The position numbers were made by a program, and so were the translations under genes. Positions 1 to 64,000 of a stretch of 64,000 bases of DNA are shown here, one piece after another (within the stretch, counting starts at the first letter, position 1; every line of letters begins with the position of its first letter). Under the pieces are notes generated by a model. That model searched no databases. It was not told the origin of the DNA and saw only the letters and a list, made by a program, of their open reading frames with translations. Origin of the DNA: Hymenobacter gelipurpurascens (GTDB lineage: Bacteria > Bacteroidota > Bacteroidia > Cytophagales > Hymenobacteraceae); assembly GCF_900187375.1 (NCBI RefSeq), contig NZ_FYEW01000002.1:310001-374000 (forward strand). The letters run 5' to 3'.

Positions 1-1805
1 AGAGAGCGAGCGGCCCCCTGTAAGGCCCGGGCCTGCACATCTCTGCCTCCGGCATTCAGGTTCCGGTTCATTTCCACCCGCACCCGTGGGCTGCGCAGCT
101 GGCGGCTGGCTACATCGGTAGAACGGCGGGCTTGCTGCCGAATGCGTTCTATCTGTACCTCGCTCAGGCCAGGGCTGGGCATGGTGAAAACGCGGGAGAA
201 GTTGTCATCGAAGTGGAAGTCGAAATCGGAGCCGTTGCTGCTCCACGTGCGGCCGTTAGGCCCCACCCGAATCACTTCAACTTCGCGCTCATTCTTCTTG
301 CCCTTCTTCGCTTTTTTGTCGGTTGATGCGCCTTCTACCCGGCGGCCATCCACGAACAACTCGGTCACGCGGCCTTTTTTATCTTTCTCGATAACCACGG
401 TGCCAGGCCGACGTGCGCCTTCCTGCACTACTACTACCTGCTTGCTGCGCTTGCGTTTTTTGTCCTTGGCGTCGTCTTGCAGGATGCTGAGCGGCTGCAT
501 TTCCTCCTCGGCCTGCTCTACCTCCGGCAGTTCGGGCACATCTGGCGCATCTGGCACCACTGCTACCTCGTCGGGCGAAGCCGGGGCAGCAGGTACCGCA
601 GGCACGGCGGGCAGTATCGGTGCTTTGCGGCTAGTATCGGGCAGGGTTTGCAGGAATGGCAAGCGACCTAGCGCGCCACCTTCATTTTCATCGGTATCTA
701 CTGGCCTAGGATCGGCCATGGCTACAGCCGAGGTCAGGAGCACCATACCACCCAGCACCAGGCAGGCGGCCATAAAGCCTTCGGTGAACGTGGGCGCGGT
801 GCGGCCTTGCACCAGCCGCTTGATGCGGCTAAGCACAGAACCATCGGGCCCCAGCGCCGACAGTGCCAGTTGGGCCGGTGTAGCGGGCACTACGCTCAGC
901 TCAGCCAGGGCGGCTAGCGCGCGGGCCACGGTCAGGGGGTTGCCCCCAACCAGAGCCGTAGCGGCATCATCGCAGCAGTTTTCGCGCTCGGTGCGCAGGC
1001 AAGCCGTGATGAACCATACGGCCGGATGGTAGAAAAACAGCGTTTCCGCTACCGATTGCACCAGGTTCATGAGATAGTCGCGGCGGGCTACGTGGGCCAG
1101 CTCGTGGGCCAGAATAGCTTCCAGATACGTTTGGCTCAGGCCCGTCACGGTACCCAGCGGCAGCAATACCACGGGCCGCAAGTGGCCTACCACCACTGGC
1201 ACGCGCACCAGCGCCGACTCCAGCAGCTCAACCGGCTGCCGCAGCCCGGCCCGGGTGGCCAGCACCGCCAAACGGGCCTGCCATTCCTCAGACAACGGCT
1301 GCACCCGGTAGCGGCGCAAACGCTGCACGTAGGCCAGTCCGCCCATCAGGCGCAGGGTCATGGCCAACAGGCCTAGCAGCCACACGGCCACCAGCATGGG
1401 CAGGTTCTGGTCGAAGTAGTTCAGCCAGGCCTGCAAACGAGAAGGCGCCGGAGCGGCTTCAGCCACTAAACCCGGCTCCGAGGCAGCTACAGTGACAGCA
1501 GAACGAATGCCCGAAGCAGTTGGCGCCACCGCTACAGCGGCGGCTTTAGCTGTCGCAACTTCGGCGGCCTGCTCTGTGCGGGCAGCTGCGTAGTAGCGCC
1601 CAAAGGTGACGGTAGCCAGCACCAGCAACGCCACCAAAGCCGCCGCCGCCGTGTTATAACGCACCACGGCTCTATGCCGACGCAGCAGCAACAGCAACCC
1701 CGCCAATGCCAGCGCTACCACCGCGCCTTGCCACAACGAGTGCACTAAAGTCCAGCCGAGGGCGCGTACCAGCGCCGGTGGCAGTAGTTGTTCGAGCCAG
1801 TTCAT
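1..1805 (-). CDS. M56 family (BlaR1/MecR1-like) membrane metallopeptidase, 3' end outside window
   Basis: The frame is open for 601 codons from an ATG at 1805 to the window edge, so the protein is partial. The start is fixed by a 4-base ATGA overlap with the stop of the upstream repressor gene. The N-terminal part has hydrophobic segments near residues 13-30, 40-60 and 125-140, and the zinc motif HELAH lies at about residues 234-238, followed by ARRDY. A further hydrophobic stretch comes near 320-335. The tail is Pro/Ala-rich and then Lys-rich and presumably periplasmic. In the BlaR1/MecR1 family the inner-membrane protease inactivates its partner repressor when a signal is sensed. No penicillin-binding domain is visible in the part seen, so the signal is unknown. 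Family assignment is secure; the role in regulation is inferred from the neighbour. Confidence 0.9.
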   Translation of the reverse strand, partial: MNWLEQLLPPALVRALGWTLVHSLWQGAVVALALAGLLLLLRRHRAVVRYNTAAAALVALLVLATVTFGRYYAAARTEQAAEVATAKAAAVAVAPTASGIRSAVTVAASEPGLVAEAAPAPSRLQAWLNYFDQNLPMLVAVWLLGLLAMTLRLMGGLAYVQRLRRYRVQPLSEEWQARLAVLATRAGLRQPVELLESALVRVPVVVGHLRPVVLLPLGTVTGLSQTYLEAILAHELAHVARRDYLMNLVQSVAETLFFYHPAVWFITACLRTERENCCDDAATALVGGNPLTVARALAALAELSVVPATPAQLALSALGPDGSVLSRIKRLVQGRTAPTFTEGFMAACLVLGGMVLLTSAVAMADPRPVDTDENEGGALGRLPFLQTLPDTSRKAPILPAVPAVPAAPASPDEVAVVPDAPDVPELPEVEQAEEEMQPLSILQDDAKDKKRKRSKQVVVVQEGARRPGTVVIEKDKKGRVTELFVDGRRVEGASTDKKAKKGKKNEREVEVIRVGPNGRTWSSNGSDFDFHFDDNFSRVFTMPSPGLSEVQIERIRQQARRSTDVASRQLRSPRVRVEMNRNLNAGGRDVQARALQGAARS

Positions 1806-2215
1806 GACGCGTCGTCGGTTGAGGTGGTGTCGTTCTTGATTTCAATGTCGTTGAGCAGACGGCGGATCTGCTGCAGCTCCTCCTGCGAGGTATTTCGGTT
1901 GCCCAGCGCCTGCATCACCAGCTTCATGGCCGAGCCGCCGAAGGCTGATTCCACGAAACGATCAAGGAGCAGGCCCTGGGTTTCCTCCTCGCGCACGGCG
2001 GCCCGATAGATGTGCGTTTTGGTGCTGTCTTCGCGCAGCACCAGCACTTTTTCCAGCATTAGCTGCAACAGCTTCAGCGTGGTGGTGTAGCCCACATCGC
2101 GCTTCTTGCTGAGCTCATCATTCACGAAGCGGACGGTGCTGGGGCCATGTTGCCAGAGCACCTGCAATATTTCCAGCTCCGATTCAGTAGGTTTGGGGGC
2201 AGGTGATTTATTCAT
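1802..2215 (-). CDS. BlaI/MecI/CopY family transcriptional repressor
   Basis: A 137-residue winged-helix protein of the penicillinase repressor family. It opens with the typical PTESELEILQVLW segment (residues 9-21), followed by the recognition helix region with YTTTLKLLQLMLEK near residues 43-56, and ends in a helical dimerisation part. Family members repress their own operon and are removed by proteolysis by the M56 protease encoded next, here overlapping by 4 bases. Three 16-base dyads lie directly upstream (2234-2307) and are the likely operators. The length is normal for the family (120-140 residues). Confidence 0.93.
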   Translation of the reverse strand: MNKSPAPKPTESELEILQVLWQHGPSTVRFVNDELSKKRDVGYTTTLKLLQLMLEKVLVLREDSTKTHIYRAAVREEETQGLLLDRFVESAFGGSAMKLVMQALGNRNTSQEELQQIRRLLNDIEIKNDTTSTDDAS

Positions 2216-2577
2216 AATTGCAGTGTTTGATACTACGAAGCAGTTCGTACATCAAACATATACGAACCATATCGTAGATGCAAGTAATATCTACGATTTA
2301 TTTCGTACAATATTACTGCCTACTGTTATACTGTTAAATATCAGCATTATAACACAAACCATCACCTTATCTGGCCCTTTCCTCACTTGCCGGTCACTCA
2401 TCACTCACTTGTGGTGCTGCTGTAGCTGGTCATGATGGTTTAAGCACCCTGGCTTGGTAGCAGTCAGTAGATATATACAACTGGGCCTCACCTGGTCAGG
2501 GCATAATTGAAGCCCAAGCGCCCTGGATTGACTGATGAGCGGAGAGGTACAGCTTGGCGGCACTTAGACAACGAAGC
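2216..2577. other. Intergenic region holding the operator; otherwise no gene seen
   Basis: This 362-base gap is AT-rich in its first 130 bases, which hold the three dyads. I see no convincing reading frame, RNA gene or terminator in the rest. The stretch to 2577 contains no TGGCCTA motif. Confidence 0.5.
2234..2307 (-). promoter_or_regulatory. Triple dyad operator for the BlaI-like repressor
   Basis: Three 16-base dyads of the form TACGA-N6-TCGTA lie at 2234-2249, 2261-2276 and 2292-2307, with centres 27 and 31 bases apart. The first is TACGAAGCAGTTCGTA. They begin 19 bases upstream of the repressor ATG, where an autoregulatory operator is expected. Known BlaI/MecI operators are also short dyads read by a winged-helix dimer, but with a TACA/TGTA core. 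The dyads are seen directly; the binding protein is inferred. Confidence 0.7.
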
Positions 2578-3297
2578 CTATTTGCGCTTGCGGAAATACA
2601 CATCACCGCTCACGGACTCCAGCCGAACCGCGGGGCCGCCGTTACCGCCTAGCGTACCGCGTAACTGGTAGCCCACAATAGGATTGTCTTTGCGGTTTAC
2701 GAAGGCAATGTCCTGATCGGTGTACACTTCGCCGCTGATGGTTTTGAAGGCCAGGTCGGCGCTCTTCTGGGCGGGCCAGTTCACATCCACAAAGCCACTG
2801 ATGGATTTCACATCAAGTGGGGCATTCAGCCCGTTCACCTCAATATTGCCGCTGATGGTGTTCACGCGCACTGCTACGCCAGCGGGTACGGCCACGTCTA
2901 CTTCAACTTTCAGGCAAATGCCGCCGCCGCTCGACTGCCCGTTGCGCCAGTTGCCGCCCCAGCGAGTAGTACCCTCGCCATCGGGGCAATTGGTAACCTG
3001 GCTGGTTTGTACCAGCTTTTCATCCAGCACGGAGGTAATGGTGAGGCCATCAGCGGCTTTGCTGGAAGTAAGCGTCACGGCCTCGTTCAGTTGCCCGCCA
3101 TTGACGGTGACGGTAGCGCGCAGCACCATCTCGGAGCCGCTGGCCGGATGAATTTTGATAACCGTAGCGTGTTTCAGCTCCAGGTTTAAGCGTTGGCCAG
3201 AAGTTAAAGGGGCCTTCTGTTCGAGTACTTTTTGGGCGTAAGCTCCCAGGCTGCTCAGCCCTAGCAGGACTGACAGCAACAATAAGAAACGAAACAT
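2578..3297 (-). CDS. Exported DUF4097-type beta-repeat protein (copy 1)
   Basis: A 239-residue protein with a clear signal peptide (MFRFLLLLSVLLGLSSLGAYA, cleavage before Q22). From residue 140 on it has the alternating short beta-strand repeats of the DUF4097 family, seen as NTISGNIEVNG, KSISGFVDVNW, KTISGEVYTDQ and ESVSGDVYFRK. These are predicted to form a right-handed beta-helix-like solenoid. It is the last gene of an operon that starts with an ECF sigma factor. The next gene upstream is a paralogue with the same C-terminal ending (SGDVYxRK). In Bacteroidota such proteins commonly follow sigma/anti-sigma pairs; their function is not established. Confidence 0.85.
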   Translation of the reverse strand: MFRFLLLLSVLLGLSSLGAYAQKVLEQKAPLTSGQRLNLELKHATVIKIHPASGSEMVLRATVTVNGGQLNEAVTLTSSKAADGLTITSVLDEKLVQTSQVTNCPDGEGTTRWGGNWRNGQSSGGGICLKVEVDVAVPAGVAVRVNTISGNIEVNGLNAPLDVKSISGFVDVNWPAQKSADLAFKTISGEVYTDQDIAFVNRKDNPIVGYQLRGTLGGNGGPAVRLESVSGDVYFRKRK

Positions 3298-3345
3298 GGG
3301 ATGGGTAGTAGAGAAGTGAAAGAATAGATTCTGGCTACTGTTTGG

Positions 3346-4125
3346 CTATTTGGCTTTGCGCACGTACACATCACCGCTCACATTTTTGAGCGAGATGGAG
3401 GTGCCGCCACCGTTGATGGCTCCATTGAGCGTCTGCCCTCCAATCTGGGTCAGGCCACTGCTGTTGGCTGATTTGGGCATAGACATATCGAAATCAGTAT
3501 ACACCTCTCCCGATATAGTACGCATCATGAGCGAGGCCTTGGTGGCCGTAGGCAGGGCCACATCAATAGCGCCGCTAATGTTGGTGATGGCGCTGGGGCC
3601 GGTGCCCAGTGAGGTGTAGCGCACCGTAATATCGCCGCTGGTGCTGCTGGCTACCACGGGGCCGACTACGTTCAGCATCTTGGCATCGGAGCTTTTCATC
3701 ATCACTTCCAGCTTACCCTGCAGGTTTTGCAGCACCACATTACCCCCGCCCCACTGCATTTCGCGGTACACCACATCGGCGGAGCGCGGCACCCGAATGG
3801 TGTAGTGCCCATCCTGGCGCGAGGCCTTCACGATGCGTACCGTGTTAGCCTCTTTGGTCACGGCTAGGCCTATGCGGGTGTTATCTACAGCGGAGTTGTA
3901 CACGGGGCGTAGACCCTCGGCGCGCTTCGGAGCCTCTTCGGCATTGTCGCCTTTGATGATTAGCTCGTCGCCATCGTAACCTTCCACGGTCACTTCGCTG
4001 CCGTGCTGCATTTCGATAACCACTTTGCGGTCTTTGCCGCTCAGCTTGGTGCGGTATTCCTGGGCCTGGGCGGCGGAGCCCGCCAGCAGCAGGCTGATGA
4101 TCAGAAGAAATCTATGCTTTTTCAT
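3346..4125 (-). CDS. Exported DUF4097-type beta-repeat protein (copy 2)
   Basis: A 259-residue protein with a signal peptide (MKKHRFLLIISLLLAGSAAQA) and DUF4097-like strands in the second half (SSTSGDITVRY, TNISGAIDVAL, RTISGEVYTDF, KNVSGDVYVRK). It is clearly a paralogue of the gene 48 bases downstream and probably arose by tandem duplication. The N-terminal 130 residues differ between the two copies. It lies 94 bases after the anti-sigma factor gene on the same strand and is likely cotranscribed with it. Location is predicted to be periplasm or outer surface. Confidence 0.85.
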   Translation of the reverse strand: MKKHRFLLIISLLLAGSAAQAQEYRTKLSGKDRKVVIEMQHGSEVTVEGYDGDELIIKGDNAEEAPKRAEGLRPVYNSAVDNTRIGLAVTKEANTVRIVKASRQDGHYTIRVPRSADVVYREMQWGGGNVVLQNLQGKLEVMMKSSDAKMLNVVGPVVASSTSGDITVRYTSLGTGPSAITNISGAIDVALPTATKASLMMRTISGEVYTDFDMSMPKSANSSGLTQIGGQTLNGAINGGGTSISLKNVSGDVYVRKAK

Positions 4126-4219
4126 AGGAGAGAGTCAGTTGCAGATAGGTGAGTCAGATCGTGAGGAGCCGCGGACTCCAAGGGTCTGACAACTACCCTA
4201 TCAGTAAAAAAAGAGAAGG

Positions 4220-5083
4220 TTAAATCAGGATGCTAATGCCCTGGCGAGCCTGGTCGCGCACGGCGGGCAATGCGTCGGGGCGCTGAGAGAGGCGTTTGAG
4301 CTGGGGCACGGCCTTCTTGTCGCGCAGCTTCACGAGCAGCTCAATGAGGGTAATCTGCACGTTGGGGTCAGTTTGCACGGGTAGGGCCTGTATCAGCGCC
4401 GGGGCTACCAACGAATCGGCCCGCAGGCGGTAGAGGGCATCGGCGGCCGCTAGGCGCACGTTGGGGTTAGGGTCGGAGTTGAGCGTGTTAATAAGCACCA
4501 GCACCGTGGGGTCGCCGGGGCGCGAATTGCCGGAAGCATCACTTACCAGCTGAATGCGGTGGCTGGCCGTGGCTGGCTGCTGAGTAGCGGCTGTAAGCCG
4601 GGCGGCTAGCTGCTGCGCATCGGCGGCCGGCGTAGTCGTGGCTATTTCCGGAGTGGTCGGTTGGCGCAGCAGCAGCCCGAACACCGTGCCGACCGCCAGT
4701 AGCGCTATACTGGCCGCAATCCGCAGCCACATAACTGTATTTGATGCTGCTGAAGCACTAGCAACTGGGTGCAGGGGCACTACTTTCGCCTCAAGCGACT
4801 GTGCCTGACTAGTTGCGGACACTAGCGCCTTTTCCGCCGCTAGCATGGCCTGAAAATCGTCGCGCAGGCCCATAGGAGGCATTACGGGCGGTAGGTCGTC
4901 GAGGGCGGTGAGTAAGCTGCTGTATTGAGCCGCCTTCTGCTGGCATGCCGGGCACTGCGCCAGATGGGCCGCTACCCGAGCCCGCTCTTGGGGTGGTAAG
5001 GTACGGGCGGCATAGTCCATCAGCAACAGCTCCAGGTCGGAGCAGTCGGGCGGGATGGGCAGATGGGTTTCGTTATGTAACAT
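4220..5083 (-). CDS. Anti-sigma factor with zinc-finger, one membrane segment and HEAT repeats
   Basis: A 287-residue protein. Residues 15-60 carry an anti-sigma zinc-finger domain with the HxxxCxxC signature (HLAQCPAC). A single membrane segment follows at about residues 122-145 (MWLRIAASIALLAVGTVFGL). The C-terminal 90 residues read as HEAT-type helical repeats (NVRLAAADALYRLR, NVQITLIELLVKLR) and should lie in the periplasm. It starts 18 bases after the sigma factor gene, which makes it the partner that holds that sigma factor inactive. A HEAT-repeat sensor domain is less common than the usual unstructured one and suggests sensing by protein-protein contact; that is inference. Confidence 0.85.
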   Translation of the reverse strand: MLHNETHLPIPPDCSDLELLLMDYAARTLPPQERARVAAHLAQCPACQQKAAQYSSLLTALDDLPPVMPPMGLRDDFQAMLAAEKALVSATSQAQSLEAKVVPLHPVASASAASNTVMWLRIAASIALLAVGTVFGLLLRQPTTPEIATTTPAADAQQLAARLTAATQQPATASHRIQLVSDASGNSRPGDPTVLVLINTLNSDPNPNVRLAAADALYRLRADSLVAPALIQALPVQTDPNVQITLIELLVKLRDKKAVPQLKRLSQRPDALPAVRDQARQGISILI

Positions 5084-5101
5084 GACTAAGCAGTCGGAAT
5101 A

Positions 5102-5638
5102 TCAGCTGAAGTAAATTTTGCGCAGGGCCTCCAGGGCCCGGTGCGCTTTCACGCGGGCCGCTCCTTCTGAGCAACCCAGCATCTCCCCTATCTCGGCGTA
5201 GTCGAAGCCCTGAAAGCGGTGCAGCACCAGAATCTCGCGTTGCGCCGAGGGTAACAGGCCTAGAGCCTCCTGCACGTCCTGGCCATCGTAGGTGGCCGCC
5301 ACACCAGCCATGGCCGCTCGGCGCAGAGTAGGTGTATGTTCCGCCACTTCCAGGTCGCCGGCCGGTACGTGGTGTTTCTTCCAATGGTCGGCGTACACGT
5401 TGCGGGCCAGCTGGTAAATCCACGCCTTGAACGGATGGCTGGACTGGTAGCTGGTGCGGTATTTTAGGATGCGCAGGAACACGTTCTGCACCAAATCCTG
5501 CGCCGTATCCCGGTCATTGGTCAACCGTAACAGGAAGCCGAACAGCAACCCCTGATAGCGCTCAAACAGCGTGGATAGCTGGTCGAGGTCGTTGTCACGG
5601 ACTTGCTCCATCAGGGTTTCGTCGCTGGGGCTTTGCAC
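5102..5638 (-). CDS. ECF-type RNA polymerase sigma factor
   Basis: A 178-residue sigma-70 family protein with only regions 2 and 4. Region 2 spans about residues 20-95 (RDTAQDLVQNVFLRIL, FKAWIYQLARN). Region 4 spans about 120-175 (LPSAQREILVLHRFQGFDYAEIGEMLGCS). It heads an operon with the anti-sigma factor and two DUF4097 proteins, so it probably directs transcription of that operon and of envelope genes elsewhere. The start is a GTG at 5638; an ATG at 5611 is an alternative that would shorten the protein by 9 residues. Confidence 0.92.
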   Translation of the reverse strand: MQSPSDETLMEQVRDNDLDQLSTLFERYQGLLFGFLLRLTNDRDTAQDLVQNVFLRILKYRTSYQSSHPFKAWIYQLARNVYADHWKKHHVPAGDLEVAEHTPTLRRAAMAGVAATYDGQDVQEALGLLPSAQREILVLHRFQGFDYAEIGEMLGCSEGAARVKAHRALEALRKIYFS

Positions 5639-5740
5639 GGGTAGAAGGAGCTTTATGCGGGGGAGTTGTCAGGAGTACCGACTGATTTGCCGTTCGTTAC
5701 AGAGGTAGGAAAATATTTTTCAACTCCCTTGAAAACAGCG

Positions 5741-5771
5741 CGGCTCCGTAGTGCCATGCACCACGGAGCCG
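5741..5771 (-). terminator. Stem-loop downstream of folB
   Basis: An 11-base stem, CGGCTCCGTAG paired with CCACGGAGCCG with one mismatch, around a 9-base loop. It lies 30 bases past the folB stop and upstream of the sigma factor gene. The T-run after it on the minus strand is short (GCTGTTTTC), so it is a plausible but weak intrinsic terminator. Confidence 0.5.
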
Positions 5772-5800
5772 TTACTACTTTCTGCGTTTTATGTTTGCTG

Positions 5801-6166
5801 CTAGGCCACTTGTCGGCGCCTCTCCAGCGTTACGCGGGCCCGATGGCAGATGCCGCCTAGGGGCGGGTTAAACTTCGAGACGCTTACCCGCACACTCTCT
5901 ATGTAAGGAAACTCTTCCAGCACGCGGTCAATTACGCGGTGGCCTAGGTGCTCCAGCAGGCGCGCCGGGGCCAGCATCTCCTCACTTACCACGCGGTAGA
6001 GCACTTCATAATTTACGGTTTCATGGAGCTTATCGGAAGCACCGGCCGCGTGCAGATTGGTATCGATGTACAGATCTACGCCATACTTATTGCCGATTTT
6101 CTGCTCCTCATCATAGTATCCGTGAAAAGCGAAAAATTCCATTCCTTCCAGTGCAATCTGGCCCAT
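5801..6166 (-). CDS. folB: Dihydroneopterin aldolase
   Basis: A 121-residue protein matching FolB across its length. It has the N-terminal I-x-L-x-G-[ML]-x-F-x-x-x-H-G-Y-Y-x-E-E motif (FFAFHGYYDEEQ, residues 11-22), the NYEVLY segment near residue 52, and the conserved KFNPPLGG segment near the end. It converts 7,8-dihydroneopterin to 6-hydroxymethyl-dihydropterin in folate synthesis and may also epimerise the substrate. It acts in the cytosol as an octamer. It stands alone here. FolE, which makes the pathway precursor, is encoded 28 kb away in this window. The leader just before the ATG is a TTCACC-rich pyrimidine tract seen before several other genes. Confidence 0.95.
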   Translation of the reverse strand: MGQIALEGMEFFAFHGYYDEEQKIGNKYGVDLYIDTNLHAAGASDKLHETVNYEVLYRVVSEEMLAPARLLEHLGHRVIDRVLEEFPYIESVRVSVSKFNPPLGGICHRARVTLERRRQVA

Positions 6167-6221
6167 GAGGTGATGTGGTGAGGTGGTGAAACGGTGAGGT
6201 GGCCTAGGCCAGTTGTCGGCT

Positions 6222-6260
6222 TAAAAATAAGGAAGCCCGCCCCGAGAGGCAGGCTTCCTT
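6222..6260 (-). terminator. Intrinsic terminator of the DivIVA-domain gene
   Basis: Read on the minus strand, a 9-base perfect stem (AAGGAAGCC/GGCTTCCTT) extended by a GC-rich inner part is followed by TATTTTTAAG. It lies 50 bases past the stop at 6311. A CTGGCC/GGCCTAGGCCA motif copy lies just beyond it at 6201-6212. Confidence 0.8.
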
Positions 6261-6310
6261 GCTGGCAATAAAGAACAAGAATCGCTTTATGTTTCCTGCT
6301 CCATGGGTTT

Positions 6311-7354
6311 TTAAATTTCGTCGAAGAATGACTTCTCGCTCAGGCTGGCGGCCGCCATGCCGGGCTGGCCGGGGTGCGTAACGGGCGAAGGCTGGTTGAT
6401 TTCCGGATGGCTGGGGCCTACGGGCCGGATATCGGGCGCGGGTGGCTCTACGTTGGGGGCGTGCGGCTCGGGCACCTGCGAAGGTGCGGGCGGATCGATA
6501 TGGGGCGCGGGCGAAATACCGGGGTTTTCGGCGGGGCCGCCGGGACGCTCAATCTCGGGGCCGGGGGCATGCGCGGGCGCGCCGGGGTCGGGTTGCTGGC
6601 CGGGCTTGGGGTTATAGGCGCCCGGCTGCGGAGTTGGTGCCGTGCGAGGCTCAGCAATAGCAGCTGAACCGCCAAAAGAAGCGGCGGTGCCTCCGGCAAC
6701 GGCAGCAACGGATGAAGTGGAAGTAGCGGAAACGTGCATGGAGGCGTCTGATTTAGGTGAATCGTCGGGGGCGGAGGAGTGGGAACGATTCACTTTTACG
6801 CTGGCAGCCCTCGAAAGGATGGCGGCCGTGCTGGCTTTCGGCCGACCCTTAGCTTTTTCCACCTTATCCAGCGCTTCGGAGGCCAACCGGTGCAGGTCGC
6901 CAACCAAGCCTTCGAGCACGTTTTCGAGGCGCTGACACTCCTGGCCTAGGCCAGTCACCTCCTTCTGCATATCGGCAATGGCGCGCTCCGACTGCTGGTA
7001 GGCCTCTTCCACTACGCTACGGGCCTTCTGGCGCGCATCGCTGAGGAGCTGCTCGGCCTGCAGTTGGGCTTCCCGAATGCGCAGCTGGGCATCGCGCTGG
7101 GCCTGCTCCGTAATGCTGTTGCCGGTGTCTTCGGCGGTTTTGAGGGTGCGGTAGAGGCTGGTTTCTACCTCGCGCATCTTGCTTACCTCGTGCGTGGCGT
7201 GCTCAAGCTTCAGACGCAGGTCGCGGTTTTCGTCGCCCATCCGCTCCCATTGCTGGGAAAGCGTCATCAGGAAGGCTTGCACTTCGTCTTTGTCGAGACC
7301 CCGAAAGGCTTTTTCAAAGGTTTTCTGCCGGATATCGAGAGCGGTAATTTTCAT
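6311..7354 (-). CDS. DivIVA-domain coiled-coil protein with a proline-rich tail
   Basis: A 347-residue cytosolic protein. Residues 1-35 carry the DivIVA N-terminal signature (ITALDIRQKTFEKAFRGLD, with the aromatic and basic residues that touch curved membranes in Gram-positive relatives). A long coiled coil follows to about residue 180, rich in Glu/Gln/Arg and Ala. From about 215 to 335 the chain is Pro/Gly/Ala-rich and presumably unstructured (repeated PxPxPxP and HPE elements), and it ends in a short conserved-looking SEKSFFDEI. DivIVA proteins in Bacteroidota are little studied; a role in positioning division or cell-wall machinery is inference. It is monocistronic and followed by a terminator. 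Confidence 0.85.
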   Translation of the reverse strand: MKITALDIRQKTFEKAFRGLDKDEVQAFLMTLSQQWERMGDENRDLRLKLEHATHEVSKMREVETSLYRTLKTAEDTGNSITEQAQRDAQLRIREAQLQAEQLLSDARQKARSVVEEAYQQSERAIADMQKEVTGLGQECQRLENVLEGLVGDLHRLASEALDKVEKAKGRPKASTAAILSRAASVKVNRSHSSAPDDSPKSDASMHVSATSTSSVAAVAGGTAASFGGSAAIAEPRTAPTPQPGAYNPKPGQQPDPGAPAHAPGPEIERPGGPAENPGISPAPHIDPPAPSQVPEPHAPNVEPPAPDIRPVGPSHPEINQPSPVTHPGQPGMAAASLSEKSFFDEI

Positions 7355-7496
7355 TGGGTGAGAAGCTAGGAGCGAGAAGTTGGGAGCCAGAAGCGAAGCG
7401 AAGAATTCAGCAATGCAGTAATAGAGAGCAGAAGAGGCTTTACAACACGCTCTTTCCTTCCTTCTAGCTCCTGACTACTGGCTCCTAGCTTCTTTT

Positions 7497-8423
7497 TCAA
7501 GATAGCTCCCAGACCGCGAGGCTGCGGTCGTCGCTACACGAAACTAGCCTATTCTGCTTTCCCGGCCAAAATAACTTGTTTACCGAGGTGCCGTGGCCGG
7601 CGTGCCGGGCGCGGTCTAGCACCCGCAACAAGCTGAACGTTGCCGTATCCCAGAGCTTGATGCTTTTGTCCATGCTGCAGGTGGCGAAGTACTGCCCATC
7701 GGGCGAAAAAGCCAGGTGGTTGATGGTGAACATATGCGCCACAATGCTGGTAGCGGCCTGGTAGCCCGCTGCCACGTCCCAGGTGCGCAGGTGGGCATCG
7801 CGCCCGGCCGAGAACAGCGTGCGGCCATCGGGAGCGTAGGCCAGGGTAAACACAGAATTAGTGGCTCCCTCTATCCCGTGCTTTAGTTGCAGCGAATCAA
7901 CGTCCAGCACCCGCACCAGCCAGTCGGAGCCACCTACGGCCAGCTCACCGCGCTCCTCGTGCAGGGCCAGGCAGCGCAGACTTTTATCGGAAAGCTTCAG
8001 CAGGGTTTCTACTTTAAAGTCAGAGGTCCGCAGCACAGCCAGCGTGCCGTCGCCGAGGGCCACGTATAGCCGCTGCCGAGCCGCAGAATGCACAATATCG
8101 AAGATGGCAGCCGGGGGTAGCGAGGTGGCGTAGGCCAGTTTTTTCTCTGCCAGATCAATAGCCTGAATCCCCTGAAAATTGTGGCCTAGCACCAGCAGAT
8201 TGTGCTCCGGCAGGTGCAGCAGCGCATACACGGAGTTTTCTACTTTCGCCACCAACTCCCCATCGCGCTCGGGCTCATTGGCACTCCAGGCGGCCACCAT
8301 TCCATCGGCCCCGGCAGAGTAAAATTCCGGATGGCCGGGCGTGCCGGCCAGCGCATACACGCAGTCGCGGTGGCCGGTGAGGGAAGCGAGTTTGTGAACT
8401 TGGGGGCGGTGAACGGAGGACAA
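7497..8423 (-). CDS. WD40 repeat protein
   Basis: A 308-residue protein made of WD40 repeats, enough for one seven-blade beta-propeller. Repeat ends are seen as SAGADGMVAAW, GGSDWLVRVLD, SAGRDAHLRTWD, TCSMDKSIKLWD and SCSDDRSLAVWEL. No signal peptide, so it is probably a cytosolic scaffold. The start is taken as a TTG at 8423 because the next in-frame ATG would remove the first blade (LTGHRDCVYAL). It is divergent from the phosphopantetheinyl transferase gene. Its leader is a mirrored copy of that gene's leader, with a TACCTTTA element on its own strand at 8465-8472. Confidence 0.88.
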   Translation of the reverse strand: MSSVHRPQVHKLASLTGHRDCVYALAGTPGHPEFYSAGADGMVAAWSANEPERDGELVAKVENSVYALLHLPEHNLLVLGHNFQGIQAIDLAEKKLAYATSLPPAAIFDIVHSAARQRLYVALGDGTLAVLRTSDFKVETLLKLSDKSLRCLALHEERGELAVGGSDWLVRVLDVDSLQLKHGIEGATNSVFTLAYAPDGRTLFSAGRDAHLRTWDVAAGYQAATSIVAHMFTINHLAFSPDGQYFATCSMDKSIKLWDTATFSLLRVLDRARHAGHGTSVNKLFWPGKQNRLVSCSDDRSLAVWELS

Positions 8424-8699
8424 GTGGTGAAGCGGTGAGGTGATGAAGGGACGAAGTGATAGGGTAAAGGTACGGCGGTCGGTGCGAGGACGCAGGACGA
8501 CGCAATCTTTCCTTGATTCAGCGCGAACCGTTTACCTGATCAATAGCCCTGATGACTGGCCTAGCATAAGGGTTTCTCAAAGCGTCAATAGGAGGCCGTA
8601 CAACAGTGAAGGAAAGGTTGCGTCGTCCTGCGTCCTCGCCACGACCGCCGTACCTTTGTCCCATTACCTCGTCCCTTCATTACCTCATCACCTCAACAC
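8424..8699. repeat. Large inverted repeat forming both leaders of a divergent gene pair
   Basis: Arms of 91 bases at 8424-8514 and 8609-8699 are complementary at about 78 of 91 positions with no gaps, and they flank a 94-base centre. Each arm reads away from the centre as CGTCGTCCTGCG, then TACCTTT(A/G), then TCCCTTCAT and a TCACCTCA-type pyrimidine tract ending at the adjacent start codon. The centre holds one ACTGGCCTAG motif (about 8555-8564). The two genes therefore have nearly the same leader in mirror image, including the putative -7 element (8651-8658 plus, 8465-8472 minus). Confidence 0.85.
8651..8658 (+). promoter_or_regulatory. -7 promoter element of the phosphopantetheinyl transferase gene
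   Basis: TACCTTTG matches the Bacteroidota -7 consensus TAnnTTTG and lies 47 bases before the chosen TTG start. No TTG at the usual -33 distance was found, so the call rests on the -7 element and on its mirrored copy upstream of the divergent WD40 gene. Confidence 0.5.
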
Positions 8700-8704
8700 T
8701 TCCT

Positions 8705-9364
8705 TTGCCGCTACATTCCATCACTCCGGTTTCGCAAACGGCGCTGCTAGGCCTTTGGCAGCTCACTGAGCCGCTGCCCGCACTATGGGAGCTGCTGCCG
8801 GCCCAGCAGCACTACCTGGCCTACTACCCCGATGGCCGTGACGAAACCCGTGCCCGCCAATGGCTGGCCGGCCGGGTGCTGGCCCACCAGTTGCTGCAAG
8901 AGGTGAATGATGCGCCGGCTATGCTGCGTAATGACCCCAACGGCCGCCCCTACTTCCCGGAGCTACCGGGCCTAGGCGTATCTCTTTCGCATTCTGGCGA
9001 GTGGGTGGCGGCTTTGCTGGACCCCCGCGGGGCAGTTGGCACAGATATTGAACTAATCCGCGCCAAAGCGCAAAAGTTGGCTTCGCGGTTTCTATCGGAA
9101 ACGGAGCGGGCTGACGCCGGCGACGATGCAGCGAAATACAGTCTCTATTGGAGTGCCAAAGAGACGCTTTATAAGCTGCACAGCCGCCGGGGCCTGGTGT
9201 TTAAGGAGCAACTTTTGCTCGACCCGTTTGGGCTGCGAGAGGCAGGTGTGTTGACGGGGCACCTGCTACTCGAAAAATCTCGCAGCCAACACCAGATCTT
9301 TTACCAGCGCCTCCCTCAGGATTACGTCCTAACTTACGCTCTCGGTGAAATCGTGAATTTGTAA
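8705..9364 (+). CDS. Sfp-type 4'-phosphopantetheinyl transferase
   Basis: Transfers the phosphopantetheine arm from coenzyme A to a serine of acyl- or peptidyl-carrier proteins. The superfamily motifs are present: VGTDIELI (magnesium-binding Asp and Glu) and WSAKETLYKL (the WxxKEAxxK motif). The frame is open further upstream to a GTG at 8606, but that segment is the translated inverted-repeat leader and lies upstream of the -7 element. I therefore place the start at the TTG at 8705, giving 219 residues beginning MPLHSITPV, a usual length for the family. Substrates in this genome are unknown; no carrier-protein gene is adjacent. Confidence 0.88.
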   Translation: MPLHSITPVSQTALLGLWQLTEPLPALWELLPAQQHYLAYYPDGRDETRARQWLAGRVLAHQLLQEVNDAPAMLRNDPNGRPYFPELPGLGVSLSHSGEWVAALLDPRGAVGTDIELIRAKAQKLASRFLSETERADAGDDAAKYSLYWSAKETLYKLHSRRGLVFKEQLLLDPFGLREAGVLTGHLLLEKSRSQHQIFYQRLPQDYVLTYALGEIVNL

Positions 9365-9463
9365 AATGGTGAGTTGCCGTTCTGCTGGCCTACAAGGCTC
9401 AAATAGGACAGATAGCGCCGCCAACACGTCAAACTCACTACTTCACTATCTCACCATTTCACC
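9364..9463. repeat. Dispersed inverted-repeat element, copy A
   Basis: A roughly 100-base element with terminal arms AAATGGTGAG (9364-9373) and CTCACCATTT (9450-9459), an inner GTGAGTT/AACTCAC pairing, and a GCTGGCCTAC core at about 9384-9393. The outer and central parts align with a second copy at 16980-17100 (shared TTCT-x-x-TGGCCTACA and TCAAACTCAC). It fills the gap between the transferase and the redoxin gene, and its right arm forms the redoxin leader. Confidence 0.7.
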
Positions 9464-9469
9464 TTCCGC

Positions 9470-10081
9470 ATGTCTCTTCGCCGAATTTCTATTATTACCG
9501 CTGCGGCCCTGCTCTTCTGCACAGTAGCCGTGAGCGTAGCGCGGGCGCAGGGCAGCCGCTCCGTCTCGGATTTCAGCCTCAAAACCAGCACTAACACCGA
9601 GGTAGCCCTGAAAAGCTACGCTGACCGCAAGGCGGTAGTAGTAGTGTTCGTGAATCCGAGCTGCGCGTTCTCCAAGCTCTACCAAAGCCGCCTCTCGGCC
9701 CTTAGCAGTGCTTATAGCGCCAAAGGCGTAGAGTTCCTGTTCATTGATACGCCCATCAATCTGGAGGCCAGCACCGATGGAACCGATGCCGAAAAGCTTA
9801 AAATCAAGACAGTAGGTGGTGCTGATATGCCGCTACTAACGGACGAAGGCCAGAAAGTAAGCGCCCTGCTTGGTGCCACCAAAACCCCAGAAGCCGTGCT
9901 TCTGCAGCCCGTGGGTGATGGGTTTGCCGTCCGCTACAAAGGCGCCATTGATGATAACCCCCAGGTGGAAAGCTACGTGAAGGAGCGCTACCTGCAGCAG
10001 GCCATCGATAATGTGTTGGCCGGCCGCTCCGTCAGTGTAGCCGATAAGCGCGCTGCTGGCTGCCTTATCAAGCGCAACTAA
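9470..10081 (+). CDS. Exported thioredoxin-fold redoxin
   Basis: A 203-residue protein with a signal peptide (residues 1-26, ending SVARA-Q). A thioredoxin-like fold follows, with the strand KAVVVVFVNPSC and the active-site segment SCAFSKLY near residue 63. The second Cys of a CxxC pair is absent. A single Cys near the C-terminus (AAGCLIKRN, about residue 199) is the likely partner, as in the Bacteroidota thioredoxin-family proteins that end in GCxIK. It is predicted to be a periplasmic thiol peroxidase or reductase; the exact substrate cannot be told. It is followed by a strong bidirectional terminator. Confidence 0.8.
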   Translation: MSLRRISIITAAALLFCTVAVSVARAQGSRSVSDFSLKTSTNTEVALKSYADRKAVVVVFVNPSCAFSKLYQSRLSALSSAYSAKGVEFLFIDTPINLEASTDGTDAEKLKIKTVGGADMPLLTDEGQKVSALLGATKTPEAVLLQPVGDGFAVRYKGAIDDNPQVESYVKERYLQQAIDNVLAGRSVSVADKRAAGCLIKRN

Positions 10082-10106
10082 CTATAGGTAGGGGCCTAGG
10101 CCACTA

Positions 10107-10151
10107 CCAACAAAAAAGCCACTCGCTTTCAGCAAGTGGCTTTTTTGTTGG
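10107..10151. terminator. Bidirectional intrinsic terminator between convergent genes
   Basis: Arms CCAACAAAAAAGCCACT and AGTGGCTTTTTTGTTGG pair perfectly around a short loop and give T-runs on both strands. It serves the redoxin gene (plus) and the SirB1-like gene (minus). A GGCCTAGGCCA motif precedes it at about 10093-10103. Confidence 0.93.
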
Positions 10152-10165
10152 GGTACTATCCGCTG

Positions 10166-11041
10166 TTATTCTTCGTCAGGGTCAGAATCAGCCGTAGGAG
10201 CATCGGTGAGGATGGCCAGCAACTGGCCTACCTCGGCTGCTTTGGCCGGTTCCTGCAGCTTCTCGAAGCTTAACTGTAGGTTGCGGAGGGCGCGCCGAAC
10301 GATATCAATGTGAGAACAGGGCTCGAAGAAAATTTCGTTGGGCGTCAGGTTCAGCTGGCCGATGTAGTGCTCAATATCGGTGCGGGTGAGCACCAGGCCC
10401 CGGTTGTAGCAATTGATATAGAACGGCTCCACATCATTGAGCGGACTGGCCGGCCGAAATGTGAGCACGAACAGGTTCGGGAGGTTTACACCGTACACCG
10501 GCAGCTTCAGGCGCTGCGCTACCAACAGGTAAATCACGCAGAGAGTGAGCGGGTTGCCGCGGCGCGTTTCCAGCACCCGGTGCAACATAGAGTTGGCCGG
10601 CGAATGGAAGTTCTGCGTGTTGGCGGCAAACTTATGAGACCTGAAAATAACGTGGTTGAGGGCCTGCACCTGATCGGTGGGGTGCATATCGGGCTGCAGC
10701 AGAGTCCAGACCTCAAAGCGCAATTGCTCAATGGCCCGGTTCAGCACCTGCAAATCGGCGTCGGGGTACTGGTAGGAGTTGAGGAGCCACATGCCCTCCA
10801 GCAGGTTTTCGCCGCCAGACTCGCGCCACACGCGCAGGCGCTGCTGCAGGCCATCAAACTGCAAATGGTGAATCAGGTCTTCGAGGCGCTGCTGCTGCTG
10901 GCCATCGAGCGTTTCCTCCCACGATTCCTCCAGGAACGGGATGATGCTCTCGCCCAGCGTCTGGATTTTCTCCTGAATCTGCGGCGCGATTTCAGGATCG
11001 TCGAGCAGGGAGATAAGGGCTTTGATTTCTTTATTGGTCAT
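10166..11041 (-). CDS. SirB1-like transglutaminase-fold protein
   Basis: A 291-residue protein. Residues about 95-250 match the SirB1/Transglut_core2 family: the segment ETRRGNPLTLCVIYLLVAQRL with the family's RGNP motif, then PVYGVNLPNLFVL and FYINCYNRG. The N-terminal 90 residues look like helical HEAT-like repeats on the fate of a hydrolytic-looking core (EIKALISLLDDPEIAPQIQ). The family has a transglutaminase/protease-like fold, but no reaction has been proven for it. No signal peptide is seen, so the protein is cytosolic. It stands alone between a terminator and a 198-base gap. Confidence 0.8.
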   Translation of the reverse strand: MTNKEIKALISLLDDPEIAPQIQEKIQTLGESIIPFLEESWEETLDGQQQQRLEDLIHHLQFDGLQQRLRVWRESGGENLLEGMWLLNSYQYPDADLQVLNRAIEQLRFEVWTLLQPDMHPTDQVQALNHVIFRSHKFAANTQNFHSPANSMLHRVLETRRGNPLTLCVIYLLVAQRLKLPVYGVNLPNLFVLTFRPASPLNDVEPFYINCYNRGLVLTRTDIEHYIGQLNLTPNEIFFEPCSHIDIVRRALRNLQLSFEKLQEPAKAAEVGQLLAILTDAPTADSDPDEE

Positions 11042-11239
11042 GGAGCGGATCAGCGGAAGGCCATGTAGGCCACCCGGTATACAGGAGAGGCAAATAAACG
11101 CAACTGACGCGGTTTTGACGTAGCGAGTTGCTGGGATTTAACACTCTTTGAGCAGTATAATGTTCAATCTGGCTCACGCTATATTCTATAGCCAGCCAGC
11201 AGGCAGCAGCAAACACGAAGTAAAGCAGCGGCTTACCCG

Positions 11240-12967
11240 TTACCGCAGCAGGTTGGTTTTAGCCAGTTCCAGCACCTCGTCGCCTCGCCCACTCATAATG
11301 GCTTTGAGCGTGTAGAGGCTGAAACCCAACACTTGCTCCTTCTGAATGCTGGGCGGCATAGAAAGCTCGGTGCGCTTCACCACTGCATCCAGAATAACCG
11401 GGCCGGGGTGAGCCAGCATTTCGGCAATGGCGCCGGGCAAATCGGCGGGGTCTGAAACGCGAATCCCCCGGACGCCAGCCGCTTCCGCCAGAGCCGCGAA
11501 GTTGGGATTTTCCAGTTCCGTGCCGTACTCCAGAATGCCAGCGGCCTTCATTTCCAGCTCCACAAAGCCCAAGCTGTGGTTGTTGAAGATGACCATTTTC
11601 ACGGGCGTTTTTAGCTGTTTCAGCGTCAGCAGCTCGCCCATCAGCATGGCAAAGCCCCCGTCGCCGGCCAAGGCAATTACCTGGCGCCCGGGATAGGCTA
11701 GTTGCGCACCCAGCGCCTGTGGCATGGCGTTGGCCATGCTGCCGTGGTTGAAGGACCCAACCAAGCGCCGCTGGCCATTGAAACGCAGGTAGCGCGCCGC
11801 CCAGATGGTCGGTGTGCCCACATCGCAGGTAAAAATGGCATCTTCGGCGGCTTGCTCGTTCAGTAGGCGGGCCACATACTGGGGGTGCATGCTGGTGTCG
11901 CCGGGCTCACCGGTGGCCAGCTCGTCCAGATCCTGGCGGGCTTCGCGGTAGTTCTCCAGCGCCTTTTCCAAGTGGCGGCGGTCTGATTTGTGGTTGAGCA
12001 GCGGCAGCAAGGCCTGCAGCGTAGCCGCTACGTCGCCCACTAGGCCTACCTCTACTCTGGCGCGGCGGCCAATATGCTCGCCGCGCACATCAATCTGCAC
12101 CGCACGGGCCTCTTGTGGAAGAAACTGCACATACGGAAAATCGGTACCGAGCATGAGCATGGCATCGGCATCCATCAGGGCCTCATAACCGGAAGTAAAG
12201 CCCAGTAGGCCACTCATGCCTACATCGTAGGGGTTGTTTGGCTCCACGTATTCCTTACCGCGCAACGCGTGCACTACCGGCGCGCCCAGCGCCTCGGCGG
12301 TTTGCAGAAGCTCGGCGTGGGCCCCGGCGCAGCCCGCACCGGCCATAATAGTCACTTTACTGCAGGTATTAAGCAAGTCGGCGGCAGCGCGCAGGTCTTC
12401 GATGGCGGGTACCAACGTGGCGCGACTGCGGAGCACCGGTAGGCGCGGCTCGGGTGCTTCGGTTTTCTGGTGGCTGATGTCGCCGGGCACTACCAGCACC
12501 GCTACGCCCCGCTGCACCAAGGCCGTCTGGATGGCTATTTCGGTGGTGCGCACGGCCTGGTCGGGGTGGCCTAGCAGCTCACAATAGGCGCTGCATTCCT
12601 TGAAAGTGGTTTCGGGATGCGTTTCCTGGAAGTATTGAGTTCCGATTTCCACGCTCGGAATCTGGGCCGCAATGGCCAGCACCGGCACACGGCTGCGGTG
12701 GCAGTCGTAGAGTCCGTTGAGTAGGTGGGTATTGCCGGGTCCGCAACTGCCGGCGCAGACCGCCAGGGTGCCGGTTACGTGGGCTTCGGCCCCTGCCGCA
12801 AAGGCACCAGCTTCTTCATTGCGCACATGTATCCACTCAATACCGTCGCGCTTGCGGATTTCTTCGGTTATGCCATTAAGGGAGTCGCCGACCACGCCGT
12901 ATACCCGCGTAACGCCGGCCGCCATAATGGTATCAACTAGTATTTCAGAGACGGTTTTCTTCGCCAT
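11240..12967 (-). CDS. poxB: Thiamine-diphosphate-dependent pyruvate oxidase/dehydrogenase, PoxB-like
   Basis: A 575-residue three-domain ThDP enzyme. The N-terminal Pyr domain holds VYGVVGDSLNG and the activating Glu in RNEEAGAFAAGAEA (about residue 50), then CAGSCGPGNTHLLNGLYDCHR. A central FAD-type domain follows. The C-terminal PP domain has the metal/ThDP motif starting GDGGFAMLMGEL and ending FNN (about residues 435-465). The match to E. coli PoxB, which converts pyruvate, water and quinone to acetate and CO2 at the membrane, is strong in the N-terminal half (FQETHPETTFKECS). The C-terminal lipid-binding helix of PoxB is not obvious, so membrane activation is uncertain. It stands alone. 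Confidence 0.88.
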   Translation of the reverse strand: MAKKTVSEILVDTIMAAGVTRVYGVVGDSLNGITEEIRKRDGIEWIHVRNEEAGAFAAGAEAHVTGTLAVCAGSCGPGNTHLLNGLYDCHRSRVPVLAIAAQIPSVEIGTQYFQETHPETTFKECSAYCELLGHPDQAVRTTEIAIQTALVQRGVAVLVVPGDISHQKTEAPEPRLPVLRSRATLVPAIEDLRAAADLLNTCSKVTIMAGAGCAGAHAELLQTAEALGAPVVHALRGKEYVEPNNPYDVGMSGLLGFTSGYEALMDADAMLMLGTDFPYVQFLPQEARAVQIDVRGEHIGRRARVEVGLVGDVAATLQALLPLLNHKSDRRHLEKALENYREARQDLDELATGEPGDTSMHPQYVARLLNEQAAEDAIFTCDVGTPTIWAARYLRFNGQRRLVGSFNHGSMANAMPQALGAQLAYPGRQVIALAGDGGFAMLMGELLTLKQLKTPVKMVIFNNHSLGFVELEMKAAGILEYGTELENPNFAALAEAAGVRGIRVSDPADLPGAIAEMLAHPGPVILDAVVKRTELSMPPSIQKEQVLGFSLYTLKAIMSGRGDEVLELAKTNLLR

Positions 12968-13277
12968 ATGCTTCGGGGTTAAGTCCGAAGGCTATACGGC
13001 GGATCAGGGTGAGCGGGTAACCCAGGCAGGGGTTCGTTCTGGCTGTTACTTGCGCAAACAAGCTAACAACTGGCCTAGCGAATGTGGACAAACAGCAAGC
13101 ACTACCAGTTTATACACAACCGTCATTGCGAGCTTGTCGAGGAATCTCGCGTGCTGACGTCATGAGTACTCACAACGTCAGCATGCGAGATTCCTCGACA
13201 AGCTCGCAATGACGGTCTTTTTAATTCTTCACAATGGTCGAGAGTGGCCTAGAAGCTCCGGGCAAACCGCATGGCGG
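12968..13277. other. Intergenic region with a REP-like palindrome; no gene seen
   Basis: A 310-base gap between poxB and the DUF1572 gene. It contains an AACTGGCCTAG motif (about 13068-13078), the 98-base palindrome at 13119-13216 and an AGTGGCCTAG motif (about 13244-13253). I find no reading frame that resembles a gene. Confidence 0.6.
13119..13216. repeat. REP-like long palindrome, CGTCATTGCGAG family
   Basis: Arms of 42 bases at 13119-13160 and 13175-13216 pair with a single mismatch around a 14-base loop. The arm begins ACCGTCATTGCGAGCTTGTC. Similar CGTCATTGCGAG palindromes are frequent intergenic repeats in several Bacteroidota. The first bases (ACCGTCAT) are shared with the palindrome at 42669-42778. 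Confidence 0.9.
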
Positions 13278-13850
13278 CTATTTCTGGTCGGGCTTCAGGT
13301 ACTCATCTGTGAAATGGGCGTTGTGTTTGGGTTGCGCGAATTTCTCCGCATTATATCCTTGCGAATTGCCACGCGGAATAGACAAGGAAGTCCATTTCTC
13401 ATTCTGCACCATCTTCCCAATGAACACGATCTGGCCTACATGATACGGGTAATGGGCCAGCTGCCGGTTGATGGCTTCCATGATGGAATGGCCCTGGTTG
13501 CGGATATACACCGTTTGGTCCCAGTTCTCCGGAATCAGCGAATCCAGCGCTACAAACAGGCAACTCCATCCTTGCTCCCACTTGGCCAGCATTTCGTCGC
13601 GGGTCCGGATGTCGTTGTCGAATTCCGCATCGCGCTGGCGCCACTCCTTTTCGCCATCGGTGGTCAGGAAATCCGTCCAGCGGGAAAGCATATTGCCCCA
13701 CAGGTGCTTTACAATGATGGCAATGCTGTTGCTCTCGGGGTTGTACTGCCAGAACAGCGCCTCATCGGGCAATTGGGCGAAGGTTTTCTCCCCCAGCAGC
13801 TTATAATACTCAAACTGCTTCTTAACGCTGGTCAGGTAGTCGGCGGTCAT
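13278..13850 (-). CDS. DUF1572 / DinB-like fold protein
   Basis: A 190-residue four-helix-bundle protein of the DUF1572 family. It keeps the putative metal-site histidines of the DinB superfamily in VKHLWGN (about residue 49) and HYPYHVGQ (about residues 133-140). The segment SIAIIVKHLWGNMLSRWTDF is typical for the family. Relatives in Bacillota and Bacteroidota include thiol transferases (bacillithiol and mycothiol S-transferases) as well as many uncharacterised proteins. No partner gene is adjacent. Cytosolic. Confidence 0.85.
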   Translation of the reverse strand: MTADYLTSVKKQFEYYKLLGEKTFAQLPDEALFWQYNPESNSIAIIVKHLWGNMLSRWTDFLTTDGEKEWRQRDAEFDNDIRTRDEMLAKWEQGWSCLFVALDSLIPENWDQTVYIRNQGHSIMEAINRQLAHYPYHVGQIVFIGKMVQNEKWTSLSIPRGNSQGYNAEKFAQPKHNAHFTDEYLKPDQK

Positions 13851-13918
13851 GGCATCGGTGGCTAAGGCTGTACGCTACCTGAATATAGCAACCTTCCCAC
13901 ACCGATACAATGCCAGCC

Positions 13919-14386
13919 CTAGGCCAGTAGACCAGCTATTCCTTTCACATTCAGGCGGGCAAACTTCTGCACGCGCTCAAATTTCGCATCCGTTGTAGCC
14001 AGTTCCTCATCTTCGGGCTGCTTGGCGGCTACGTGGGTACGGAGCAGCGCAAATGCGGAGGCCGCAATATCCATGTAGCCTAAAATCAGGAGGTACAGCT
14101 GCTTCTTTTCGTCCTCGGAGTAGCCTTTCGTCCGGATGGCTTTTACCAAGGTATCCAGCTGCGCAGTTTCGTCAGTGTAAAGGTCGCGTAGGCCACTACG
14201 GGCACTTTGGTAGTCGGCCTGCTGCTCGTCGGTGGCAGAGTGCAGCGTGAACGGAAACGCCTCCACGAAAGCGGTGGCCGTCAGGAAGGTTTTCTCGGCG
14301 CCGTATACCGCCGTCAGGTGCTTTTGCAGGCTGGTCCAGAGGCCGGTGCGGGCTTTATCGAAAGCGGAAATGGTTACGTCGGTCAC
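13919..14386 (-). CDS. Uncharacterised helical protein
   Basis: A 155-residue protein, mostly helical and without signal peptide or membrane segment. I do not recognise a domain. The codon pattern matches neighbouring genes and the frame is supported by a -7 promoter element at 14413-14420. Its stop codon is the TAG inside a CTAGGG/GGCCTAG-type motif copy (CCCTAGGCCAG on the plus strand). Confidence 0.65.
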   Translation of the reverse strand: MTDVTISAFDKARTGLWTSLQKHLTAVYGAEKTFLTATAFVEAFPFTLHSATDEQQADYQSARSGLRDLYTDETAQLDTLVKAIRTKGYSEDEKKQLYLLILGYMDIAASAFALLRTHVAAKQPEDEELATTDAKFERVQKFARLNVKGIAGLLA

Positions 14387-14412
14387 GAGCAGTGGGCTAC
14401 TTGGGTGGGCGG

Positions 14413-14420
14413 CAAAGGTA
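14413..14420 (-). promoter_or_regulatory. -7 promoter element of the 13919-14386 gene
   Basis: TACCTTTG on the minus strand fits TAnnTTTG and lies 27 bases before the ATG at 14386. No clear -33 TTG at the expected distance. Confidence 0.5.
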
Positions 14421-14455
14421 GGTAGCCTAGCAATGTAGTGTGTTGCTGAGGTGGC

Positions 14456-14680
14456 CTAGCGGCTATGCGTGAAGAAAACGAGCATCACTTTCTCATTGCT
14501 TTCAGCGGCGCGTATGGCTGATACGTGCTGTTTGGCTCGGTCCGTGGTCGTCCGAATGCTGTCGTAGGCCACCCAGAAACGGTCAATGTTCTCGGTGAAT
14601 ACCATCTGCTTCGTTGCAGACTGGCCTAGGGCTGTATGCATACCGCTGGCTAGCAGGAATAGGCATAGTAGTTTCTTCAT
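14456..14680 (-). pseudogene. Short exported protein, probably an N-terminal remnant
   Basis: A 74-residue frame with a signal peptide (MKKLLCLFLLASGMHTALGQ). The segment FTENIDRFWVAYDSIRTTTD recalls the beginning of larger DUF2268/GldB-like exported proteins of Bacteroidota (FW-x-AYD). The remainder of such a protein is missing: the frame ends at the TAG of a CTAGGCCA motif only 70 bases before the next gene. It may be a truncated gene or a genuine small protein. Family link is tentative. Confidence 0.4.
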
Positions 14681-14765
14681 CTGGTTACTATCAGGAGCTA
14701 TGGATAAGTATCAGCAGGCAAAAGGTATCTAGAAAAGCGGAAACCCCTGCCTCCTTACAACGCAA

Positions 14766-14800
14766 ACGGCCCGCCGCACCGGGTGGTGCTGGCGGGCCGT
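14766..14800 (-). terminator. Stem-loop downstream of the 14851-15279 gene
   Basis: A perfect 10-base stem (ACGGCCCGCC/GGCGGGCCGT) with a 15-base loop, followed on the minus strand only by GTTTGCG, so termination would be weak. Confidence 0.5.
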
Positions 14801-14850
14801 ATCTAACATGAATTGTTGCTTAAGCTGCCTTCTGCGCGGCAGGTGTAAAT

Positions 14851-15279
14851 TCATCTGGCGGAACTTCCACTACCTACCTGTTGAAGATAGGTTGCCAACA
14901 CAAATGGAAAACACAGGGAAGTACTCAGTATTAGGATACTCAGTAAACCATCGATGTACCACTTGTAGTTAGGTGGCTTACTGTCCCATCGGTCAGCAAT
15001 AATCAGATGTCGGCCAGTCAACAACTTAACGAAGCTGTCGGCGACAAAAAAGGCAATTAAAAATATTGCTGGCACAAAACAGGAAACCGTTTGTAGTTCA
15101 GCATCATAGAAATACCAAAACCCGAAAGCTGCCAACACAATTGACAGACCTAAATGAACCAAATAGATTCTTTTGTCAAACAATACATTGTATGGTTTTT
15201 TCCGTGGATTCAGGGTTAAGAATCCATTGCACATATAGAACACATAACCAAATCCGATACTGATACACAATATTTTCAT
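14851..15279 (-). CDS. Small integral membrane protein of unknown function
   Basis: A 142-residue protein with about four hydrophobic segments (near residues 3-20, 44-62, 64-85 and 112-132). I recognise no family. The gene and its flanks (about 14860-15340) are visibly more AT-rich than the surroundings and carry no TGGCCTA motif, which suggests recent acquisition. The short loop PRKKPYNVLFDKR and the segment ADRWDSKPPNYKW are hydrophilic. Confidence 0.6.
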   Translation of the reverse strand: MKILCISIGFGYVFYMCNGFLTLNPRKKPYNVLFDKRIYLVHLGLSIVLAAFGFWYFYDAELQTVSCFVPAIFLIAFFVADSFVKLLTGRHLIIADRWDSKPPNYKWYIDGLLSILILSTSLCFPFVLATYLQQVGSGSSAR

Positions 15280-15332
15280 TGTATAGACTCAGGTATGTGT
15301 TAGCATATGGAATAGACCATTATTATCTGTCA

Positions 15333-16961
15333 TCACACCTGAATTACGCCCACATTGTACGCCTTCTCAATAGGCGCATGATTGGCCATGCTAATGCCTT
15401 GTGAAATGACCTTACGGGTTTCCAATGGGTCAATAATAGCATCTACCCAAAGGCGGGCTGCCGCGTAGTAGGGCGAGAGTTGCTCTTCGTAGCGAGCTTT
15501 GATGCGGTCTAGCAGCTCCTTCTCGGCTTCGGGCGTGATGACTTCGCCTTTGGCTTTTAGGGAAGCTATCTGAATCTGGAGCAGTGTGTTGGCGGCAGCA
15601 GCTCCGCTCATTACGGCCAGCTGGGCCGTAGGCCATGCCACGATGAGGCGCGGGTCGTAGGCCTTGCCGCACATGGCGTAGTTGCCGGCGCCGTAGCTGT
15701 TGCCGATGATGACCGAGAACTTGGGCACTACGGAGTTGGCCATGGCATTCACCATCTTGGCGCCATCCTTAATGATACCGCCGTGCTCCGACTGCGAGCC
15801 CACCATGAAGCCCGACACATCGTGCAGGAACACCAGCGGAATCTTCTTCTGGTTGCAGTTCATGATGAAGCGCGCGGCCTTATCAGCCGAGTCACTGTAG
15901 ATAACGCCGCCCATCTGCATGGCGCCTTTCTTGGTCTTTACAATTTTGCGCTGGTTGGCCACAATGCCTACCGCCCAGCCATCAATGCGCGCTAGGCCAC
16001 ACAGCAGCGTCTGGCCGTAGAGGTCTTTGTAGGGCTCGAACTCCGAGTTGTCAACCAAACGGTTGATGATGTCCATCATGTCGTAGGGCTTGGCGCGGTC
16101 GGAGGGCAACAGGCCTAGAATCTCCTGGGGGTTCTCCTTGGGCGCTACCGCCGCTTTGCGCGAGAAACCGGCCGTAGCCTGACCGCCCAGCTTATCGAAG
16201 ATGTTGCGGATATGGTCGAGGCACTCTTCGTCGTTGGCAAACTTGTAGTCCGTCACGCCCGAAATCTCCGAGTGTGTGGTGGCACCGCCGAGCGTCTCGT
16301 TGTCAATGCTTTCGCCAATAGCCGATTTCACCAGATAAGACCCCGCCAAGAATACGGAGCCGGTTCCGTCCACAATCATGGCTTCGTCGCTCATAATCGG
16401 CAGGTAAGCCCCACCGGCCACGCACGGCCCCATAATGGCGGCCAGCTGCACGATGCCCATGCTGCTCATCACGGCGTTGTTGCGGAAAATACGGCCGAAG
16501 TGTTCCTTATCGGGGAAAATCTCATCCTGCATGGGCAGATACACGCCCGCCGAATCCACGAGGTAAATGATGGGCAGCTTGTTTTCGATGCTAATTTCCT
16601 GGGCCCGCAGGTTTTTCTTGGCCGTAATCGGGAACCAGGCCCCGGCCTTCACGGTGGCATCGTTGGCAACAACCACGCACTGGCGGCCCTGCACCCACCC
16701 AATTACTACTACCACGCCGCCGCTGGGGCAGCCCCCCTCCTCCTTGTACATTCCTTCTCCCGCAAACGCCCCGATTTCAACGGTTTCGGAATCTTTGTCG
16801 AGCAGGTACTCAATCCGCTCACGAGCCGTAAGCTTGCCTTTACTTTTATGGGCAGCAATCCGCTTCTCGCCGCCGCCAAGGGCTACACGCTGCAAACGCT
16901 GCCGGAGCTGAAAGGAAAGTTGCTTAATGCTGTCTTCGTTCTTGTTGAATTCGAGGTTCAT
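15333..16961 (-). CDS. Acyl-CoA carboxylase, carboxyltransferase (beta) subunit, methylcrotonyl-CoA type
   Basis: A 542-residue biotin-dependent carboxyltransferase with both crotonase-like halves. The N-terminal half has LVDSAGVYLPMQDEIFPD and the oxyanion segment GPCVAGGAYLPIMSDE; the C-terminal half has FMVGSQSEHGGIIKDGAKMV and GNSYGAGNYAMCGKAYDPR. These fit methylcrotonyl-CoA carboxylase beta (leucine breakdown) better than propionyl-CoA carboxylase, because of FPDKEHFGRIFRNN. It moves CO2 from carboxybiotin to the acyl-CoA. The alpha subunit with biotin carboxylase is not in this window. The leader is one arm of an inverted-repeat element (16980-17100). Confidence 0.92.
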   Translation of the reverse strand: MNLEFNKNEDSIKQLSFQLRQRLQRVALGGGEKRIAAHKSKGKLTARERIEYLLDKDSETVEIGAFAGEGMYKEEGGCPSGGVVVVIGWVQGRQCVVVANDATVKAGAWFPITAKKNLRAQEISIENKLPIIYLVDSAGVYLPMQDEIFPDKEHFGRIFRNNAVMSSMGIVQLAAIMGPCVAGGAYLPIMSDEAMIVDGTGSVFLAGSYLVKSAIGESIDNETLGGATTHSEISGVTDYKFANDEECLDHIRNIFDKLGGQATAGFSRKAAVAPKENPQEILGLLPSDRAKPYDMMDIINRLVDNSEFEPYKDLYGQTLLCGLARIDGWAVGIVANQRKIVKTKKGAMQMGGVIYSDSADKAARFIMNCNQKKIPLVFLHDVSGFMVGSQSEHGGIIKDGAKMVNAMANSVVPKFSVIIGNSYGAGNYAMCGKAYDPRLIVAWPTAQLAVMSGAAAANTLLQIQIASLKAKGEVITPEAEKELLDRIKARYEEQLSPYYAAARLWVDAIIDPLETRKVISQGISMANHAPIEKAYNVGVIQV

Positions 16962-16979
16962 GCGGGGTGGGATGGGAAA

Positions 16980-17100
16980 GGTGAAATGGTGAAGTTGTGC
17001 AATGGTGAAATTGACGTTCTAGTGGCCTACACGGCACAAAGGGCACAATATGTGTCCCCAGAATGTCAAACTCACCATTTCACAACTTCACAACTTCACC
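16980..17100. repeat. Dispersed inverted-repeat element, copy B
   Basis: Arms of 41 bases at 16980-17020 and 17060-17100 pair at 35 of 41 positions; the arm begins GGTGAAATGGTGAAGTTGTG. The 39-base loop holds AGTGGCCTACACGG. The arm ends (GACGTTCT/AGAATGTC) and the loop align with copy A at 9364-9463. The element has no coding capacity and resembles a MITE or a REP unit. Confidence 0.75.
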
Positions 17101-17115
17101 CTTGGTTAGAAGCGA

Positions 17116-17142
17116 GAAATCCGCCTGGGTGGGGCGGATTTC
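17116..17142 (-). terminator. Terminator of the MlaD-like gene
   Basis: A perfect 10-base stem (GAAATCCGCC/GGCGGATTTC) with a 7-base loop, 36 bases past the stop at 17178 on the minus strand. The following bases (TCTCGCTTC) are not a full T-run, but the stem itself ends in TTTC. Confidence 0.6.
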
Positions 17143-17177
17143 AAAGGTAAGGAGAATGTGCAACTGGCCTAGCGGAC

Positions 17178-18182
17178 TTATTTAACGGTCGTTTTGGCCT
17201 CGGTTTCTATTTTCGTGCCGTCGGGCTGCTTGGTAGTGGTTTCCACCTCTTTCTTGGTCTTGTCCTTGCCGCCCCCGAATACCGAGAAGTGCACGTAGCG
17301 CTTCGGATTAGCCTGGAAATCGGTCAGCAGGGTGTTGGTGCTGGCAGCGGTAGCGTTGAGGTTGTTATACAGCGTTGTATCGTTGATGAGCTTGCCCAAC
17401 GAGCCTTTCTGATCCGAAAGGGAGCGGTTGAGCGTGGTCATGGTGCCTTGCGCTTCCGTCATGGTGGCGTTGAGTTTGCGCATGGCAGGGCCTACCGGAG
17501 CACTTTTCAGCGAATCACTCAAAACGGAGAAGTTGGTGGCAATCCGGTCAAACTTGGCGCTGGTTTTATTCAGCTCAGCGGTCAGGCGGGCCATGTTGGT
17601 GGTAATCTGGTTGATGTTGCGCTGGTTCATCAGCAACAGATTTTTCAGGGCCTCGGTGCTGCCCTGGGCATTGAGCAAGGTGGCCTGCAGGCTCACTTTA
17701 GCTTCTTTGCTCAGGAAGCTGTTCACTTTGGTCAGAGTAGAATCGACGGTACCGAGTACGGGCAGCGCCTTGGCCTGAAACGCATCCGTGATACTGGCCA
17801 CGGTATAGGAACGAAGCTCCTCGCCGCCATCATACACTTTAGTATTCTTGCCCAGGAACAGGGTTATCGTCTTGGAGCCCAGCAGCGAGCCGCTGAGGCT
17901 AGCCACGGTAGAGTCGCCGACGGTAATGCCTTTCTGCAATTCCACGGCTACTTTGATGCGGTTGGCCTCTTCGGGCAACAGCACCATTTCTTTTACCTGG
18001 CCTACCTTGATACCGTTGAGAATAACCGGGTTTCCAACCGTTAACCCATCTACGTTATCATATTTGGCATAATAGGTCCGATCAGAAGACAGCAAATTAC
18101 TGCCCTTCAAAAAGTTAAACCCAATAACCAACAGAGCAATAGCCACAATGCCCAATAGGGCCACTTTTATTTCTTTCGACAC
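17178..18182 (-). CDS. MlaD/MCE-domain lipid transport protein
   Basis: A 334-residue protein anchored by one N-terminal membrane helix (residues 7-25, VALLGIVAIALLVIGFNFL). The MCE domain follows at about 35-115 (YDNVDGLTVGNPVILNGIKVGQV), with the usual GxxVxxxGxxVG pattern. A long helical region to about 300 is Leu/Asn/Thr-rich, and the tail is Lys/Thr-rich. MCE proteins form hexameric rings that carry phospholipids between inner and outer membranes together with an ABC transporter, whose genes are not in this window. It lies 65 bases downstream of the amidase gene on the same strand and is likely in its operon, an arrangement often seen in Bacteroidota. Confidence 0.9.
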   Translation of the reverse strand: MSKEIKVALLGIVAIALLVIGFNFLKGSNLLSSDRTYYAKYDNVDGLTVGNPVILNGIKVGQVKEMVLLPEEANRIKVAVELQKGITVGDSTVASLSGSLLGSKTITLFLGKNTKVYDGGEELRSYTVASITDAFQAKALPVLGTVDSTLTKVNSFLSKEAKVSLQATLLNAQGSTEALKNLLLMNQRNINQITTNMARLTAELNKTSAKFDRIATNFSVLSDSLKSAPVGPAMRKLNATMTEAQGTMTTLNRSLSDQKGSLGKLINDTTLYNNLNATAASTNTLLTDFQANPKRYVHFSVFGGGKDKTKKEVETTTKQPDGTKIETEAKTTVK

Positions 18183-18247
18183 AGGGGTCAGCAGTTGGGT
18201 GAGAGAGAAGTCGGGAGTAAAAACCAGGCTGGCAGGCCTGCGTAGGC

Positions 18248-19054
18248 CTATTCGCCGTTCATTGCCTCCAGCTCGTTCTTATAGTCGCGGAAGGCGCGGT
18301 AGATACCTCCGGCTATATACGACTGCCCGGCTTTATCGTTCAGATACACTTCCTCGGTGCGGTTGGTCAGAAAGCCCGACTCAATGAGCACGGCCGGCAT
18401 CGTGGATTTCCAGAGCACCAAAAAGCCCGCCTGCTTCACCCCTCGGGAGGGTCTGCCCACGGTAGTTTTCAGCTGCCGATCTACCTTTTGGGCAAACCGA
18501 ATGCTGTTCACGATGTGGGCACTTTGGTAGAGCGAAAACAGAATATGGCTTTGCGGCGAGGTCGGGTCGAAGCCGTTGTAACGCTCCTGGTAGTTGTCTT
18601 CCTGCAGAATTACGGCGTTTTCGCGCTTGGCTACGGAAAGGTTAGCGTCGGTTTTGTGCGGCCCCATCGTCCAGACTTCAGTGCCATTAGCCGAGGGTGA
18701 GGAGGCATTGCAGTGGACCGAAATAAAGAGGTCGGCGTTGTGCTTGTTGGCGATGCCAGCCCGGTCGGCCAGCTCCACAAACACGTCGGTTTTGCGGGTG
18801 TACACCACCTTCACATCGGGCATGGTTTCCTCGATCTGGTGGCCTAGGGCGAGAATAATTTTCAGGGCCACATCGGCCTCGCGCGCCTTCACGCCGGCGC
18901 ACCCCCGGTCCTTGCCGCCGTGTCCGGCATCAAGCACCACGGTGCGCAAATGATATTTACTTGGGACTGGTACCGGAGCATCCGGCACAACAGCCCGCGA
19001 CGAACCGGCGAAAAACAACAGGCCCGCCGCACTGAGAGCTACAATATTCCGCAC
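18248..19054 (-). CDS. N-acetylmuramoyl-L-alanine amidase (Amidase_3)
   Basis: Cleaves the bond between N-acetylmuramate and the stem peptide in peptidoglycan. The zinc-amidase motifs are present: VVLDAGHGGKDRGC (first His), then a Glu in READVALKI, FISVHCNASS (second His), and IESGFLTNRTEE with the catalytic Glu. The frame is open to a GTG at 19102. I chose the GTG at 19054 because it gives a clean signal peptide (MRNIVALSAAGLLFFAGSSRA) and 268 residues, and because the upstream part overlaps the promoter of the divergent LptD-like gene. It is exported to the periplasm. Confidence 0.92.
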   Translation of the reverse strand: MRNIVALSAAGLLFFAGSSRAVVPDAPVPVPSKYHLRTVVLDAGHGGKDRGCAGVKAREADVALKIILALGHQIEETMPDVKVVYTRKTDVFVELADRAGIANKHNADLFISVHCNASSPSANGTEVWTMGPHKTDANLSVAKRENAVILQEDNYQERYNGFDPTSPQSHILFSLYQSAHIVNSIRFAQKVDRQLKTTVGRPSRGVKQAGFLVLWKSTMPAVLIESGFLTNRTEEVYLNDKAGQSYIAGGIYRAFRDYKNELEAMNGE

Positions 19055-19083
19055 GGATTTCGTTAGTTGGGGCAGCGACCCGC

Positions 19084-19091
19084 TACCTTTG
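19084..19091 (+). promoter_or_regulatory. -7 promoter element of the LptD-like gene
   Basis: TACCTTTG fits TAnnTTTG, 51 bases before the chosen GTG start. A TTG at 19067-19069 is only 14 bases upstream, shorter than usual. The element lies inside the longer possible reading frames of both divergent genes, which argues for later starts in both. Confidence 0.5.
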
Positions 19092-19141
19092 CAAACCGCC
19101 ACAAAATAAACGATAAAAACTACGTGGCCCCGCTAGCGCCT

Positions 19142-22021
19142 GTGTTTCATTTGATTTTATATGCGCCCGGCCGGTGGCCCCGGCTACTTACGCTCTTGCT
19201 GCCGCTGCTGCTGAGCTTGCTAGGTGCGCGCACTGGCCTAGCCCAGCAACGTCCCCGCACTACCTCGGTGCCCACCGATGTGCGCCCCGCCCCGCGTGTA
19301 CTCAACCCTCCCAAACCTAATGCTCCGGTCCGTACGGATACCGTAGGCCTGGTCAGCGGCTCTCCCGATTCGCTGAACGTGGCCGCCGGGGGCCGCAAAG
19401 GTGCCGTAGAAACCACCGTCAAGTACAAGGCCAAGGACTCGATCCGGTTCGAGGTGCAGAATAAAAAGGCCATCCTCTACGACAAGGCCAACGTGGATTA
19501 CGGCGACATGAACATCCAGTCGGCCCGGATTACGGTGGACTATAACACCAACGTGGTGACGGCCGAGGGCCGCAAGGATTCTACGGGCAAATTAGTAGAC
19601 CGACCCGTGTTCAAGGACGGCGGCAGCACCTACCAGGCCAACCGCATCGACTACAATACTAAAAGCAAGCGCGGCCGCATCACGGATGTGGTCACGAACA
19701 TGGGGGAAGGCTACATTCACGCCGAAACCATTAAGAAAAACGACCGGAACGAGCTGTTCGGGGTGCGAGGCCGCTATACTACCTGCAACCTCGAAGATCC
19801 GCACTTCTATATCAACGCCTCCAAGATGAAGGTGATTCCGGGCGAGAAAGTCGTGACCGGACCGTTCAACCTCGTTATCGGGGATATTCCGACGCCGCTA
19901 GGCTTTCTGTTTGGGTATTTCCCGACGCCCAAAACCAACCAACGCGCTTCCGGCCTGATTATTCCCACCTTCGGCCAGGCCGCTGACCGCGGCTTCTTTC
20001 TGCGCAACGGCGGCTACTACTGGGCCGCCAACGACCACATTGGCGTGCGCCTCACTGGTGACATCTACTCCGGCAATGCGGACGTGTTCGGCGGCTGGCG
20101 CGGCACGGCTGAGGTGCAGTACATCACGCGCTATCGGTATAGTGGCCTACTATCGTTTAACTACAGCTCGCAGCCCACTACCCAAATTCTGAGCTCTACC
20201 GACGTCAATACCAACCCGCAATACAACGTGCCACGCTCTTCCAAAAACTTTGCGCTAGCCTGGAACCACACTCCCGTGGCGCGGCCCAACGGCGGCCGTT
20301 TTTCGGCCAACGTGAACGTGAGCAGCAGCAACTACTACCGCCAGAACTCTTACAATCAGCGCCTCTACCTGCAGCCGGCCTTCTCGTCTACTATTTCCTA
20401 CTCGAAGCAGATCCGCAACTCGCCCATCAACTACGCGCTGCAGCTAAGCCAGACGCAGAACACGCAGTCGGGTACGATGAACTTCACCCTGCCCGACGTG
20501 ACGGTAGGTGTAGCTCGGCAGTACCTCTATGACTTAGTAGGCCTGGAGCCTCAGGGCAAGTTCTATGAGCAGCTGGCAGTGGCCTACACGTTCGTAGGCC
20601 AGAACCGCATCTCCAACTCCATCCCGCAAACCTTGCTCAATAGCGGAGCTATTCCGGTGCTGGGCGGCTCGCGCGAAACCGCCGTTCTGCCCGTTAAGCT
20701 GGACAATCTTGCCAAACTGCTGCGCAACTCCCAGACGGGTGTCCAGCATCAGTTCCAGATTACGCTGGGCAACTACACGTTGCTGAAGCACTTCAACCTG
20801 AATCCTAGCATCAGCTACAACGAGGTGTGGTACTTCAAGAGCCTCGACTACAGCTATAATTCTACGGCCCGTGCAGTACGCATTGATACGGTAGCCGGCT
20901 TTAATCGTCTCAATAGCTATTCTGGTGGCCTGAACCTGAGCACGAACTTCTACGGCACTATTAACCGGAAAGGCACGCGCAAAATCCAGGCGCTACGCCA
21001 TAAGGTTACGCCTAGCCTGAGCTGGCAATATTCGCCGGACAACAGAGCTAGTAACCGTGCCTTTGCTATAACAGAATTAGGCGACCTCCGCGACCCTGCT
21101 ACCGGCCGCGTGTTCCTGAATGACCCAAGTTTAAAAGGCCAATCTTATCAGAGTGCTCAACTGCTGCCACGCTATAACGGCTTCTTATTTGGAGTACCAA
21201 GCACTACAAAAGTCAGTGCCATTAACTTCTCGCTGCAGAACTCGGTAGAGATGAAGGTGCGCAACAACGAGGATACTACCGGCACAACGCCCTTCAACAA
21301 AGTCAGCCTCATTGATGGCCTAGACTTTAACATCGGTTACAACTTCGCGGATTCAGTCTTTAATCTCAGCCCGTTGGGCATTGTGTTCCGCACCCAGGTG
21401 GCACGCAAGCTCAACTTATTGGTGAATAGCAACCTAGAGTTTTATCAGCAGGACTCCACTCGTCGCCTCATCAATAAGTTTCTGTGGCAGCAGGACAAGA
21501 AGAAGCTGGCCCGTCTGGCCTCGGCCAGCCTGACGATGAGCTATCAGTTCAACCCCAGCACCGGCGACCGTAAATCTGCCATTAAGCGGCCCGTGGCACC
21601 TGCCAACGACCCCTCGCTGGGCTCTCCTACTCGCCTCGACCCCTATGAGGACTACGTGGACTTCGAGATTCCGTGGGACCTGAGCACCAACCTCACGGCA
21701 ACCTATGCCAACCAGGGGCCCCTACCCGCCCGGTTTAATCGGCCCCGTAACTCGCCCTACACGGCCGTCAGCCTCAACCTGAACGGCTCCGTGAAGCTGA
21801 CGGAGACGTTGCGCTTCGGCTTCAGTACCAACTACGATTTCGTGAACAAGAATCCAGCCTTCACCTCCCTGGATATATTCAAGGACTTGCACTGCTGGCA
21901 GATCAATGGCAACTGGCGCCCCTTCGGTCCCACACGTGGCTACTTCGTGACCATTGCGGCCAAATCTGCGCTATTGCAGGATCTGAAGCTCAGCCGCAAC
22001 CGCACTTTCCTGAACTACTAG
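19142..22021 (+). CDS. LptD-like LPS assembly outer-membrane protein
   Basis: About 959 residues. A signal peptide (LLTLLLPLLLSLLGARTGLAQ) is followed by an OstA/LptD N-terminal beta-jellyroll (RFEVQNKKAILYDKANVDYGDMNI, ARITVDYNTNVVTAEG) and then a large beta-barrel with many aromatic-ended strands up to the end. It matches the Bacteroidota putative LptD group (YTTCNLEDPHFYI, PFNLVIGDIPTPLGFLFGYFP). LptD inserts lipopolysaccharide into the outer leaflet together with LptE. The frame is open to a TTG at 19067, but the -7 element at 19084 rules this out. I use the GTG at 19142; a GTG at 19124 is also possible. It is divergent from the amidase gene. Confidence 0.9.
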   Translation: MFHLILYAPGRWPRLLTLLLPLLLSLLGARTGLAQQRPRTTSVPTDVRPAPRVLNPPKPNAPVRTDTVGLVSGSPDSLNVAAGGRKGAVETTVKYKAKDSIRFEVQNKKAILYDKANVDYGDMNIQSARITVDYNTNVVTAEGRKDSTGKLVDRPVFKDGGSTYQANRIDYNTKSKRGRITDVVTNMGEGYIHAETIKKNDRNELFGVRGRYTTCNLEDPHFYINASKMKVIPGEKVVTGPFNLVIGDIPTPLGFLFGYFPTPKTNQRASGLIIPTFGQAADRGFFLRNGGYYWAANDHIGVRLTGDIYSGNADVFGGWRGTAEVQYITRYRYSGLLSFNYSSQPTTQILSSTDVNTNPQYNVPRSSKNFALAWNHTPVARPNGGRFSANVNVSSSNYYRQNSYNQRLYLQPAFSSTISYSKQIRNSPINYALQLSQTQNTQSGTMNFTLPDVTVGVARQYLYDLVGLEPQGKFYEQLAVAYTFVGQNRISNSIPQTLLNSGAIPVLGGSRETAVLPVKLDNLAKLLRNSQTGVQHQFQITLGNYTLLKHFNLNPSISYNEVWYFKSLDYSYNSTARAVRIDTVAGFNRLNSYSGGLNLSTNFYGTINRKGTRKIQALRHKVTPSLSWQYSPDNRASNRAFAITELGDLRDPATGRVFLNDPSLKGQSYQSAQLLPRYNGFLFGVPSTTKVSAINFSLQNSVEMKVRNNEDTTGTTPFNKVSLIDGLDFNIGYNFADSVFNLSPLGIVFRTQVARKLNLLVNSNLEFYQQDSTRRLINKFLWQQDKKKLARLASASLTMSYQFNPSTGDRKSAIKRPVAPANDPSLGSPTRLDPYEDYVDFEIPWDLSTNLTATYANQGPLPARFNRPRNSPYTAVSLNLNGSVKLTETLRFGFSTNYDFVNKNPAFTSLDIFKDLHCWQINGNWRPFGPTRGYFVTIAAKSALLQDLKLSRNRTFLNY

Positions 22022-22192
22022 CAATGGCCTAGGCCATGCTTGGTGTAGGCTAGTGGAGGGCCGGACTGGCCTAGGTAGGGAAGTGGCCTACGCGCATTGC
22101 GGAAAAATTCTGCAGATTTGGGCCACCATCCGCACCCGTAGTAGGGTCGGATTTCTGACGTTTTTCATATTCTAAGTACCTAAGTTCCGACT

Positions 22193-23008
22193 ATGTCTCA
22201 GCACAAAGAAGTCAAGCTCGTGACCACGCACCAACTGCTGGCCATGAAGCAGCGCGGCGAGAAAATTTCCATGCTCACGGCCTACGACTTCTCGATGGCA
22301 CAGATTCTGGACGGCGCCGGCGTAGATGTGCTGCTCGTCGGCGACTCAGCCTCCAACGTGATGGCCGGCCACGAAACCACCCTGCCTATCACGCTGGATC
22401 AGATGATTTACCACGCCCAATCGGTAGTGCGGGCTGTGAAGCGGGCATTTATTGTGGTAGATATGCCGTTTGGTTCCTACCAGGGCAACTCATCAGAGGC
22501 ATTGCGCTCGGCCATCCGCATCATGAAGGAATCGGGGGGCCACGGTATTAAGCTGGAGGGCGGCGCCGAAATCAAGGACAGCATTACCCGCATCCTTACC
22601 GCGGGCATTCCTGTAATGGGCCATTTGGGTCTTACTCCGCAAAGTATTTATAAATTTGGCACCTACACGGTGCGGGCCAAGGAAGAAGCTGAAGCCCAGA
22701 AGCTCATTGAAGATGCGCTTCTGCTGGAAGAAATCGGGTGTTTTGCCTTGGTACTGGAGAAAATCCCGTCCTCGCTGGCCAAACAGGTAGCTGAAAAGCT
22801 CACTATTCCGGTCATTGGTATCGGGGCTGGCCCGGATGTAGACGGCCAGGTATTGGTAGTGCACGATATGCTGGGCATTACCAAGGAGTTCAAACCCCGC
22901 TTCCTGCGCCGCTACGCCGAGCTAGGCGACCTAATGCACGATGCCGTGCAGCGCTATATTCAGGACGTAAAAGCCCGCGAATTTCCTACCTCCGACGAGG
23001 CGTATTAA
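22193..23008 (+). CDS. panB: 3-methyl-2-oxobutanoate hydroxymethyltransferase
   Basis: A 271-residue TIM-barrel enzyme that makes ketopantoate from 2-oxoisovalerate and methylene-tetrahydrofolate, the first step of pantothenate synthesis. All family motifs are there: [39 protein letters not shown] with metal-binding Asp, [27 protein letters not shown], and the final [22 protein letters not shown]. Length is standard. Three TGGCCTA-type motif copies crowd the 170-base gap upstream. Cytosolic. Confidence 0.97.
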
Positions 23009-23114
23009 GTACCAGAAGCGGTTATCAACCGAGAAATGGCGCAAGCCGATGAGCAATACCTGATTGCCGTTGATACCTGCCACCTGTTTATTGCTCATTG
23101 CTCATACCTTATCA

Positions 23115-23822
23115 GTGAATCGTCCGAATCTGTGGTCGGAACAGAAGGAAATTCTGTTCGAAGACAATCACCTGCTCATTATCAACAAGCCCGCCGGCCT
23201 GCTCGTGCAGGGCGATGCCACCGGCGACGAGCCTCTTTCGGCCAAGGCTGAGGAATACCTGCGTTTCAAGTATAAAAAGCCTGGGGCAGCCTTTATCGGT
23301 GTAGTACACCGCCTCGATAGGCCAGTAAGCGGCGTAGTGGCGTTAGCCAAAACCAGCAAAGCCCTGAGCCGCATGAACGAACTGTTCCGCGACAACAAGG
23401 TGCACAAGACGTACTGGGCCCTCACCGGCAAATGCCCGGAGCCGACCAGCGGCCACCTCACGCATTGGCTCGTGAAAGACCCTATCCGGAACACTACGAA
23501 AGCCTACACAGAGCGCCACGGCCAAGGGCTCAAAGCCGACCTGGATTACCAAGTGCTAGGCCAGGCGGGCAACCGCTGGCTAGTGCAGGTAAACCCCATC
23601 ACGGGCCGGCCCCACCAGATACGGGTGCAGCTCAGCAGTGGCCTAGGCACCCCTATTGTGGGAGATGTGAAGTATGGTTTCCTGGCGCCTCTGCCCGATG
23701 TAAGCATTGCCCTGCATGCCCGTCGGCTGGAGCTACAGCACCCCGTTACCAAAGAGGCTATGTGCTTTGAGGCGCCTGTGCCGGATATCGCGCATTGGGA
23801 TGCCGCAAAACAGTACTATTAA
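23115..23822 (+). CDS. RluA-family RNA pseudouridine synthase
   Basis: The catalytic motif HRLDRPVSGVVALAKT holds the essential Asp. The remaining family segments are NKPAGLLVQGD at the start, RPHQIRVQLSSGLGTPIVGDVKYG near the end. There is no S4 domain, so it resembles the short RluA/RluC-like single-domain type. The frame is open to 23064, but those residues are encoded by an ATGAGCAAT/ATTGCTCAT inverted repeat region. The GTG at 23115 gives 235 residues starting MNRPNLWSEQKEILFEDNHL. The modified RNA position cannot be told from sequence. It lies about 100 bases after panB. Confidence 0.92.
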   Translation: MNRPNLWSEQKEILFEDNHLLIINKPAGLLVQGDATGDEPLSAKAEEYLRFKYKKPGAAFIGVVHRLDRPVSGVVALAKTSKALSRMNELFRDNKVHKTYWALTGKCPEPTSGHLTHWLVKDPIRNTTKAYTERHGQGLKADLDYQVLGQAGNRWLVQVNPITGRPHQIRVQLSSGLGTPIVGDVKYGFLAPLPDVSIALHARRLELQHPVTKEAMCFEAPVPDIAHWDAAKQYY

Positions 23823-23981
23823 TAGTGGCTGCTTTGAGCAAGTAGTAGCTTAGGCGCTCTACAACACTGGCCTACCGCACCCTGCTTAAGTACGCTGTAT
23901 CTATTCATGCGCTATTTAGAATGCTGTATTCGTAGTTGGCAGCGTTAACTGAACAACATTTTGGCCTTTTATGCAGGGAAA

Positions 23982-24013
23982 TTGCACTCTGCGCGGGTGT
24001 GGCAGTAGTTTTG
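23982..24013 (+). promoter_or_regulatory. Promoter of the fatty acid desaturase gene
   Basis: A TTG at 23982-23984 and TAGTTTTG at 24006-24013 are 21 bases apart, in good agreement with the Bacteroidota housekeeping pattern TTG-N17-23-TAnnTTTG. Transcription would start near 24020, leaving a leader of about 85 bases. Confidence 0.7.
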
Positions 24014-24103
24014 TAAACCGGCTTCTGAACTTATGCCTGCCTTTCGCGCTTTGCGAATTGAGGCTTAGCCGCTTCTCCCTCTGCTTCTAACCTTTTTCGG
24101 CCC

Positions 24104-24862
24104 ATGGCGATACTTTTTTTCTTCGTAGCACACTACTACCTGTCGCTATTCACGCAGACGTTCTATCTGCACCGCTATGCGGCCCACAAGATGTTCACGA
24201 TGAACAAGTTCTGGGAGAAATTCTTCTTCCTGTTCACGTACATCTGCCAGGGCTCATCTTTCCTGTCGCCGCGGGCGTATGCGCTGCTGCACCGTATGCA
24301 CCACGCCTACTCCGACACGGAGATGGACCCACACTCCCCTCTCTTCTCATCGAATGCTTTCTCGATGATGTGGAAGACCAAGAACATCTACAACGACGTT
24401 CTGAACCGAAACTACGCCGCCGCTGAGCGCTTCGAGGGCGATTATCCGGAGTGGGCTGCCGTAGAAAACTTCGGCGACAAATGGTACTCACGCCTCGGCT
24501 GGGGCACGTTGTATGTACTGTTCTATGTGCAGTTCGCTACGGCTTGGTGGCAGTTCCTGCTTCTCCCGATTCACTTCCTGATGGGTCCTATCCATGGTGC
24601 TATCGTGAACTGGGGCGGCCACAAGTATGGCTATCAGAACTTCGACAACCACGACCATTCCAAGAACACGCTTGCGCTGGACTTCCTCGCTTTTGGCGAG
24701 CTATTTCAGAACAACCACCACAAGCTGCCCATGCGCGTCAACTTCGGCGTAAAATGGTGGGAGTTTGACCCTACTTACATGTTCATCTGGGGTATGGATA
24801 AAGTAGGAGTCGTGAAAATTAAGCGCAAAGTAAAAGCTCCGGCCAAGAAGCTAGCGGCCTAG
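24104..24862 (+). CDS. Acyl-CoA/fatty acid desaturase
   Basis: A 252-residue membrane di-iron desaturase. The three histidine boxes are present: HRYAAH (residues 23-28), HRMHH (63-67) and NNHHK (about 205-209). Hydrophobic segments near 1-20, 40-58 and 130-160 place the boxes on the cytosolic face. It introduces a cis double bond into membrane acyl chains, usually delta-9, to adjust fluidity. The gene has its own promoter and terminator and is monocistronic. Its TAG stop lies in a GCGGCCTAG motif copy. Confidence 0.93.
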   Translation: MAILFFFVAHYYLSLFTQTFYLHRYAAHKMFTMNKFWEKFFFLFTYICQGSSFLSPRAYALLHRMHHAYSDTEMDPHSPLFSSNAFSMMWKTKNIYNDVLNRNYAAAERFEGDYPEWAAVENFGDKWYSRLGWGTLYVLFYVQFATAWWQFLLLPIHFLMGPIHGAIVNWGGHKYGYQNFDNHDHSKNTLALDFLAFGELFQNNHHKLPMRVNFGVKWWEFDPTYMFIWGMDKVGVVKIKRKVKAPAKKLAA

Positions 24863-24879
24863 TAACCACTGAAATCAAT

Positions 24880-24913
24880 AAAAAGGCTGTCCTCTGTTGA
24901 GGGCAGCCTTTTT
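24880..24913 (+). terminator. Terminator of the desaturase gene
   Basis: AAAAAGGCTG pairs with CAGCCTTTTT with a GC-containing inner stem and a short loop; T-run follows. It lies 18 bases after the stop. Confidence 0.88.
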
Positions 24914-25087
24914 ATTTTCTACTTACTAAAATGCCAGTCAACCTGCGCTTGTGACGGTTCATACTAAGCTTGCCCGACTGGCCTATTAACAGTTGTTTCG
25001 GCATAGCAAGATCCTTAGCAATCGCAGCATGAAGATCTTCAGAGGAGAATACTTTTAAAAGCGCTCCTTTCTATCAGAGTTTTCCGC

Positions 25088-25095
25088 TACCTTTG
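25088..25095 (+). promoter_or_regulatory. -7 promoter element of rpsP
   Basis: TACCTTTG matches TAnnTTTG exactly, 52 bases before the rpsP ATG. No TTG is present at -33; the region there is T-rich. Confidence 0.6.
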
Positions 25096-25147
25096 CACCT
25101 CATTTTTCATCAGACGCACGAGATGCGTCGCTTAACCAACCCGGTTT

Positions 25148-25693
25148 ATGGCAGTTAAAATCCGCCTCGCCCGTCGCGGCCGCAAAAAGGCCGCTCAATT
25201 CGACATCGTTGTTGCTGACTCCCGCTCGCCCCGCGACGGCCGCTTCATCGAGAAAATCGGTACCTACAACCCCCAGACTAACCCTGCTACCATCAACTTC
25301 GATGGTGACAAGGCATTTGACTGGATCATGAAAGGTGCTCAGCCTACCGATACGGTACGTGCTATGCTCTCTTACCGTGGTGTATTGTACCGCAAGCACT
25401 TGCAGCTGGGTGTAATTAAAGGTGCTATTTCGCAGGAAACTGCTGATCAGCGCTACACCGACTGGAAAGAGCAGAAAGACGCCAAAATCGAAGGCAAGCG
25501 CAGCAACATTGGCACTGCCAAAGAGGAAGCTCGCAAAGCTTCGCTGGCTGCTGAAACCAAAGTTAAAGAAGCTCGTGCTGAGGCGCAGCGTCAGAAGCAG
25601 GCTGCTGCTCTGGCTGCCAACGCTCCGGCTGCTGAAGCTGAAACCGAAACGGCTGAAGCTTCGGCTGATACCACGGAGGAAGCTGGCGCCTAA
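25148..25693 (+). CDS. rpsP: 30S ribosomal protein S16 with a long C-terminal extension
   Basis: Residues 1-80 are standard S16 ([36 protein letters not shown] is the family start; [15 protein letters not shown] follows). The protein has 181 residues because of a charged, Ala/Glu/Lys-rich tail from about 95 on (helical to 160, then acidic). Such tails are usual in Bacteroidota S16. It opens the rpsP-rimM-trmD-rplS cluster, but a strong hairpin with a T-run follows it at 25708-25766. Confidence 0.97.
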
Positions 25694-25707
25694 GCTGCCA
25701 TAGAATC

Positions 25708-25766
25708 TGAGGAGTTTGAGAGCCCAAGAGTGCTACGCTCTTGACCTCTCAAACTCCTCATTTTTT
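25708..25766 (+). terminator. Hairpin with T-run between rpsP and rimM
   Basis: A perfect 15-base stem (TGAGGAGTTTGAGAG/CTCTCAAACTCCTCA) encloses a second 6-base stem (CAAGAG/CTCTTG) and is followed by six T. It is a full intrinsic terminator inside an otherwise conserved operon and would lower expression of rimM-trmD relative to rpsP, or act as an attenuator. Confidence 0.85.
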
Positions 25767-25780
25767 ACCTTTCTACTTCC

Positions 25781-26359
25781 ATGACTCTCGACGACTGCTA
25801 CCAACTGGGTTCCCTCGGGAAGCCTCACGGCCTGAAAGGCTTCGTGGTGGCTTTCTTCGATGTGGATGACCTCGACGATTACCGTAAGCTGAAATCGGTG
25901 CTGCTGGAATTACCCGCAGCCCCAGGCAAGCTAGTGGCCTACGAGGTGGAAAAGGTGCAGCCCCAGGCTGAAAACCGCGTATTGTTTAAGCTGAAAGGCA
26001 TAGACCGCGTGGAAGAAGCCGAGCCCCTGCGCAACGCCAAGCTCTGGCGCCCCCTCACGGAGCTGCCCAAGCTGGAAGAGGATCAGTTCTATTTCCATGA
26101 TGTCATTGGCTACACTGTAGTTGATGAGCAGTTGGGCGAGCTTGGCCTTGTAGAAACTTTCTATGAGCTGCCGCAGCAAGATTTACTGGCCATGCGCTAT
26201 CAGGGAAAAGAAGTGCTGATTCCGGTTGTGGATGAGCTCATCGTCCGGGCCGACCAGCAGGAGCGTAAACTCTACGTGACTTTGCCGGAAGGTTTGCTTG
26301 ATGTGTACTTGTCAGCAAGTTCGCGTGAGCAGGATGAACCGTCGGAAGAAGAGGCCTAG
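25781..26359 (+). CDS. rimM: 16S rRNA processing protein RimM
   Basis: A 192-residue protein with the RimM N-terminal barrel (LGSLGKPHGLKGFVVAFF, residues 9-26) and a C-terminal PRC-barrel (DVIGYTVVDEQLGELG, LIPVVDELIV). It helps mature the 30S subunit head by binding S19 and assists 16S 3'-domain folding. It starts 15 bases after the T-run of the hairpin following rpsP, and ends 9 bases before trmD. Its TAG stop lies in the palindromic GGCCTAGGCC motif. Confidence 0.96.
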   Translation: MTLDDCYQLGSLGKPHGLKGFVVAFFDVDDLDDYRKLKSVLLELPAAPGKLVAYEVEKVQPQAENRVLFKLKGIDRVEEAEPLRNAKLWRPLTELPKLEEDQFYFHDVIGYTVVDEQLGELGLVETFYELPQQDLLAMRYQGKEVLIPVVDELIVRADQQERKLYVTLPEGLLDVYLSASSREQDEPSEEEA

Positions 26360-26368
26360 GCCACTCCT

Positions 26369-27046
26369 ATGCGTATTGACATCGTAACGTGCCAGCCAGA
26401 TTTGCTGGTCAGCCCCTTTGCACATTCCATCGTGAAGCGTGCGCAGGAAAAAGGCCTGGCCGAAATCCATCTGCATGATCTGCGCCGCTATGCTATCAAC
26501 AAGCACGGCCAGATTGATGACTACGTGTTTGGAGGAGGAGCTGGCATGGTACTACGCGTGGAACCCATTGCCGCTTGTTTCGACGAGCTCATGGCCCAGC
26601 GCACGTACGATGCCATCATCTACCTCACGCCCGATGGAGAAACCCTTCGTCAGCCACTCGTGAATCGGTTGTCGTTGGCTGGCAACTTATTGCTGCTCTG
26701 CGGGCACTACAAGGGAGTGGATGAGCGCATCCGACAGGCCTACATCACCCACGAAATCAGTGTAGGCGACTACGTATTGAGCGGGGGCGAATTGGGAGCG
26801 GCTATTTTGGTAGACGCGGTAGTTCGGTTGCTGCCGGGTGTGCTGGGGAATGAGGAATCAGCCCTAAGCGACTCCTTCCAGGACAACCTGCTTTCTCCGC
26901 CCGTCTATACTCGGCCAGCCGAGTGGCGTGGGCATGAGGTGCCAGAGATTCTACTCTCCGGCAACACCCCCAAAATTGATGTCTGGCGTCACGACCAGGC
27001 ATTGGAACGGACCCGGCAACGGCGTCCGGACCTACTGCAGGAATAG
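26369..27046 (+). CDS. trmD: tRNA (guanine-N1)-methyltransferase
   Basis: A 225-residue SPOUT methyltransferase that makes m1G37 in tRNAs and so prevents frameshifting. Key segments: the family start [39 protein letters not shown], and the knotted S-adenosylmethionine site [15 protein letters not shown], followed by [12 protein letters not shown]. The length is normal. It is coupled to rimM with a 9-base gap. Confidence 0.97.
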
Positions 27047-27139
27047 CTGTGTAGGCCACTTGTTGAGTACATTCCTACTGGGTAGCGTCCGTGCTTCCAG
27101 GGTCACTCAACTAGCTGTGCAGTTACCACTTGCAGAAAG

Positions 27140-27170
27140 TTGTAATTTTCAAATCAGAGGGCTATATTTG
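27140..27170 (+). promoter_or_regulatory. Promoter of rplS
   Basis: TTG at 27140-27142 and TATATTTG at 27163-27170 are 20 bases apart, a near-perfect match to the Bacteroidota pattern. It lies 58 bases before the rplS ATG, so rplS has its own promoter apart from the rimM-trmD transcript. Confidence 0.78.
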
Positions 27171-27228
27171 CGCCTCTTTACCAGAAACCTCCAGACGGCG
27201 CGGCCGTCTTTATTCAGTTTTCCCAGCC

Positions 27229-27609
27229 ATGAGCGTACTACTCGATTTTATTCAGCAGGAATCCCAGGAGCGCCGCGCCAGCTTCCCCAAATTTGCCGCC
27301 GGTGATACCGTTAACGTTCACGTAAAAATCCGTGAAGGCAACAAGGAGCGCATTCAGCAGTTCCAGGGTGTAGTTATCCAGCGTCGCAACAACAACTCGA
27401 ACGGCGAAACTTTCACCGTACGTAAGATTTCGAACCAGATCGGTACCGAGCGTATCTTCCCCCTCCTGTCGCCTAACATCGACAAGATCGAAGTAATCCG
27501 TCGTGGTAAAGTACGTCGTGCTCGTCTGTTCTACCTGCGTGGCCTGTCGGGCAAAGCGGCTCGTATCAAGGAGCGTCGCTTGAACGTAGTAGAGAAAGTA
27601 AAAGCGTAG
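27229..27609 (+). CDS. rplS: 50S ribosomal protein L19
   Basis: A 126-residue L19 with the family segments [54 protein letters not shown] and the terminal [25 protein letters not shown] region. L19 sits at the 30S-50S interface. The frame is open upstream to 27130, but that stretch contains the promoter at 27140-27170, so the ATG at 27229 ([10 protein letters not shown]) is the correct start. Confidence 0.97.
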
Positions 27610-27638
27610 TCTTTCGCTTTTCTCACATACATTATAGA

Positions 27639-27678
27639 AGAGCCGGTTTCCTGCAAAGGAGCCGGCTCTTTGTTGTTA
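27639..27678 (+). terminator. Terminator of rplS
   Basis: AGAGCCGG pairs with CCGGCTCT, with an inner TTCC/GGA stem, followed by TTGTTGTT. It is 30 bases past the stop. Confidence 0.8.
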
Positions 27679-27709
27679 TACTCTTTAACTGAGGTCTGGA
27701 CTAATACCT

Positions 27710-27780
27710 AACTGGCCTGGCATAGAAAAGCGCCGCTCCTGAATTAATCAGAAGCGGCGCTTTTCTATGCCAGGCCAGTT
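27710..27780. terminator. Long palindromic stem-loop between convergent genes
   Basis: Arms of 28 bases at 27710-27737 and 27753-27780 pair perfectly around a 15-base loop. The arm starts AACTGGCCTGGCATAG, a near-copy of the TGGCCTA motif, and continues AAAAGCGCCGCT, which gives T-runs on both strands. It separates rplS from the convergent gene at 27824-28243 and can stop transcription from both sides. Confidence 0.85.
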
Positions 27781-27823
27781 GAGGCGCCTTAGAAAGCGGC
27801 ACCGACTACATCAGCCTTTCTAT

Positions 27824-28243
27824 TTATTGGGCTGAGCCTTGGCCTAGGTCTTGGGCGGCCGTGTTCTCCTGAGGCGAATGTACTTGCTTAGCGGCGGCAC
27901 TTAGTGCTTCGCCCAGCTTCGTTACCCGCTCAGCAGTATTGGGGTTTTCAGCGAATACTGCTGCTTTGGAGGTGTTAGTGCCCAAGCGGCCTAGCAGCTG
28001 AGAAACAAGGTCCTTATCGATGGCGCCACCATTGAAGTGAGCCTTCAGCGCCTGCATATCCGTGACAATCTGGTGCAGCTCCGGATTGTTCACATCCTTC
28101 AAATCTTCAATCCAACGCTGGAAATGGTTATCCAGCCCGGAGCGGTCGGCTTCTTCCTGCAGGTCGCTGCTCAGGATCTTGACAGCGCCATCGAGGTGGT
28201 TCTGGTGCTGGGTATCGTCTTTGGGTTGCTTATGAAAGGACAT
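27824..28243 (-). CDS. Uncharacterised small soluble helical protein
   Basis: A 139-residue protein without signal peptide, predicted almost entirely helical, with a Gln/His-rich start (KQPKDDTQHQNHLDGAVK) and a Gln/Ala-rich end. I recognise no domain. The codon use is like that of its neighbours and the gene is flanked by a terminator on its 3' side, so it is probably real and expressed alone. Confidence 0.65.
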   Translation of the reverse strand: MSFHKQPKDDTQHQNHLDGAVKILSSDLQEEADRSGLDNHFQRWIEDLKDVNNPELHQIVTDMQALKAHFNGGAIDKDLVSQLLGRLGTNTSKAAVFAENPNTAERVTKLGEALSAAAKQVHSPQENTAAQDLGQGSAQ

Positions 28244-28387
28244 AGGTCTTAGAAATTTGCCCGCGAGGCGGGGTGGTACGTGGAATACTCAGCAAACGGT
28301 AGCGGTTGGCAAAGGTTATGATGCGGGTATCCGGGGGCGGCACCTTACTTTCGTGGCATCACCGCCCATCTCCCCTTATTTATTAGC

Positions 28388-31381
28388 ATGAAAAAACTAG
28401 TATCCGGTATTTGCCTGGCGTTTCTGCCGCTCTTGGCTACAGCGCAGAAAAAGCTGGTAGCAGCCAACTGGCAGCAGGAAACCAATTACTCTATCGATGT
28501 TGCGCTTAATGATCAACAGCACGTCCTGACGGGCCAGGAAGAGCTTACCTATGTCAACCATTCTCCGAGCGCGCTGCCCTACATCTGGTTTCATTTGTGG
28601 CCGAATGCGTACCGCGACAACAACACGGCTTTTGCTCGCCAGCAGTTGCGCAATGGCAGCCGCAAGTTTCAGTTTGCCAAACCCGAACAGCGAGGCTCTA
28701 TTGATGGCCTTGACTTCAAAGTAAACGGCCAAGCTGCCCGTCTGGAATACGATGCCACCAGCCCCGACATGGCCAAGCTGGTATTGCCTAGGCCACTTGC
28801 CGCGGGCGATAGTATCGTCATCACGACACCTTTCCGGGTGAAGATTCCAGATTCCTTCTCGCGTTTTGGGCACGTAGACCAGAGCTACCAGATTACGCAG
28901 TGGTACCCCAAGCCGGCCGTGTACGATAGCAAAGGCTGGCACCAGATGCCGTATTTGGATCAGGGTGAATTTTTCTCGGAATTCGGGAAGTTTGATGTGC
29001 GTATTACGCTGCCCGCCAACTATACGGTAGGCGCTACCGGTGTACTGCAGAACCCCGACGAACAGCAGCGCCTCGACCAACTGGCTGCCGCTACGGCCCT
29101 GAAAAAAACGCAGAAAGATTTCGGCGACGATCTGAAGTTTCCAGCCTCAGCTGCTGAAACGAAAACCCTGCGCTATGTGCAGGACCGTGTGCACGACTTC
29201 GCCTGGTTTGCCGATAAGCGCTTTAACGTGCTGAAAGGAGGCGTCACGCTACCATCTGGACGGGCCGTGACCTCTTGGGTCATGTTCACGAACAAAGAGG
29301 CTGAGAAGTGGACAAAAGGCCTGCAGGATGTGAACGATGCCCTCACCTACTACTCCCAGTGGGTAGGCGAGTATCCGTATGCTTCTGCAACCGCCGTAGA
29401 TGGCGCCCTGAGTGCCGGCTCCGGCATGGAATATCCCATGGTCACCGTCACGATGCCGAATGCTATTGTGCACGAGGTAGGCCACAACTGGTTCTATGGA
29501 ATTCTGGCCTCTAATGAGCGCGAGTACCCTTGGATGGATGAAGGCGTGAATTCCTATGTGGAGAACCGGATTGCGGAGCGCGAGAACCCCATGGCAGGTC
29601 AGTTTGACTTTCTCATGAAGTCGCCGGGCTTGGCCAGCAAACTGGATGCCGATGGCCTGGACGCTACGGCCCTCAATCAGGTTCCCTATCAAGCCCTAGC
29701 AAGCCGCGGCCTCGATCAACCGGTGACTGGCCCCACTTCGGCGGCATATAGTAAGCTGAATTACGGGGTGGTAGTGTATGGCAAAACGGCTTCGTTGCTG
29801 AAGTATCTGGCCGGCTACCTGGGCCAGGAGAAGTTTGACGCAGCCATGCAGGCCTACTACCAGCGCTGGCAGTTCCGCCACCCCTACCCCCAAGATATGG
29901 AGGCGGTGTTTGAGGAAGTAAGCGGTCAGAAGCTCGACTGGTTTTTTAAGGACATGCTGACGGGCCGGACGCACTACGATGCCACTGTTTCGGATATTCT
30001 GGTGCAGGATCAGCAGGTGAAAGTGCTGGTGCGCAACGATGTTCCGGCTCCTTTTGCTGTGCCGGTTGCTACCCTCGATGCACAAGGCAAAGTGCTCCAA
30101 ACGCAATGGACGCCCGTATTTGGCAGCTCCAAAGACGATGAGAACGATGAAGTACAGCTCAACTTCCGGCGCGAAGGTGTGGCTTCCGTTGTCGTTGACC
30201 CCGGCTACCTTACGCCCGAGCTCAACCGCCGCGACGACCACATCAACCTCACCGGTTCATTCCGGACCTGGGAGCCGCTGCATATCCGGCCGCTGGCCAG
30301 CATTGAGCGCTGGGACCGAAGCACCATCAACTGGCTGCCGGTTCTGGGCGCCAATACCTCCGATAAGTTTATGCTTGGGGCGGCGTTCTACAACAACCTG
30401 ATAGCACCCAAAAAGCTTAACTTTCTGGTGATGCCGATGTATAGCTTTAACCGGAAAGAGCTGAATGGTATCGGCAACCTGAGCCTGAATGTGCTGCCCC
30501 AGCGTGGCTCACGGCAACTGCTGACCGGCGTATTGGTACAGCGCTTCGAGCGCTACCGTAAGCTGGAGCCTAGCATTACCCTTCTCCTCCCTCACTCTGC
30601 CTTCGATCGGCCTCAGCATACGCTGAAAGGCGCCCTAACATACATTCGGGATGAGGACCAGAACCGTACCAGCAACATCCAGACGCTGGAGTACCGTGTG
30701 CATCATGGCAACGCGCTTCAGGAGTGGTCGGCGCATGTAGAACTGAACCATTTTATTCCTTCACAGGCCGAGGATAACCCTTCGAGTGAGGCAACCCTGC
30801 TGCGGGCCACGGCTACGTATGGCCGCTACTATTCGGCCAAGAAGCAAGTGCGCGCCCGCCTATTCGGCGGCCGGTTCCTGCAGTCGTCTACTTTCACAGA
30901 GTACTACATGGGCCTAAGCGGCAGCCCTGACTATCGTCGCCAGACAGCTTTCCTGGACCGTCAGCAGATTTCGGATACCTATACCGCTCAGTTTCATCAA
31001 ACCGATGACCGGGATGGCGCTTTTAAGAGCTACGTACCTACGCAAGGTGGCCTACAGACGAGCAGCCAACGTTGGCTGAGCACGCTGGGCCTGGAAGCTG
31101 ACTTGCCCATAACCAGCCTAGCGGTATTTGCTGACTTTGGCGCTACCAAGGAGTTCAACACTATTTATAGCTCGCGGGGAGGCCAACGCCTGTACTACGA
31201 TGCCGGCTTGGTACTGCCGCTGTTCAAAAACGTCTTCCGTCTGTACTTGCCAGTAGCTGGCTCTCAGTATGAGAATGGCCTGCCCAACAGTCGCAAAGAT
31301 TTCACCGACCGGATTCGCTTTGTGCTGCACCTGGAGCAGCTGAACCCCTTCCGGCTGCTGGATGAGCAACTGGCCCAGTAG
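28388..31381 (+). CDS. Exported M1 family zinc metallopeptidase
   Basis: A 997-residue protein with a signal peptide (MKKLVSGICLAFLPLLATAQ). The N-terminal 230 residues form the M1 saddle domain. The zinc motif HEVGHNWFYG (about residues 362-371) is followed after 18 residues by the third ligand in WMDEGVNSYVE. The usual GxMEN exopeptidase motif appears as SGMEYPM (about 349-355), so N-terminal amino group recognition may differ. The C-terminal 370 residues are beta-rich and may be a surface or barrel-like domain. It presumably cuts peptides in the periplasm or outside. A near-consensus -7 element (TACTTTCG) lies at 28346-28353. Confidence 0.9.
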   Translation: MKKLVSGICLAFLPLLATAQKKLVAANWQQETNYSIDVALNDQQHVLTGQEELTYVNHSPSALPYIWFHLWPNAYRDNNTAFARQQLRNGSRKFQFAKPEQRGSIDGLDFKVNGQAARLEYDATSPDMAKLVLPRPLAAGDSIVITTPFRVKIPDSFSRFGHVDQSYQITQWYPKPAVYDSKGWHQMPYLDQGEFFSEFGKFDVRITLPANYTVGATGVLQNPDEQQRLDQLAAATALKKTQKDFGDDLKFPASAAETKTLRYVQDRVHDFAWFADKRFNVLKGGVTLPSGRAVTSWVMFTNKEAEKWTKGLQDVNDALTYYSQWVGEYPYASATAVDGALSAGSGMEYPMVTVTMPNAIVHEVGHNWFYGILASNEREYPWMDEGVNSYVENRIAERENPMAGQFDFLMKSPGLASKLDADGLDATALNQVPYQALASRGLDQPVTGPTSAAYSKLNYGVVVYGKTASLLKYLAGYLGQEKFDAAMQAYYQRWQFRHPYPQDMEAVFEEVSGQKLDWFFKDMLTGRTHYDATVSDILVQDQQVKVLVRNDVPAPFAVPVATLDAQGKVLQTQWTPVFGSSKDDENDEVQLNFRREGVASVVVDPGYLTPELNRRDDHINLTGSFRTWEPLHIRPLASIERWDRSTINWLPVLGANTSDKFMLGAAFYNNLIAPKKLNFLVMPMYSFNRKELNGIGNLSLNVLPQRGSRQLLTGVLVQRFERYRKLEPSITLLLPHSAFDRPQHTLKGALTYIRDEDQNRTSNIQTLEYRVHHGNALQEWSAHVELNHFIPSQAEDNPSSEATLLRATATYGRYYSAKKQVRARLFGGRFLQSSTFTEYYMGLSGSPDYRRQTAFLDRQQISDTYTAQFHQTDDRDGAFKSYVPTQGGLQTSSQRWLSTLGLEADLPITSLAVFADFGATKEFNTIYSSRGGQRLYYDAGLVLPLFKNVFRLYLPVAGSQYENGLPNSRKDFTDRIRFVLHLEQLNPFRLLDEQLAQ

Positions 31382-31500
31382 GCCTGTTAGCTGACGAAAA
31401 TTAAGTTACTTGGCCTTCCGGGCTGAGTAAGGAAGTGGCCCAGACAGTGGCCTACTCCTTACTCGGTCCGGAAGCCCTGTTTTACCCCTAGCTACTGCTC

Positions 31501-32112
31501 ATGCGTGTCTCCAATTTGCTGCTTGCCTCTCTGCTTAGTGGCCTAGGCCTGTTGGCAAGCTGCCGCACTGATTACACGGATCTGCCCACTTTCTCCAAGG
31601 AGCGCCATCTGCTACAGATGGTGGTAGAAGTACCAGCCGGTACCAACCACGAGCAACGCTACAGCCCGGCTACGCATAGCTTTCAGCCATTGCAACAAGC
31701 CGGAGTGGAGCGGATGGTAGAATTTTTGCCCTTCCCCGGCAATTACGGCTTCATTCCGGGCACGCGTGTGGCCACTGCCGGCGTCAATATTGCGGCTGAT
31801 CAACCTTTGCCGGTACTTGTGCTGGCGGAAAGCGAGGCGGCTGGTACTGTTACGGAAGTGCTGCCGCTGGCCATGCTGCTACTGGACATTGACGGCACCT
31901 TGGAGCAGATAGTAGTTGCGGTGCCGGCCCGGCCCGGTCAGCGCATTCTGCCCGATGTTACGGATTGGGCCACGCTTAGGCGGCGGTATCCGGCGGTGCG
32001 CCAGTCGCTAGGCCTGTGGTTTCAGCACCGCAACTTGCCTAAGCCAGTGCGCATAGCCGGCTGGAAAGACGAGAAATACGCCGAGCAGCAGATTCGGGCG
32101 CAGATGCAATAA
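31501..32112 (+). CDS. Lipoprotein with a soluble-pyrophosphatase fold and altered active site
   Basis: A 203-residue protein with a lipoprotein signal (LLASLLSGLGLLASC, lipid on Cys22). The rest follows family I inorganic pyrophosphatase: VVEVPAGTNHEQRY, FLPFPGNYGFIPGT, PVLVL and IVVAVPA. The metal-binding signature DxDPxDV is replaced by AADQPLPV, and the second Asp cluster reads LDIDGTLEQ without the usual Lys. Most metal ligands known for E. coli PPase are therefore missing, so catalysis is unlikely or different. Location is the periplasmic face of a membrane, unlike the cytosolic enzyme. It may bind phosphate compounds; this is inference. Confidence 0.8.
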   Translation: MRVSNLLLASLLSGLGLLASCRTDYTDLPTFSKERHLLQMVVEVPAGTNHEQRYSPATHSFQPLQQAGVERMVEFLPFPGNYGFIPGTRVATAGVNIAADQPLPVLVLAESEAAGTVTEVLPLAMLLLDIDGTLEQIVVAVPARPGQRILPDVTDWATLRRRYPAVRQSLGLWFQHRNLPKPVRIAGWKDEKYAEQQIRAQMQ

Positions 32113-32151
32113 GAGAGGCTACTAGGCCAGTAGTCAAATGGCTTAAAACGC

Positions 32152-32187
32152 AAAAAGCCCCGCCGGTGCATACCGGCGGGGCTTTTT
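32152..32187. terminator. Bidirectional terminator
   Basis: AAAAAGCCCCGCCGGT pairs with ACCGGCGGGGCTTTTT around a 4-base loop: a near-perfect palindrome with T-runs on both strands, between the pyrophosphatase-like gene and the convergent gene at 32213. A CTAGGCCAG motif copy precedes it at about 32123-32131. Confidence 0.95.
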
Positions 32188-32212
32188 ATTGAGTTTGAGA
32201 CTAACTCAGGAA

Positions 32213-32923
32213 CTACTCAATCTTGTTCATGCGCTCTTTTACGGCTTCCAGAGCCACACGCATGTTCACAATGTCGGCACGGGCAGCTTCCTGCTCTTTC
32301 AGGTTCATGTCCACCATGTTGTTGTACTGAAGCAACTCGGCAGCATTCTGAGCCAGCTGCTGCTGAATCTCAGCCTTCTTGGCTTTGTTCTTCTCGATGT
32401 CCTTCTTGATAGCATCACCTTTGGCGATTACCGCATTGTGGTTGTTCTGCGACGACATCAGGCCTTTTTCAGCCTCAGAAACCTGGATAGCCAAGTCTTC
32501 GCGGTACAGCATGCGAGCGAAATCCTTCAGGTAGCCTTCAGCCGACTTCCACTGCACGGGAGTAGCATCTTTGCTCAGATAAGCGTTGCCCAAGTCAATT
32601 GACCACCAAATGGTAGTGCCGGTTGGAACAGCGTCAACTTTGCTGATTACGCGCACTGGCGTTTTGGCAATGGCTTCAATCACGACGCCATCCATAGTGT
32701 AGATGCCTTTGTCGGATTTTACCTTGCTGCCGAACTCTGCGTCGAGCTTCTTTTTCCAAGAATCTTCAACGCGTTTGCTGTCGAGCTGCACCGAAACACG
32801 CTGGCCTTTACGCGGAATGCCCTTGATGGCCATGTCCGTTTCGTCCACGGGCGACTTTTGCGCGTAGCTAGTCACCGATAGTACAAATACCAGCAGTAAA
32901 GAAAGGAGTACGCCTCGTTTCAT
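32213..32923 (-). CDS. Exported protein with a C-terminal coiled coil, function unknown
   Basis: A 236-residue protein with a signal peptide (MKRGVLLSLLLVFVLSVTSYA-Q). Residues about 30-140 look like a compact alpha/beta domain (TTIWWSIDLGNAYLS). Residues 145-236 form a Lys/Glu/Gln-rich coiled coil (KKDIEKNKAKKAEIQQQLAQ) ending VALEAVKERMNKIE. I recognise no family beyond likeness to unnamed exported proteins of Cytophagales. Probably periplasmic. Confidence 0.75.
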   Translation of the reverse strand: MKRGVLLSLLLVFVLSVTSYAQKSPVDETDMAIKGIPRKGQRVSVQLDSKRVEDSWKKKLDAEFGSKVKSDKGIYTMDGVVIEAIAKTPVRVISKVDAVPTGTTIWWSIDLGNAYLSKDATPVQWKSAEGYLKDFARMLYREDLAIQVSEAEKGLMSSQNNHNAVIAKGDAIKKDIEKNKAKKAEIQQQLAQNAAELLQYNNMVDMNLKEQEAARADIVNMRVALEAVKERMNKIE

Positions 32924-33208
32924 ATAGTATGGAATGTGTTGAAAAGAAATGATTTACAGGTTGAATCGGTTTGTATCTAGGAATCCGACTCATCAAATTT
33001 AAATAGACTCGCAGCCATCTTTGCATGCCCTAGATTGTTTTTTTTGAAGAATTGACCTTTTTGTTGAATAATTCATATAGAGTATTATTTAACTACCATA
33101 AAACATATATTTTCCTCTATAAATAAGAGATTCTATACTTTCATTCGCTTCAATTTTCTTCTTTGGAGAGTGCAAACAAAAGCAACTCCATGGGGTTTCA
33201 ACTCGACT

Positions 33209-33616
33209 ATGCAAGTTACCATCTGCCGAAAGGAGCACTTTAATGCGGCTCACCGTTTGCACAACCCCGCCTGGAGCGATGAGCAGAACCAGCGCGTGTT
33301 TGGCAAATGCAATAACCCTCATTATCACGGACATAACTACGAGTTGATTGTGCGCCTCACCGGCCCGATTGATCCGGATACGGGCTATGTCTATGATATG
33401 AAGCGGCTCAGCGACCTGATGAAACGTGAGATTCTGGATACCTTTGACCACCGCAATCTTAATCTGGACACAGAAGACTTTCGGAACTTGAACCCCACGG
33501 CGGAGAATATTGCCGTGGTCATCTGGAATCGGCTGCGGCCCCACTTGGCAGCACACCTAGGCCTATCGGTCACGCTGTATGAGACCGAACGCAATTTTGT
33601 AGAATACCATGGATAA
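33209..33616 (+). CDS. 6-pyruvoyl-tetrahydropterin synthase / QueD family protein
   Basis: A 135-residue T-fold enzyme. Zinc ligands are seen in EHFNAAHRLH (first His) and HYHGHNYEL (HxH), with the catalytic Cys in FGKCNNP and the C-terminal Glu in YETERNFVEY. Depending on partner it makes 6-carboxy-tetrahydropterin for queuosine/7-deazaguanine (QueD) or 6-pyruvoyl-tetrahydropterin. It overlaps folE by 8 bases, which supplies its substrate dihydroneopterin triphosphate. The other queuosine genes are not in the window. The ATG at 33209 is chosen over an upstream start because the family begins here. Confidence 0.9.
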   Translation: MQVTICRKEHFNAAHRLHNPAWSDEQNQRVFGKCNNPHYHGHNYELIVRLTGPIDPDTGYVYDMKRLSDLMKREILDTFDHRNLNLDTEDFRNLNPTAENIAVVIWNRLRPHLAAHLGLSVTLYETERNFVEYHG

Positions 33617-34289
33617 CCTAGTGCCCGCGGCCTCTGCTGCGGAAGGTGCAACTCCGGCCACCGATGGACATCTGGCGCCGTCGCTCCGCACCCCCCTCCG
33701 CCCCGACGCCTTCGTCCTCAGCGATGAAGAAAAGATTGACACGATTGCCGGGCATTTCCGGGAAATCATGGACGTGCTGGGGCTCGACCTCACCGACGAC
33801 AGCCTGAGCGGCACGCCCAAGCGGGTGGCTAAAATGTATGTGCAGGAGTGGTTCCGGGGCCTCAACCCCGAGCACCGTCCCGACGTGAAGCTATTCGAGA
33901 ACCGCTACCAGTACGAAAACATGCTGGTGGAGCGCGACATTACGCTGTTCTCGTGCTGTGAGCACCACTTTGTGCCCATCATCGGTAAAGCACACGTGGC
34001 GTACTTGCCCGGTGAGCATGTGGTAGGCCTCTCCAAACTCAACCGGGTAGTGCAATACTACGCGCGGCGCCCCCAGGTGCAGGAACGCCTTACCCGACAG
34101 ATTGCGGAGGAGTTGAAACAAACGTTGCACACGGATAATGTGGCCGTCCTCATCGAAGCCGACCACCTGTGCGTGATGAGCCGCGGCGTGAATGACACCA
34201 GCAGCGGCACCCTCACGGCCGAATACGGCGGCGTGTTTAAGGATGATAGTGGCCTACGCCAGGAATTTCTGCGTCTGATCGGCAAATAG
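33609..34289 (+). CDS. folE: GTP cyclohydrolase I
   Basis: A 226-residue type I GTP cyclohydrolase, which forms 7,8-dihydroneopterin triphosphate from GTP. The core starts near residue 45 (EEKIDTIAGHFREIMDVLGLD). Zinc and catalytic residues lie in SCCEHHFVPIIGKAHVAYLP and ADHLCVMSRGV, with the substrate loop GLSKLNRVVQYYARRPQVQE. The first 40 residues are variable and partly disordered. It is translationally coupled to the PTPS/QueD-like gene (8-base overlap). The product also feeds folate synthesis, where FolB (5801-6166) acts. Confidence 0.96.
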   Translation: MDNLVPAASAAEGATPATDGHLAPSLRTPLRPDAFVLSDEEKIDTIAGHFREIMDVLGLDLTDDSLSGTPKRVAKMYVQEWFRGLNPEHRPDVKLFENRYQYENMLVERDITLFSCCEHHFVPIIGKAHVAYLPGEHVVGLSKLNRVVQYYARRPQVQERLTRQIAEELKQTLHTDNVAVLIEADHLCVMSRGVNDTSSGTLTAEYGGVFKDDSGLRQEFLRLIGK

Positions 34290-34511
34290 CCCTCCCGCAG
34301 TATACGGCTGGCTGCGTGTGCCGGGGCGCCGGTTGCCCTTAGGTGCCTGCGCCAGTGGCCTACGCGCTTTTAGGTGCTAGGCCACTGCTTGGCTGTGCAT
34401 AATTATTCTGTTGCGAGTTGTCAGTTGCCTGCTAGCTTGCACCCTCGATCCTACTTTTTGCTGCGGCGCTGCTTTACCAGCGCCCAGCACTACTCCTGGC
34501 AACTCAAGAAA

Positions 34512-35426
34512 ATGTCCCGCAAAGTTCTTATTACCGGTGGTACCGGCCTGATTGGCACTCGGCTCGCCGAAATGCTCATTGATGCCGGCTACGAAGTGGC
34601 TTTGCTTAGCCGCCAGCCCGGTACCTCGCGCTACCGTGGTTTCCGCTGGGATCCGCAGGCCGGTTCCATTGATGAAGCCGCCGTCACGTACGCCGACTAC
34701 ATTATTAACTTGGCCGGCAGCAGCGTATCGGATGGTAAATGGACGAATGAGCGCAAGCGCGATATCCTTTCCAGCCGCTTAGCCGGGACAGAGCTGATTG
34801 CCCGCGAGCTGGCCAAAGGCAACCACCATGTGCGTGCGTTCATCTCGGCATCAGCCATTGGTATTTATGGCGACCAGGATGACAAGGTGGTGAACGAGCA
34901 AAGCCCACCGGCTGCCAACGATTTCCTGGCCGATGTCTGTCAGAAGTGGGAGGCTGCGGCCCAGAGCGTCGCCCAGAACGATATCCGAACTGCCATTTTC
35001 CGTATCGGCATTGTGCTGAGTCCTGATGGGGGTGCGCTGGTACCCTTAGCTCGCGTGGTGAAGATGATGGCCGGCGCGCCACTGGGTACCGGTCGGCAGT
35101 ATATGTCCTGGATTCATCTCGATGACCTGTGCCGCCTCCTGATTCAGGCCCTGGAAGAGCCCAAGTGGGAAGGCACATACAACGCCGTATCGCCCAATCC
35201 CGTCACCAACAAAGACTTTACCGAAACTCTGGCTGGCGTGCTGCATCGCCCATTGGTGCTACCCAAAGTTCCGGAGTTTGGCCTGAAGCTCATGATGGGC
35301 GAGATGAGCGAAATTGTGCTGGCCTCGCAACGGGTCAGCGCTGAGAAGGTACTGAAGCAGGGCTTTGAATTTGAATACCCTACGCTGAAAGTAGCCCTGG
35401 AATCCTTCTACGGCGAAGAGGTCTAG
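34512..35426 (+). CDS. TIGR01777-family NAD-dependent epimerase/dehydratase-like protein
   Basis: A 304-residue extended short-chain dehydrogenase with the Rossmann motif VLITGGTGLIGTRLAEML at the start, INLAGSSV, ISASAIGIYGDQ (catalytic Tyr region) and RIGIVLSPDGGAL. These are hallmarks of the YfcH/TIGR01777 group, whose substrate is unknown. The frame is open to 34374, but the ATG at 34512 places the Rossmann motif at the N-terminus as in relatives. The TAG stop is inside a CTAGGCCAC motif copy and a strong terminator follows. Confidence 0.92.
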   Translation: MSRKVLITGGTGLIGTRLAEMLIDAGYEVALLSRQPGTSRYRGFRWDPQAGSIDEAAVTYADYIINLAGSSVSDGKWTNERKRDILSSRLAGTELIARELAKGNHHVRAFISASAIGIYGDQDDKVVNEQSPPAANDFLADVCQKWEAAAQSVAQNDIRTAIFRIGIVLSPDGGALVPLARVVKMMAGAPLGTGRQYMSWIHLDDLCRLLIQALEEPKWEGTYNAVSPNPVTNKDFTETLAGVLHRPLVLPKVPEFGLKLMMGEMSEIVLASQRVSAEKVLKQGFEFEYPTLKVALESFYGEEV

Positions 35427-35440
35427 GCCACTCTTAAAGT

Positions 35441-35477
35441 AAAAAGCCCTCTGCTTACGTAAGCAGAGGGCTTTTTT
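35441..35477. terminator. Bidirectional palindromic terminator
   Basis: A perfect 36-base palindrome (arm AAAAAGCCCTCTGCTTAC) with six T at its end. It serves the TIGR01777 gene and the convergent penicillin-binding protein gene. Confidence 0.95.
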
Positions 35478-35506
35478 GTGATCTTACCAAGGCCTGGGCT
35501 TCTTGG

Positions 35507-37882
35507 CTATTTCAGGCTATCGGGCACTGGCACGGTGCCATTGTTGAGGTTCTCCAGCAGGTTATCAACCACGATAGAATCTACCGCTTCTACGCGCCGG
35601 CGCCGCGGCTCTTCCGTGATGCAGTTATACTTCTTATTGATTTTGACGGTAGCCTGCGGGAACGGACCCATCGTGATGCCCAGGTCCGGGTCGCGGTACA
35701 CCTTCTCCATGTACTTGCCGAAAATGGGTAGCGCCATGCGCCCACCTTCGCCCTGCTGGGAGCCCTGAAAGTGAATGCTGCGGTCTTCACCGCCCACCCA
35801 AACACCCGTTACCAAATCCTTCGTGACGCCCATGTACCACCCGTCGGAGTAGTTGCTGGTGGTGCCGGTTTTGCCCCCGATCTGGTTGTTTTTCCGCCAC
35901 AGCTCGTAGTCCCAGAGGGCTTGCGAAGTTCCGCCGGGCTCCTCCATACCGCCGCGCAGCATGTACAGCATCAGCCAGGCCGTTTCGGTGGGGATTACGC
36001 GCTTCTGCTGGGGGTCAAACTGCTTGATGACGTTGCCGTTCTGGTCTTCGATGCGTGTGATGAGCATGGGTTCGGGCCGGAAGCCCTGGTTCACGAACGT
36101 GCTGTAGGCGTTCACCATTTCATACACGCTTACGTCGCCACCGGAGCCTAGGCCTATGCTGGGTACCGGTAGCAGCTTGCTCCGGATGCCGACTTTGTGC
36201 GCATACTTGGCCACGTTGTCCCACCCGACTTTCTCGGTGAGCTGGGCCGTCACGGAGTTCACGGAGCGCGCCATGGCGTAGCGCAGGGTCATGTTCATGC
36301 CGGTGTACTCGCGGGTCACGTTGTCGGGCTGCCACTCCATCGGCTTGCCGTCCTCGATGTAGTTGATGGTGACGCGCTTATCCTGTATCCGGTCGCAGGG
36401 CGTGTAGCCGTTGTCGAGGGCGGTGAGGTACACAAAGGGCTTGAAGGTAGAGCCCGCCTGGCGCTTGCCCTGCTTTACGTGGTCGTACTGGAAAAACTTG
36501 TAGTCTAGGCCACCTACCCACGCCTTGATCTGGCCCGTGAAGGGGTCCATGGTCATCATTCCCGCGTGCAGGAAGTGCTTGTAGTATGCTAAGGAATCAA
36601 GCGGAGAAAGCTCCAAAGAATCCACGCCGTCGCCTTTCCAAGTGAACACGGCCATCTTGCGTTTGCGGTGCAAGGCGGCTTCCAGTTCCTCGGGCCGGCC
36701 TTTGTAGCGCTCGGCCAGTTCTTTGTACTGCTCCGTGCGCTTGATCTGGGTTTCGATGAAATTAGGAATCTCCTTGCCCTTCTCATCTACCCACGGGTTT
36801 TGGTCGCGGTTGCGCCAGAAGTTATCAAACTGCCGCTGCAGCGTTTTCATGCGCTCATGCACCGCTTCCTCGGCATAGGTCTGCATGCGCGAGTCGAGGG
36901 TGGTGTAGATGCGTAAGCCATCCCGGTACATATCGTAACCGTTCTCTTTGCACCAGTCCGATACCTGCTGGCTGATGGCGCCTCGGAAGTAGTTCTCCGG
37001 CCCATCGACGTGCTTTTCAACCTGGTAGCGAAGCCCAAGCGGGCGAGCCTGATACTCCTGCACCTGCGCTGGAGTTAAATAGCCAGCCTGGCCCATGCGC
37101 GTGAGCACGAGGTTGCGCCGGCGCATGGCAGCCTCCGGATGGAAGCGGGCGTTGTAGGCTGTGGGGGCATTCACGGCTCCAATGAGCATGGCGGCCTGCT
37201 CGGGCTGCAGGCTGTCGGGCGAGGTGCTGAAAAACGTTTTAGAGGCTACCTTAATACCGAAAGAACTGGACCCATAATCCACGGTATTGAGGTAGAGGCG
37301 CAGGATTTCATCCTTGGTGTAGCGCCGCTCCAGCTCCACGCTGGTCAGCCATTCTTTGGTCTTGCTGATGACGGTACCCAGCAACGGAATGTGGCCTAGG
37401 CCGCCGGTATTTTCATCGCGGCGGGTTTTATAGAGGTTTTTGGCCAGCTGCTGCGTGATGGTAGAGCCGCCACCGCTGCCGCCGCGCACCACGCCAGCCA
37501 CGGCGCGGGCAATGGCGGTAGCATCAATGCCGGAATGGTCGTAGTAGCGTACGTCCTCAGTGGCAATAAGCGCCTTGGTCAGCCAGGGCGACATCTCATT
37601 GAGCCGCACTGGGTAGCGGTTTTCGCGGAAGTAGCGGCCCATCAGTACGCCATCGGCTGTATACACCTCGGAGGGTTGCTCCACCTTGGGGTTTTCCAGC
37701 TCCTCCAGGCTCGGCGACTTGCCAAACAGGAACAGGAAGTTCATGCTGACTAGGATAGGATAGAGCAGAAAAACGCCCAGGCCTACCACGAAAAATCCCC
37801 ACAGGGTACGCGAAAGAATGTTAGGCCACCTCCGGGCGGGCCGGGTGGGTGAAACTTGTTTTGGAGAGTCGGGTGCGGACAT
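35507..37882 (-). CDS. Class A penicillin-binding protein (glycosyltransferase/transpeptidase)
   Basis: A 791-residue bifunctional peptidoglycan synthase. One membrane helix near residues 28-50 is followed by the GT51 glycosyltransferase domain (TEDVRYYDHSGID with the catalytic Glu, STITQQLAKNLY, TVDYGSSSFGI). The transpeptidase domain has SxxK as STFK (about residue 477), SxN as SVN, and KTG in GGKTGTTSNYSDGW (about 670). It polymerises and crosslinks the cell wall from the periplasmic side of the inner membrane. It resembles PBP1A of Bacteroidota. Monocistronic. Confidence 0.95.
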   Translation of the reverse strand: MSAPDSPKQVSPTRPARRWPNILSRTLWGFFVVGLGVFLLYPILVSMNFLFLFGKSPSLEELENPKVEQPSEVYTADGVLMGRYFRENRYPVRLNEMSPWLTKALIATEDVRYYDHSGIDATAIARAVAGVVRGGSGGGSTITQQLAKNLYKTRRDENTGGLGHIPLLGTVISKTKEWLTSVELERRYTKDEILRLYLNTVDYGSSSFGIKVASKTFFSTSPDSLQPEQAAMLIGAVNAPTAYNARFHPEAAMRRRNLVLTRMGQAGYLTPAQVQEYQARPLGLRYQVEKHVDGPENYFRGAISQQVSDWCKENGYDMYRDGLRIYTTLDSRMQTYAEEAVHERMKTLQRQFDNFWRNRDQNPWVDEKGKEIPNFIETQIKRTEQYKELAERYKGRPEELEAALHRKRKMAVFTWKGDGVDSLELSPLDSLAYYKHFLHAGMMTMDPFTGQIKAWVGGLDYKFFQYDHVKQGKRQAGSTFKPFVYLTALDNGYTPCDRIQDKRVTINYIEDGKPMEWQPDNVTREYTGMNMTLRYAMARSVNSVTAQLTEKVGWDNVAKYAHKVGIRSKLLPVPSIGLGSGGDVSVYEMVNAYSTFVNQGFRPEPMLITRIEDQNGNVIKQFDPQQKRVIPTETAWLMLYMLRGGMEEPGGTSQALWDYELWRKNNQIGGKTGTTSNYSDGWYMGVTKDLVTGVWVGGEDRSIHFQGSQQGEGGRMALPIFGKYMEKVYRDPDLGITMGPFPQATVKINKKYNCITEEPRRRRVEAVDSIVVDNLLENLNNGTVPVPDSLK

Positions 37883-38241
37883 GCAGAGCTCAGTGAGACG
37901 AGCGAAACCGGCAAAACCGTTTTCGGAGCCGCAAATATACCAGTTGAACGCGGCCCAACGGCTACGGCTCAGCTGCTAACACGCAGCCCCCTACGAAGAA
38001 CCGTCTTCATACCCAGCTGATTTATCGGTTAAAGCAGTTCTCCGGATGGTTTGCCGGCTGTCGTATGGAATAACGCGAAGCTCCCGTTTCCACGTATCAT
38101 CGCCCGACTGGCCTAGGCGGTCAGGTTCAACGAAACGCGAAGCGGGAGCTTCGTGCTACAGCAGCATTAGATGCGCTATAAGTGGCTTGACACGTCTGAA
38201 ACCTGAGCTGCTTTTGGCTGTGGCAGATAGTATGGGGCTTT
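37883..38241. other. Intergenic region with an inverted repeat; no gene seen
   Basis: A 359-base gap between the penicillin-binding protein gene (leader side) and the end of the histidine kinase gene. It contains the inverted repeat at 38076-38153 with a CTGGCCTAGG core. No terminator with a T-run and no convincing reading frame were found. Confidence 0.5.
38076..38153. repeat. Intergenic inverted repeat, GAAGCTCCCG family
   Basis: CGAAGCTCCCG (38076-38086) pairs with CGGGAGCTTCG (38143-38153). The sequence ACGCGAAG...GTTTC occurs beside both arms but is displaced in one, suggesting an internal deletion. The loop holds ACTGGCCTAGG (about 38108-38118). Confidence 0.65.
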
Positions 38242-39489
38242 TCAGAATCGCACCTGCAGGGTGTGCAGCGCTTCGTTCTCGTCAAACAAGTAAGTCAGCT
38301 GAAAGCCATAGTACGTGCAGATCTGGTGCACGATGGACAGGCCTAGCCCCGGCGAATCGGAGGCGGCGTTGTGCTTGCGGAAACGCTCCAGCAGCAGCAT
38401 AGGGTCAGAGGCGAGGCGGGGTCCGGTGTTGGTGACCGACAGGCCAGTCGGGCTGAGATGTACGCGCAGTTTGCCGCCCCGGTGATTGTGCTTCACGGCA
38501 TTCTGCAGCAGATTTCCCACCAAAGAATCGGCCAGGGCGGGGTGCATCTGGCGCACTACGCGTTCCGTCAGCACTACTTCAGGCACCAGCTCCTTGGCCT
38601 CCCAGAAATCCTGCAACTGTTGGAGCTTTTCGCGTACTACGCCATCAAGCGGCAGCGCCACAGCTCCCGAAAACTGCCGGTTCTCAATTTTACTCAGCAG
38701 CGTAAGCGCCTGATGCAGACGGGAAAGGCGGAGTGTGGCTTTATAGAGTTCATGCACTGAAGTAGCGGCTGTTTCGGGTAGCTCCGGCAGCTGGAGCAAC
38801 TGTTCCAGTTGCGCCTGCATGATGGCCAGGGGCGTCTGGGTTTCGTGGGCCGCATTTTCGGTGAATTCCTTCAGCGCCCGGTAGTCGGCAGCCACGCGCT
38901 GGGTGAGCTGGGTTACGGCTTGGTTAAGCTCACTGAACTCATCGATGGGCGTAACGGGCAGCTCCAGCGACTGCGGCTGCTGGAGCTGGTAGCCGCGCAA
39001 CGACCCTAGCGTCCGCTGGAACGGCGCCCACAGCCACCGCGACAGCCACCGATTCAGGAGCACCAGGCTTCCAAATAAGAGGAGCATGACCGTCAGCATT
39101 ACCACCAGCACCACTTCCAGCACGTCCTCCGTTTCAATGAGCGACTTGCGCAGTGTCAGCCAATACTTTGTATGCTGCACCTGCACCGGAAACGACACTT
39201 CCCGGAAGGGCACCTGGGTTTGCTCTACGGGGTCGAACAGGAGCGTATCGGAGAGGCCGGCGGGGTGCGGTTTCCGGCGGATGGTCAGCTCCAGCGGGTT
39301 GGTTACGGCCGGAATCTGGCCCGTTTCTTTGATTTGTTTCGTCAGGTAGGCCTGATGTAATAAAAGCTGCTCATCCACCTCATGCGCCAACGCCCGCTGA
39401 ATACCCGCATACAGCAGCCCCGTACCCAGCAGGAACAGTATGGTGGCCAGGGCTAGGTAGTAGCGGTTGGTGGTAGTGAGCAGCTTCAC
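38242..39489 (-). CDS. Sensor histidine kinase
   Basis: A 415-residue two-component sensor. Two membrane segments (about residues 9-30 and 125-148) enclose a periplasmic sensor part. The phosphoacceptor His is in ENAAHETQTPLAIMQ (about residue 214). ATP-binding motifs are VGNLLQNAVKHNHRGG (N box) and DSPGLGLSIVHQIC (G box). It is coupled to the response regulator gene by a 4-base GTGA overlap. The pair is divergent from an RND efflux operon, so it may sense metal or toxic compounds; that link is inferred from position. Confidence 0.93.
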   Translation of the reverse strand: MKLLTTTNRYYLALATILFLLGTGLLYAGIQRALAHEVDEQLLLHQAYLTKQIKETGQIPAVTNPLELTIRRKPHPAGLSDTLLFDPVEQTQVPFREVSFPVQVQHTKYWLTLRKSLIETEDVLEVVLVVMLTVMLLLFGSLVLLNRWLSRWLWAPFQRTLGSLRGYQLQQPQSLELPVTPIDEFSELNQAVTQLTQRVAADYRALKEFTENAAHETQTPLAIMQAQLEQLLQLPELPETAATSVHELYKATLRLSRLHQALTLLSKIENRQFSGAVALPLDGVVREKLQQLQDFWEAKELVPEVVLTERVVRQMHPALADSLVGNLLQNAVKHNHRGGKLRVHLSPTGLSVTNTGPRLASDPMLLLERFRKHNAASDSPGLGLSIVHQICTYYGFQLTYLFDENEALHTLQVRF

Positions 39490-40163
39490 TCGGTTTCCAG
39501 CTTGTAGCCTAGGCCGTACACGGTTCTGATGTAGTTATCGGCGCCCAGCTCCTGCAGCTTCTTGCGCAGGTTTTTGAGGTGGGTGTAAATAAAGTCGAAA
39601 GAATCGGCGGCGTCGGCAGCATCGCCCCACAGGTGCTCCGCAATAGCCTCTTTGGTGAGCAGGCGGTTCGGGTTGGCCAGCAGAAACAGCAGCAGCTCAT
39701 ACTCTTTGCGGGTGAGCGTAACGGGCTGCTCCTTCACCAGCACCAGGGCCTGATCGGGGAAAACCGTCAGGTCGCGGAAGGCCAGATGGCGCTGCCCCTG
39801 AAACTGCCGCCGCCGCAGTATGGAGCGCAGGCGGGCGTTGAGCTCGGCCAGGTGAAAGGGCTTCTGTAGGTAGTCATCGGCGCCAAGCTCCAGGCCCTGC
39901 ACCTTGTCATCGAGAGAGCCGCGGGCCGAAATGATGAGCACTCCTGCTGCAGAGCTATCGGCCTTAAGCGTCCGGACCAGGTCCAGCCCCGAGCCATCCG
40001 GGAGCGTCAGATCAACCAGCACACAGTCATATTGATAAAGCTTGATCCGCTCGTGGGCCTGCTGATAATTTTCGGCGGTTTCGCACACGTAGCCATCGTG
40101 GCGCAGGTATTCCAGCAGCGTGTTGCGCAGCGGAGCTTCGTCTTCAACAATAAGGACTTTCAC
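39486..40163 (-). CDS. OmpR/PhoB-type response regulator
   Basis: A 225-residue regulator with a receiver domain (KVLIVEDEAPLRN, phosphoacceptor Asp in VLVDLTLPDG at about residue 51, conserved Lys in YLQKPFHL) and an OmpR-type winged helix (LTRKEYELLLFLLANPNRLLTKEAI, HLKNLRKKLQ, IRTVYGLGYKLE). The frame is open for 50 more codons, but the GTG at 40163 places the receiver strand at the N-terminus, as usual. It probably controls the divergent efflux operon through the 166-base gap. Confidence 0.94.
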   Translation of the reverse strand: MKVLIVEDEAPLRNTLLEYLRHDGYVCETAENYQQAHERIKLYQYDCVLVDLTLPDGSGLDLVRTLKADSSAAGVLIISARGSLDDKVQGLELGADDYLQKPFHLAELNARLRSILRRRQFQGQRHLAFRDLTVFPDQALVLVKEQPVTLTRKEYELLLFLLANPNRLLTKEAIAEHLWGDAADAADSFDFIYTHLKNLRKKLQELGADNYIRTVYGLGYKLETE

Positions 40164-40329
40164 AGAGGGGAAGGTAAGTGCTAGCAGGTAGCAGTAGCGG
40201 AGTTGTCGGCAAATAGGCGGCAGAATCTGAAGATAATCTGGAGCTACTGGCCAAAGCAGCCGAGCTAACTTCAAGATTTCCTCAGAATTACCGACCTTCT
40301 TTGTCCCGCTCATCTACTGTCTTGCTGCC

Positions 40330-41640
40330 TTGCTCCCTCCTCGTTTTACTACGTTCCGCCCCCTCAGACGTTGGGTACTACTCGTCGGGTGCTGCCTGCT
40401 GACCAGCGGTCAGCTTCGGGCCCAAGTGCCTGGTGAGCTGCGGACGCTGGAAGAGTTTCTGGCCCTGGCCCGCAGCACCAGCCCCATGCTGCGCGACTAC
40501 GCCGGCCAAGTGTCGCAGAACCGCATTGACATCCTTATCCGTGGGGCCCAGCAGCGGCCCCAGGTGGTGGGAACCGGCGCGGCGGTAGCAGCGCCCATTA
40601 TCGGGAGGCGGGCGAATGGCGAAGGTGGCCTAGGCTATGATGAGGCCGTATCGAACGGAGGAAACTATGCGGCCGTGGCCAGCGCCAGCCAACCTATTTT
40701 CAATAGCCCCGTGCTGCGCAACGATTACCGCATTCTGGAAAGCCAGGGACTGGTGCTGCGTAATACCCGCCAGCTGGCCGGCCTCGATTTGCGCCGCAGC
40801 ATCACGGACCAGTTTCTGACGGCCTTCGCCGCCGAGCAGCAATGGACCTACAACCAGAGCCTATTGCGGCAGCTACGGCAGCAAGATGGGCAATTGCGCC
40901 AGCTGGTGAATGCCGGTGTGTACAAGCAAACCCAGTATCTGGCTTTCTATGCCTCCGTCCGGAATCAGGAGGTAAGCACCCAGCAAGCCCGCCTTACCTA
41001 CCGCCGCGAGCTGGGCACCCTGCGCTACCTGGCCGGCGCCTCTGATACCGCTCTTGTGCGGCTGCAGGCACCCAACCCGCCCACACACCGCGCTCTGGCC
41101 GGCCTCGGCTCCATCACCCAGCGCCAATACCAGCTCGATAGCCTCCGCCTGCGCCTCGACCGGGAAGCGGTGGATTTGCGTTACCGGCCGCAGCTGAGCT
41201 GGGTGCTTGATGCAGGCCTACAATCGTCGAGGGCGGCGCCGGTGTACCTGGGGCGTAGCTTTGGCTTTAGTGGTGGCCTAGCCCTTTCAATGCCCATTTT
41301 TGACGGGCATCAGCGCCAGCTCAACTACGCCCGAATTGAGCTATCGGAGCAAACGCGGGTGGCCTACCGAACTTTTCTTACTACTCAGCGCCGCCAGCAA
41401 TATCAGCAGCTGGAGGGCCTGACCCGCGAGTCGGACCAGTTGATTGCCACCATTCGGGAGCAGCTGCGCATTGCGGCGGCCCTCGTAGATGCCGGCCGCC
41501 AGCAGCTCACCACCGGCGACATTACCATTCTGGATTATCTGCAGCTGGTCAGCAGCTACCGGGGCTTCCAATTCAGCCTGACCCAAGCCGAAACGGAGCG
41601 CCTGCGCAACCTGTATGCCCTTGATTACCTAGGCGAATAA
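40330..41640 (+). CDS. TolC-family outer-membrane efflux channel
   Basis: A 436-residue protein with a signal peptide (WVLLVGCCLLTSGQLRAQ) and the long helical hairpins of TolC (EEFLALARSTSPMLRDYAGQVSQNR; second half TRESDQLIATIREQLRIAAALVDAG). Start is a TTG at 40330, since no ATG precedes the signal peptide. It is the first gene of an operon with an adaptor and an RND pump and should form the outer-membrane exit duct. Confidence 0.9.
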   Translation: MLPPRFTTFRPLRRWVLLVGCCLLTSGQLRAQVPGELRTLEEFLALARSTSPMLRDYAGQVSQNRIDILIRGAQQRPQVVGTGAAVAAPIIGRRANGEGGLGYDEAVSNGGNYAAVASASQPIFNSPVLRNDYRILESQGLVLRNTRQLAGLDLRRSITDQFLTAFAAEQQWTYNQSLLRQLRQQDGQLRQLVNAGVYKQTQYLAFYASVRNQEVSTQQARLTYRRELGTLRYLAGASDTALVRLQAPNPPTHRALAGLGSITQRQYQLDSLRLRLDREAVDLRYRPQLSWVLDAGLQSSRAAPVYLGRSFGFSGGLALSMPIFDGHQRQLNYARIELSEQTRVAYRTFLTTQRRQQYQQLEGLTRESDQLIATIREQLRIAAALVDAGRQQLTTGDITILDYLQLVSSYRGFQFSLTQAETERLRNLYALDYLGE

Positions 41641-41679
41641 AGTGGCCTAGCGGGTCGCTGTTCTCTGATTTTCAAACCA

Positions 41680-42654
41680 ATGAATCACCCTTTCTTTAGC
41701 TCGTTGTCTCGTTCCCTCACCCGCTCCCAGTGGGCTGTAGGCCTGTTGCTGCTGGTGCTGTGTACGCAGTGCCAAGGCCCCGATTCTGCCGCGGCGGAAG
41801 AAGATACCGGCGAAGAAGAAATTAAAGCGCGGGCGGCCGTCACGGTAGGCCACCTCCAGACCGATACGGTGACGGATATTCTGCACCTGACGGGCCTGAC
41901 GGCCTACCCCGCCAAGGATGTGCTGCGGGCTACCACCACCGGCTACATAATGGCGCCGGCGCCCGTACCCGGCCAGCAGGTGGGCGCTGGGCAAACCGTC
42001 TTTACAATGCAAACCAAGGAGTCGCGCACGCTCCACCTTGATAAGCTTACCGGCGACCCAAAGCTGCGTTTCAGCGGCATTATCCGCATCAGCAGCCCCC
42101 GGGCCGGCGTAATGGCTACCGTGGATAAACTGGCCGGCGATTATGTGCAGGATGGCGAGCAGCTGGGCACCGTGTATGACCAGTCGCGCTTTGGCTTTGT
42201 GCTCGATGTGCCCGTGACCCAGCTGCGCTACGTGCACACGGGGCAGCGCTGCCGCATCACGCTACCCGATGGCCGGGTGCTGCCCGGCCAGGTGGCGGAA
42301 CCGCTGCCTGCCGCCGATGTGAGCATCCAGACCCAGCGCTACACCCTCAAGCCCCTCGGGAAAGTGCCGCCCCTCCCCGAAAACCTGACCGTCACGATTG
42401 ACCTCGATAAATCGGCACCGCAGGTGGCCGGCACCCTCCCCCGCGAGGCCGTACTCACCGACGAAACCCAAACCAGCTTCTGGGTGATGCGCCTGCTCAA
42501 TGACAGCACCGCCGTGAAGGTGCCGGTAAAGACTGGCGCCGAGCAGAACGGCCGCATCGTTATCCAAAGCCCTGCTTTCTCGCCGAAAGACCGCATTGTC
42601 CTGACCGGCAACTACGGCCTCGACGACACGGCCGCCGTGCAACTCAGCCGGTAG
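41680..42654 (+). CDS. RND efflux periplasmic adaptor (membrane fusion) lipoprotein
   Basis: A 324-residue protein with a lipoprotein signal ending LLLLVLCTQC (lipid on the Cys near residue 31). The biotinyl-lipoyl-like and barrel domains are seen around residues 55-130 (PAPVPGQQVGAGQTVFTMQTKES, KLAGDYVQDGEQLGTV), and a membrane-proximal domain at the end (GRIVIQSPAFSPKDRIVLTGNYGL). It lacks the long helical hairpin of many adaptors. It bridges the TolC-like channel and the RND pump. An IR element sits between it and the pump gene. Confidence 0.88.
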   Translation: MNHPFFSSLSRSLTRSQWAVGLLLLVLCTQCQGPDSAAAEEDTGEEEIKARAAVTVGHLQTDTVTDILHLTGLTAYPAKDVLRATTTGYIMAPAPVPGQQVGAGQTVFTMQTKESRTLHLDKLTGDPKLRFSGIIRISSPRAGVMATVDKLAGDYVQDGEQLGTVYDQSRFGFVLDVPVTQLRYVHTGQRCRITLPDGRVLPGQVAEPLPAADVSIQTQRYTLKPLGKVPPLPENLTVTIDLDKSAPQVAGTLPREAVLTDETQTSFWVMRLLNDSTAVKVPVKTGAEQNGRIVIQSPAFSPKDRIVLTGNYGLDDTAAVQLSR

Positions 42655-42668
42655 GGCAGCTGCAAAAA

Positions 42669-42778
42669 GACCGTCATGCTGAGCGAAGTTGAAGCATCTC
42701 TACCTCTGGCGAACTGTTGGCCTAGCAACGATGCAACGAAGCGGTAGAGATGCTTCGACTTCGCTCAGCATGACGGTC
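42669..42778. repeat. REP-like palindrome inside the efflux operon
   Basis: Arms of 36 bases at 42669-42704 and 42743-42778 pair with one mismatch; the arm begins GACCGTCATGCTGAGCGAAG. The 38-base loop holds TTGGCCTAGCAACG. GTCATGCTGAGCGAAG palindromes are widespread in Bacteroidota intergenic DNA. Here the element lies between two genes of one operon and would form a very stable stem in the transcript. Confidence 0.9.
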
Positions 42779-42822
42779 AATTAGCATGAGATCAATTAGA
42801 ACATCCCTCCTCCCATCCCGCA

Positions 42823-45800
42823 ATGCGCAACTCCATTTTTGAAGCTTACAAAGCCCCGATAGCGGTAGTGCTGGCCCTGGCCCTGGGGCTGGGTGTACTG
42901 GCCTACCGCCGTATTTCGGTGGCGCTGTTTCCGGAGGTGACGTTCCCAAAGGTGAAGGTTATTGCCGATAATGGCCTGCAGCCCGTCAATAGGATGATGG
43001 TGACGGTGACCAAGCCCATGGAGGATGCCATGAAGCAGGTGCCGGGCCTCACGCTGCTGCGCTCCACCACCAGCCGTGGCAGCTGCGAAATATCGGCTTA
43101 CCTCGATTGGAATGCCGATGTGGTTCGGAGCCAGCAAACCATTGAGTCGCGGCTGAACCAGATTCGAAACGACCTGCCGCCGGGCACGCAAATCAGTGTA
43201 GAGCGCATGAATCCGGCTATTTTGCCCGTAATGGGTTACACCCTGGAAGGGCCGGGCCGCTCGGCGTTGGAGCTGCGCCGCCTGGCACTCTACACCGTGA
43301 AGCCCTTTATTTCGCAGGTAGATGGCGTGTCGGCGGTGCAGATTCAGGGCGGGCGCACCAAGGAGTTTGAGGTGGAGCTGGTGCCCGACCAATTGGCGGC
43401 TCTGAACCTGACGCCCAATGACGTGAGCACCATGCTGGGCCAGACCAACTTCGTGCAATCGAACGGCTACCTCTCCGACTACCGGCGCCTCTACCTTACC
43501 GTCACGGATGCCACCATTACTAGTCGCCAAGATGTAGAAAACGTGGTGCTGCGCAATGATGGGCGCCGCATTGTGCGCCTGGCCGATGTAGCCACGGTGC
43601 GCGTAGGCGAGCAACCCGAGTACACCCGCGTAAATGCCAACGGCCACGATGCGGTGCTTATCGGCGTACTGCGTCAGCCCGATGCCAACGTGGTGGAAGT
43701 GGCAGCGGGCGTACGGGCCAAAATCAAAACCCTGCAGGCAGGCCTACCACGCGGCATTCGCCTCGCACCGTACTACGACCAGTCGGATTTCGTGAGCGAA
43801 GTGGTGCGCTCCGTGCAGGATTCCCTCTGGATTGGCCTGGCGCTGGCGCTGCTGGTTACCACGCTGTTTCTGCGGTCGGCGCGGGCCTCGCTCACTATTC
43901 TACTGGCTATTCCGCTGGCACTGGCCCTCACGCTTTCCGTGCTGTATTTCGGGCTGAACTACTCCTTCAACATCATGACGCTGGGCGCCATAGCCGCCGC
44001 CATCGGCCTGATGATTGACGACGCGGTGGTAATGGTGGAACAGCTGCACCGCGTGGGCGAGGAACACCCCAATGCCTCTACCCCAGAGGTGGTGGCCCGC
44101 TCGGTGCAGCACCTGCTGCCCGCCCTCATCGGTTCTTCGCTGAGTACTATCGTCATCTTTCTGCCCTTCGTACTGCTGGGCGGCGTGGCCGGGGCCTATT
44201 TCAACGTGCTGGCTACTACTATGGTAGTGGCGTTGCTGTGCTCCTTCGTGGTGGCGTGGCTAGGCCTGCCGGTGCTCTACCTGCTGCTCACCCAGCTAGG
44301 CCTGGGCCAGCCCAAAGAAGCGCGCACCAAAGACCGCATTGATCGGCCCGAGCCCGTCCCGACTGATTCGCCGGCGTTGCTGGTGGAGCAACCGGAAGGG
44401 GTGCTTATTGATGAAGCCGCCGACCCGGGCCTGACGGATGCAGCTCACCACGAAATTCCGTGGGTGCGCTCGGTTATCCGGCATCCGGCGTACTCGGTGG
44501 TGGGCGTGGCGGTGCTGGTGGCCCTGATGTGGTTTATCATTCCGCGCCTGGCCACCGGTTTTCTGCCTGAGATGGATGAGGGCGCCATTGTGCTCGACTA
44601 CAACTCGCCACCGGGCACCTCGCTCCAGGAAACCGACCGGATGCTGCGCCAAGCTGAGAAGCTGATTGTGAAAGTGCCGGAAGTGGCCAGCTACTCACGC
44701 CGGACGGGCACTCAAATGGGCTTTTTCATCACCGAGCCCAATAGTGGCGACTACCTCATTCGGCTCAAAACCGACCGCAGCCGCACCACCGACGAGGTAA
44801 TTGATGACATTCGGCAGCGCATCGAAAGCTCCCAGCCAGCCCTGGTGATTGACTTCGGCCAGGTTATCGGGGATATGCTGGGGGACTTGATGAGCACTGT
44901 GCAGCCCATTGAAATCAAGCTCTTTGGTCCGAATGCGGCTACCCGCTACGGCCTGGCAGAGAAGGTGGCCGGCATCGTGGAAAATACGCCGGGCACCGCC
45001 GATGTATTCGACGGCATTGTGCGCGTGGGACCTTCCATTGATGTGCGCCCCGACCCGCGCCGCCTGGCACAATTCGGCATTACGGGCACCGATTTTCAGG
45101 CCCAGCTCCAAACGCAACTGGAGGGCGTGGTAGCGGGCAATGTGCTGGAAGGTGAACAGCTGCTGAACATCCGGCTGCGCTACCCGCAGGCCAACACCAT
45201 CAGCCTGCAGCAGGTACGGCAGCAGCCCATTTTCCTGCCCAACGGCCAGCGCCGCCGCCTCGATGAGCTGGCCGTGGTCACGGTGTCGGCCGGCGACGCG
45301 GAGCTGGAGCGGGAGAACCTGCAGGCCATGACGGCTATTACGGCCCGCCTGAACGGCCGCGACCTAGGCTCGGCCATGAGCGAAATCCGCCAGAAGCTCG
45401 ACCGCGACCTGCCCCTGCCTCCCGGCTACTTTATTCAGTTCGGGGGTTCGTATGCCGAGCAGCAGCAGTCGTTTCAGGAGCTGCTCACCATTCTGGTGTC
45501 GGCGTGCCTGCTGGTATTCGCCGTAGGCCTGTTCCTGTTTCGCGATTTGAAAGCGGCGGCCCTGATTCTGCTGGTGGCCGTGCTGGGCCCGGCCGGAGGT
45601 AGTCTGGCATTGTATCTGACGAACACGCCCCTGAACGTAGGCTCCTACACCGGCCTGATTATGGTGGTCGGCATCATTGGCGAAAACGCCATCTTCACCC
45701 TACAGCAGTTCAATGATGCGCGCCGAAGTGCCCCCGTAGAGCAGGCCATCGGCTACGCTATTGCGGCCCGCCTGCGCCCCAAGCTCATGACGGCGCTATC

Positions 45801-45984
45801 GGCCATTGCCGCCCTGCTGCCGCTTGCGCTGGGCATCGGGGCCGGCGCGCAGCTGCATCAGCCGCTGGCCATTGCCGTAATTGGCGGGCTGCTGCTGGCG
45901 CTGCCCCTGCTGCTCGTAGTACTGCCGAGCTTGCTGCGCCTGGCCTACCGGCGGAAAGATGAGAAGATGCTGGTAGTGGCCTAG
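42823..45984 (+). CDS. RND efflux pump inner-membrane permease
   Basis: A 1053-residue AcrB/CusA-superfamily pump. It has a membrane segment at about residues 10-28, porter domains, a block of about five helices around 330-480 with the signature GAIAAAIGLMIDDAVVMVEQLHR (Asp pair for proton coupling), then a second porter half and a second helix block near 870-1040. The Asp pair and absence of Met clusters fit neither a pure heavy-metal nor a pure drug pump clearly. It acts with the adaptor and TolC-like channel encoded upstream. The TAG stop falls in GTGGCCTAGG. Confidence 0.93.
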   Translation: MRNSIFEAYKAPIAVVLALALGLGVLAYRRISVALFPEVTFPKVKVIADNGLQPVNRMMVTVTKPMEDAMKQVPGLTLLRSTTSRGSCEISAYLDWNADVVRSQQTIESRLNQIRNDLPPGTQISVERMNPAILPVMGYTLEGPGRSALELRRLALYTVKPFISQVDGVSAVQIQGGRTKEFEVELVPDQLAALNLTPNDVSTMLGQTNFVQSNGYLSDYRRLYLTVTDATITSRQDVENVVLRNDGRRIVRLADVATVRVGEQPEYTRVNANGHDAVLIGVLRQPDANVVEVAAGVRAKIKTLQAGLPRGIRLAPYYDQSDFVSEVVRSVQDSLWIGLALALLVTTLFLRSARASLTILLAIPLALALTLSVLYFGLNYSFNIMTLGAIAAAIGLMIDDAVVMVEQLHRVGEEHPNASTPEVVARSVQHLLPALIGSSLSTIVIFLPFVLLGGVAGAYFNVLATTMVVALLCSFVVAWLGLPVLYLLLTQLGLGQPKEARTKDRIDRPEPVPTDSPALLVEQPEGVLIDEAADPGLTDAAHHEIPWVRSVIRHPAYSVVGVAVLVALMWFIIPRLATGFLPEMDEGAIVLDYNSPPGTSLQETDRMLRQAEKLIVKVPEVASYSRRTGTQMGFFITEPNSGDYLIRLKTDRSRTTDEVIDDIRQRIESSQPALVIDFGQVIGDMLGDLMSTVQPIEIKLFGPNAATRYGLAEKVAGIVENTPGTADVFDGIVRVGPSIDVRPDPRRLAQFGITGTDFQAQLQTQLEGVVAGNVLEGEQLLNIRLRYPQANTISLQQVRQQPIFLPNGQRRRLDELAVVTVSAGDAELERENLQAMTAITARLNGRDLGSAMSEIRQKLDRDLPLPPGYFIQFGGSYAEQQQSFQELLTILVSACLLVFAVGLFLFRDLKAAALILLVAVLGPAGGSLALYLTNTPLNVGSYTGLIMVVGIIGENAIFTLQQFNDARRSAPVEQAIGYAIAARLRPKLMTALSAIAALLPLALGIGAGAQLHQPLAIAVIGGLLLALPLLLVVLPSLLRLAYRRKDEKMLVVA

Positions 45985-46010
45985 GAAACCTTTGACTTGC
46001 GGATTCAACA

Positions 46011-46058
46011 AAAAGCCCGGTGCCTGACAGATAAATTTCTGCCGGGCACCGGGCTTTT
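46011..46058. terminator. Terminator of the efflux operon
   Basis: AAAAGCCCGGTGCC pairs perfectly with GGCACCGGGCTTTT around an AT-rich 20-base loop, 27 bases past the stop of the pump gene. Confidence 0.92.
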
Positions 46059-46097
46059 ACTTATACGACTTATAGCTGTTTCACGAACCCTATACCT

Positions 46098-46200
46098 GTC
46101 GAGACGCGGCACTTCGCTTCTCCTCATTGCTGAGGGTATTTATCTCGCAGCGTTCTGGGCCAGCCCTGCAACGACGATACGCGAAGTGTTGCGTCTCTAC
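46098..46200. repeat. REP-like inverted repeat, GAGACGC-ACTTCGC family
   Basis: GTCGAGACGCGGCACTTCGC (46098-46117) pairs with GCGAAGTGTTGCGTCTCTAC (46181-46200) with three mismatches and a 63-base loop. It has no coding potential. The arm design (GAGACGC followed by ACTTCGC) differs from the other palindromes in the window. Confidence 0.8.
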
Positions 46201-46258
46201 GTCGTATGAAGACTTAAAAACTAGCTCAAACAGGTTCTGACGTAGAGTTCCGAGCTGT

Positions 46259-46975
46259 TTATACCGACCGGTTCCAGTAGGCCACCCCCTCGCGCCACCA
46301 CGTTTGGAGCTGCTGAAAATCAGGAGAAAGTAGAACGTGCAGCCCGGCCACCCACCCCAGCGAGCAGACCCAACCGGCCAGTACATCGGAGGGGTAATGC
46401 ACGCCTAGGTACATCCGCGAGAGGCCTACACCCAACGTGAACAAGGTGCCTAGAATACATACGGGCCAACGCCAGGGACTTTGCCAAAGCAAAAAGCCCA
46501 GCGCGGCGGCTAGCGCGGCCGAGCCCATTGCATGCCCACTGGGGAAGCTGTAGAACTTGGCCGGCGCAATAGACTCCCACAACGCTGGCCTGGGCCGACC
46601 GAAAAGCGTTTTAGCCAGCACATTCAGAGCTACTGCCCCGCATACTGCCAAAGCAAAGAACAGCGCTTCGTGGCGGCAGCGCTTCCAATACAGGAGGCCT
46701 ACCAGTGCCAAACCCAGCAACGACATCACTTCCGGACCACCCGCCGTGGTGAAAGCCAGCGCAACGGTATCGAGCGTAGGCGCTTCTAGGTGGTGAATCC
46801 ACTCCAGAATGGACTGGTCGCCGATGAAGCCCCCGCTTTCCCAGATATCTTCGGCTACCTCCACGAAGATGAACCAAGGCGCTCCAACTCCGAGCAGCAG
46901 CAACGCAATGAGCGGGCCATGTCCCCGCAACGCCCTTCGGATCAGTTGTATCAGCCCCAACAGATGCTTATTCAT
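46259..46975 (-). CDS. PAP2-family membrane phosphatase
   Basis: A 238-residue integral membrane phosphatase with about six helices. The three PAP2 motifs are present: KTLFGRPRP (KxxxxxxRP), PSGHAMGS (catalytic His base), and SRMYLGVHYPSDVLAGW (SRxxxxxHxxxD). Likely substrates are undecaprenyl pyrophosphate or phosphatidate-type lipids at the periplasmic face; which one cannot be decided. A second PAP2 gene lies 76 bases upstream on the same strand. Confidence 0.92.
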   Translation of the reverse strand: MNKHLLGLIQLIRRALRGHGPLIALLLLGVGAPWFIFVEVAEDIWESGGFIGDQSILEWIHHLEAPTLDTVALAFTTAGGPEVMSLLGLALVGLLYWKRCRHEALFFALAVCGAVALNVLAKTLFGRPRPALWESIAPAKFYSFPSGHAMGSAALAAALGFLLWQSPWRWPVCILGTLFTLGVGLSRMYLGVHYPSDVLAGWVCSLGWVAGLHVLLSPDFQQLQTWWREGVAYWNRSV

Positions 46976-47051
46976 CGGGCAAATTTTACTTTTTCAACTT
47001 CCTGCTTGCTCCTTGAGAAGCCCTTGAAACCACTGCAAACGGCGTTATTGC

Positions 47052-47865
47052 TTACTTCGTGGGGTGCCACACTACGTTCATACCCATGCCGCCCGGCATC
47101 CACATCGGCGAAAAGCTGGTGCCCTGCAGCACGCGGGGCTGGCGGCCCCAGCGGTTGCGGTGGGTGAGGTAGCCTAGGTGGGCCGACAGAATGCCGAAGC
47201 CCGCGCCCGCCACCACATCACTCTGCCAGTGCTTGGTATTGATCATGCGCAGGGCTGCTACGCTCGTGGCCAGGGTGTAGGCCCCGATGCCGTACCACTG
47301 GCTTTTGTCGCGGAACTCGTTGTGCACGATACTAGCCGCCAAAAAGGCCTGGGCCGTGTGGCCCGAAGGAAACGAGAGGTTATCGGAGCCATCGGGGCGG
47401 GTTTCGCGGGAAAGATTCTTGACCGCAAACACGGTAGCCAGCATAATCAGCTCCGATTTACCGATAACCAGCAAGGTGTTGAGACGGTCGTTCTTCGACT
47501 CCACACCCGCCAACGCCACCAACCCCAGCTCGGCGTAGGGCGCGAAAATGAGGTAGTTATCGAGGCCGGAGCGGTAAGTTGGGAAGACCTTGTGAATATC
47601 GCGGTTGGCTTGCTGGTTGGTATAGAAACCGCCCCCGTTGAACGTATAGGCGCCGTAGCCAATCATGAGGGCCGGCACAATGGTAGCCTTCACGAGCTTG
47701 CCTTTGTACCAGGGCTTTTTGACGACGGCCGGAATGCCGGCTGGGTTTTCAAACTTGTGGGTAGTGTCGGGGGGGTGCGGTGGGGAGCACCTGGGCAGCG
47801 GCGGGTGTCAGCGTGGCCGTTGCCAGCGAAATGGTCACCGCCAAGCGACAGAGAAAAGACTTCAT
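47052..47865 (-). CDS. Exported PAP2-family phosphatase, frameshifted in a G7 tract
   Basis: The phosphatase part (frame open from 47693 with GTG down to 47052, 213 residues) has the motifs KNLSRETRP, FPSGHTAQAF and RMINTKHWQSDVVAG. Upstream, in another frame, an ATG at 47865 encodes a clean signal peptide (MKSFLCRLAVTISLATATLT, then PAAAQ). The two frames join if one base is removed from the run of seven G at 47769-47775 (C on the coding strand), giving DTTHKFENPAGIPAVVKKPWYKGKLVK before the known part. The gene is therefore either broken, phase-variable or mis-sequenced at this site. The intact product would be a periplasmic or outer-membrane acid phosphatase of about 270 residues. Confidence 0.8.
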
Positions 47866-48154
47866 TAACTCAACGCGTAAAACTCAAAAAAACATCTTTC
47901 AATGGCCCGCCAACCCAGCAGGCAAAGAGTATACGGAGCCAATCTAAAGGAAATCTGTATCAGGAGCTCAGAATTGCTTTTAGCCCAATTACGTATTGCT
48001 GCTTGTGGCGAAAAGCAGTCTACTGTCACCAGAAACCGATAACAGCACTACGGTTGCAGAAGTAGGACCCGCGGAAATGAACACCGACAACCGCTTAGAG
48101 CGGTTATCAGGTTAGTGCTGTAGATATGCCGGACAGAAGCAGCCGCAAACAGGT

Positions 48155-48544
48155 TTAGCGCAATAGCAGGGTTGTCAGCATAATACTTATTACAACCGCG
48201 CCCGGAATAAGCGCTACGGCACCCGTCGCGTAGGCGCCCCACGAGGCCAGGCGCCATACAATCCGCCACGCGCAGCCCTGCAGCATAGCAGCCACGCGGC
48301 CAGCAGTGCGTGCCACCAACCACGGCAGCAGCACGAAACAGCAGATTCCCAGGAGCAAAAACCAGTCATCAGCGTGGGGCGTGTGCGGCCAGATTTCCCG
48401 CAGCGCCAGCAAATTCAGACCACTGAACAGGCCTAGGCCTATCGTCCACCATAGTGCAGGTGGGGCAGCGGGTACTACGGTGTCCAGAGCAAAGTACAAG
48501 AGCCGCTCTGATTGTGAAAGGCAAGGTGTGAGCCGCTGGTTCAT
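48155..48544 (-). CDS. Small membrane protein, third gene of a coupled trio
   Basis: A 129-residue protein with about three hydrophobic segments (residues 28-50, 65-85 and 100-127). I recognise no domain. It is translationally coupled to the gene upstream by an ATGA overlap at 48541-48544, which fixes the start at MNQRLTPCLS. The trio of small membrane proteins (48155-49157) follows a larger membrane protein gene and is probably one operon with it. Confidence 0.65.
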   Translation of the reverse strand: MNQRLTPCLSQSERLLYFALDTVVPAAPPALWWTIGLGLFSGLNLLALREIWPHTPHADDWFLLLGICCFVLLPWLVARTAGRVAAMLQGCAWRIVWRLASWGAYATGAVALIPGAVVISIMLTTLLLR

Positions 48545-48915
48545 AGCTGTAGCCAACTGGCCATCAGGCTCACCAAAGCGGCGCAACTGCCCACCTGAAA
48601 CATCACGCAGGCCCAGAAAACGAGCGTGCGGGGCCATTGCGGAGCATCGAGCAGGCTGCCCGGCGAACTGGGCAAGGCCAGCGGCAGCGTAGCTTGGAAC
48701 AGCACCAGCACATTCAGCGCCATCAGCAGCAGAATCAACAGCGCCGGCTGAAACCAGTAGGCTTGCATGCGCAGAACCACCGCATCGTGGGGCCTTGGGG
48801 CATACCATCCGGGTATCTGGAACCAGAGCCAGATGGTGGCCAGCGCCAGCGTAAGCACGCCCAGGCTTCGGCCCGTCGAAACCTGGCCTACAGGGAATTC
48901 AGAGGCCGATTTCAT
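48541..48915 (-). CDS. Small membrane protein, second gene of a coupled trio
   Basis: A 124-residue protein with three hydrophobic segments (about residues 20-36, 54-74 and 95-120). The start (MKSASEFPVGQ) is fixed by the ATGA overlap with the gene before it at 48912-48915. No recognised domain. The pattern of helices resembles the first and third members of the trio, which suggests that they form one membrane complex. Confidence 0.65.
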   Translation of the reverse strand: MKSASEFPVGQVSTGRSLGVLTLALATIWLWFQIPGWYAPRPHDAVVLRMQAYWFQPALLILLLMALNVLVLFQATLPLALPSSPGSLLDAPQWPRTLVFWACVMFQVGSCAALVSLMASWLQL

Positions 48916-49157
48916 GGTGCTATGGCAAGAGCAGGTGATGCCCCACGGGCCCACAGCAGCATCACCTGAAACATGGTCCAGAGCAACAGGCCTAGCAGCA
49001 CGGTGGCGCCGGGCAATAAGGCGCGGTAGAGGCGCCGGGCACGCTCGGTGGGCGTTGCGGCCAGGTCGCGCCAGCTGAGCAGGAAGGCCAGGCCACCCAC
49101 GCAGCCCACGCACACCAAGCTGCCCGCAAGGGTCAGGAGCAGGGGAAGAAGCGTCAT
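48912..49157 (-). CDS. Small membrane protein, first gene of a coupled trio
   Basis: An 81-residue protein with two hydrophobic segments (residues 3-28 and 48-70) joined by a basic loop (SWRDLAATPTERARRLYR). Unknown family. It begins 51 bases after the stop of the DUF4153-like gene and overlaps the next gene by 4 bases. Confidence 0.6.
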   Translation of the reverse strand: MTLLPLLLTLAGSLVCVGCVGGLAFLLSWRDLAATPTERARRLYRALLPGATVLLGLLLWTMFQVMLLWARGASPALAIAP

Positions 49158-49208
49158 GAAAGCAAAGAAGTTGATGATAAGTGAAGTAGATACAGGTGCG
49201 GCAATGGC

Positions 49209-50855
49209 CTAGCGGACCACTACGGCTTTGGGCCCGCCGAACAGCTCCTGATAAGCCTGCGATTCGGCGAGGGTCCAGCTCTGCCAGGTGCGGTACTGCG
49301 GATAGGCCTTCTGCCAGCGCTGCAGCCGCTTCTGCACCAACTCGTGGGCTTTGGCCGGCGTGATTTCCGTTTCGCCGTAGCCGTAGCGGTTGATGAGCAC
49401 GATGCGCGTCATGCCATCCAGCACCGACTCGCGGGCGGCCAGCTCGGGCAGCATGCGCTCGGGCATATCCAGCAGGAAACCAAGGTCAACGGTCCGGAAG
49501 CGGGGCTGCAGGTTATAGCGCGTCATCCAGACCTCCCAGTTGCCGGCGGCCAGCAGGAGCACTATCGCGTACACGGCCCAGGCATTCAGGCGCACCAGCG
49601 AGAAAGCCGAGCGGCGCTGCCAGATTTTGAGCAGCACCGTGCCCAGCCCAAACAAGGTTAGGAGCAGAAAACCGTACACCCCAATGCGCTTGTAGGCCAG
49701 TCCGGTGTGCAGAATGTAGTAGTAGTTGCGCAGCCCCACGGATACCACCAGCACCACGTTCTGCACCACCCACATGGTAGCACCCCAGCGCAGCGCGGGC
49801 AGGCCTTTGCCGTAGAAGTTAAGGTTGCGGCGGAAAAACCACAGCACAATGCCCATGGCCACCAGAATACTCAGAATCAGCACGTAGGTACCTTCGTGCA
49901 CGAATTGGGTCAGGTCGAAGCCGGGCGCGGGCGTGAAGCCGAACCAGATCCAGTGGATATCAATGGCATTAACCACCAGCAGCAGCACGTTCACGAGCCC
50001 AAACACGGCCAGCGCGGCCAAGTTCTCTTTGCGCAGATCCAGGGTGCGGAAGCTTCGGGCGCGAAAATCGGGGCGGCGCACGGCAAAGGAGGCCACCCGG
50101 TCGCGCTGCCGCCGCACAAACTCCCCGAACTGCGACTCCTGATCCAGAAAGAAATGGATGGGCACCAGTACCACCGCGCCGGCCGTAAGCACCAGGCCTA
50201 GCACGAAGAACAGCAGGTGCGGCACCGATATATCAATAAACAGCCGTGCCAGCCACTCTCCTATTTTGTTAAACACGGCGCTGCTCAACGCCGCATACTG
50301 CGAGTTGCCGAGCGAAAACAGCACATGAAACACCCCCAGTATTATAAGGGGTAACAGCAGCAGACGCCCGTAGAAACGGGTGCGCGGCCAGCTGCCGGTG
50401 CTTCCACTCGAAAACCACAGCAGTGGCAGTAGCGCCGGCAAAACGCGGCTGGCACTGCCCAGGGCCGTCAGGAAGGCGTAGGCCACCTGCCGGAGCTGGG
50501 GCTGATTTCGAAAACCCAGAAACAGTACCAGCGACGCCAAACATGCCAGCCGCGCCGCGCCCGAGCCATACACTACCACCAGGGCCGCACTCAGCAGTGT
50601 ACCGAGCAGCAGCACCCAAAAGCCGACGGAACGCCACTGCGGCGCGTGGCGCGGCAGGCCCGCCAGCGTACCCGCCACAATCAGGAGTGTGTACAGCGCC
50701 AGGTTCAGCCCGATTTCCTGATTCCAGAAGAGGACGTCGAAGGCAATGGTGCCCAGTGGCAGGAGCAGTTTCTGCAGGGTGCTCAAGGAAAGTGGCAACG
50801 CGCGCGACCTAGCGGCTGCAGGCGCCGGTACGGCCCAAGTGGTAGAGGCATTCAT
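49209..50855 (-). CDS. Polytopic membrane protein, DUF4153/DUF4173-like
   Basis: A 548-residue protein with about twelve membrane helices, beginning with a short Ala/Pro-rich cytosolic part. The segments FVHEGTYVLILSILVAMGIVLWFF and NLNFYGKGL in the middle resemble the DUF4153/DUF4173 family of Bacteroidota, whose function is unknown. The last 130 residues are soluble (NLQPRFRTVDLGFLLDMP, INRYGYGETEITPAKAHELV). A CTTTG-N5-CAAAG dyad at 50879-50893 sits 24 bases before the ATG. The TAG stop lies in a CTAGGCCA motif. Confidence 0.75.
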   Translation of the reverse strand: MNASTTWAVPAPAAARSRALPLSLSTLQKLLLPLGTIAFDVLFWNQEIGLNLALYTLLIVAGTLAGLPRHAPQWRSVGFWVLLLGTLLSAALVVVYGSGAARLACLASLVLFLGFRNQPQLRQVAYAFLTALGSASRVLPALLPLLWFSSGSTGSWPRTRFYGRLLLLPLIILGVFHVLFSLGNSQYAALSSAVFNKIGEWLARLFIDISVPHLLFFVLGLVLTAGAVVLVPIHFFLDQESQFGEFVRRQRDRVASFAVRRPDFRARSFRTLDLRKENLAALAVFGLVNVLLLVVNAIDIHWIWFGFTPAPGFDLTQFVHEGTYVLILSILVAMGIVLWFFRRNLNFYGKGLPALRWGATMWVVQNVVLVVSVGLRNYYYILHTGLAYKRIGVYGFLLLTLFGLGTVLLKIWQRRSAFSLVRLNAWAVYAIVLLLAAGNWEVWMTRYNLQPRFRTVDLGFLLDMPERMLPELAARESVLDGMTRIVLINRYGYGETEITPAKAHELVQKRLQRWQKAYPQYRTWQSWTLAESQAYQELFGGPKAVVVR

Positions 50856-50878
50856 AAGCTAGATATTTTTTAAAAGAA

Positions 50879-50893
50879 CTTTGTATTTCAAAG
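50879..50893. promoter_or_regulatory. Operator dyad upstream of the DUF4153-like gene
   Basis: CTTTGTATTTCAAAG is a 5-5-5 dyad 24 bases before the ATG at 50855. The same dyad with one base change lies upstream of the gene at 51301. Both flank the winged-helix regulator gene at 50910. Confidence 0.7.
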
Positions 50894-50909
50894 CATAGAG
50901 GCAAAAAAA

Positions 50910-51209
50910 TTAGCTGCTAGGCCGCAGCAATTTTTCCAAAGCCGTCAGATGATCCTGAAAGGCAAGTTTTCCATCCTTGGAGGCCGAGTAGGTGGTGTTC
51001 GGCTTCTTGCCGATAAACTGCTTGCTCACGGCCACATACCCTGCTTTTTCCAGTGCCGACACGTGGCTGGCTAGGTTGCCATCGGTCAGGTCCAGGGCTT
51101 CTTTCAGCTCGTTAAAACTCACCGACTCATTTGCCATGAGCACGGCCATCACGCCCAGCCGCACGCGGTTGTCGAAAGCTTTATTGAGCGTATGGATAAC
51201 GTGTTTCAA
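50910..51209 (-). CDS. ArsR-like winged-helix transcriptional regulator (HTH_34 type)
   Basis: A 99-residue single-domain winged helix. The helix-turn-helix reads SFNELKEALDLTDGNLASHVSALEKAGYVAVSK (split here at residues 30-62), followed by the wing PNTTYSASKDGKLAFQDHLTALEKLL. This is the small PadR/ArsR-like type common in Bacteroidota next to membrane-protein genes. No metal-binding Cys pair is visible. It probably binds the CTTTG-N5-CAAAG dyads in front of the two neighbouring membrane protein genes. Confidence 0.88.
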   Translation of the reverse strand: MKHVIHTLNKAFDNRVRLGVMAVLMANESVSFNELKEALDLTDGNLASHVSALEKAGYVAVSKQFIGKKPNTTYSASKDGKLAFQDHLTALEKLLRPSS

Positions 51210-51300
51210 GGGAGGAACTGGAAGTTTGGAGACGGTAGCTAGGAGTTGAGAATGAGGGAATCAGGCAGTTGAAGGGAAATTTTATGCTTCAATCCCTTTG

Positions 51301-51969
51301 CTATTGGCTCCCAGCGCCTCTTTCGTAGCGGTTGTACATGAGCAGGCCGTAGAGAATGTGGCCTAGCCCAAACCCAACCGCAAAGAACGCCAACCCGAAC
51401 CCAGGGAGCAACACAGCCGCCAACCCAAGCACGATTTCGGTGAGGCCGAGCCACCGGATTTCCTCTAGGGTGTACTTGCTGGCATTGAGCAGAGCAAGGC
51501 CGTAAAACACCAGCAACCCCGGCACCACCAGACTCACGGCCCCCCGCACGAACAGAGCCAGGCAAAACAACCCGCCCGCTACCAGCGGAATAGCCATACT
51601 AATAGCCAACCGCCGCCCCAGCGCATTCCAGACCGGAAGCCCCGCCCGGCGTGCCCGCCGCACCGTAAAGAATGTAGCCACAATAAAAGCTACCCCAATC
51701 ATCCCGAAGGCCAGCGCCAGCAGGTAGGGCAGCACCAATAGCCGCTCGGCCTCGGTGCTTTGTAGCAACCGCAGGTAGCCTACGGAGCCGTATTCGCTGC
51801 TGGGAAACCAATTGACCAGGAAGGAATGGCTTACACCAGACCCTATCAGTGCCACCACGCCCGCTCCTACCCCAGAGAGGCCACTCAAGGAAATGAAGCG
51901 CGAGGAGCGCTCCATAATGGCGCGAATCTCGGTGAGTTGGGCAAGCGGATCGGTAGCAGGCTGTATCAT
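51301..51969 (-). CDS. Polytopic membrane protein of unknown function
   Basis: A 222-residue protein with about six membrane helices, starting with a soluble part (PATDPLAQLTEIRAIMERSSRFISLSG, shared with membrane proteins next to this type of regulator in Bacteroidota). The ATG at 51969 is preferred over an upstream TTG at 51993 that lies inside the operator dyad 51981-51995. It is the distal partner of the regulator and probably encodes the protein whose amount it controls. Confidence 0.75.
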   Translation of the reverse strand: MIQPATDPLAQLTEIRAIMERSSRFISLSGLSGVGAGVVALIGSGVSHSFLVNWFPSSEYGSVGYLRLLQSTEAERLLVLPYLLALAFGMIGVAFIVATFFTVRRARRAGLPVWNALGRRLAISMAIPLVAGGLFCLALFVRGAVSLVVPGLLVFYGLALLNASKYTLEEIRWLGLTEIVLGLAAVLLPGFGLAFFAVGFGLGHILYGLLMYNRYERGAGSQ

Positions 51970-51980
51970 ATCGAAAAGCA

Positions 51981-51995
51981 CTTTGTATTGCAAAG
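51981..51995. promoter_or_regulatory. Operator dyad upstream of the 51301-51969 gene
   Basis: CTTTGTATTGCAAAG is a perfect 5-5-5 dyad starting 12 bases before the ATG. It differs by one base from the dyad at 50879-50893. The flanking AAAAG and AAGCA are also shared, so the common element spans about 20 bases. Confidence 0.72.
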
Positions 51996-52193
51996 CAAGT
52001 AAACTTCAGTGGCTTTACAAGCACTGCTGCTCTCTTTTTTATTCTGAAGCTGGGCTGGCGACCCAAACACAGCTTGATAGAATGCTTGCTTCAGCGGGCA
52101 TATGGCCAAACTGCCACTTTCAGCCTACATAAATCCGCCAATGGCTACCTTCCGGGCGTTACTCGCCTAATTTAATTATCTCTATTGCCTGCT

Positions 52194-52706
52194 ATGCTCA
52201 CGATATCACAACGCCTTACGCGGTATTTCTGGCTGTCTTGGGGATGGGGCATGGGCCTTACCATTCTAATTAGCGTGGGCTTTATCCTGGTAATCCTTCT
52301 AAAGAACCTCACCCAGAGCCGTTACGGAGTTAGCCAAGATGAGCTGGAGACAGTTTTCCTGTTTGTGCTTATGGAAGGAGCAGGCGCGCTGGTAGGTAAT
52401 TGGCTCCGCCAGTGGCTGATGCGGCATTTGCTGCTCCGGGCAGAGGCTGCTGCTACTCCTGCTGCTCGGTTCGCGTGGTTGGGAGGGGGGACCTTGCTGC
52501 TTTTCGTGGCCTCAGTGCTGTTTTGCGTGGCAGTTATCATGGCCGTTGGCTTCAGGCCTGATATAAGTAGCATGTTCAGGCCGATGCTGATGCTTTTCTT
52601 TCTCCTGAGTGCACCCTGGCTACTCACGGCTCCAGTGGCCGCTTGGTGGGTTTGCCGCGACTGGTTTTCGGCCATTCCAACTTCGGGAATGGCAGGCTCA
52701 AAATAG
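52194..52706 (+). CDS. Small membrane protein
   Basis: A 170-residue protein with four hydrophobic segments (about residues 15-35, 55-72, 90-115 and 130-155). No family recognised. The ATG at 52194 is preferred over a TTG nine bases before it. The next gene is on the same strand and also encodes a four-helix membrane protein of similar size, so the two may be distant paralogues. Confidence 0.65.
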   Translation: MLTISQRLTRYFWLSWGWGMGLTILISVGFILVILLKNLTQSRYGVSQDELETVFLFVLMEGAGALVGNWLRQWLMRHLLLRAEAAATPAARFAWLGGGTLLLFVASVLFCVAVIMAVGFRPDISSMFRPMLMLFFLLSAPWLLTAPVAAWWVCRDWFSAIPTSGMAGSK

Positions 52707-52846
52707 GGCGTCGATTCCCATTAAAACACCGTTTAAGAGCAAACCGACGCCATTTTATCTCTCGTAAATCTGGCTGAACCAGATTATTCACTTGGCGCCT
52801 ATTCTTGATTGCAGTTGAGAGTAGTTCGTTGTTCACTCATGTGTTT

Positions 52847-53269
52847 ATGCATTATCATTACTCCTCCGTTCAAGCTACTCTTATTCGCACCTTATTGCTG
52901 TGGCTATTCAGCAACGTAGGCGGCACGCTTTGGCTTCTGGTTGATTTCTCACTGGACCGGCTCAATGATTACTCTATTGCTTTGCTGGCGGGCCTGGTGG
53001 CCGCCATGGCGTCGCTGGCAATTATCCCGCTAGTCATCCCGTTTTTCGCCCTCATGACGCGCTGCTGCTCCGACTGGCCCCGCCGCACGATGGCCCTATT
53101 GGGTGTAGGCCTGTTTTTTCTGGTAGCCAATTATTTACTCCTGCTCCTGCTGCCCATCGGCTCCTTGAGTGGCCTACTGGAAATGTCGTTGCCTTACCTG
53201 GGCGCAGGCCTTCTTACGGTGCTCTGGCTCTACGGTCCGGCCCAACGGCCGGTGCCAGCCCACGCCTAG
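52847..53269 (+). CDS. Small membrane protein
   Basis: A 140-residue protein with four hydrophobic segments (about residues 8-28, 38-60, 80-102 and 108-130). I recognise no domain. The ATG at 52847 is preferred; the frame is open further upstream. The TAG stop lies in CGCCTAGGCCAG, a motif copy. It is 39 bases before the methyltransferase-like gene. Confidence 0.6.
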   Translation: MHYHYSSVQATLIRTLLLWLFSNVGGTLWLLVDFSLDRLNDYSIALLAGLVAAMASLAIIPLVIPFFALMTRCCSDWPRRTMALLGVGLFFLVANYLLLLLLPIGSLSGLLEMSLPYLGAGLLTVLWLYGPAQRPVPAHA

Positions 53270-53308
53270 GCCAGTAGCCGGCGCGCCGTTTTCTGCGTAC
53301 GTACGCCG

Positions 53309-54109
53309 GTGAAACTTCGCCTCCAGCTATTTGAATTCGAAGACCTGCCCTGGTTTCCGCGCGTCATCCGGACGGGTATGATGGACTATCTGCGCTTCAT
53401 GATTTCGGCACTGGGCACCTACCAGCCCATTGTGCCGCTGCTCAAGCACGCCCTGGAGGAAACCGGAGACACCCATATCCTAGAGCTGTGCGCCGGCGCG
53501 GGTGGCGGCACCGAAGGCGTGTTGCGCACTTTGCAGGCTACTGGCCTACCGCAAGCGCGCATCTGCCTCACCGATCTGTATCCGCAGCCGGCCGCCTGGC
53601 AGCTACTGGCGCATCGTACGCCCGGTTTGCTGTTCGAGCCGAGCGCCGTCGATGCCACCGCCGTCCCGACTGGCCTACGGGGATTTCGCACGGTGTTTTC
53701 GGCATTTCATCACTTCCCTCCTGCCGTTGCCGAAGCCCTGCTGGCCGATGCCGTGCACCAGCGCGCCGGCGTTGGCGTATTTGAGGGAGCAGGCAAGCAC
53801 TGGGCGGAAGTTCTGCTGGCTCTCACGGTGCTGCCGGTGGCGCAACTGCTCATTACGCCCTTCATTCGGCCCTTTCGGCTCAGCCGGCTGTTTTTCACCT
53901 ATATAGTGCCGCTCATACCGCTGTTCACCATCTGGGATGGGTGCGTCTCGATTCTGCGTATGTACCCGCCGGAGCAGCTCCTTGCCCTTGCCCAACGCGC
54001 CGATCCGGAAGATTCTTATATCTGGCAGGCGGGCAAAGTACGCCACTGGTGGGGCCCGCAGGTTACGTATCTGTTGGGCATTCCTAAGAAAACAGACCGT
54101 AACGTGTAG
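53309..54109 (+). CDS. SAM-dependent methyltransferase-like protein with a hydrophobic segment
   Basis: A 266-residue protein. The class I methyltransferase motif I is HILELCAGAGGGTEG (about residues 56-70), followed by ICLTDLYPQP (motif II) and FRTVFSAFHHFP (motif for the active-site strand). A hydrophobic stretch of about 40 residues near 170-215 suggests membrane association. The start is a GTG. It lies 67 bases upstream of a UbiA-type prenyltransferase, as if the two modify the same lipid or quinone; the substrate is unknown. Confidence 0.78.
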   Translation: MKLRLQLFEFEDLPWFPRVIRTGMMDYLRFMISALGTYQPIVPLLKHALEETGDTHILELCAGAGGGTEGVLRTLQATGLPQARICLTDLYPQPAAWQLLAHRTPGLLFEPSAVDATAVPTGLRGFRTVFSAFHHFPPAVAEALLADAVHQRAGVGVFEGAGKHWAEVLLALTVLPVAQLLITPFIRPFRLSRLFFTYIVPLIPLFTIWDGCVSILRMYPPEQLLALAQRADPEDSYIWQAGKVRHWWGPQVTYLLGIPKKTDRNV

Positions 54110-54176
54110 CTTGCGTCCCGCACCACCGGAATCCGCCTCCTGCCTCTCCCCTTCCTTCTGCGTGGCCGCGCCTTTC

Positions 54177-55058
54177 ATGCCACTTGCCGCTTACCGCCGG
54201 GCTCTGCCGCTGCTACGCATCCCGTTCTCTGTGTACCTGATGCCCGTGTATTGGTTTGGGCTGAGTGCCTTGCGCGAACCATTCAGTATCGGGCGAGCTG
54301 TAGCCGTGTTTGTGGTGCTGCACCTACTGGCCTACCCGGCTTCTAATGGCTACAACAGCTACTACGACCGTGACGAGGACAGCATCGGCGGCCTGAAGCA
54401 CCCGCCCAAAGTCTCCCCGGAGCTGCTGCACCTCGTGTGGCTCTTTGATGCGCTGGCCGTGCTGGGCAGCTTGTGGCTGAGCTGGTGGTTTGGGGCGCTG
54501 GTGATAGGCTACCTGCTGGTATCCAAAGCGTATAGTTTTGAAGGAATCCGGCTCAAAAAGTACCCACTGCTTAGTACGCTGGTGGTCATCGTCTTCCAGG
54601 GAGCCTACACATTTCTGATGACGCAGATCGGAGTAGGCGCTTCCTCTACCGAAATCCACACGCCGCAAAATCTGCTGTTGGCGCTGGTCAGTAGTCTGTT
54701 TCTGTGCGGCTCGTATCCGCTCACGCAGGTGTATCAGCACCAGGAAGACTCCCGCCGCGGCGACCAAACCCTGAGCCTGCGGCTGGGTGTCCGGGGCACG
54801 TTTGTGTTTGCGGGCCTGGGCCTGCTGGCCGGCGCCGCCACCCTGGCAGTGGCCTACATCTGGCGCCAGGAGCTGCCCAACCTCCTGATTTTCCTGATAG
54901 CCACGGGGCCGGTGGTGGTGCTCTTTCTGGGCTGGGCACGGGCTGTGTGGCAAAATCCGGCGGCGGCCAGCTTTGAGCGCACTATGCGCATGAACCAGGT
55001 TTCTTCGTTGTGCCTAAGCGCGGCCTTCTTGCTGATGCTCCTGCGCCACTGGCTCTAG
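54177..55058 (+). CDS. UbiA-family membrane prenyltransferase
   Basis: A 293-residue protein with about nine helices. The first Asp-rich motif reads NGYNSYYDRDEDS (NxxxYDxxxD form, about residues 58-70) and the second YQHQEDSRRGDQT (about 185-197), both needed to bind magnesium and the polyprenyl diphosphate. It attaches a prenyl chain to an aromatic or similar acceptor. The frame is open upstream to 53937 through the preceding gene, but the ATG at 54177 (MPLAAYRRALPLLRIPFS) gives the usual family start. The TAG stop lies in CTAGGCCAC. Confidence 0.88.
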   Translation: MPLAAYRRALPLLRIPFSVYLMPVYWFGLSALREPFSIGRAVAVFVVLHLLAYPASNGYNSYYDRDEDSIGGLKHPPKVSPELLHLVWLFDALAVLGSLWLSWWFGALVIGYLLVSKAYSFEGIRLKKYPLLSTLVVIVFQGAYTFLMTQIGVGASSTEIHTPQNLLLALVSSLFLCGSYPLTQVYQHQEDSRRGDQTLSLRLGVRGTFVFAGLGLLAGAATLAVAYIWRQELPNLLIFLIATGPVVVLFLGWARAVWQNPAAASFERTMRMNQVSSLCLSAAFLLMLLRHWL

Positions 55059-55141
55059 GCCACTCCCGCCTGCTGCTGATGAACCAGAAGCTCCTCCATT
55101 CGTAGAAACAACTCCCTATTTGCTACCAGCCCCAAGCCGTT

Positions 55142-55750
55142 ATGCGTCGTTTCCTGCTTTGCCTGCTGCCTGTTGTGGCCGCCTGTTCTACCTCCCCTGA
55201 GCAGAACACTACCTCAGAAAGCGCCCCTCTCGATTCTGCAGAGCTCGTCACTGAGCCTATGGATACTGCCCGGCCAGCCACAATCAACGCGCAATCGGAT
55301 ACGCTGAAGGTGGTGCGCAAGCGGCATATCTTTTCGTCGCCTTCTACGCCCGATGTATTTACGCTGGCCCTGCGCGGCCCAAATCTGCTCAGCGGCGAGG
55401 CTACCTTCACGATTACGGCAGCCGGTGGGCAGGTCATCTTCCGCGAAGTCCTGACCGCCCCCGATTTGGAGGCAGCCCTGGTATATGAAATGAAGGGAAG
55501 TACCGCCACGCAGGCTGAGCGAGAGGCCTACGTACGCCGCCGCATGGAGGAATTCTTTGCTGACAAAAACTTCCAGAAACCGGCTCTTCCCAAGGCGGCT
55601 ACTTTCCAGCCAGGGCTTGCAGACCGCGCCGCCTGGGACGACCTGCACCGCCGCTCCGATGCCTTAGGCTTTCATTACCTCGTCGGTAAAGAAGACCGCC
55701 GCGTTATTGCCTGGTCTCCGTTGCGCAAACAAGTAGTACGCCTGCAGTAG
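55142..55750 (+). CDS. Lipoprotein of unknown function
   Basis: A 202-residue protein with a lipoprotein signal (MRRFLLCLLPVVAAC, lipid on Cys15). A Ser/Thr/Glu-rich linker to about residue 55 is followed by a compact domain with beta strands (DVFTLALRGPNLLSGEATFTI) and helices (RMEEFFADKNFQKPAL). I recognise no family. Probably attached to the inner leaflet of the outer membrane. Confidence 0.75.
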   Translation: MRRFLLCLLPVVAACSTSPEQNTTSESAPLDSAELVTEPMDTARPATINAQSDTLKVVRKRHIFSSPSTPDVFTLALRGPNLLSGEATFTITAAGGQVIFREVLTAPDLEAALVYEMKGSTATQAEREAYVRRRMEEFFADKNFQKPALPKAATFQPGLADRAAWDDLHRRSDALGFHYLVGKEDRRVIAWSPLRKQVVRLQ

Positions 55751-55777
55751 TAAACTGGCCTAGCCAACTTGCTAGGC

Positions 55778-56443
55778 CTATTCTTGTGCTTGCTGCAAGG
55801 CTTGCTCCAGCCCTTGCACAAAGGCGGCATAGGGCTGATACCCCCGACTAAGCACGTAGCCCTGCGCCCCTACGCGCAGAATGCTGGTCGGGAAGCCCTG
55901 CACGCCAATCCGGTTAACAGCCGCAAATTCCTGCTGTACGGTGGTAGCCGTTGCGGGCAGAAAAAACTGCCGCCGAAATTCTTCAGCGTTTAGTCCGTAG
56001 GCCTGTATCAGCGCCTCATAAGTGGCTACGTCATTCAGGTTCTGGCCGTGCGCAAAAAGTGCCTGCTGGATATCGTGGGCAAAATCTACTGCCCGTCCTT
56101 CTGGATCCAGCTGGCGAAACACATGCAGCGCCCGCGCCGGCGGCTCCGAGTGCTGAATATAGCTACCCTCTTGGCCGAGTTGCCGGTAGGCGTTGCCGAA
56201 CTGTACGCCTGCCACCTGCTCTACCTGTTGCAGATAGCCGGCGCGCTCTTCCCAATCTAGACCAATGGGGCCTACTTCTTCTTTCGTCAGCATGCCTCCG
56301 CTGAGCACGCCTACCGTAAGGCGCCCGGCAAACTCGCGCTCCACGCGTTGCACCACGGTGCTCATACCGTAGCACCAGCCGCAATACGCATCATAGATAT
56401 AGAGGAGCTCGGGTAGGGTTGACTGCTGTTCCATGGGGTACAA
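55778..56443 (-). CDS. DsbA-family (FrnE-like) thiol oxidoreductase
   Basis: A 221-residue thioredoxin-fold protein with CGWC at residues 21-24 (IYDAYCGWCYGM), a helical insertion, and the cis-Pro loop GVQGFPTSIL near residue 184. It has no signal peptide, so like FrnE it is probably cytosolic. Members act in thiol-disulfide exchange or as isomerases; the substrate is unknown. An alternative start 3 residues later (MEQQ) is possible. Confidence 0.9.
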   Translation of the reverse strand: MYPMEQQSTLPELLYIYDAYCGWCYGMSTVVQRVEREFAGRLTVGVLSGGMLTKEEVGPIGLDWEERAGYLQQVEQVAGVQFGNAYRQLGQEGSYIQHSEPPARALHVFRQLDPEGRAVDFAHDIQQALFAHGQNLNDVATYEALIQAYGLNAEEFRRQFFLPATATTVQQEFAAVNRIGVQGFPTSILRVGAQGYVLSRGYQPYAAFVQGLEQALQQAQE

Positions 56444-56659
56444 AGAACCGTCGGGAAGGCTCTTCCGTGCAAACTTCTCTGCGCTTTTAAGCGAAATCTG
56501 GCTGCTTATGAGCCCTTAAATCGAGGTTTGCTACGCCTGTTTTTAGAAGGCTTCGCCATAATAATACACTGCTAATTACATGGTTTAGAACTATTTAAGA
56601 GGTAAATTAAATAACGAATCTGTGTTTTAATTGAATAATATCACTAAAACCCTACTGTC

Positions 56660-58987
56660 ATGCCAAAGCACTACTCGTCCTGCTCTCCTGTACGGAAAGG
56701 GACACTCCTGGCTTCTGCCTTGCTGTTGGGAAGTTCTCTCACCTCGTTGGGGGCCACGCTACGGTGGGTGGGCACCTCGGGGGCATCGATAGCGGCTGCC
56801 GCCAGCTGGGTAGAAGCCGACCCCGTAACGTACGCAACCATAGGTGGCAATGCCGTTCCTGGCGCAAACGACCGATTGGTGTTTGATGGTAACCAAACGC
56901 CCAGCCCGCAAGCTCTTACAATAGCCGGCAATCAGCTGGTAGGCCAGTTACTCTTGGTGAACAATGCCAATGTGGAGCTGCGCGCCCCTACCACAGCTAG
57001 CAATCCGGCTACTCTCACCATCGGCAACCCGCTGGCAGGCGACGACTTTGTAGTATCAGCTGGGTCAACCTTAACCGTACTTTCCACCACCTCCAGTACC
57101 AACCGCTACGTTGTCATTAGCCTAGTTAGTGGAGCAACCGGTTCGGTTGGCGGCACCGTGAGCCTCAATGGCAACGACAGCTCACCTATCCCGCAGCGCT
57201 TGGTAGCAGCCAGTGCCGGCGCCATTCAGTTCGAGAACAATTCCCGCCTTATTTCCCGCAACGTGGTCGGCTTCCCACTGGGCACTACCGGTTCTGCGGT
57301 CGTCCCCGATGTAGCGGCGGCAGCTGGCTCTGTTGTGTTTAATGCCGGAGCTACATTTGAGCAGCTCAGCGGAGATTCTCCCTTTGGCAGTGGAACTGAT
57401 CCGGTAGCTGTTTTCAATAGCGGCAGCACCTATACCTATTCGGGTGGGATCTTTTCCCTTGTAGGCCAGCAGTATGGCAACCTGCAGCTACTAGCGTCTC
57501 CTGTGAATGCCTCATCGGCAGTTACCCCCATTGCGGGCACTCAAAACACCACCATTCTCAACAACCTGCTGGTGGGCAATGGTACCACGCCCCTTACGGC
57601 CAATTTCAACTCGGCGGCCATCAGTGGTGCCAACGCCGGCACTACTGTCAATGGAAACATTACGGTGGCAAGTGGCAGCACCCTGGGGTTTGCCCCAACT
57701 ATTCCGGCAAGCCTCATTTTAAGCGGTGTTGCCGCTCAAACTATTTCCGGGGCCGGTACTATTTCGTTTGGCCCGAACACGCTGTTGGAGGTTCGCAACA
57801 GCAGCGGAATTGCCCTGCAAAAATCCCTAACGGTTCCGCGTGGCCTAGTGCTTTCGGCCGGACTCCTGAACGTAGCGCCGGGCTCCGAATTGCTATTGCC
57901 TACTTCTGCTACGGTAACGTCTGCTAGCGGCACTACCAATACCACGGTTAGTAATTCCAGCTACGTAACCGGCATTGTCACCCGTACCAACGCTACTGCT
58001 GGCTCCATAGCCTTGAACACTTCCAGCGGAACCGGCCTGTTCTTTCCTATCGGCGACTCCCGTGCTTACCGCCCGGTGTCCATGGCCCTCAACCAAACCA
58101 GTGCTACCGCCACCGGCTATTCGGCACAAGTAGTTCCGGGCCCGCCACCTACGCAGGCACTTACCGCTACTATTCAGCGCGTATCACGGGTTCGGCATTA
58201 CGTAGTGGGCACTACTGGCGGCTCCTCGTTTATTAATGGCCAGATCACGCTCTACTATGGTACCGATGACCAGGTAGATGCGCCCAGCAAACTCCGCATA
58301 GCCAAAAGCAATGGCGGCACCTGGACCGATTTGGGCGGCGCTATGATTGGAGATGATGGCACCACGTACCTGACCTTCGCCATCTCCTCTTCTACCTTCT
58401 TCAATACGCTCGGCAATTTTGTGTTAGCCAGCACAGAGCTGAGCGGGGCCCCCGGCAACAACCCGCTGCCAGTTGAGCTCACGTCCTTTGCCGCCACCCG
58501 TCAGTCGCAGAACGTATATCTGAAGTGGACTACGGCCTCTGAGAAAAACAACGCATATTTCGAAGTACAGCGCAGCACCGATGGCAAGAGCTTTACGGGT
58601 CTAGGCAACGTGAAAGGCCACGGCACCACTGCTACGGGCGCGTCCTACTCCTTCACCGATCGAAACCCACTAGCAGCCACCGCCTACTACCGCCTGCGCC
58701 AGGCGAACCTCGATGCCACGGAAGCCTATTCCTCTGTAGTTTCAGTGGCCGGCTCCGGTAAGCCGGAGGCCGCTGTTTACCCTAATCCTACCACCGGTTT
58801 GTTCACGCTGCCCGCCATCAGTGGCCTAGTAACCTACCGTATCTATTCCTCAACTGGCCAACAAGTTTCTACCGGCCAAGTACAAGGCAGCTCGTCTGTT
58901 GACATCAGAAAAGTACCCGCTGGGATTTACTTTATAGAGCTGATCACTAACAACAAGCACCATGTACAACGCTTCGTAAAACTGTAA
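56660..58987 (+). CDS. Large exported T9SS cargo protein with beta-solenoid-like repeats
   Basis: A 775-residue protein. The start is followed by a hydrophobic signal (GTLLASALLLGSSLTSLGA). Residues about 100-500 are Ser/Thr/Asn/Gly-rich repetitive beta-strand sequence, as in secreted adhesins. A fibronectin-like domain follows at about 600-690 (LPVELTSFAATRQSQNVYLKW, ASYSFTDRNPLAATAYYRLRQ), then a type IX secretion sorting domain (AVYPNPTTGLFTLP ... GIYFIELITNNKHHVQRFVKL split). Such proteins are exported and anchored on or released from the cell surface. A perfect palindromic terminator follows. Confidence 0.88.
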   Translation: MPKHYSSCSPVRKGTLLASALLLGSSLTSLGATLRWVGTSGASIAAAASWVEADPVTYATIGGNAVPGANDRLVFDGNQTPSPQALTIAGNQLVGQLLLVNNANVELRAPTTASNPATLTIGNPLAGDDFVVSAGSTLTVLSTTSSTNRYVVISLVSGATGSVGGTVSLNGNDSSPIPQRLVAASAGAIQFENNSRLISRNVVGFPLGTTGSAVVPDVAAAAGSVVFNAGATFEQLSGDSPFGSGTDPVAVFNSGSTYTYSGGIFSLVGQQYGNLQLLASPVNASSAVTPIAGTQNTTILNNLLVGNGTTPLTANFNSAAISGANAGTTVNGNITVASGSTLGFAPTIPASLILSGVAAQTISGAGTISFGPNTLLEVRNSSGIALQKSLTVPRGLVLSAGLLNVAPGSELLLPTSATVTSASGTTNTTVSNSSYVTGIVTRTNATAGSIALNTSSGTGLFFPIGDSRAYRPVSMALNQTSATATGYSAQVVPGPPPTQALTATIQRVSRVRHYVVGTTGGSSFINGQITLYYGTDDQVDAPSKLRIAKSNGGTWTDLGGAMIGDDGTTYLTFAISSSTFFNTLGNFVLASTELSGAPGNNPLPVELTSFAATRQSQNVYLKWTTASEKNNAYFEVQRSTDGKSFTGLGNVKGHGTTATGASYSFTDRNPLAATAYYRLRQANLDATEAYSSVVSVAGSGKPEAAVYPNPTTGLFTLPAISGLVTYRIYSSTGQQVSTGQVQGSSSVDIRKVPAGIYFIELITNNKHHVQRFVKL

Positions 58988-59317
58988 GCTTGTCTTAATA
59001 ACGCTAGGCCAGTAAAAAGCCCGTTTCTCTATAGAGAAACGGGCTTTTTACTGGCCTAGCGTTATATTGAGATATGTCAGGGTTCTCGAATTGACTATGG
59101 TATTCCTAACTAAATAGTACGCCGATTTGCTGTACTTACACAATATGATATAAGTAATCATATATCCATTTGAATTCCACTTATGATACTATCTCCCAAT
59201 AATGGGAATGAAAATTAGCAACCTTCAATACTATGTTCTACTTTCGTGATAGTTAGATTCTTTAATACAAATTTTCTGGCTGAACCTCACCTAGTACTCG
59301 TCTAACACACACATATC
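58988..59317. other. Intergenic region with palindrome; AT-rich second half
   Basis: After the palindrome (to 59065) about 250 bases are AT-rich with no motif copy and no reading frame. They run into the AT-rich 5' half of the next gene without an obvious boundary. Confidence 0.55.
58998..59065. terminator. Perfect 68-base palindrome, bidirectional terminator
   Basis: Arms of 34 bases (58998-59031 and 59032-59065) pair without mismatch or loop. The arm reads ATAACGCTAGGCCAGTAAAA then AGCCCGTTTCTCTA, so the TAGGCCA heptamer lies in both arms and A/T-runs lie on both strands. It follows the T9SS gene by 11 bases. Confidence 0.95.
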
Positions 59318-60595
59318 ATGAAGCAACGTTTCCTCTCTCTTTTCCCTTTGGCTTTAATTTTAAGCTTGTGCCCTTTTGCGAGCTGGGCGCAATACTCTAT
59401 CAAACAGAACTTTGAAGCAACAGGCTCTACCTTAGGATATACCGCAACTATTGCACCTACAGGCAACCCCGGTATTCCTGGCCAAACATATACTGGTAAT
59501 GCGTCCAATATTAGTGGATCTAACGCTCTTCCATCTAATCCTACTGCTACTAGCCCCTTTCCTAACAACTTTGTAAGTTCTTCAACGGGATATGGGGTTT
59601 ATAATCCAAATGGCCAAGGTCTACAAAGACCTGTTATACAACTAGATTTTTCACCTGTAAATATTATTAGTTCAGCAGGCACCACGATTAGCTTTCGTTT
59701 GGCTGCATATTCTGATGGCAATGCTGGCGGAATAACGAGTACTGGAAGAGCTATTTTGAGTTTAGCGACCAATCTTAACAATAATACTTTCACAGACTAC
59801 ATTACTGTAACAGGTCCTGCTTCCAAAGGTGCCTACTGGGATTTCGGTGCTACAGGAATCGCTCAGGCAACTTATCCTAATGTGACAGTAATACCTGCAC
59901 CAGCTAGTGATAATTTAGCTAGTAGTGCATATTTGGGAACAGGCACTGGGATTAGCACTGTCCAATTAACATTACCTGCCGGCATAACATCGGCTAAACT
60001 CCGTATAACTCTTGAGGCAAGTGCAAAATCGGTTCTGCTGATAGATGATGTAGTTATTAGTGGTACGACTCCACTTCCCGTAACCCTCACTAGCTTCACG
60101 GCCTCACGTCAGTCGAGCAATGTGTATGTAAAGTGGGCTACGGCAACGGAGAAGAACAATGCTTACTTTGAGGTACAGCGCAGCAACGATGGCAAGGCCT
60201 TCACGACGGTTGGCAAAGTAACCGGCAACGGTACTACTGCTACGGGTGCTTCATATAACTTCACGGACCGCAATCCTCTGGCTGCCACTTCGTACTACCG
60301 CCTGCGCCAGGTAGATAACGATGCTACGGAGACTTACTCATCAGTAGTAACCATTTCGGGTGCTGATAAGATTGAGGCTTCTTTTTACCCCAACCCGTCC
60401 AATAGCCTCGTTACTCTGCCTGCTGTTAGCGGCTTGGTGAAGTATCGCGTGTACACTGCTACTGGCCAGAACGTCGCAACGGGCGAAGCGCAGGGCGGCT
60501 CGGAAGTAAGCCTGCAGCAAGTACCTGCTGGCATCTATTTCCTGGAGCTCATCACTGCTGGTAAACACAATGTGCAGCGTTTTGTAAAGCAATAA
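59318..60595 (+). CDS. Exported T9SS cargo protein with an AT-rich N-terminal half
   Basis: A 425-residue protein with a signal peptide (FLSLFPLALILSLCPFASWA-Q). Residues 20-250 form a beta-rich domain of unknown function (SIKQNFEATGSTLGYTATI, YWDFGATGIA). The DNA of this part (to about 60070) is clearly AT-richer than its surroundings, while residues 250-425 resemble the C-terminus of the preceding T9SS protein (TSFTASRQSSNVYVKWATA, FTDRNPLAATSYYRLRQVD, SFYPNPSN, GIYFLELI, HNVQRFVKQ) and return to native composition. The gene looks like a mosaic of an acquired cargo domain and a native sorting domain. Confidence 0.88.
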   Translation: MKQRFLSLFPLALILSLCPFASWAQYSIKQNFEATGSTLGYTATIAPTGNPGIPGQTYTGNASNISGSNALPSNPTATSPFPNNFVSSSTGYGVYNPNGQGLQRPVIQLDFSPVNIISSAGTTISFRLAAYSDGNAGGITSTGRAILSLATNLNNNTFTDYITVTGPASKGAYWDFGATGIAQATYPNVTVIPAPASDNLASSAYLGTGTGISTVQLTLPAGITSAKLRITLEASAKSVLLIDDVVISGTTPLPVTLTSFTASRQSSNVYVKWATATEKNNAYFEVQRSNDGKAFTTVGKVTGNGTTATGASYNFTDRNPLAATSYYRLRQVDNDATETYSSVVTISGADKIEASFYPNPSNSLVTLPAVSGLVKYRVYTATGQNVATGEAQGGSEVSLQQVPAGIYFLELITAGKHNVQRFVKQ

Positions 60596-60612
60596 TTTGC
60601 TCTACAAGTCAT

Positions 60613-60656
60613 AAGAAAGAGGCCCGTTCTGCAACTGCAGAATGGGCCTCTTTCTT
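60613..60656 (+). terminator. Terminator of the second T9SS gene
   Basis: AAGAAAGAGGCCC pairs perfectly with GGGCCTCTTTCTT through a GTTCTGCA/TGCAGAAT inner stem, with a T-rich 3' end, 18 bases after the stop. Confidence 0.9.
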
Positions 60657-60796
60657 TATTTAGCTAGTTGTTCGGAGGCAGCGTTACCTGAGGTGATACT
60701 ATAACACACCGAATCATCTTGCTTCCATCAGGCAGTATAACCACCGATATAGCAAGCGATATACTTCAATGTGCTGGGCATGCAGGAAACTCAGTA

Positions 60797-60861
60797 TTTT
60801 TCTAGGCCAGTAAAAAGCCCGTCCGGAATTACCGAACGGGCTTTTTACTGGCCTAGAAAAA
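60797..60861. terminator. Palindromic terminator sharing its core with the one at 58998
   Basis: Arms of 26 bases (60797-60822 and 60836-60861) pair perfectly around a 13-base loop. The arm contains CTAGGCCAGTAAAAAGCCCG, which is also present in the palindrome at 58998-59065. It stops rho (minus strand) and gives a second stop for the T9SS gene. Confidence 0.92.
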
Positions 60862-60879
60862 CCGTGTAGGCCAAATGGC

Positions 60880-63096
60880 CTAGCCATTCATGGCCATCAG
60901 GAATTCTTCATTATCCTTGGTGCCTTTCATGCGGTCCTTGAGGAACTCCATGGCTTCGGAGGCCGTCATGTCCGACATGAACTTGCGGAGCACCCAGATG
61001 CGGTTAAGCTCGTCCTTGCTCATGAGCAGGTCTTCGCGACGCGTACCGGATGCCGGAACATCAATAGCCGGGAAGATGCGCTTGTTGGCCAGCTTGCGGT
61101 CCAGCTGCAGTTCCATGTTGCCGGTACCCTTGAACTCCTCAAAGATTACCTCGTCCATCTTCGAGCCGGTCTCGATGAGCGCCGTGGCAATAATGGTCAG
61201 CGAGCCACCATCTTCTACGTTACGAGCGGCACCGAAGAAGCGCTTGGGCTTGTGCAGCGCGTTGGCATCGACACCACCCGAGAGGATTTTGCCGGATGCA
61301 GGCTGCACCGTGTTATAGGCCCGGGCCAGACGCGTAATAGAGTCGAGCAGGATTACGACATCATGACCACACTCCACAAGGCGCTTGGCCTTTTCCATGG
61401 CAATGGTGGCAATCTTCACGTGGCGGTCAGCCGTTTCGTCGAAGGTGGAGCTGAGCACTTCGGCTTTCACCGAGCGGGCCATGTCCGTAACTTCTTCCGG
61501 GCGTTCATCGATGAGCAGAATCATCAGGTACACCTCAGGGTGGTTCTCGGAAATAGCGTTGGCAATTTCCTGCAGCAGCACCGTCTTACCCGTTTTGGGC
61601 TGGGCCACGATCAGGCCCCGCTGGCCTTTGCCAATAGGAGCGAACAGATCCAGAATACGCGTGCTGTACTGCCCCGATTTTGTCGTGAGCTTCAGGCGCT
61701 CCTCGGCAAACAGCGGCGTGAGGTTAGCAAAGGGAATACGGTCGCGGGCCTCTTCTACTGAGCGACCGTTGATGCCCTCCACTCCTACCAGTGCGAAGTA
61801 TTTTTCGCCTTCGCGAGGCGGCCGGATGGTGCACTTCACCGTGTCGCCGGCTTTGAGACCGAACTGCTTCACCTGCTGCGGCGAAACATAAATATCATCG
61901 GGCGAAGCCAAGTAATTGTAGAAGGGGCTGCGTAGGAAACCATAACCACCGTCGGGCATCATTTCCAGCGTACCATCTCCCGGAATCGTGATTTCAAACT
62001 CTGGGCGAGCAGGACGCTGCTCTACATTCTGGCGAAGCTCACCAGACTGACGCGGCTCGCCAGCCACGCGGGGCTCACCCTGGCGCTGCTCCAGGCGTTC
62101 CGTAAGCCGCTGCTGGCGCTGCAGTTCACGAGCGGCATACCGCTCTTCACGCCGCTGCTCGCGGCCTTCGCGGCCATCGGGGCGCACCACGGCCTCGCGC
62201 TGGCCACCATCGCGCAGGGCGCGAGGGGCATCGTTGCGAAACTCCCGGGGCTGGTCCGTACGACCATCCGGGCGCGGCTCCCGGCCGTTCTGGCCGAACT
62301 CCTGACGACCTTCGCGGGGCTCGCGCCCGTCGTTGCGGCCTTCGCGGCTGAAACGCTGCTCCCGACCATCGCGCAACGGCGCCGGCGCCGTTGGATCAAT
62401 GGGGCGCAGCTCGCGGGGTAAACTCTGCGGTACAGCAACTGGAGCAACTGCCCCTTCCTGGCCTACGGGTGCAACTGGCACAGTTTCTACGGCTGGAGCT
62501 GCACCTTCTATTGCAGCATCAGCCTGCAGGGTTTCAGCGCCATTAGCAGCGGGCATAGGCCGCCCGTTGCGGTCGGTGCGCTGGCGGCGCTCCGGGCGCT
62601 GATATACTTTAATTGGGCGGTCAGAGCCGTTTTCGCTTGGAGCAGGCTCAGCCACCGCCACGGCAGGAGCTTCTACAAGCTCGGCCGCTACGGCGGGCTG
62701 CTCGGCTACCACTCGTGCCACCGGCTCAGGTGCGAGGGCAATAGATGCTTCCACAACTGGTGCGGCTACAACCTCGGGAGCTACAGCGGCTGGTTTAGCC
62801 ACTTTAGGAGCCGCAGCACGGGCCGGCCGTGGGGCCCGCGCAGGGCGGGCAGCCGGAGCAGCAGCTTCTGCCACTTCAGCTACGGGGGCAATATCCTCAG
62901 TGGGCGCGCCAGACTTACCAGCAGCGGGTTTCACTTTTTTGGGAAGCTTGTCCTGCGGTGTAATAGCTTGTTGGTCCAGGATCTTGTAAATCAGATCCTG
63001 CTTACTGAGTTTTTTGAAGTTACCGACGTTCAGTTGTTCTGCAATTTCCTTTAGATCGGACAGCAGACGGTCCTTCAACTCTTCGATAGTGTACAT
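60880..63096 (-). CDS. rho: Transcription termination factor Rho with a long inserted domain
   Basis: A 738-residue Rho. Residues 1-45 form the N-terminal Rho domain ([24 protein letters not shown]). About residues 50-345 are an inserted, disordered, Ala/Pro/Val- then Arg/Gly/Glu-rich region (repeated [17 protein letters not shown]). The RNA-binding cold-shock domain follows ([27 protein letters not shown]-like), then the ATPase with Walker [11 protein letters not shown], Walker [14 protein letters not shown] and the Q/R loops. It ends [20 protein letters not shown]. The ATG at 63096 is chosen over an ORF start 33 bases upstream. The TAG stop falls between two inverted TGGCCTA copies. Confidence 0.96.
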
Positions 63097-63272
63097 ATAA
63101 GAAGCTGGGCGAAAAATCAGGCGGGGCACAAAGCCAAAATGGGGGAGGCAGCACGGGCCAATCCGGACACAAAGCCAACCGCAGAGGGTTGCGCAATCAA
63201 CAGGATTCTAGAGGAGAATACGGAGGGTGGTAGCGGGAGGCGCTGAAAATAGAGCGGACCGTACGCGAGAGT

Positions 63273-63299
63273 AAAAACTAACTGCGGGCCCGGTTTCAA
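63273..63299 (-). promoter_or_regulatory. Possible rho promoter
   Basis: On the minus strand a TTG (63299-63297) and TAGTTTTT (63280-63273) are 16 bases apart, one base short of the usual range and with T instead of G at the last position. It would give a leader of about 170 bases before the ATG, as expected for an autoregulated rho gene. Confidence 0.35.
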
Positions 63300-63735
63300 C
63301 CGCCGGCTTGCTAACGCAATGTTAGGGTAATACGGGGGAACTGCCAAATCGGATACGGGAATTTTCTCCCCAGATTTTATCCGGTTTGTCCACTGTACGA
63401 TTTCCAGTAATTGCAGCCGCAATTTTCCGGGCAAACAACGCTAAACAACAGATTACCAGCCGTACAATTTATGGCGTAGGCCACTACTCCTGTGTTGCTA
63501 ACGCGTTGGTTTCCGATTTAAGTTTCAACCATCCAGGAAAACGAAAGCCTCGGCCAGCATGGTACAAACTGTATTTGTTGGTGATGCCCATCGAGGCACA
63601 AAAGAACACTAGCAGTTGGTCAGAACGGGCTCGTGCTACTGCTGTTCCAGCTCGCTTTCTACTGGCCTAGGCCTGTTAACGACGCGCAGGTTTCGCTTAA
63701 TCTGATTAATCTGCAACATCTGCGATTCATCTTCC

Positions 63736-63743
63736 TACTTTTG
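63736..63743 (+). promoter_or_regulatory. -7 promoter element of serS
   Basis: TACTTTTG fits TAnnTTTG and lies 28 bases before the ATG at 63772. No TTG at -33; the spacing region has TCTGATT. Confidence 0.5.
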
Positions 63744-63771
63744 CTCTTCCTAATCCGCGTTTTCTGCCGTT

Positions 63772-64000
63772 ATGCTGCAAGTTTCTGTATTGAGAGAGCA
63801 CACCGATGCGGTGCTGGCCGGTCTGGCCAAAAAGCATTATAAAACGGCCGAGGCCGACGTACAAGCCATTCTCGACCTGGACCAGCGCCGCCGCCAGCTC
63901 CAGACCGAGCACGACTCGGCGCAGGCGGAAGCCAACGACCTCGCCCGCCAGATTGGGGCCCTGATGAAATCTGGCGACAAGGCCGGCGCCGAAACCCTGA
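63772..64000 (+). CDS. serS: Seryl-tRNA synthetase, N-terminal part
   Basis: The frame is open from the ATG at 63772 to the window edge (76 codons). The peptide MLQVSVLREHTDAVLAGLAK and the following helix rich in Arg/Gln/Glu (LDLDQRRRQLQTEHDS) match the N-terminal tRNA-binding coiled coil of seryl-tRNA synthetase. The catalytic domain lies outside the window. It charges tRNA-Ser with serine. A -7 element lies just upstream. Confidence 0.9.
   Translation, partial: MLQVSVLREHTDAVLAGLAKKHYKTAEADVQAILDLDQRRRQLQTEHDSAQAEANDLARQIGALMKSGDKAGAETL

Follow-up and report, generated by a model that had tools for sequence, protein, structure and literature searches.

Dense, clade-limited iteration of the heptamer TGGCCTA in Hymenobacter, a possible dialect of a DNA-level recognition word

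The heptamer TGGCCTA is iterated genome-wide in one clade of Hymenobacter, above the expectations from codon usage and from low-order Markov models, and the positions of its copies are kept within that clade. Other species of the genus carry a different word, ACCTAGG, at the same scale. We interpret TGGCCTA and its full form A(C/G)TGGCCTA(C/G) (ASTGGCCTAS) as the local version, or dialect, of a word recognised at the DNA level. A putative sequence-specific protein would read the word, which would lie densely in permissive positions; to this reading we assign a probability of roughly 0.4.

The window, that is, the whole 64-kb stretch of DNA analysed, contains 102 copies of TGGCCTA/TAGGCCA by direct count (63 on the forward and 39 on the reverse strand), the first beginning at 702 and the last at 63,663, together with 168 copies of the core GGCCTA (97 forward and 71 reverse). 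Base composition predicts 8.4 and 38.9. A preliminary description of this DNA had estimated about 100 and 150 copies against about 10 and 40 expected, figures that the counts bear out. An effect confined to the window, an outcome that the same description had raised, is ruled out by the genome total of 7,638 copies (560 for the reversed word, used as a control), which amounts to 1.5 per kb over both strands. Arrangements of the word in the window are collected in Table 1.

Table 1. Copies and arrangements of TGGCCTA in the window
Feature	Positions	Strand	Basis or context
Dispersed TGGCCTA copies (102)	702..63669	both (63 +, 39 -)	counts and position list
First ASTGGCCTAS copy	700..709	+	pattern positions, flank profile
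Palindromic doublet TGGCCTAGGCCA, formed by two inverted copies that overlap	6200..6211	both	copies at 6200(+), 6205(-)
Palindromic doublet TGGCCTAGGCCA	6942..6953	both	copies at 6942(+), 6947(-)
Inverted pair TGGCCTA...TAGGCCA, 15 bases from start to start	20580..20601	both	within LptD-like ORF 19067-22021 (Pfam)
Palindromic doublet TGGCCTAGGCCA	22025..22036	both	copies at 22025(+), 22030(-)
Inverted pair, ten-base arms CAGTGGCCTA...TAGGCCACTG	34356..34384	both	downstream of ORF 33609-34289 (+); second arm overlaps predicted start of ORF 34374-35426 (+)
Four-copy cluster in convergent gap between ORF 59318-60595 (+) and rho ORF 60880-63129 (-)	60803..60882	both	copies 60803(-), 60849(+), 60867(-), 60876(+); last copy overlaps the end of rho (identified by Pfam) by three bases

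A 404-kb sample of the same genome (G000) holds 611 copies, 329 on the forward and 282 on the reverse strand. Copies occur in coding and intergenic DNA, as had been described; their density is 1.13 per kb within ORFs and 3.59 per kb in the rest of the sequence, the gene models being ORFs chosen by length. Codon shuffling, a check proposed in the preliminary description, places the word well above its null, with 80.5 coding copies expected (sd 5.8) and 384 observed; together with the higher intergenic density, this rules out an artefact of codon usage. Neither of the outcomes that the preliminary description had named as a refutation was observed. In the Markov comparison proposed alongside the codon shuffle, the observed count far exceeds the expectations of orders 0 to 3 (53, 66, 90 and 101), the excess shrinks at orders 4 and 5 (215 and 406), and in the window a maximal-order model predicts 66.8 copies against the 102 observed. 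High-order models absorb the signal because all sub-words of TGGCCTA are enriched too. Two stretches of contig C4, 40 kb in all, are poor in the word: they hold 14 copies, whereas the remaining 364 kb hold 597. More recent acquisition of this DNA would lead one to expect such a shortage; 10 of the 27 ORFs of at least 250 aa on these stretches were scanned.

Among 120 Hymenobacter genomes, four (G000, G111, G119 and G024) are rich in TGGCCTA, with 4,871–7,638 copies, and the other 116 carry 432–1,361. The rich four form a clade (support 0.83) with the word-poor G043 as its sister (0.98) on a tree of Rho alone, which covers 103 genomes; ten of the 113 sampled genomes, G054, G077 and G018 among them, were omitted for a short or missing rho. 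The rich genomes are mutually 80–85% identical, and G043 aligns to all of them at 74–75%.

Within this clade the sites resist substitution. TGGCCTA is intact at 37 of 56 sites between G000 and G119, where other 7-mers containing four G/C are intact in 27% of cases (Fisher p = 2e-9), and at 40 of 55 between G119 and G024, where the background is 38% (p = 2e-7); both p values are approximate, as the background 7-mers overlap. Per-base identity among the rich four, computed over ordered pairs so that each site is counted several times, is 0.83–0.93 in the word, 0.88 at the next base and 0.72–0.78 in the remaining flanks, and in this analysis TGGCCTA ranks 11th among the 552 7-mers that were compared 120 times or more. 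Where a site is missing in one rich genome and present in at least two others, the difference is a single base in 27 of 49 ungapped cases; at sites of this kind, G043 shows two or three differences in 25 of 46 cases. Identity at word positions is not raised against G043. In the comparison with sister species suggested in the preliminary description, retention holds within the rich clade and ends at the first word-poor relative. Between rich species, sites of TGGCCTA remain intact at roughly double the rate of comparable 7-mers, which argues that the word is maintained and is not merely a product of mutation. The mutational by-product listed among the early candidates is thereby weakened. The idea that the word has no function and arises from codon usage, or from a bias of mutation or repair that depends on context, draws on the enrichment of GGCCTA, CTAGGC and AGGCCA and on the large share of the count explained by high-order Markov models; set against the codon shuffle, the intergenic density and a doubled retention that a bias of creation alone would not produce, it appears very unlikely, although repair that both created and protected the word would escape the last argument.

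Copies are spaced nearly at random (sd/mean 1.04 over 581 gaps), and this approximately Poisson distribution rules out the regular spacing of a saturating repair signal. There is an excess of gaps of 12–20 bases (18 against 7.7 expected). Density peaks in the first 25 bases after stops, at 11.6 per kb. Outside the word-poor C4 stretches, 35 inverted pairs have starts less than 30 bases apart among 597 copies, and 18 of these are overlapping doublets (in 364 kb); intergenic copies lie in the orientation of the preceding gene in 73 cases and opposite to it in 91. Both the scarcity of inverted pairs and the mixed orientations speak against transcription termination as the main role. The strand of TGGCCTA shows no link to GC skew, taken as a stand-in for the direction of replication (r = -0.11, 18 sequences).

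Two alternatives bear on this layout. The preliminary description had listed four candidate functions without choosing among them, and one was a nucleoid-protein site. The copies might be bound by a protein that organises the nucleoid or chromosome and recognises different DNA from species to species as its specificity drifts, which would fit thousands of sites on both strands, nearly random in spacing, denser in intergenic DNA, kept in place and belonging to words that are partly dyad-like. Such a protein could change its specificity only by the rewriting of thousands of sites, however, and it would leave unexplained why separate clades have come to the same words. The lack of a strand or GC-skew pattern also counts against this reading, which we consider unlikely. 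Chi sites of other bacteria are likewise short, species-specific and over-represented, and known Chi sites are oriented with replication. A Chi-like word that stops a helicase-nuclease on linear DNA, a mark of self inside the cell and not at its surface, would protect most fragments at 1.5 copies per kb in both orientations, but the strand of TGGCCTA is not tied to GC skew and palindromic dialects are unsuited to an oriented signal, which makes this explanation quite improbable.

The extended form reported in the preliminary description, A(C/G)TGGCCTA(C/G), is present in 57 of the 102 window copies, and palindromic doublets of the word, GGCCTAGGCC, occur at nine places in the window. Of the 611 sampled copies, 93% have C or G at -1, 95% have C or G at +1 and 60% have A at -2. 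The density of ASTGGCCTAS is 84.4 per 100 kb in the sample of G000; in 14 word-poor relatives, sampled over 320 kb, it is 0.62 per 100 kb. TGGCCTA itself is no palindrome: in the favoured form GGCC is flanked by AST on one side and by TA on the other, and of the symmetric forms that with TA on both sides is enriched, whereas ASTGGCCAST is not (0.4 against 0.9 per 100 kb).

The density and layout of the word (1.5 per kb, both strands, near-random spacing, some inverted pairs) uphold the likeness to HIP1 and to the uptake sequences of Neisseria that had been drawn at the outset. HIP1 (GCGATCGC) and the alternate HIPs of cyanobacteria have a similar density, are G+C-rich, give way to other words in some lineages and are of unknown function (PMC4390886). 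A solitary DNA methyltransferase could likewise mark TGGCCTA here, with methyl-directed mismatch repair or a similar bias making and protecting the word, and the density, the often palindromic G+C-rich words and their replacement in scattered lineages would be in keeping with the HIPs as described there (PMC4390886). HIPs are palindromes generally accompanied by a methyltransferase for the word (PMC4390886); TGGCCTA is not palindromic and its symmetric AST form is not enriched, although some other Hymenobacter words are palindromes. Among the rich four, PF00145 is absent from G000 and G111, PF01555 from G111, G119 and G024, PF07669 from G119, and PF02384 from G111, with a match of just 22.5 bits in G000. 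None of the four families is thus common to all rich genomes, which counts against a HIP1-type cause within these families and weakens the early suggestion of a methylation site. A cause of this kind seems improbable, though it might act through another methyltransferase family such as PF02086, through enzymes from different families with a common specificity, or through some other modification of DNA.

TGGCCTA is one of seven such words in the genus. Whole-genome counts were made for two, TGGCCTA and ACCTAGG; the latter reaches 6,251–8,746 copies in five of the 120 genomes, which fall in two separate clades (G013, G019 and G105 in one, G070 and G086 in the other), and 23–666 in the other 115. 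The five further words were detected in 20-kb samples only. The survey covered 113 of the 120 genomes (G078, G080, G094, G095, G097, G108 and G115 lay outside it), with one stretch of 7.5–20 kb around rho in 108 genomes, 60 kb in four and 404 kb in G000. CTA is present in six of the words and absent from GGGCCCC, and several words are partly palindromic (ACCTAGGT, GCCCTAGGGC, GGGCTAGCCC, GGGGCCCC). Weaker words (AGCTCAA, CACTACC and others) were kept out of the dialect count. Four candidates were dropped: the word of G117 is a local seven-base tandem repeat, GGGGGGC in G085/G063 is followed by T runs and is terminator-like, GGGGGCA in G060/G061 is followed by AAAT, and 12 of the 16 copies of CGTTTAG in Rufibacter L025 are paired at a distance of 31 bases, a pattern closer to that of an intergenic repeat. 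Our literature search, which took in few subscription journals and no preprints, found no earlier report.

Retention extends to some of these words. ACCTAGG is intact at 30 of 45 sites between G070 and G086 (background 0.39) and at 16 of 27 between G019 and G105 (0.40), and at 0 of 14 and 0 of 15 sites against two relatives without the word. CCTACCC sites are intact in 40 of 60 cases in G002/G017 (0.36) and 36 of 54 in G017/G055 (0.44), and those of CTACCCC in 22 of 39 in G069/G035 (0.34) and 30 of 42 in G035/G081 (0.52). No clear retention was seen for CTACCCC in G029/G109 (10/26 against 0.44), for GCTAGCC (28/66 against 0.50) or for GGGCCCC (50/97, 76/108 and 60/101 against 0.46, 0.60 and 0.62). 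Dialect words give no general signal of swapping at the same site, with 11 overlaps against about 8.7 expected in 17 comparisons, a set that leaves aside the pair G070/G054, whose words have a common core. A marked excess is seen in three individual comparisons (3 overlaps against 0.4 expected, 3 against 0.9 and 2 against 0.2).

The features shared with uptake sequences are high copy number, related species with other words, a lower density in coding DNA and the lack of a general strand bias. Neisseriaceae DUS dialects comprise thousands of copies per genome of a short word that differs among related species (PMC3630211), as do the words of Hymenobacter. DUS dialects are variants of one 10–12 base word with a common CTG, whereas the Hymenobacter words have 7–10 bases, several are palindromes, and GGGCCCC lacks the CTA of the other six; the effect of DUS on uptake is proven (PMC3630211), whereas for the Hymenobacter words such an effect is hypothetical. 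With the uptake signal sequences of Pasteurellaceae (PMC2346458), TGGCCTA shares a lower frequency in genes, one orientation that is the commoner in reading frames (253 against 122 for TGGCCTA), dispersal along the genome and inverted pairs, but not the bias to gene ends (quintiles p = 0.35). All 45 genomes searched have ComEC, the DNA channel of the inner membrane; it occurs equally in those without a strong word and thus does not discriminate. PilM, the sole type IV pilus marker searched, gave a weak match in the same number of genomes (45/45), limited to profile positions 158–236 of 340, which we read as a probable FtsA-like ATPase and thus as no sign of a pilus carrying the neisserial receptor. 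The partly palindromic nature of several words suggests an enzyme or a dimeric protein as the reader, not a pilin.

The early candidate that the dialects favour is a putative signal for uptake or recombination. By analogy with DNA uptake sequence dialects, we infer that TGGCCTA may label self DNA. Molecular drive by preferential uptake has been proposed for the uptake sequences of Neisseriaceae and Pasteurellaceae. In the mechanism that we propose for the recognition word, cells would prefer word-bearing DNA for uptake or recombination, and word-bearing alleles would therefore replace word-free ones. Were the recogniser changed or replaced, the old word would decay by single substitutions while a new word accumulated elsewhere. 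More tentatively, Hymenobacter might possess its own system of DNA self-recognition, which would have arisen independently of those in Neisseriaceae and Pasteurellaceae. At least seven words would belong to it, with fast turnover and a repeated return to CTAG- or CTAC-centred words in separate clades, and its reader would be a protein other than the known methyltransferases and the type IV pilins; this wider proposal is possible but doubtful.

HIP1 and uptake sequences are old puzzles in which the gain, retention and change of a word are hard to watch. Hymenobacter offers, in one genus, two words counted genome-wide and five in samples, together with close word-poor sisters, so that gain, maintenance and loss become datable on a tree. 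Genomes from different clades that have a word in common can be compared in the search for the gene of its reader. If the words are true labels of self, they would control which DNA these bacteria exchange.

The heptamer TGGCCTA and its complement TAGGCCA occur 102 times in the window, against 8.4 copies expected from base composition, and their core GGCCTA/TAGGCC occurs 168 times against 38.9. The whole source genome (5.06 Mb) carries 3,871 and 3,767 copies of the heptamer on its two strands, compared with 261 and 299 of the reversed control word. A 404-kb sample of this genome, comprising the window and 17 further stretches, contains 611 copies, whereas Markov models of orders 0-3 predict 53-101. 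Orders 4 and 5 raise the expectation to 215 and 406 because sub-words of TGGCCTA are also enriched. Synonymous codon shuffling within 316 ORFs yields 80.5 copies (sd 5.8) against 384 observed, and the coding copies occupy five of the six frames. The density of the word is 3.59 per kb outside ORFs versus 1.13 per kb inside, and a codon effect fails to account for this intergenic density.

The word is flanked by C or G (S) on the preceding side in 93% of the 611 sampled copies and on the following side in 95%; A occupies position -2 in 60%. Enriched GGCC sites bear TA on one side and AST on the opposite side, or more rarely TA or a T-initial triplet with a final T. In 544 kb from word-rich genomes, sites combining AST with TA reach 86.4 per 100 kb, against 0.6 in word-poor genomes, and sites with TA on both sides 15.6 against 0.3. 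Symmetric AST+AST sites are not enriched (0.4 against 0.9). The main form is therefore the asymmetric ASTGGCCTAS, found 341 times in the 404 kb and twice in 320 kb from 14 word-poor relatives.

Copies in the 404-kb sample are spread over both strands (329 plus, 282 minus) with no correlation between strand choice and GC skew, and the 581 gaps between adjacent copies are distributed nearly as in a Poisson process. Overlapping doublets TGGCCTAGGCCA (n=18) and other close inverted pairs (n=17) lie both inside ORFs and between them. Density peaks within 25 bases past stop codons (11.6 per kb) and is low (2.4 per kb) immediately upstream of starts. Of the copies lying after genes, 73 are oriented like the preceding gene and 91 opposite to it. 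Two 20-kb stretches (L041, L042) of a 285-kb contig, C4, are poor in the word, with 14 copies in 40 kb, and hold no alternative word at a similar count, the most frequent being GCTAGCC with 11. Among the ten proteins scanned from these stretches are members of a kdp potassium system and, side by side, a restriction-type helicase and an Eco57I-like methylase. The region is possibly a plasmid or acquired DNA.

Only four of 120 Hymenobacter genomes are rich in TGGCCTA: the source genome G000 (7,638 copies), G119 (7,232), G024 (7,212) and G111 (4,871). The remaining 116 carry 432 to 1,361 copies, and the highest count besides G000 in an evenly drawn order-wide sample of 390 genomes is 1,278. In the Rho tree the four form one clade (support 0.83), with the word-poor G043 as its sister (0.98). 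Across about 37 kb of the window, alignment identity is 80-85% within the four and 74-75% to G043.

This alignment contains 105 aligned sites where one or more of the rich genomes carry the word; 19 are shared by all four, 24 by three, 20 by two, and 42 belong to a single genome. Of 56 G000 sites compared, G119 retains 37 intact, against a background of 27% for other heptamers with four G/C. Over ordered pairs of the four, in which sites are counted repeatedly, 300 of 417 coding sites are kept (background 33%) and 126 of 229 intergenic ones (background 25%). Identity per base within the four is 0.83-0.93 in the word and 0.88 at the adjacent base, falling to 0.72-0.78 in the remaining flanks; ten other heptamers of 552 rank above TGGCCTA in conservation. 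Against G043 the peak is absent: 21 of 175 sites are kept (background 18%), and in a separate count none of 48 intergenic sites. At sites present in two or more rich genomes and missing from another, the genome without the word differs by a single base in 27 of 49 cases; at such sites G043 differs by two or three bases in 25 of 46. The word is thus protected where it is used, in the rich clade, and unprotected in the sister. Pure creation bias fails to account for such durability of sites.

Other species of the genus iterate different words. When words in 113 genomes were scored relative to the product of an order-2 Markov expectation and the genus median, 27 of the genomes showed strong words (Table). 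The prediction for ACCTAGG was clearly borne out by whole-genome counts: 8,746, 6,251 and 6,341 copies in G013, G019 and G105, 6,326 and 6,321 in G070 and G086, and 23 to 666 in the other 115. The first three and the last two genomes form separate clades (support 1.0 and 0.98), whose last shared ancestor is the root of the Rho tree; the CTACCCC and the GCTAGCC genomes likewise form no clade. The longer forms are ACCTAGGT and ACCTAGCT, which we would read together as ASCTAGST, and GCCCTAGGGC, GGGCTAGCCC, GGGGTAGG and GGGGCCCC; most consist of a central TA flanked by G/C runs. Sites are kept above background for ACCTAGG, CCTACCC and two of three CTACCCC pairs, hardly so for GGGCCCC, and not for GCTAGCC or for CTACCCC in G029/G109. 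Words show no general signal of replacing one another at identical sites (11 cases against about 8.7 over 17 comparisons). Among other repeats encountered, CGTTTAG of Rufibacter looks more like an intergenic repeat family, 12 of its 16 copies lying in pairs 31 bases apart, often inside GCGTTTAGGGGCT. The Pontibacter words possibly represent a further iterated word outside Hymenobacter, and CTGGGGGGC with its T runs resembles one arm of an ordinary terminator hairpin.

Table. Iterated words and other word-level features in surveyed genomes and sampled stretches (L handles)
Feature	Source	Positions	Extent
TGGCCTA	word survey, n=113		4 genomes
GGGCCCC	word survey, n=113		6 genomes
ACCTAGG/ACCTAGC	word survey, n=113		5 genomes
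CCCTAGG	word survey, n=113		1 genome
CCTACCC	word survey, n=113		3 genomes
CTACCCC	word survey, n=113		5 genomes
GCTAGCC	word survey, n=113		3 genomes
CGTTTAG	Rufibacter immobilis L025	101-20039	16 copies in 20.6 kb
GGGTATA; GGTATAC	Pontibacter sp. E15-1 L011		10; 11 copies, dispersed over 15 kb
TAAGACC, seven-base unit	L068 (G117)	about 570-736	local tandem array
CTGGGGGGC then T runs	L099 (G085), L093 (G063)		18-19 copies per 20 kb
GGGGGCA then AAAT	L156 (G061), L159 (G060)		14-15 copies
GATC depletion, examples	L077 (G070), L078 (G086), L079 (G054), L081 (G008), L135 (G071)		

The preliminary description likened TGGCCTA to HIP1 and to Neisseria DNA uptake sequences (DUS). Judging by the available sections of the sources, the nearest known systems are DUS dialects (PMC3630211), HIP1 with its alternate HIPs (PMC4390886) and the way uptake sequences are laid out within genes (PMC2346458). 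By analogy, TGGCCTA may work like uptake sequences or HIPs, and we assign it to neither family. HIPs are palindromes and TGGCCTA is not. A methyltransferase acting as in the HIP model would have to be common to the four rich genomes, and this explanation is weakened, as none of the four families searched (PF00145, PF01555, PF07669, PF02384) occurs in all four. Searches on Hymenobacter and on Bacteroidetes, in literature with few subscription journals and no preprints, gave no earlier report of this phenomenon. In the sections available, a LexA paper (PMC8565304) uses matching terms in other senses, a plant paper (PMC13034057) has GGCCTA as a piece of a primer, and PMC4679880 concerns TAACTGA tandem repeats and does not mention Hymenobacter.

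All readings that remain require a protein able to recognise TGGCCTA. We favour biased acquisition of self DNA, since it explains accumulation in permissive places, upkeep without an essential role for each site, and clade-specific words with fast switching. Of the steps in this reading, the enrichment of the word, its limits, its maintenance and the dialects are shown. Beyond these, a putative protein would read the word, DNA bearing it would be preferred over DNA without it, and the preference would spread word-bearing DNA by molecular drive. ComEC, present in all 45 genomes searched, is compatible with self-DNA acquisition and does not favour it; PilM matches are weak and partial, and a neisserial-type pilus is therefore not supported. 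The main alternatives to biased acquisition are that a nucleoid protein binds the word or that a mechanism coupled to repair is at work.

GATC is nearly missing from 39 of 113 sampled Hymenobacter genomes, with 13 sites against about 2,617 expected (26 against 5,234 when tallied over both strands) and 0/74 in G070; in 99 of the 113 samples it falls below 0.35 of expectation. In all but two of these 39, whole-genome counts of the control word GGATCCA are 0-11 per strand; the exceptions are G112 and G113, with 24-37. GATC-free genomes occur both with and without a strong word, and the depletion is therefore separate from the dialects. It points to word-level forces that are unusually strong in Hymenobacter.
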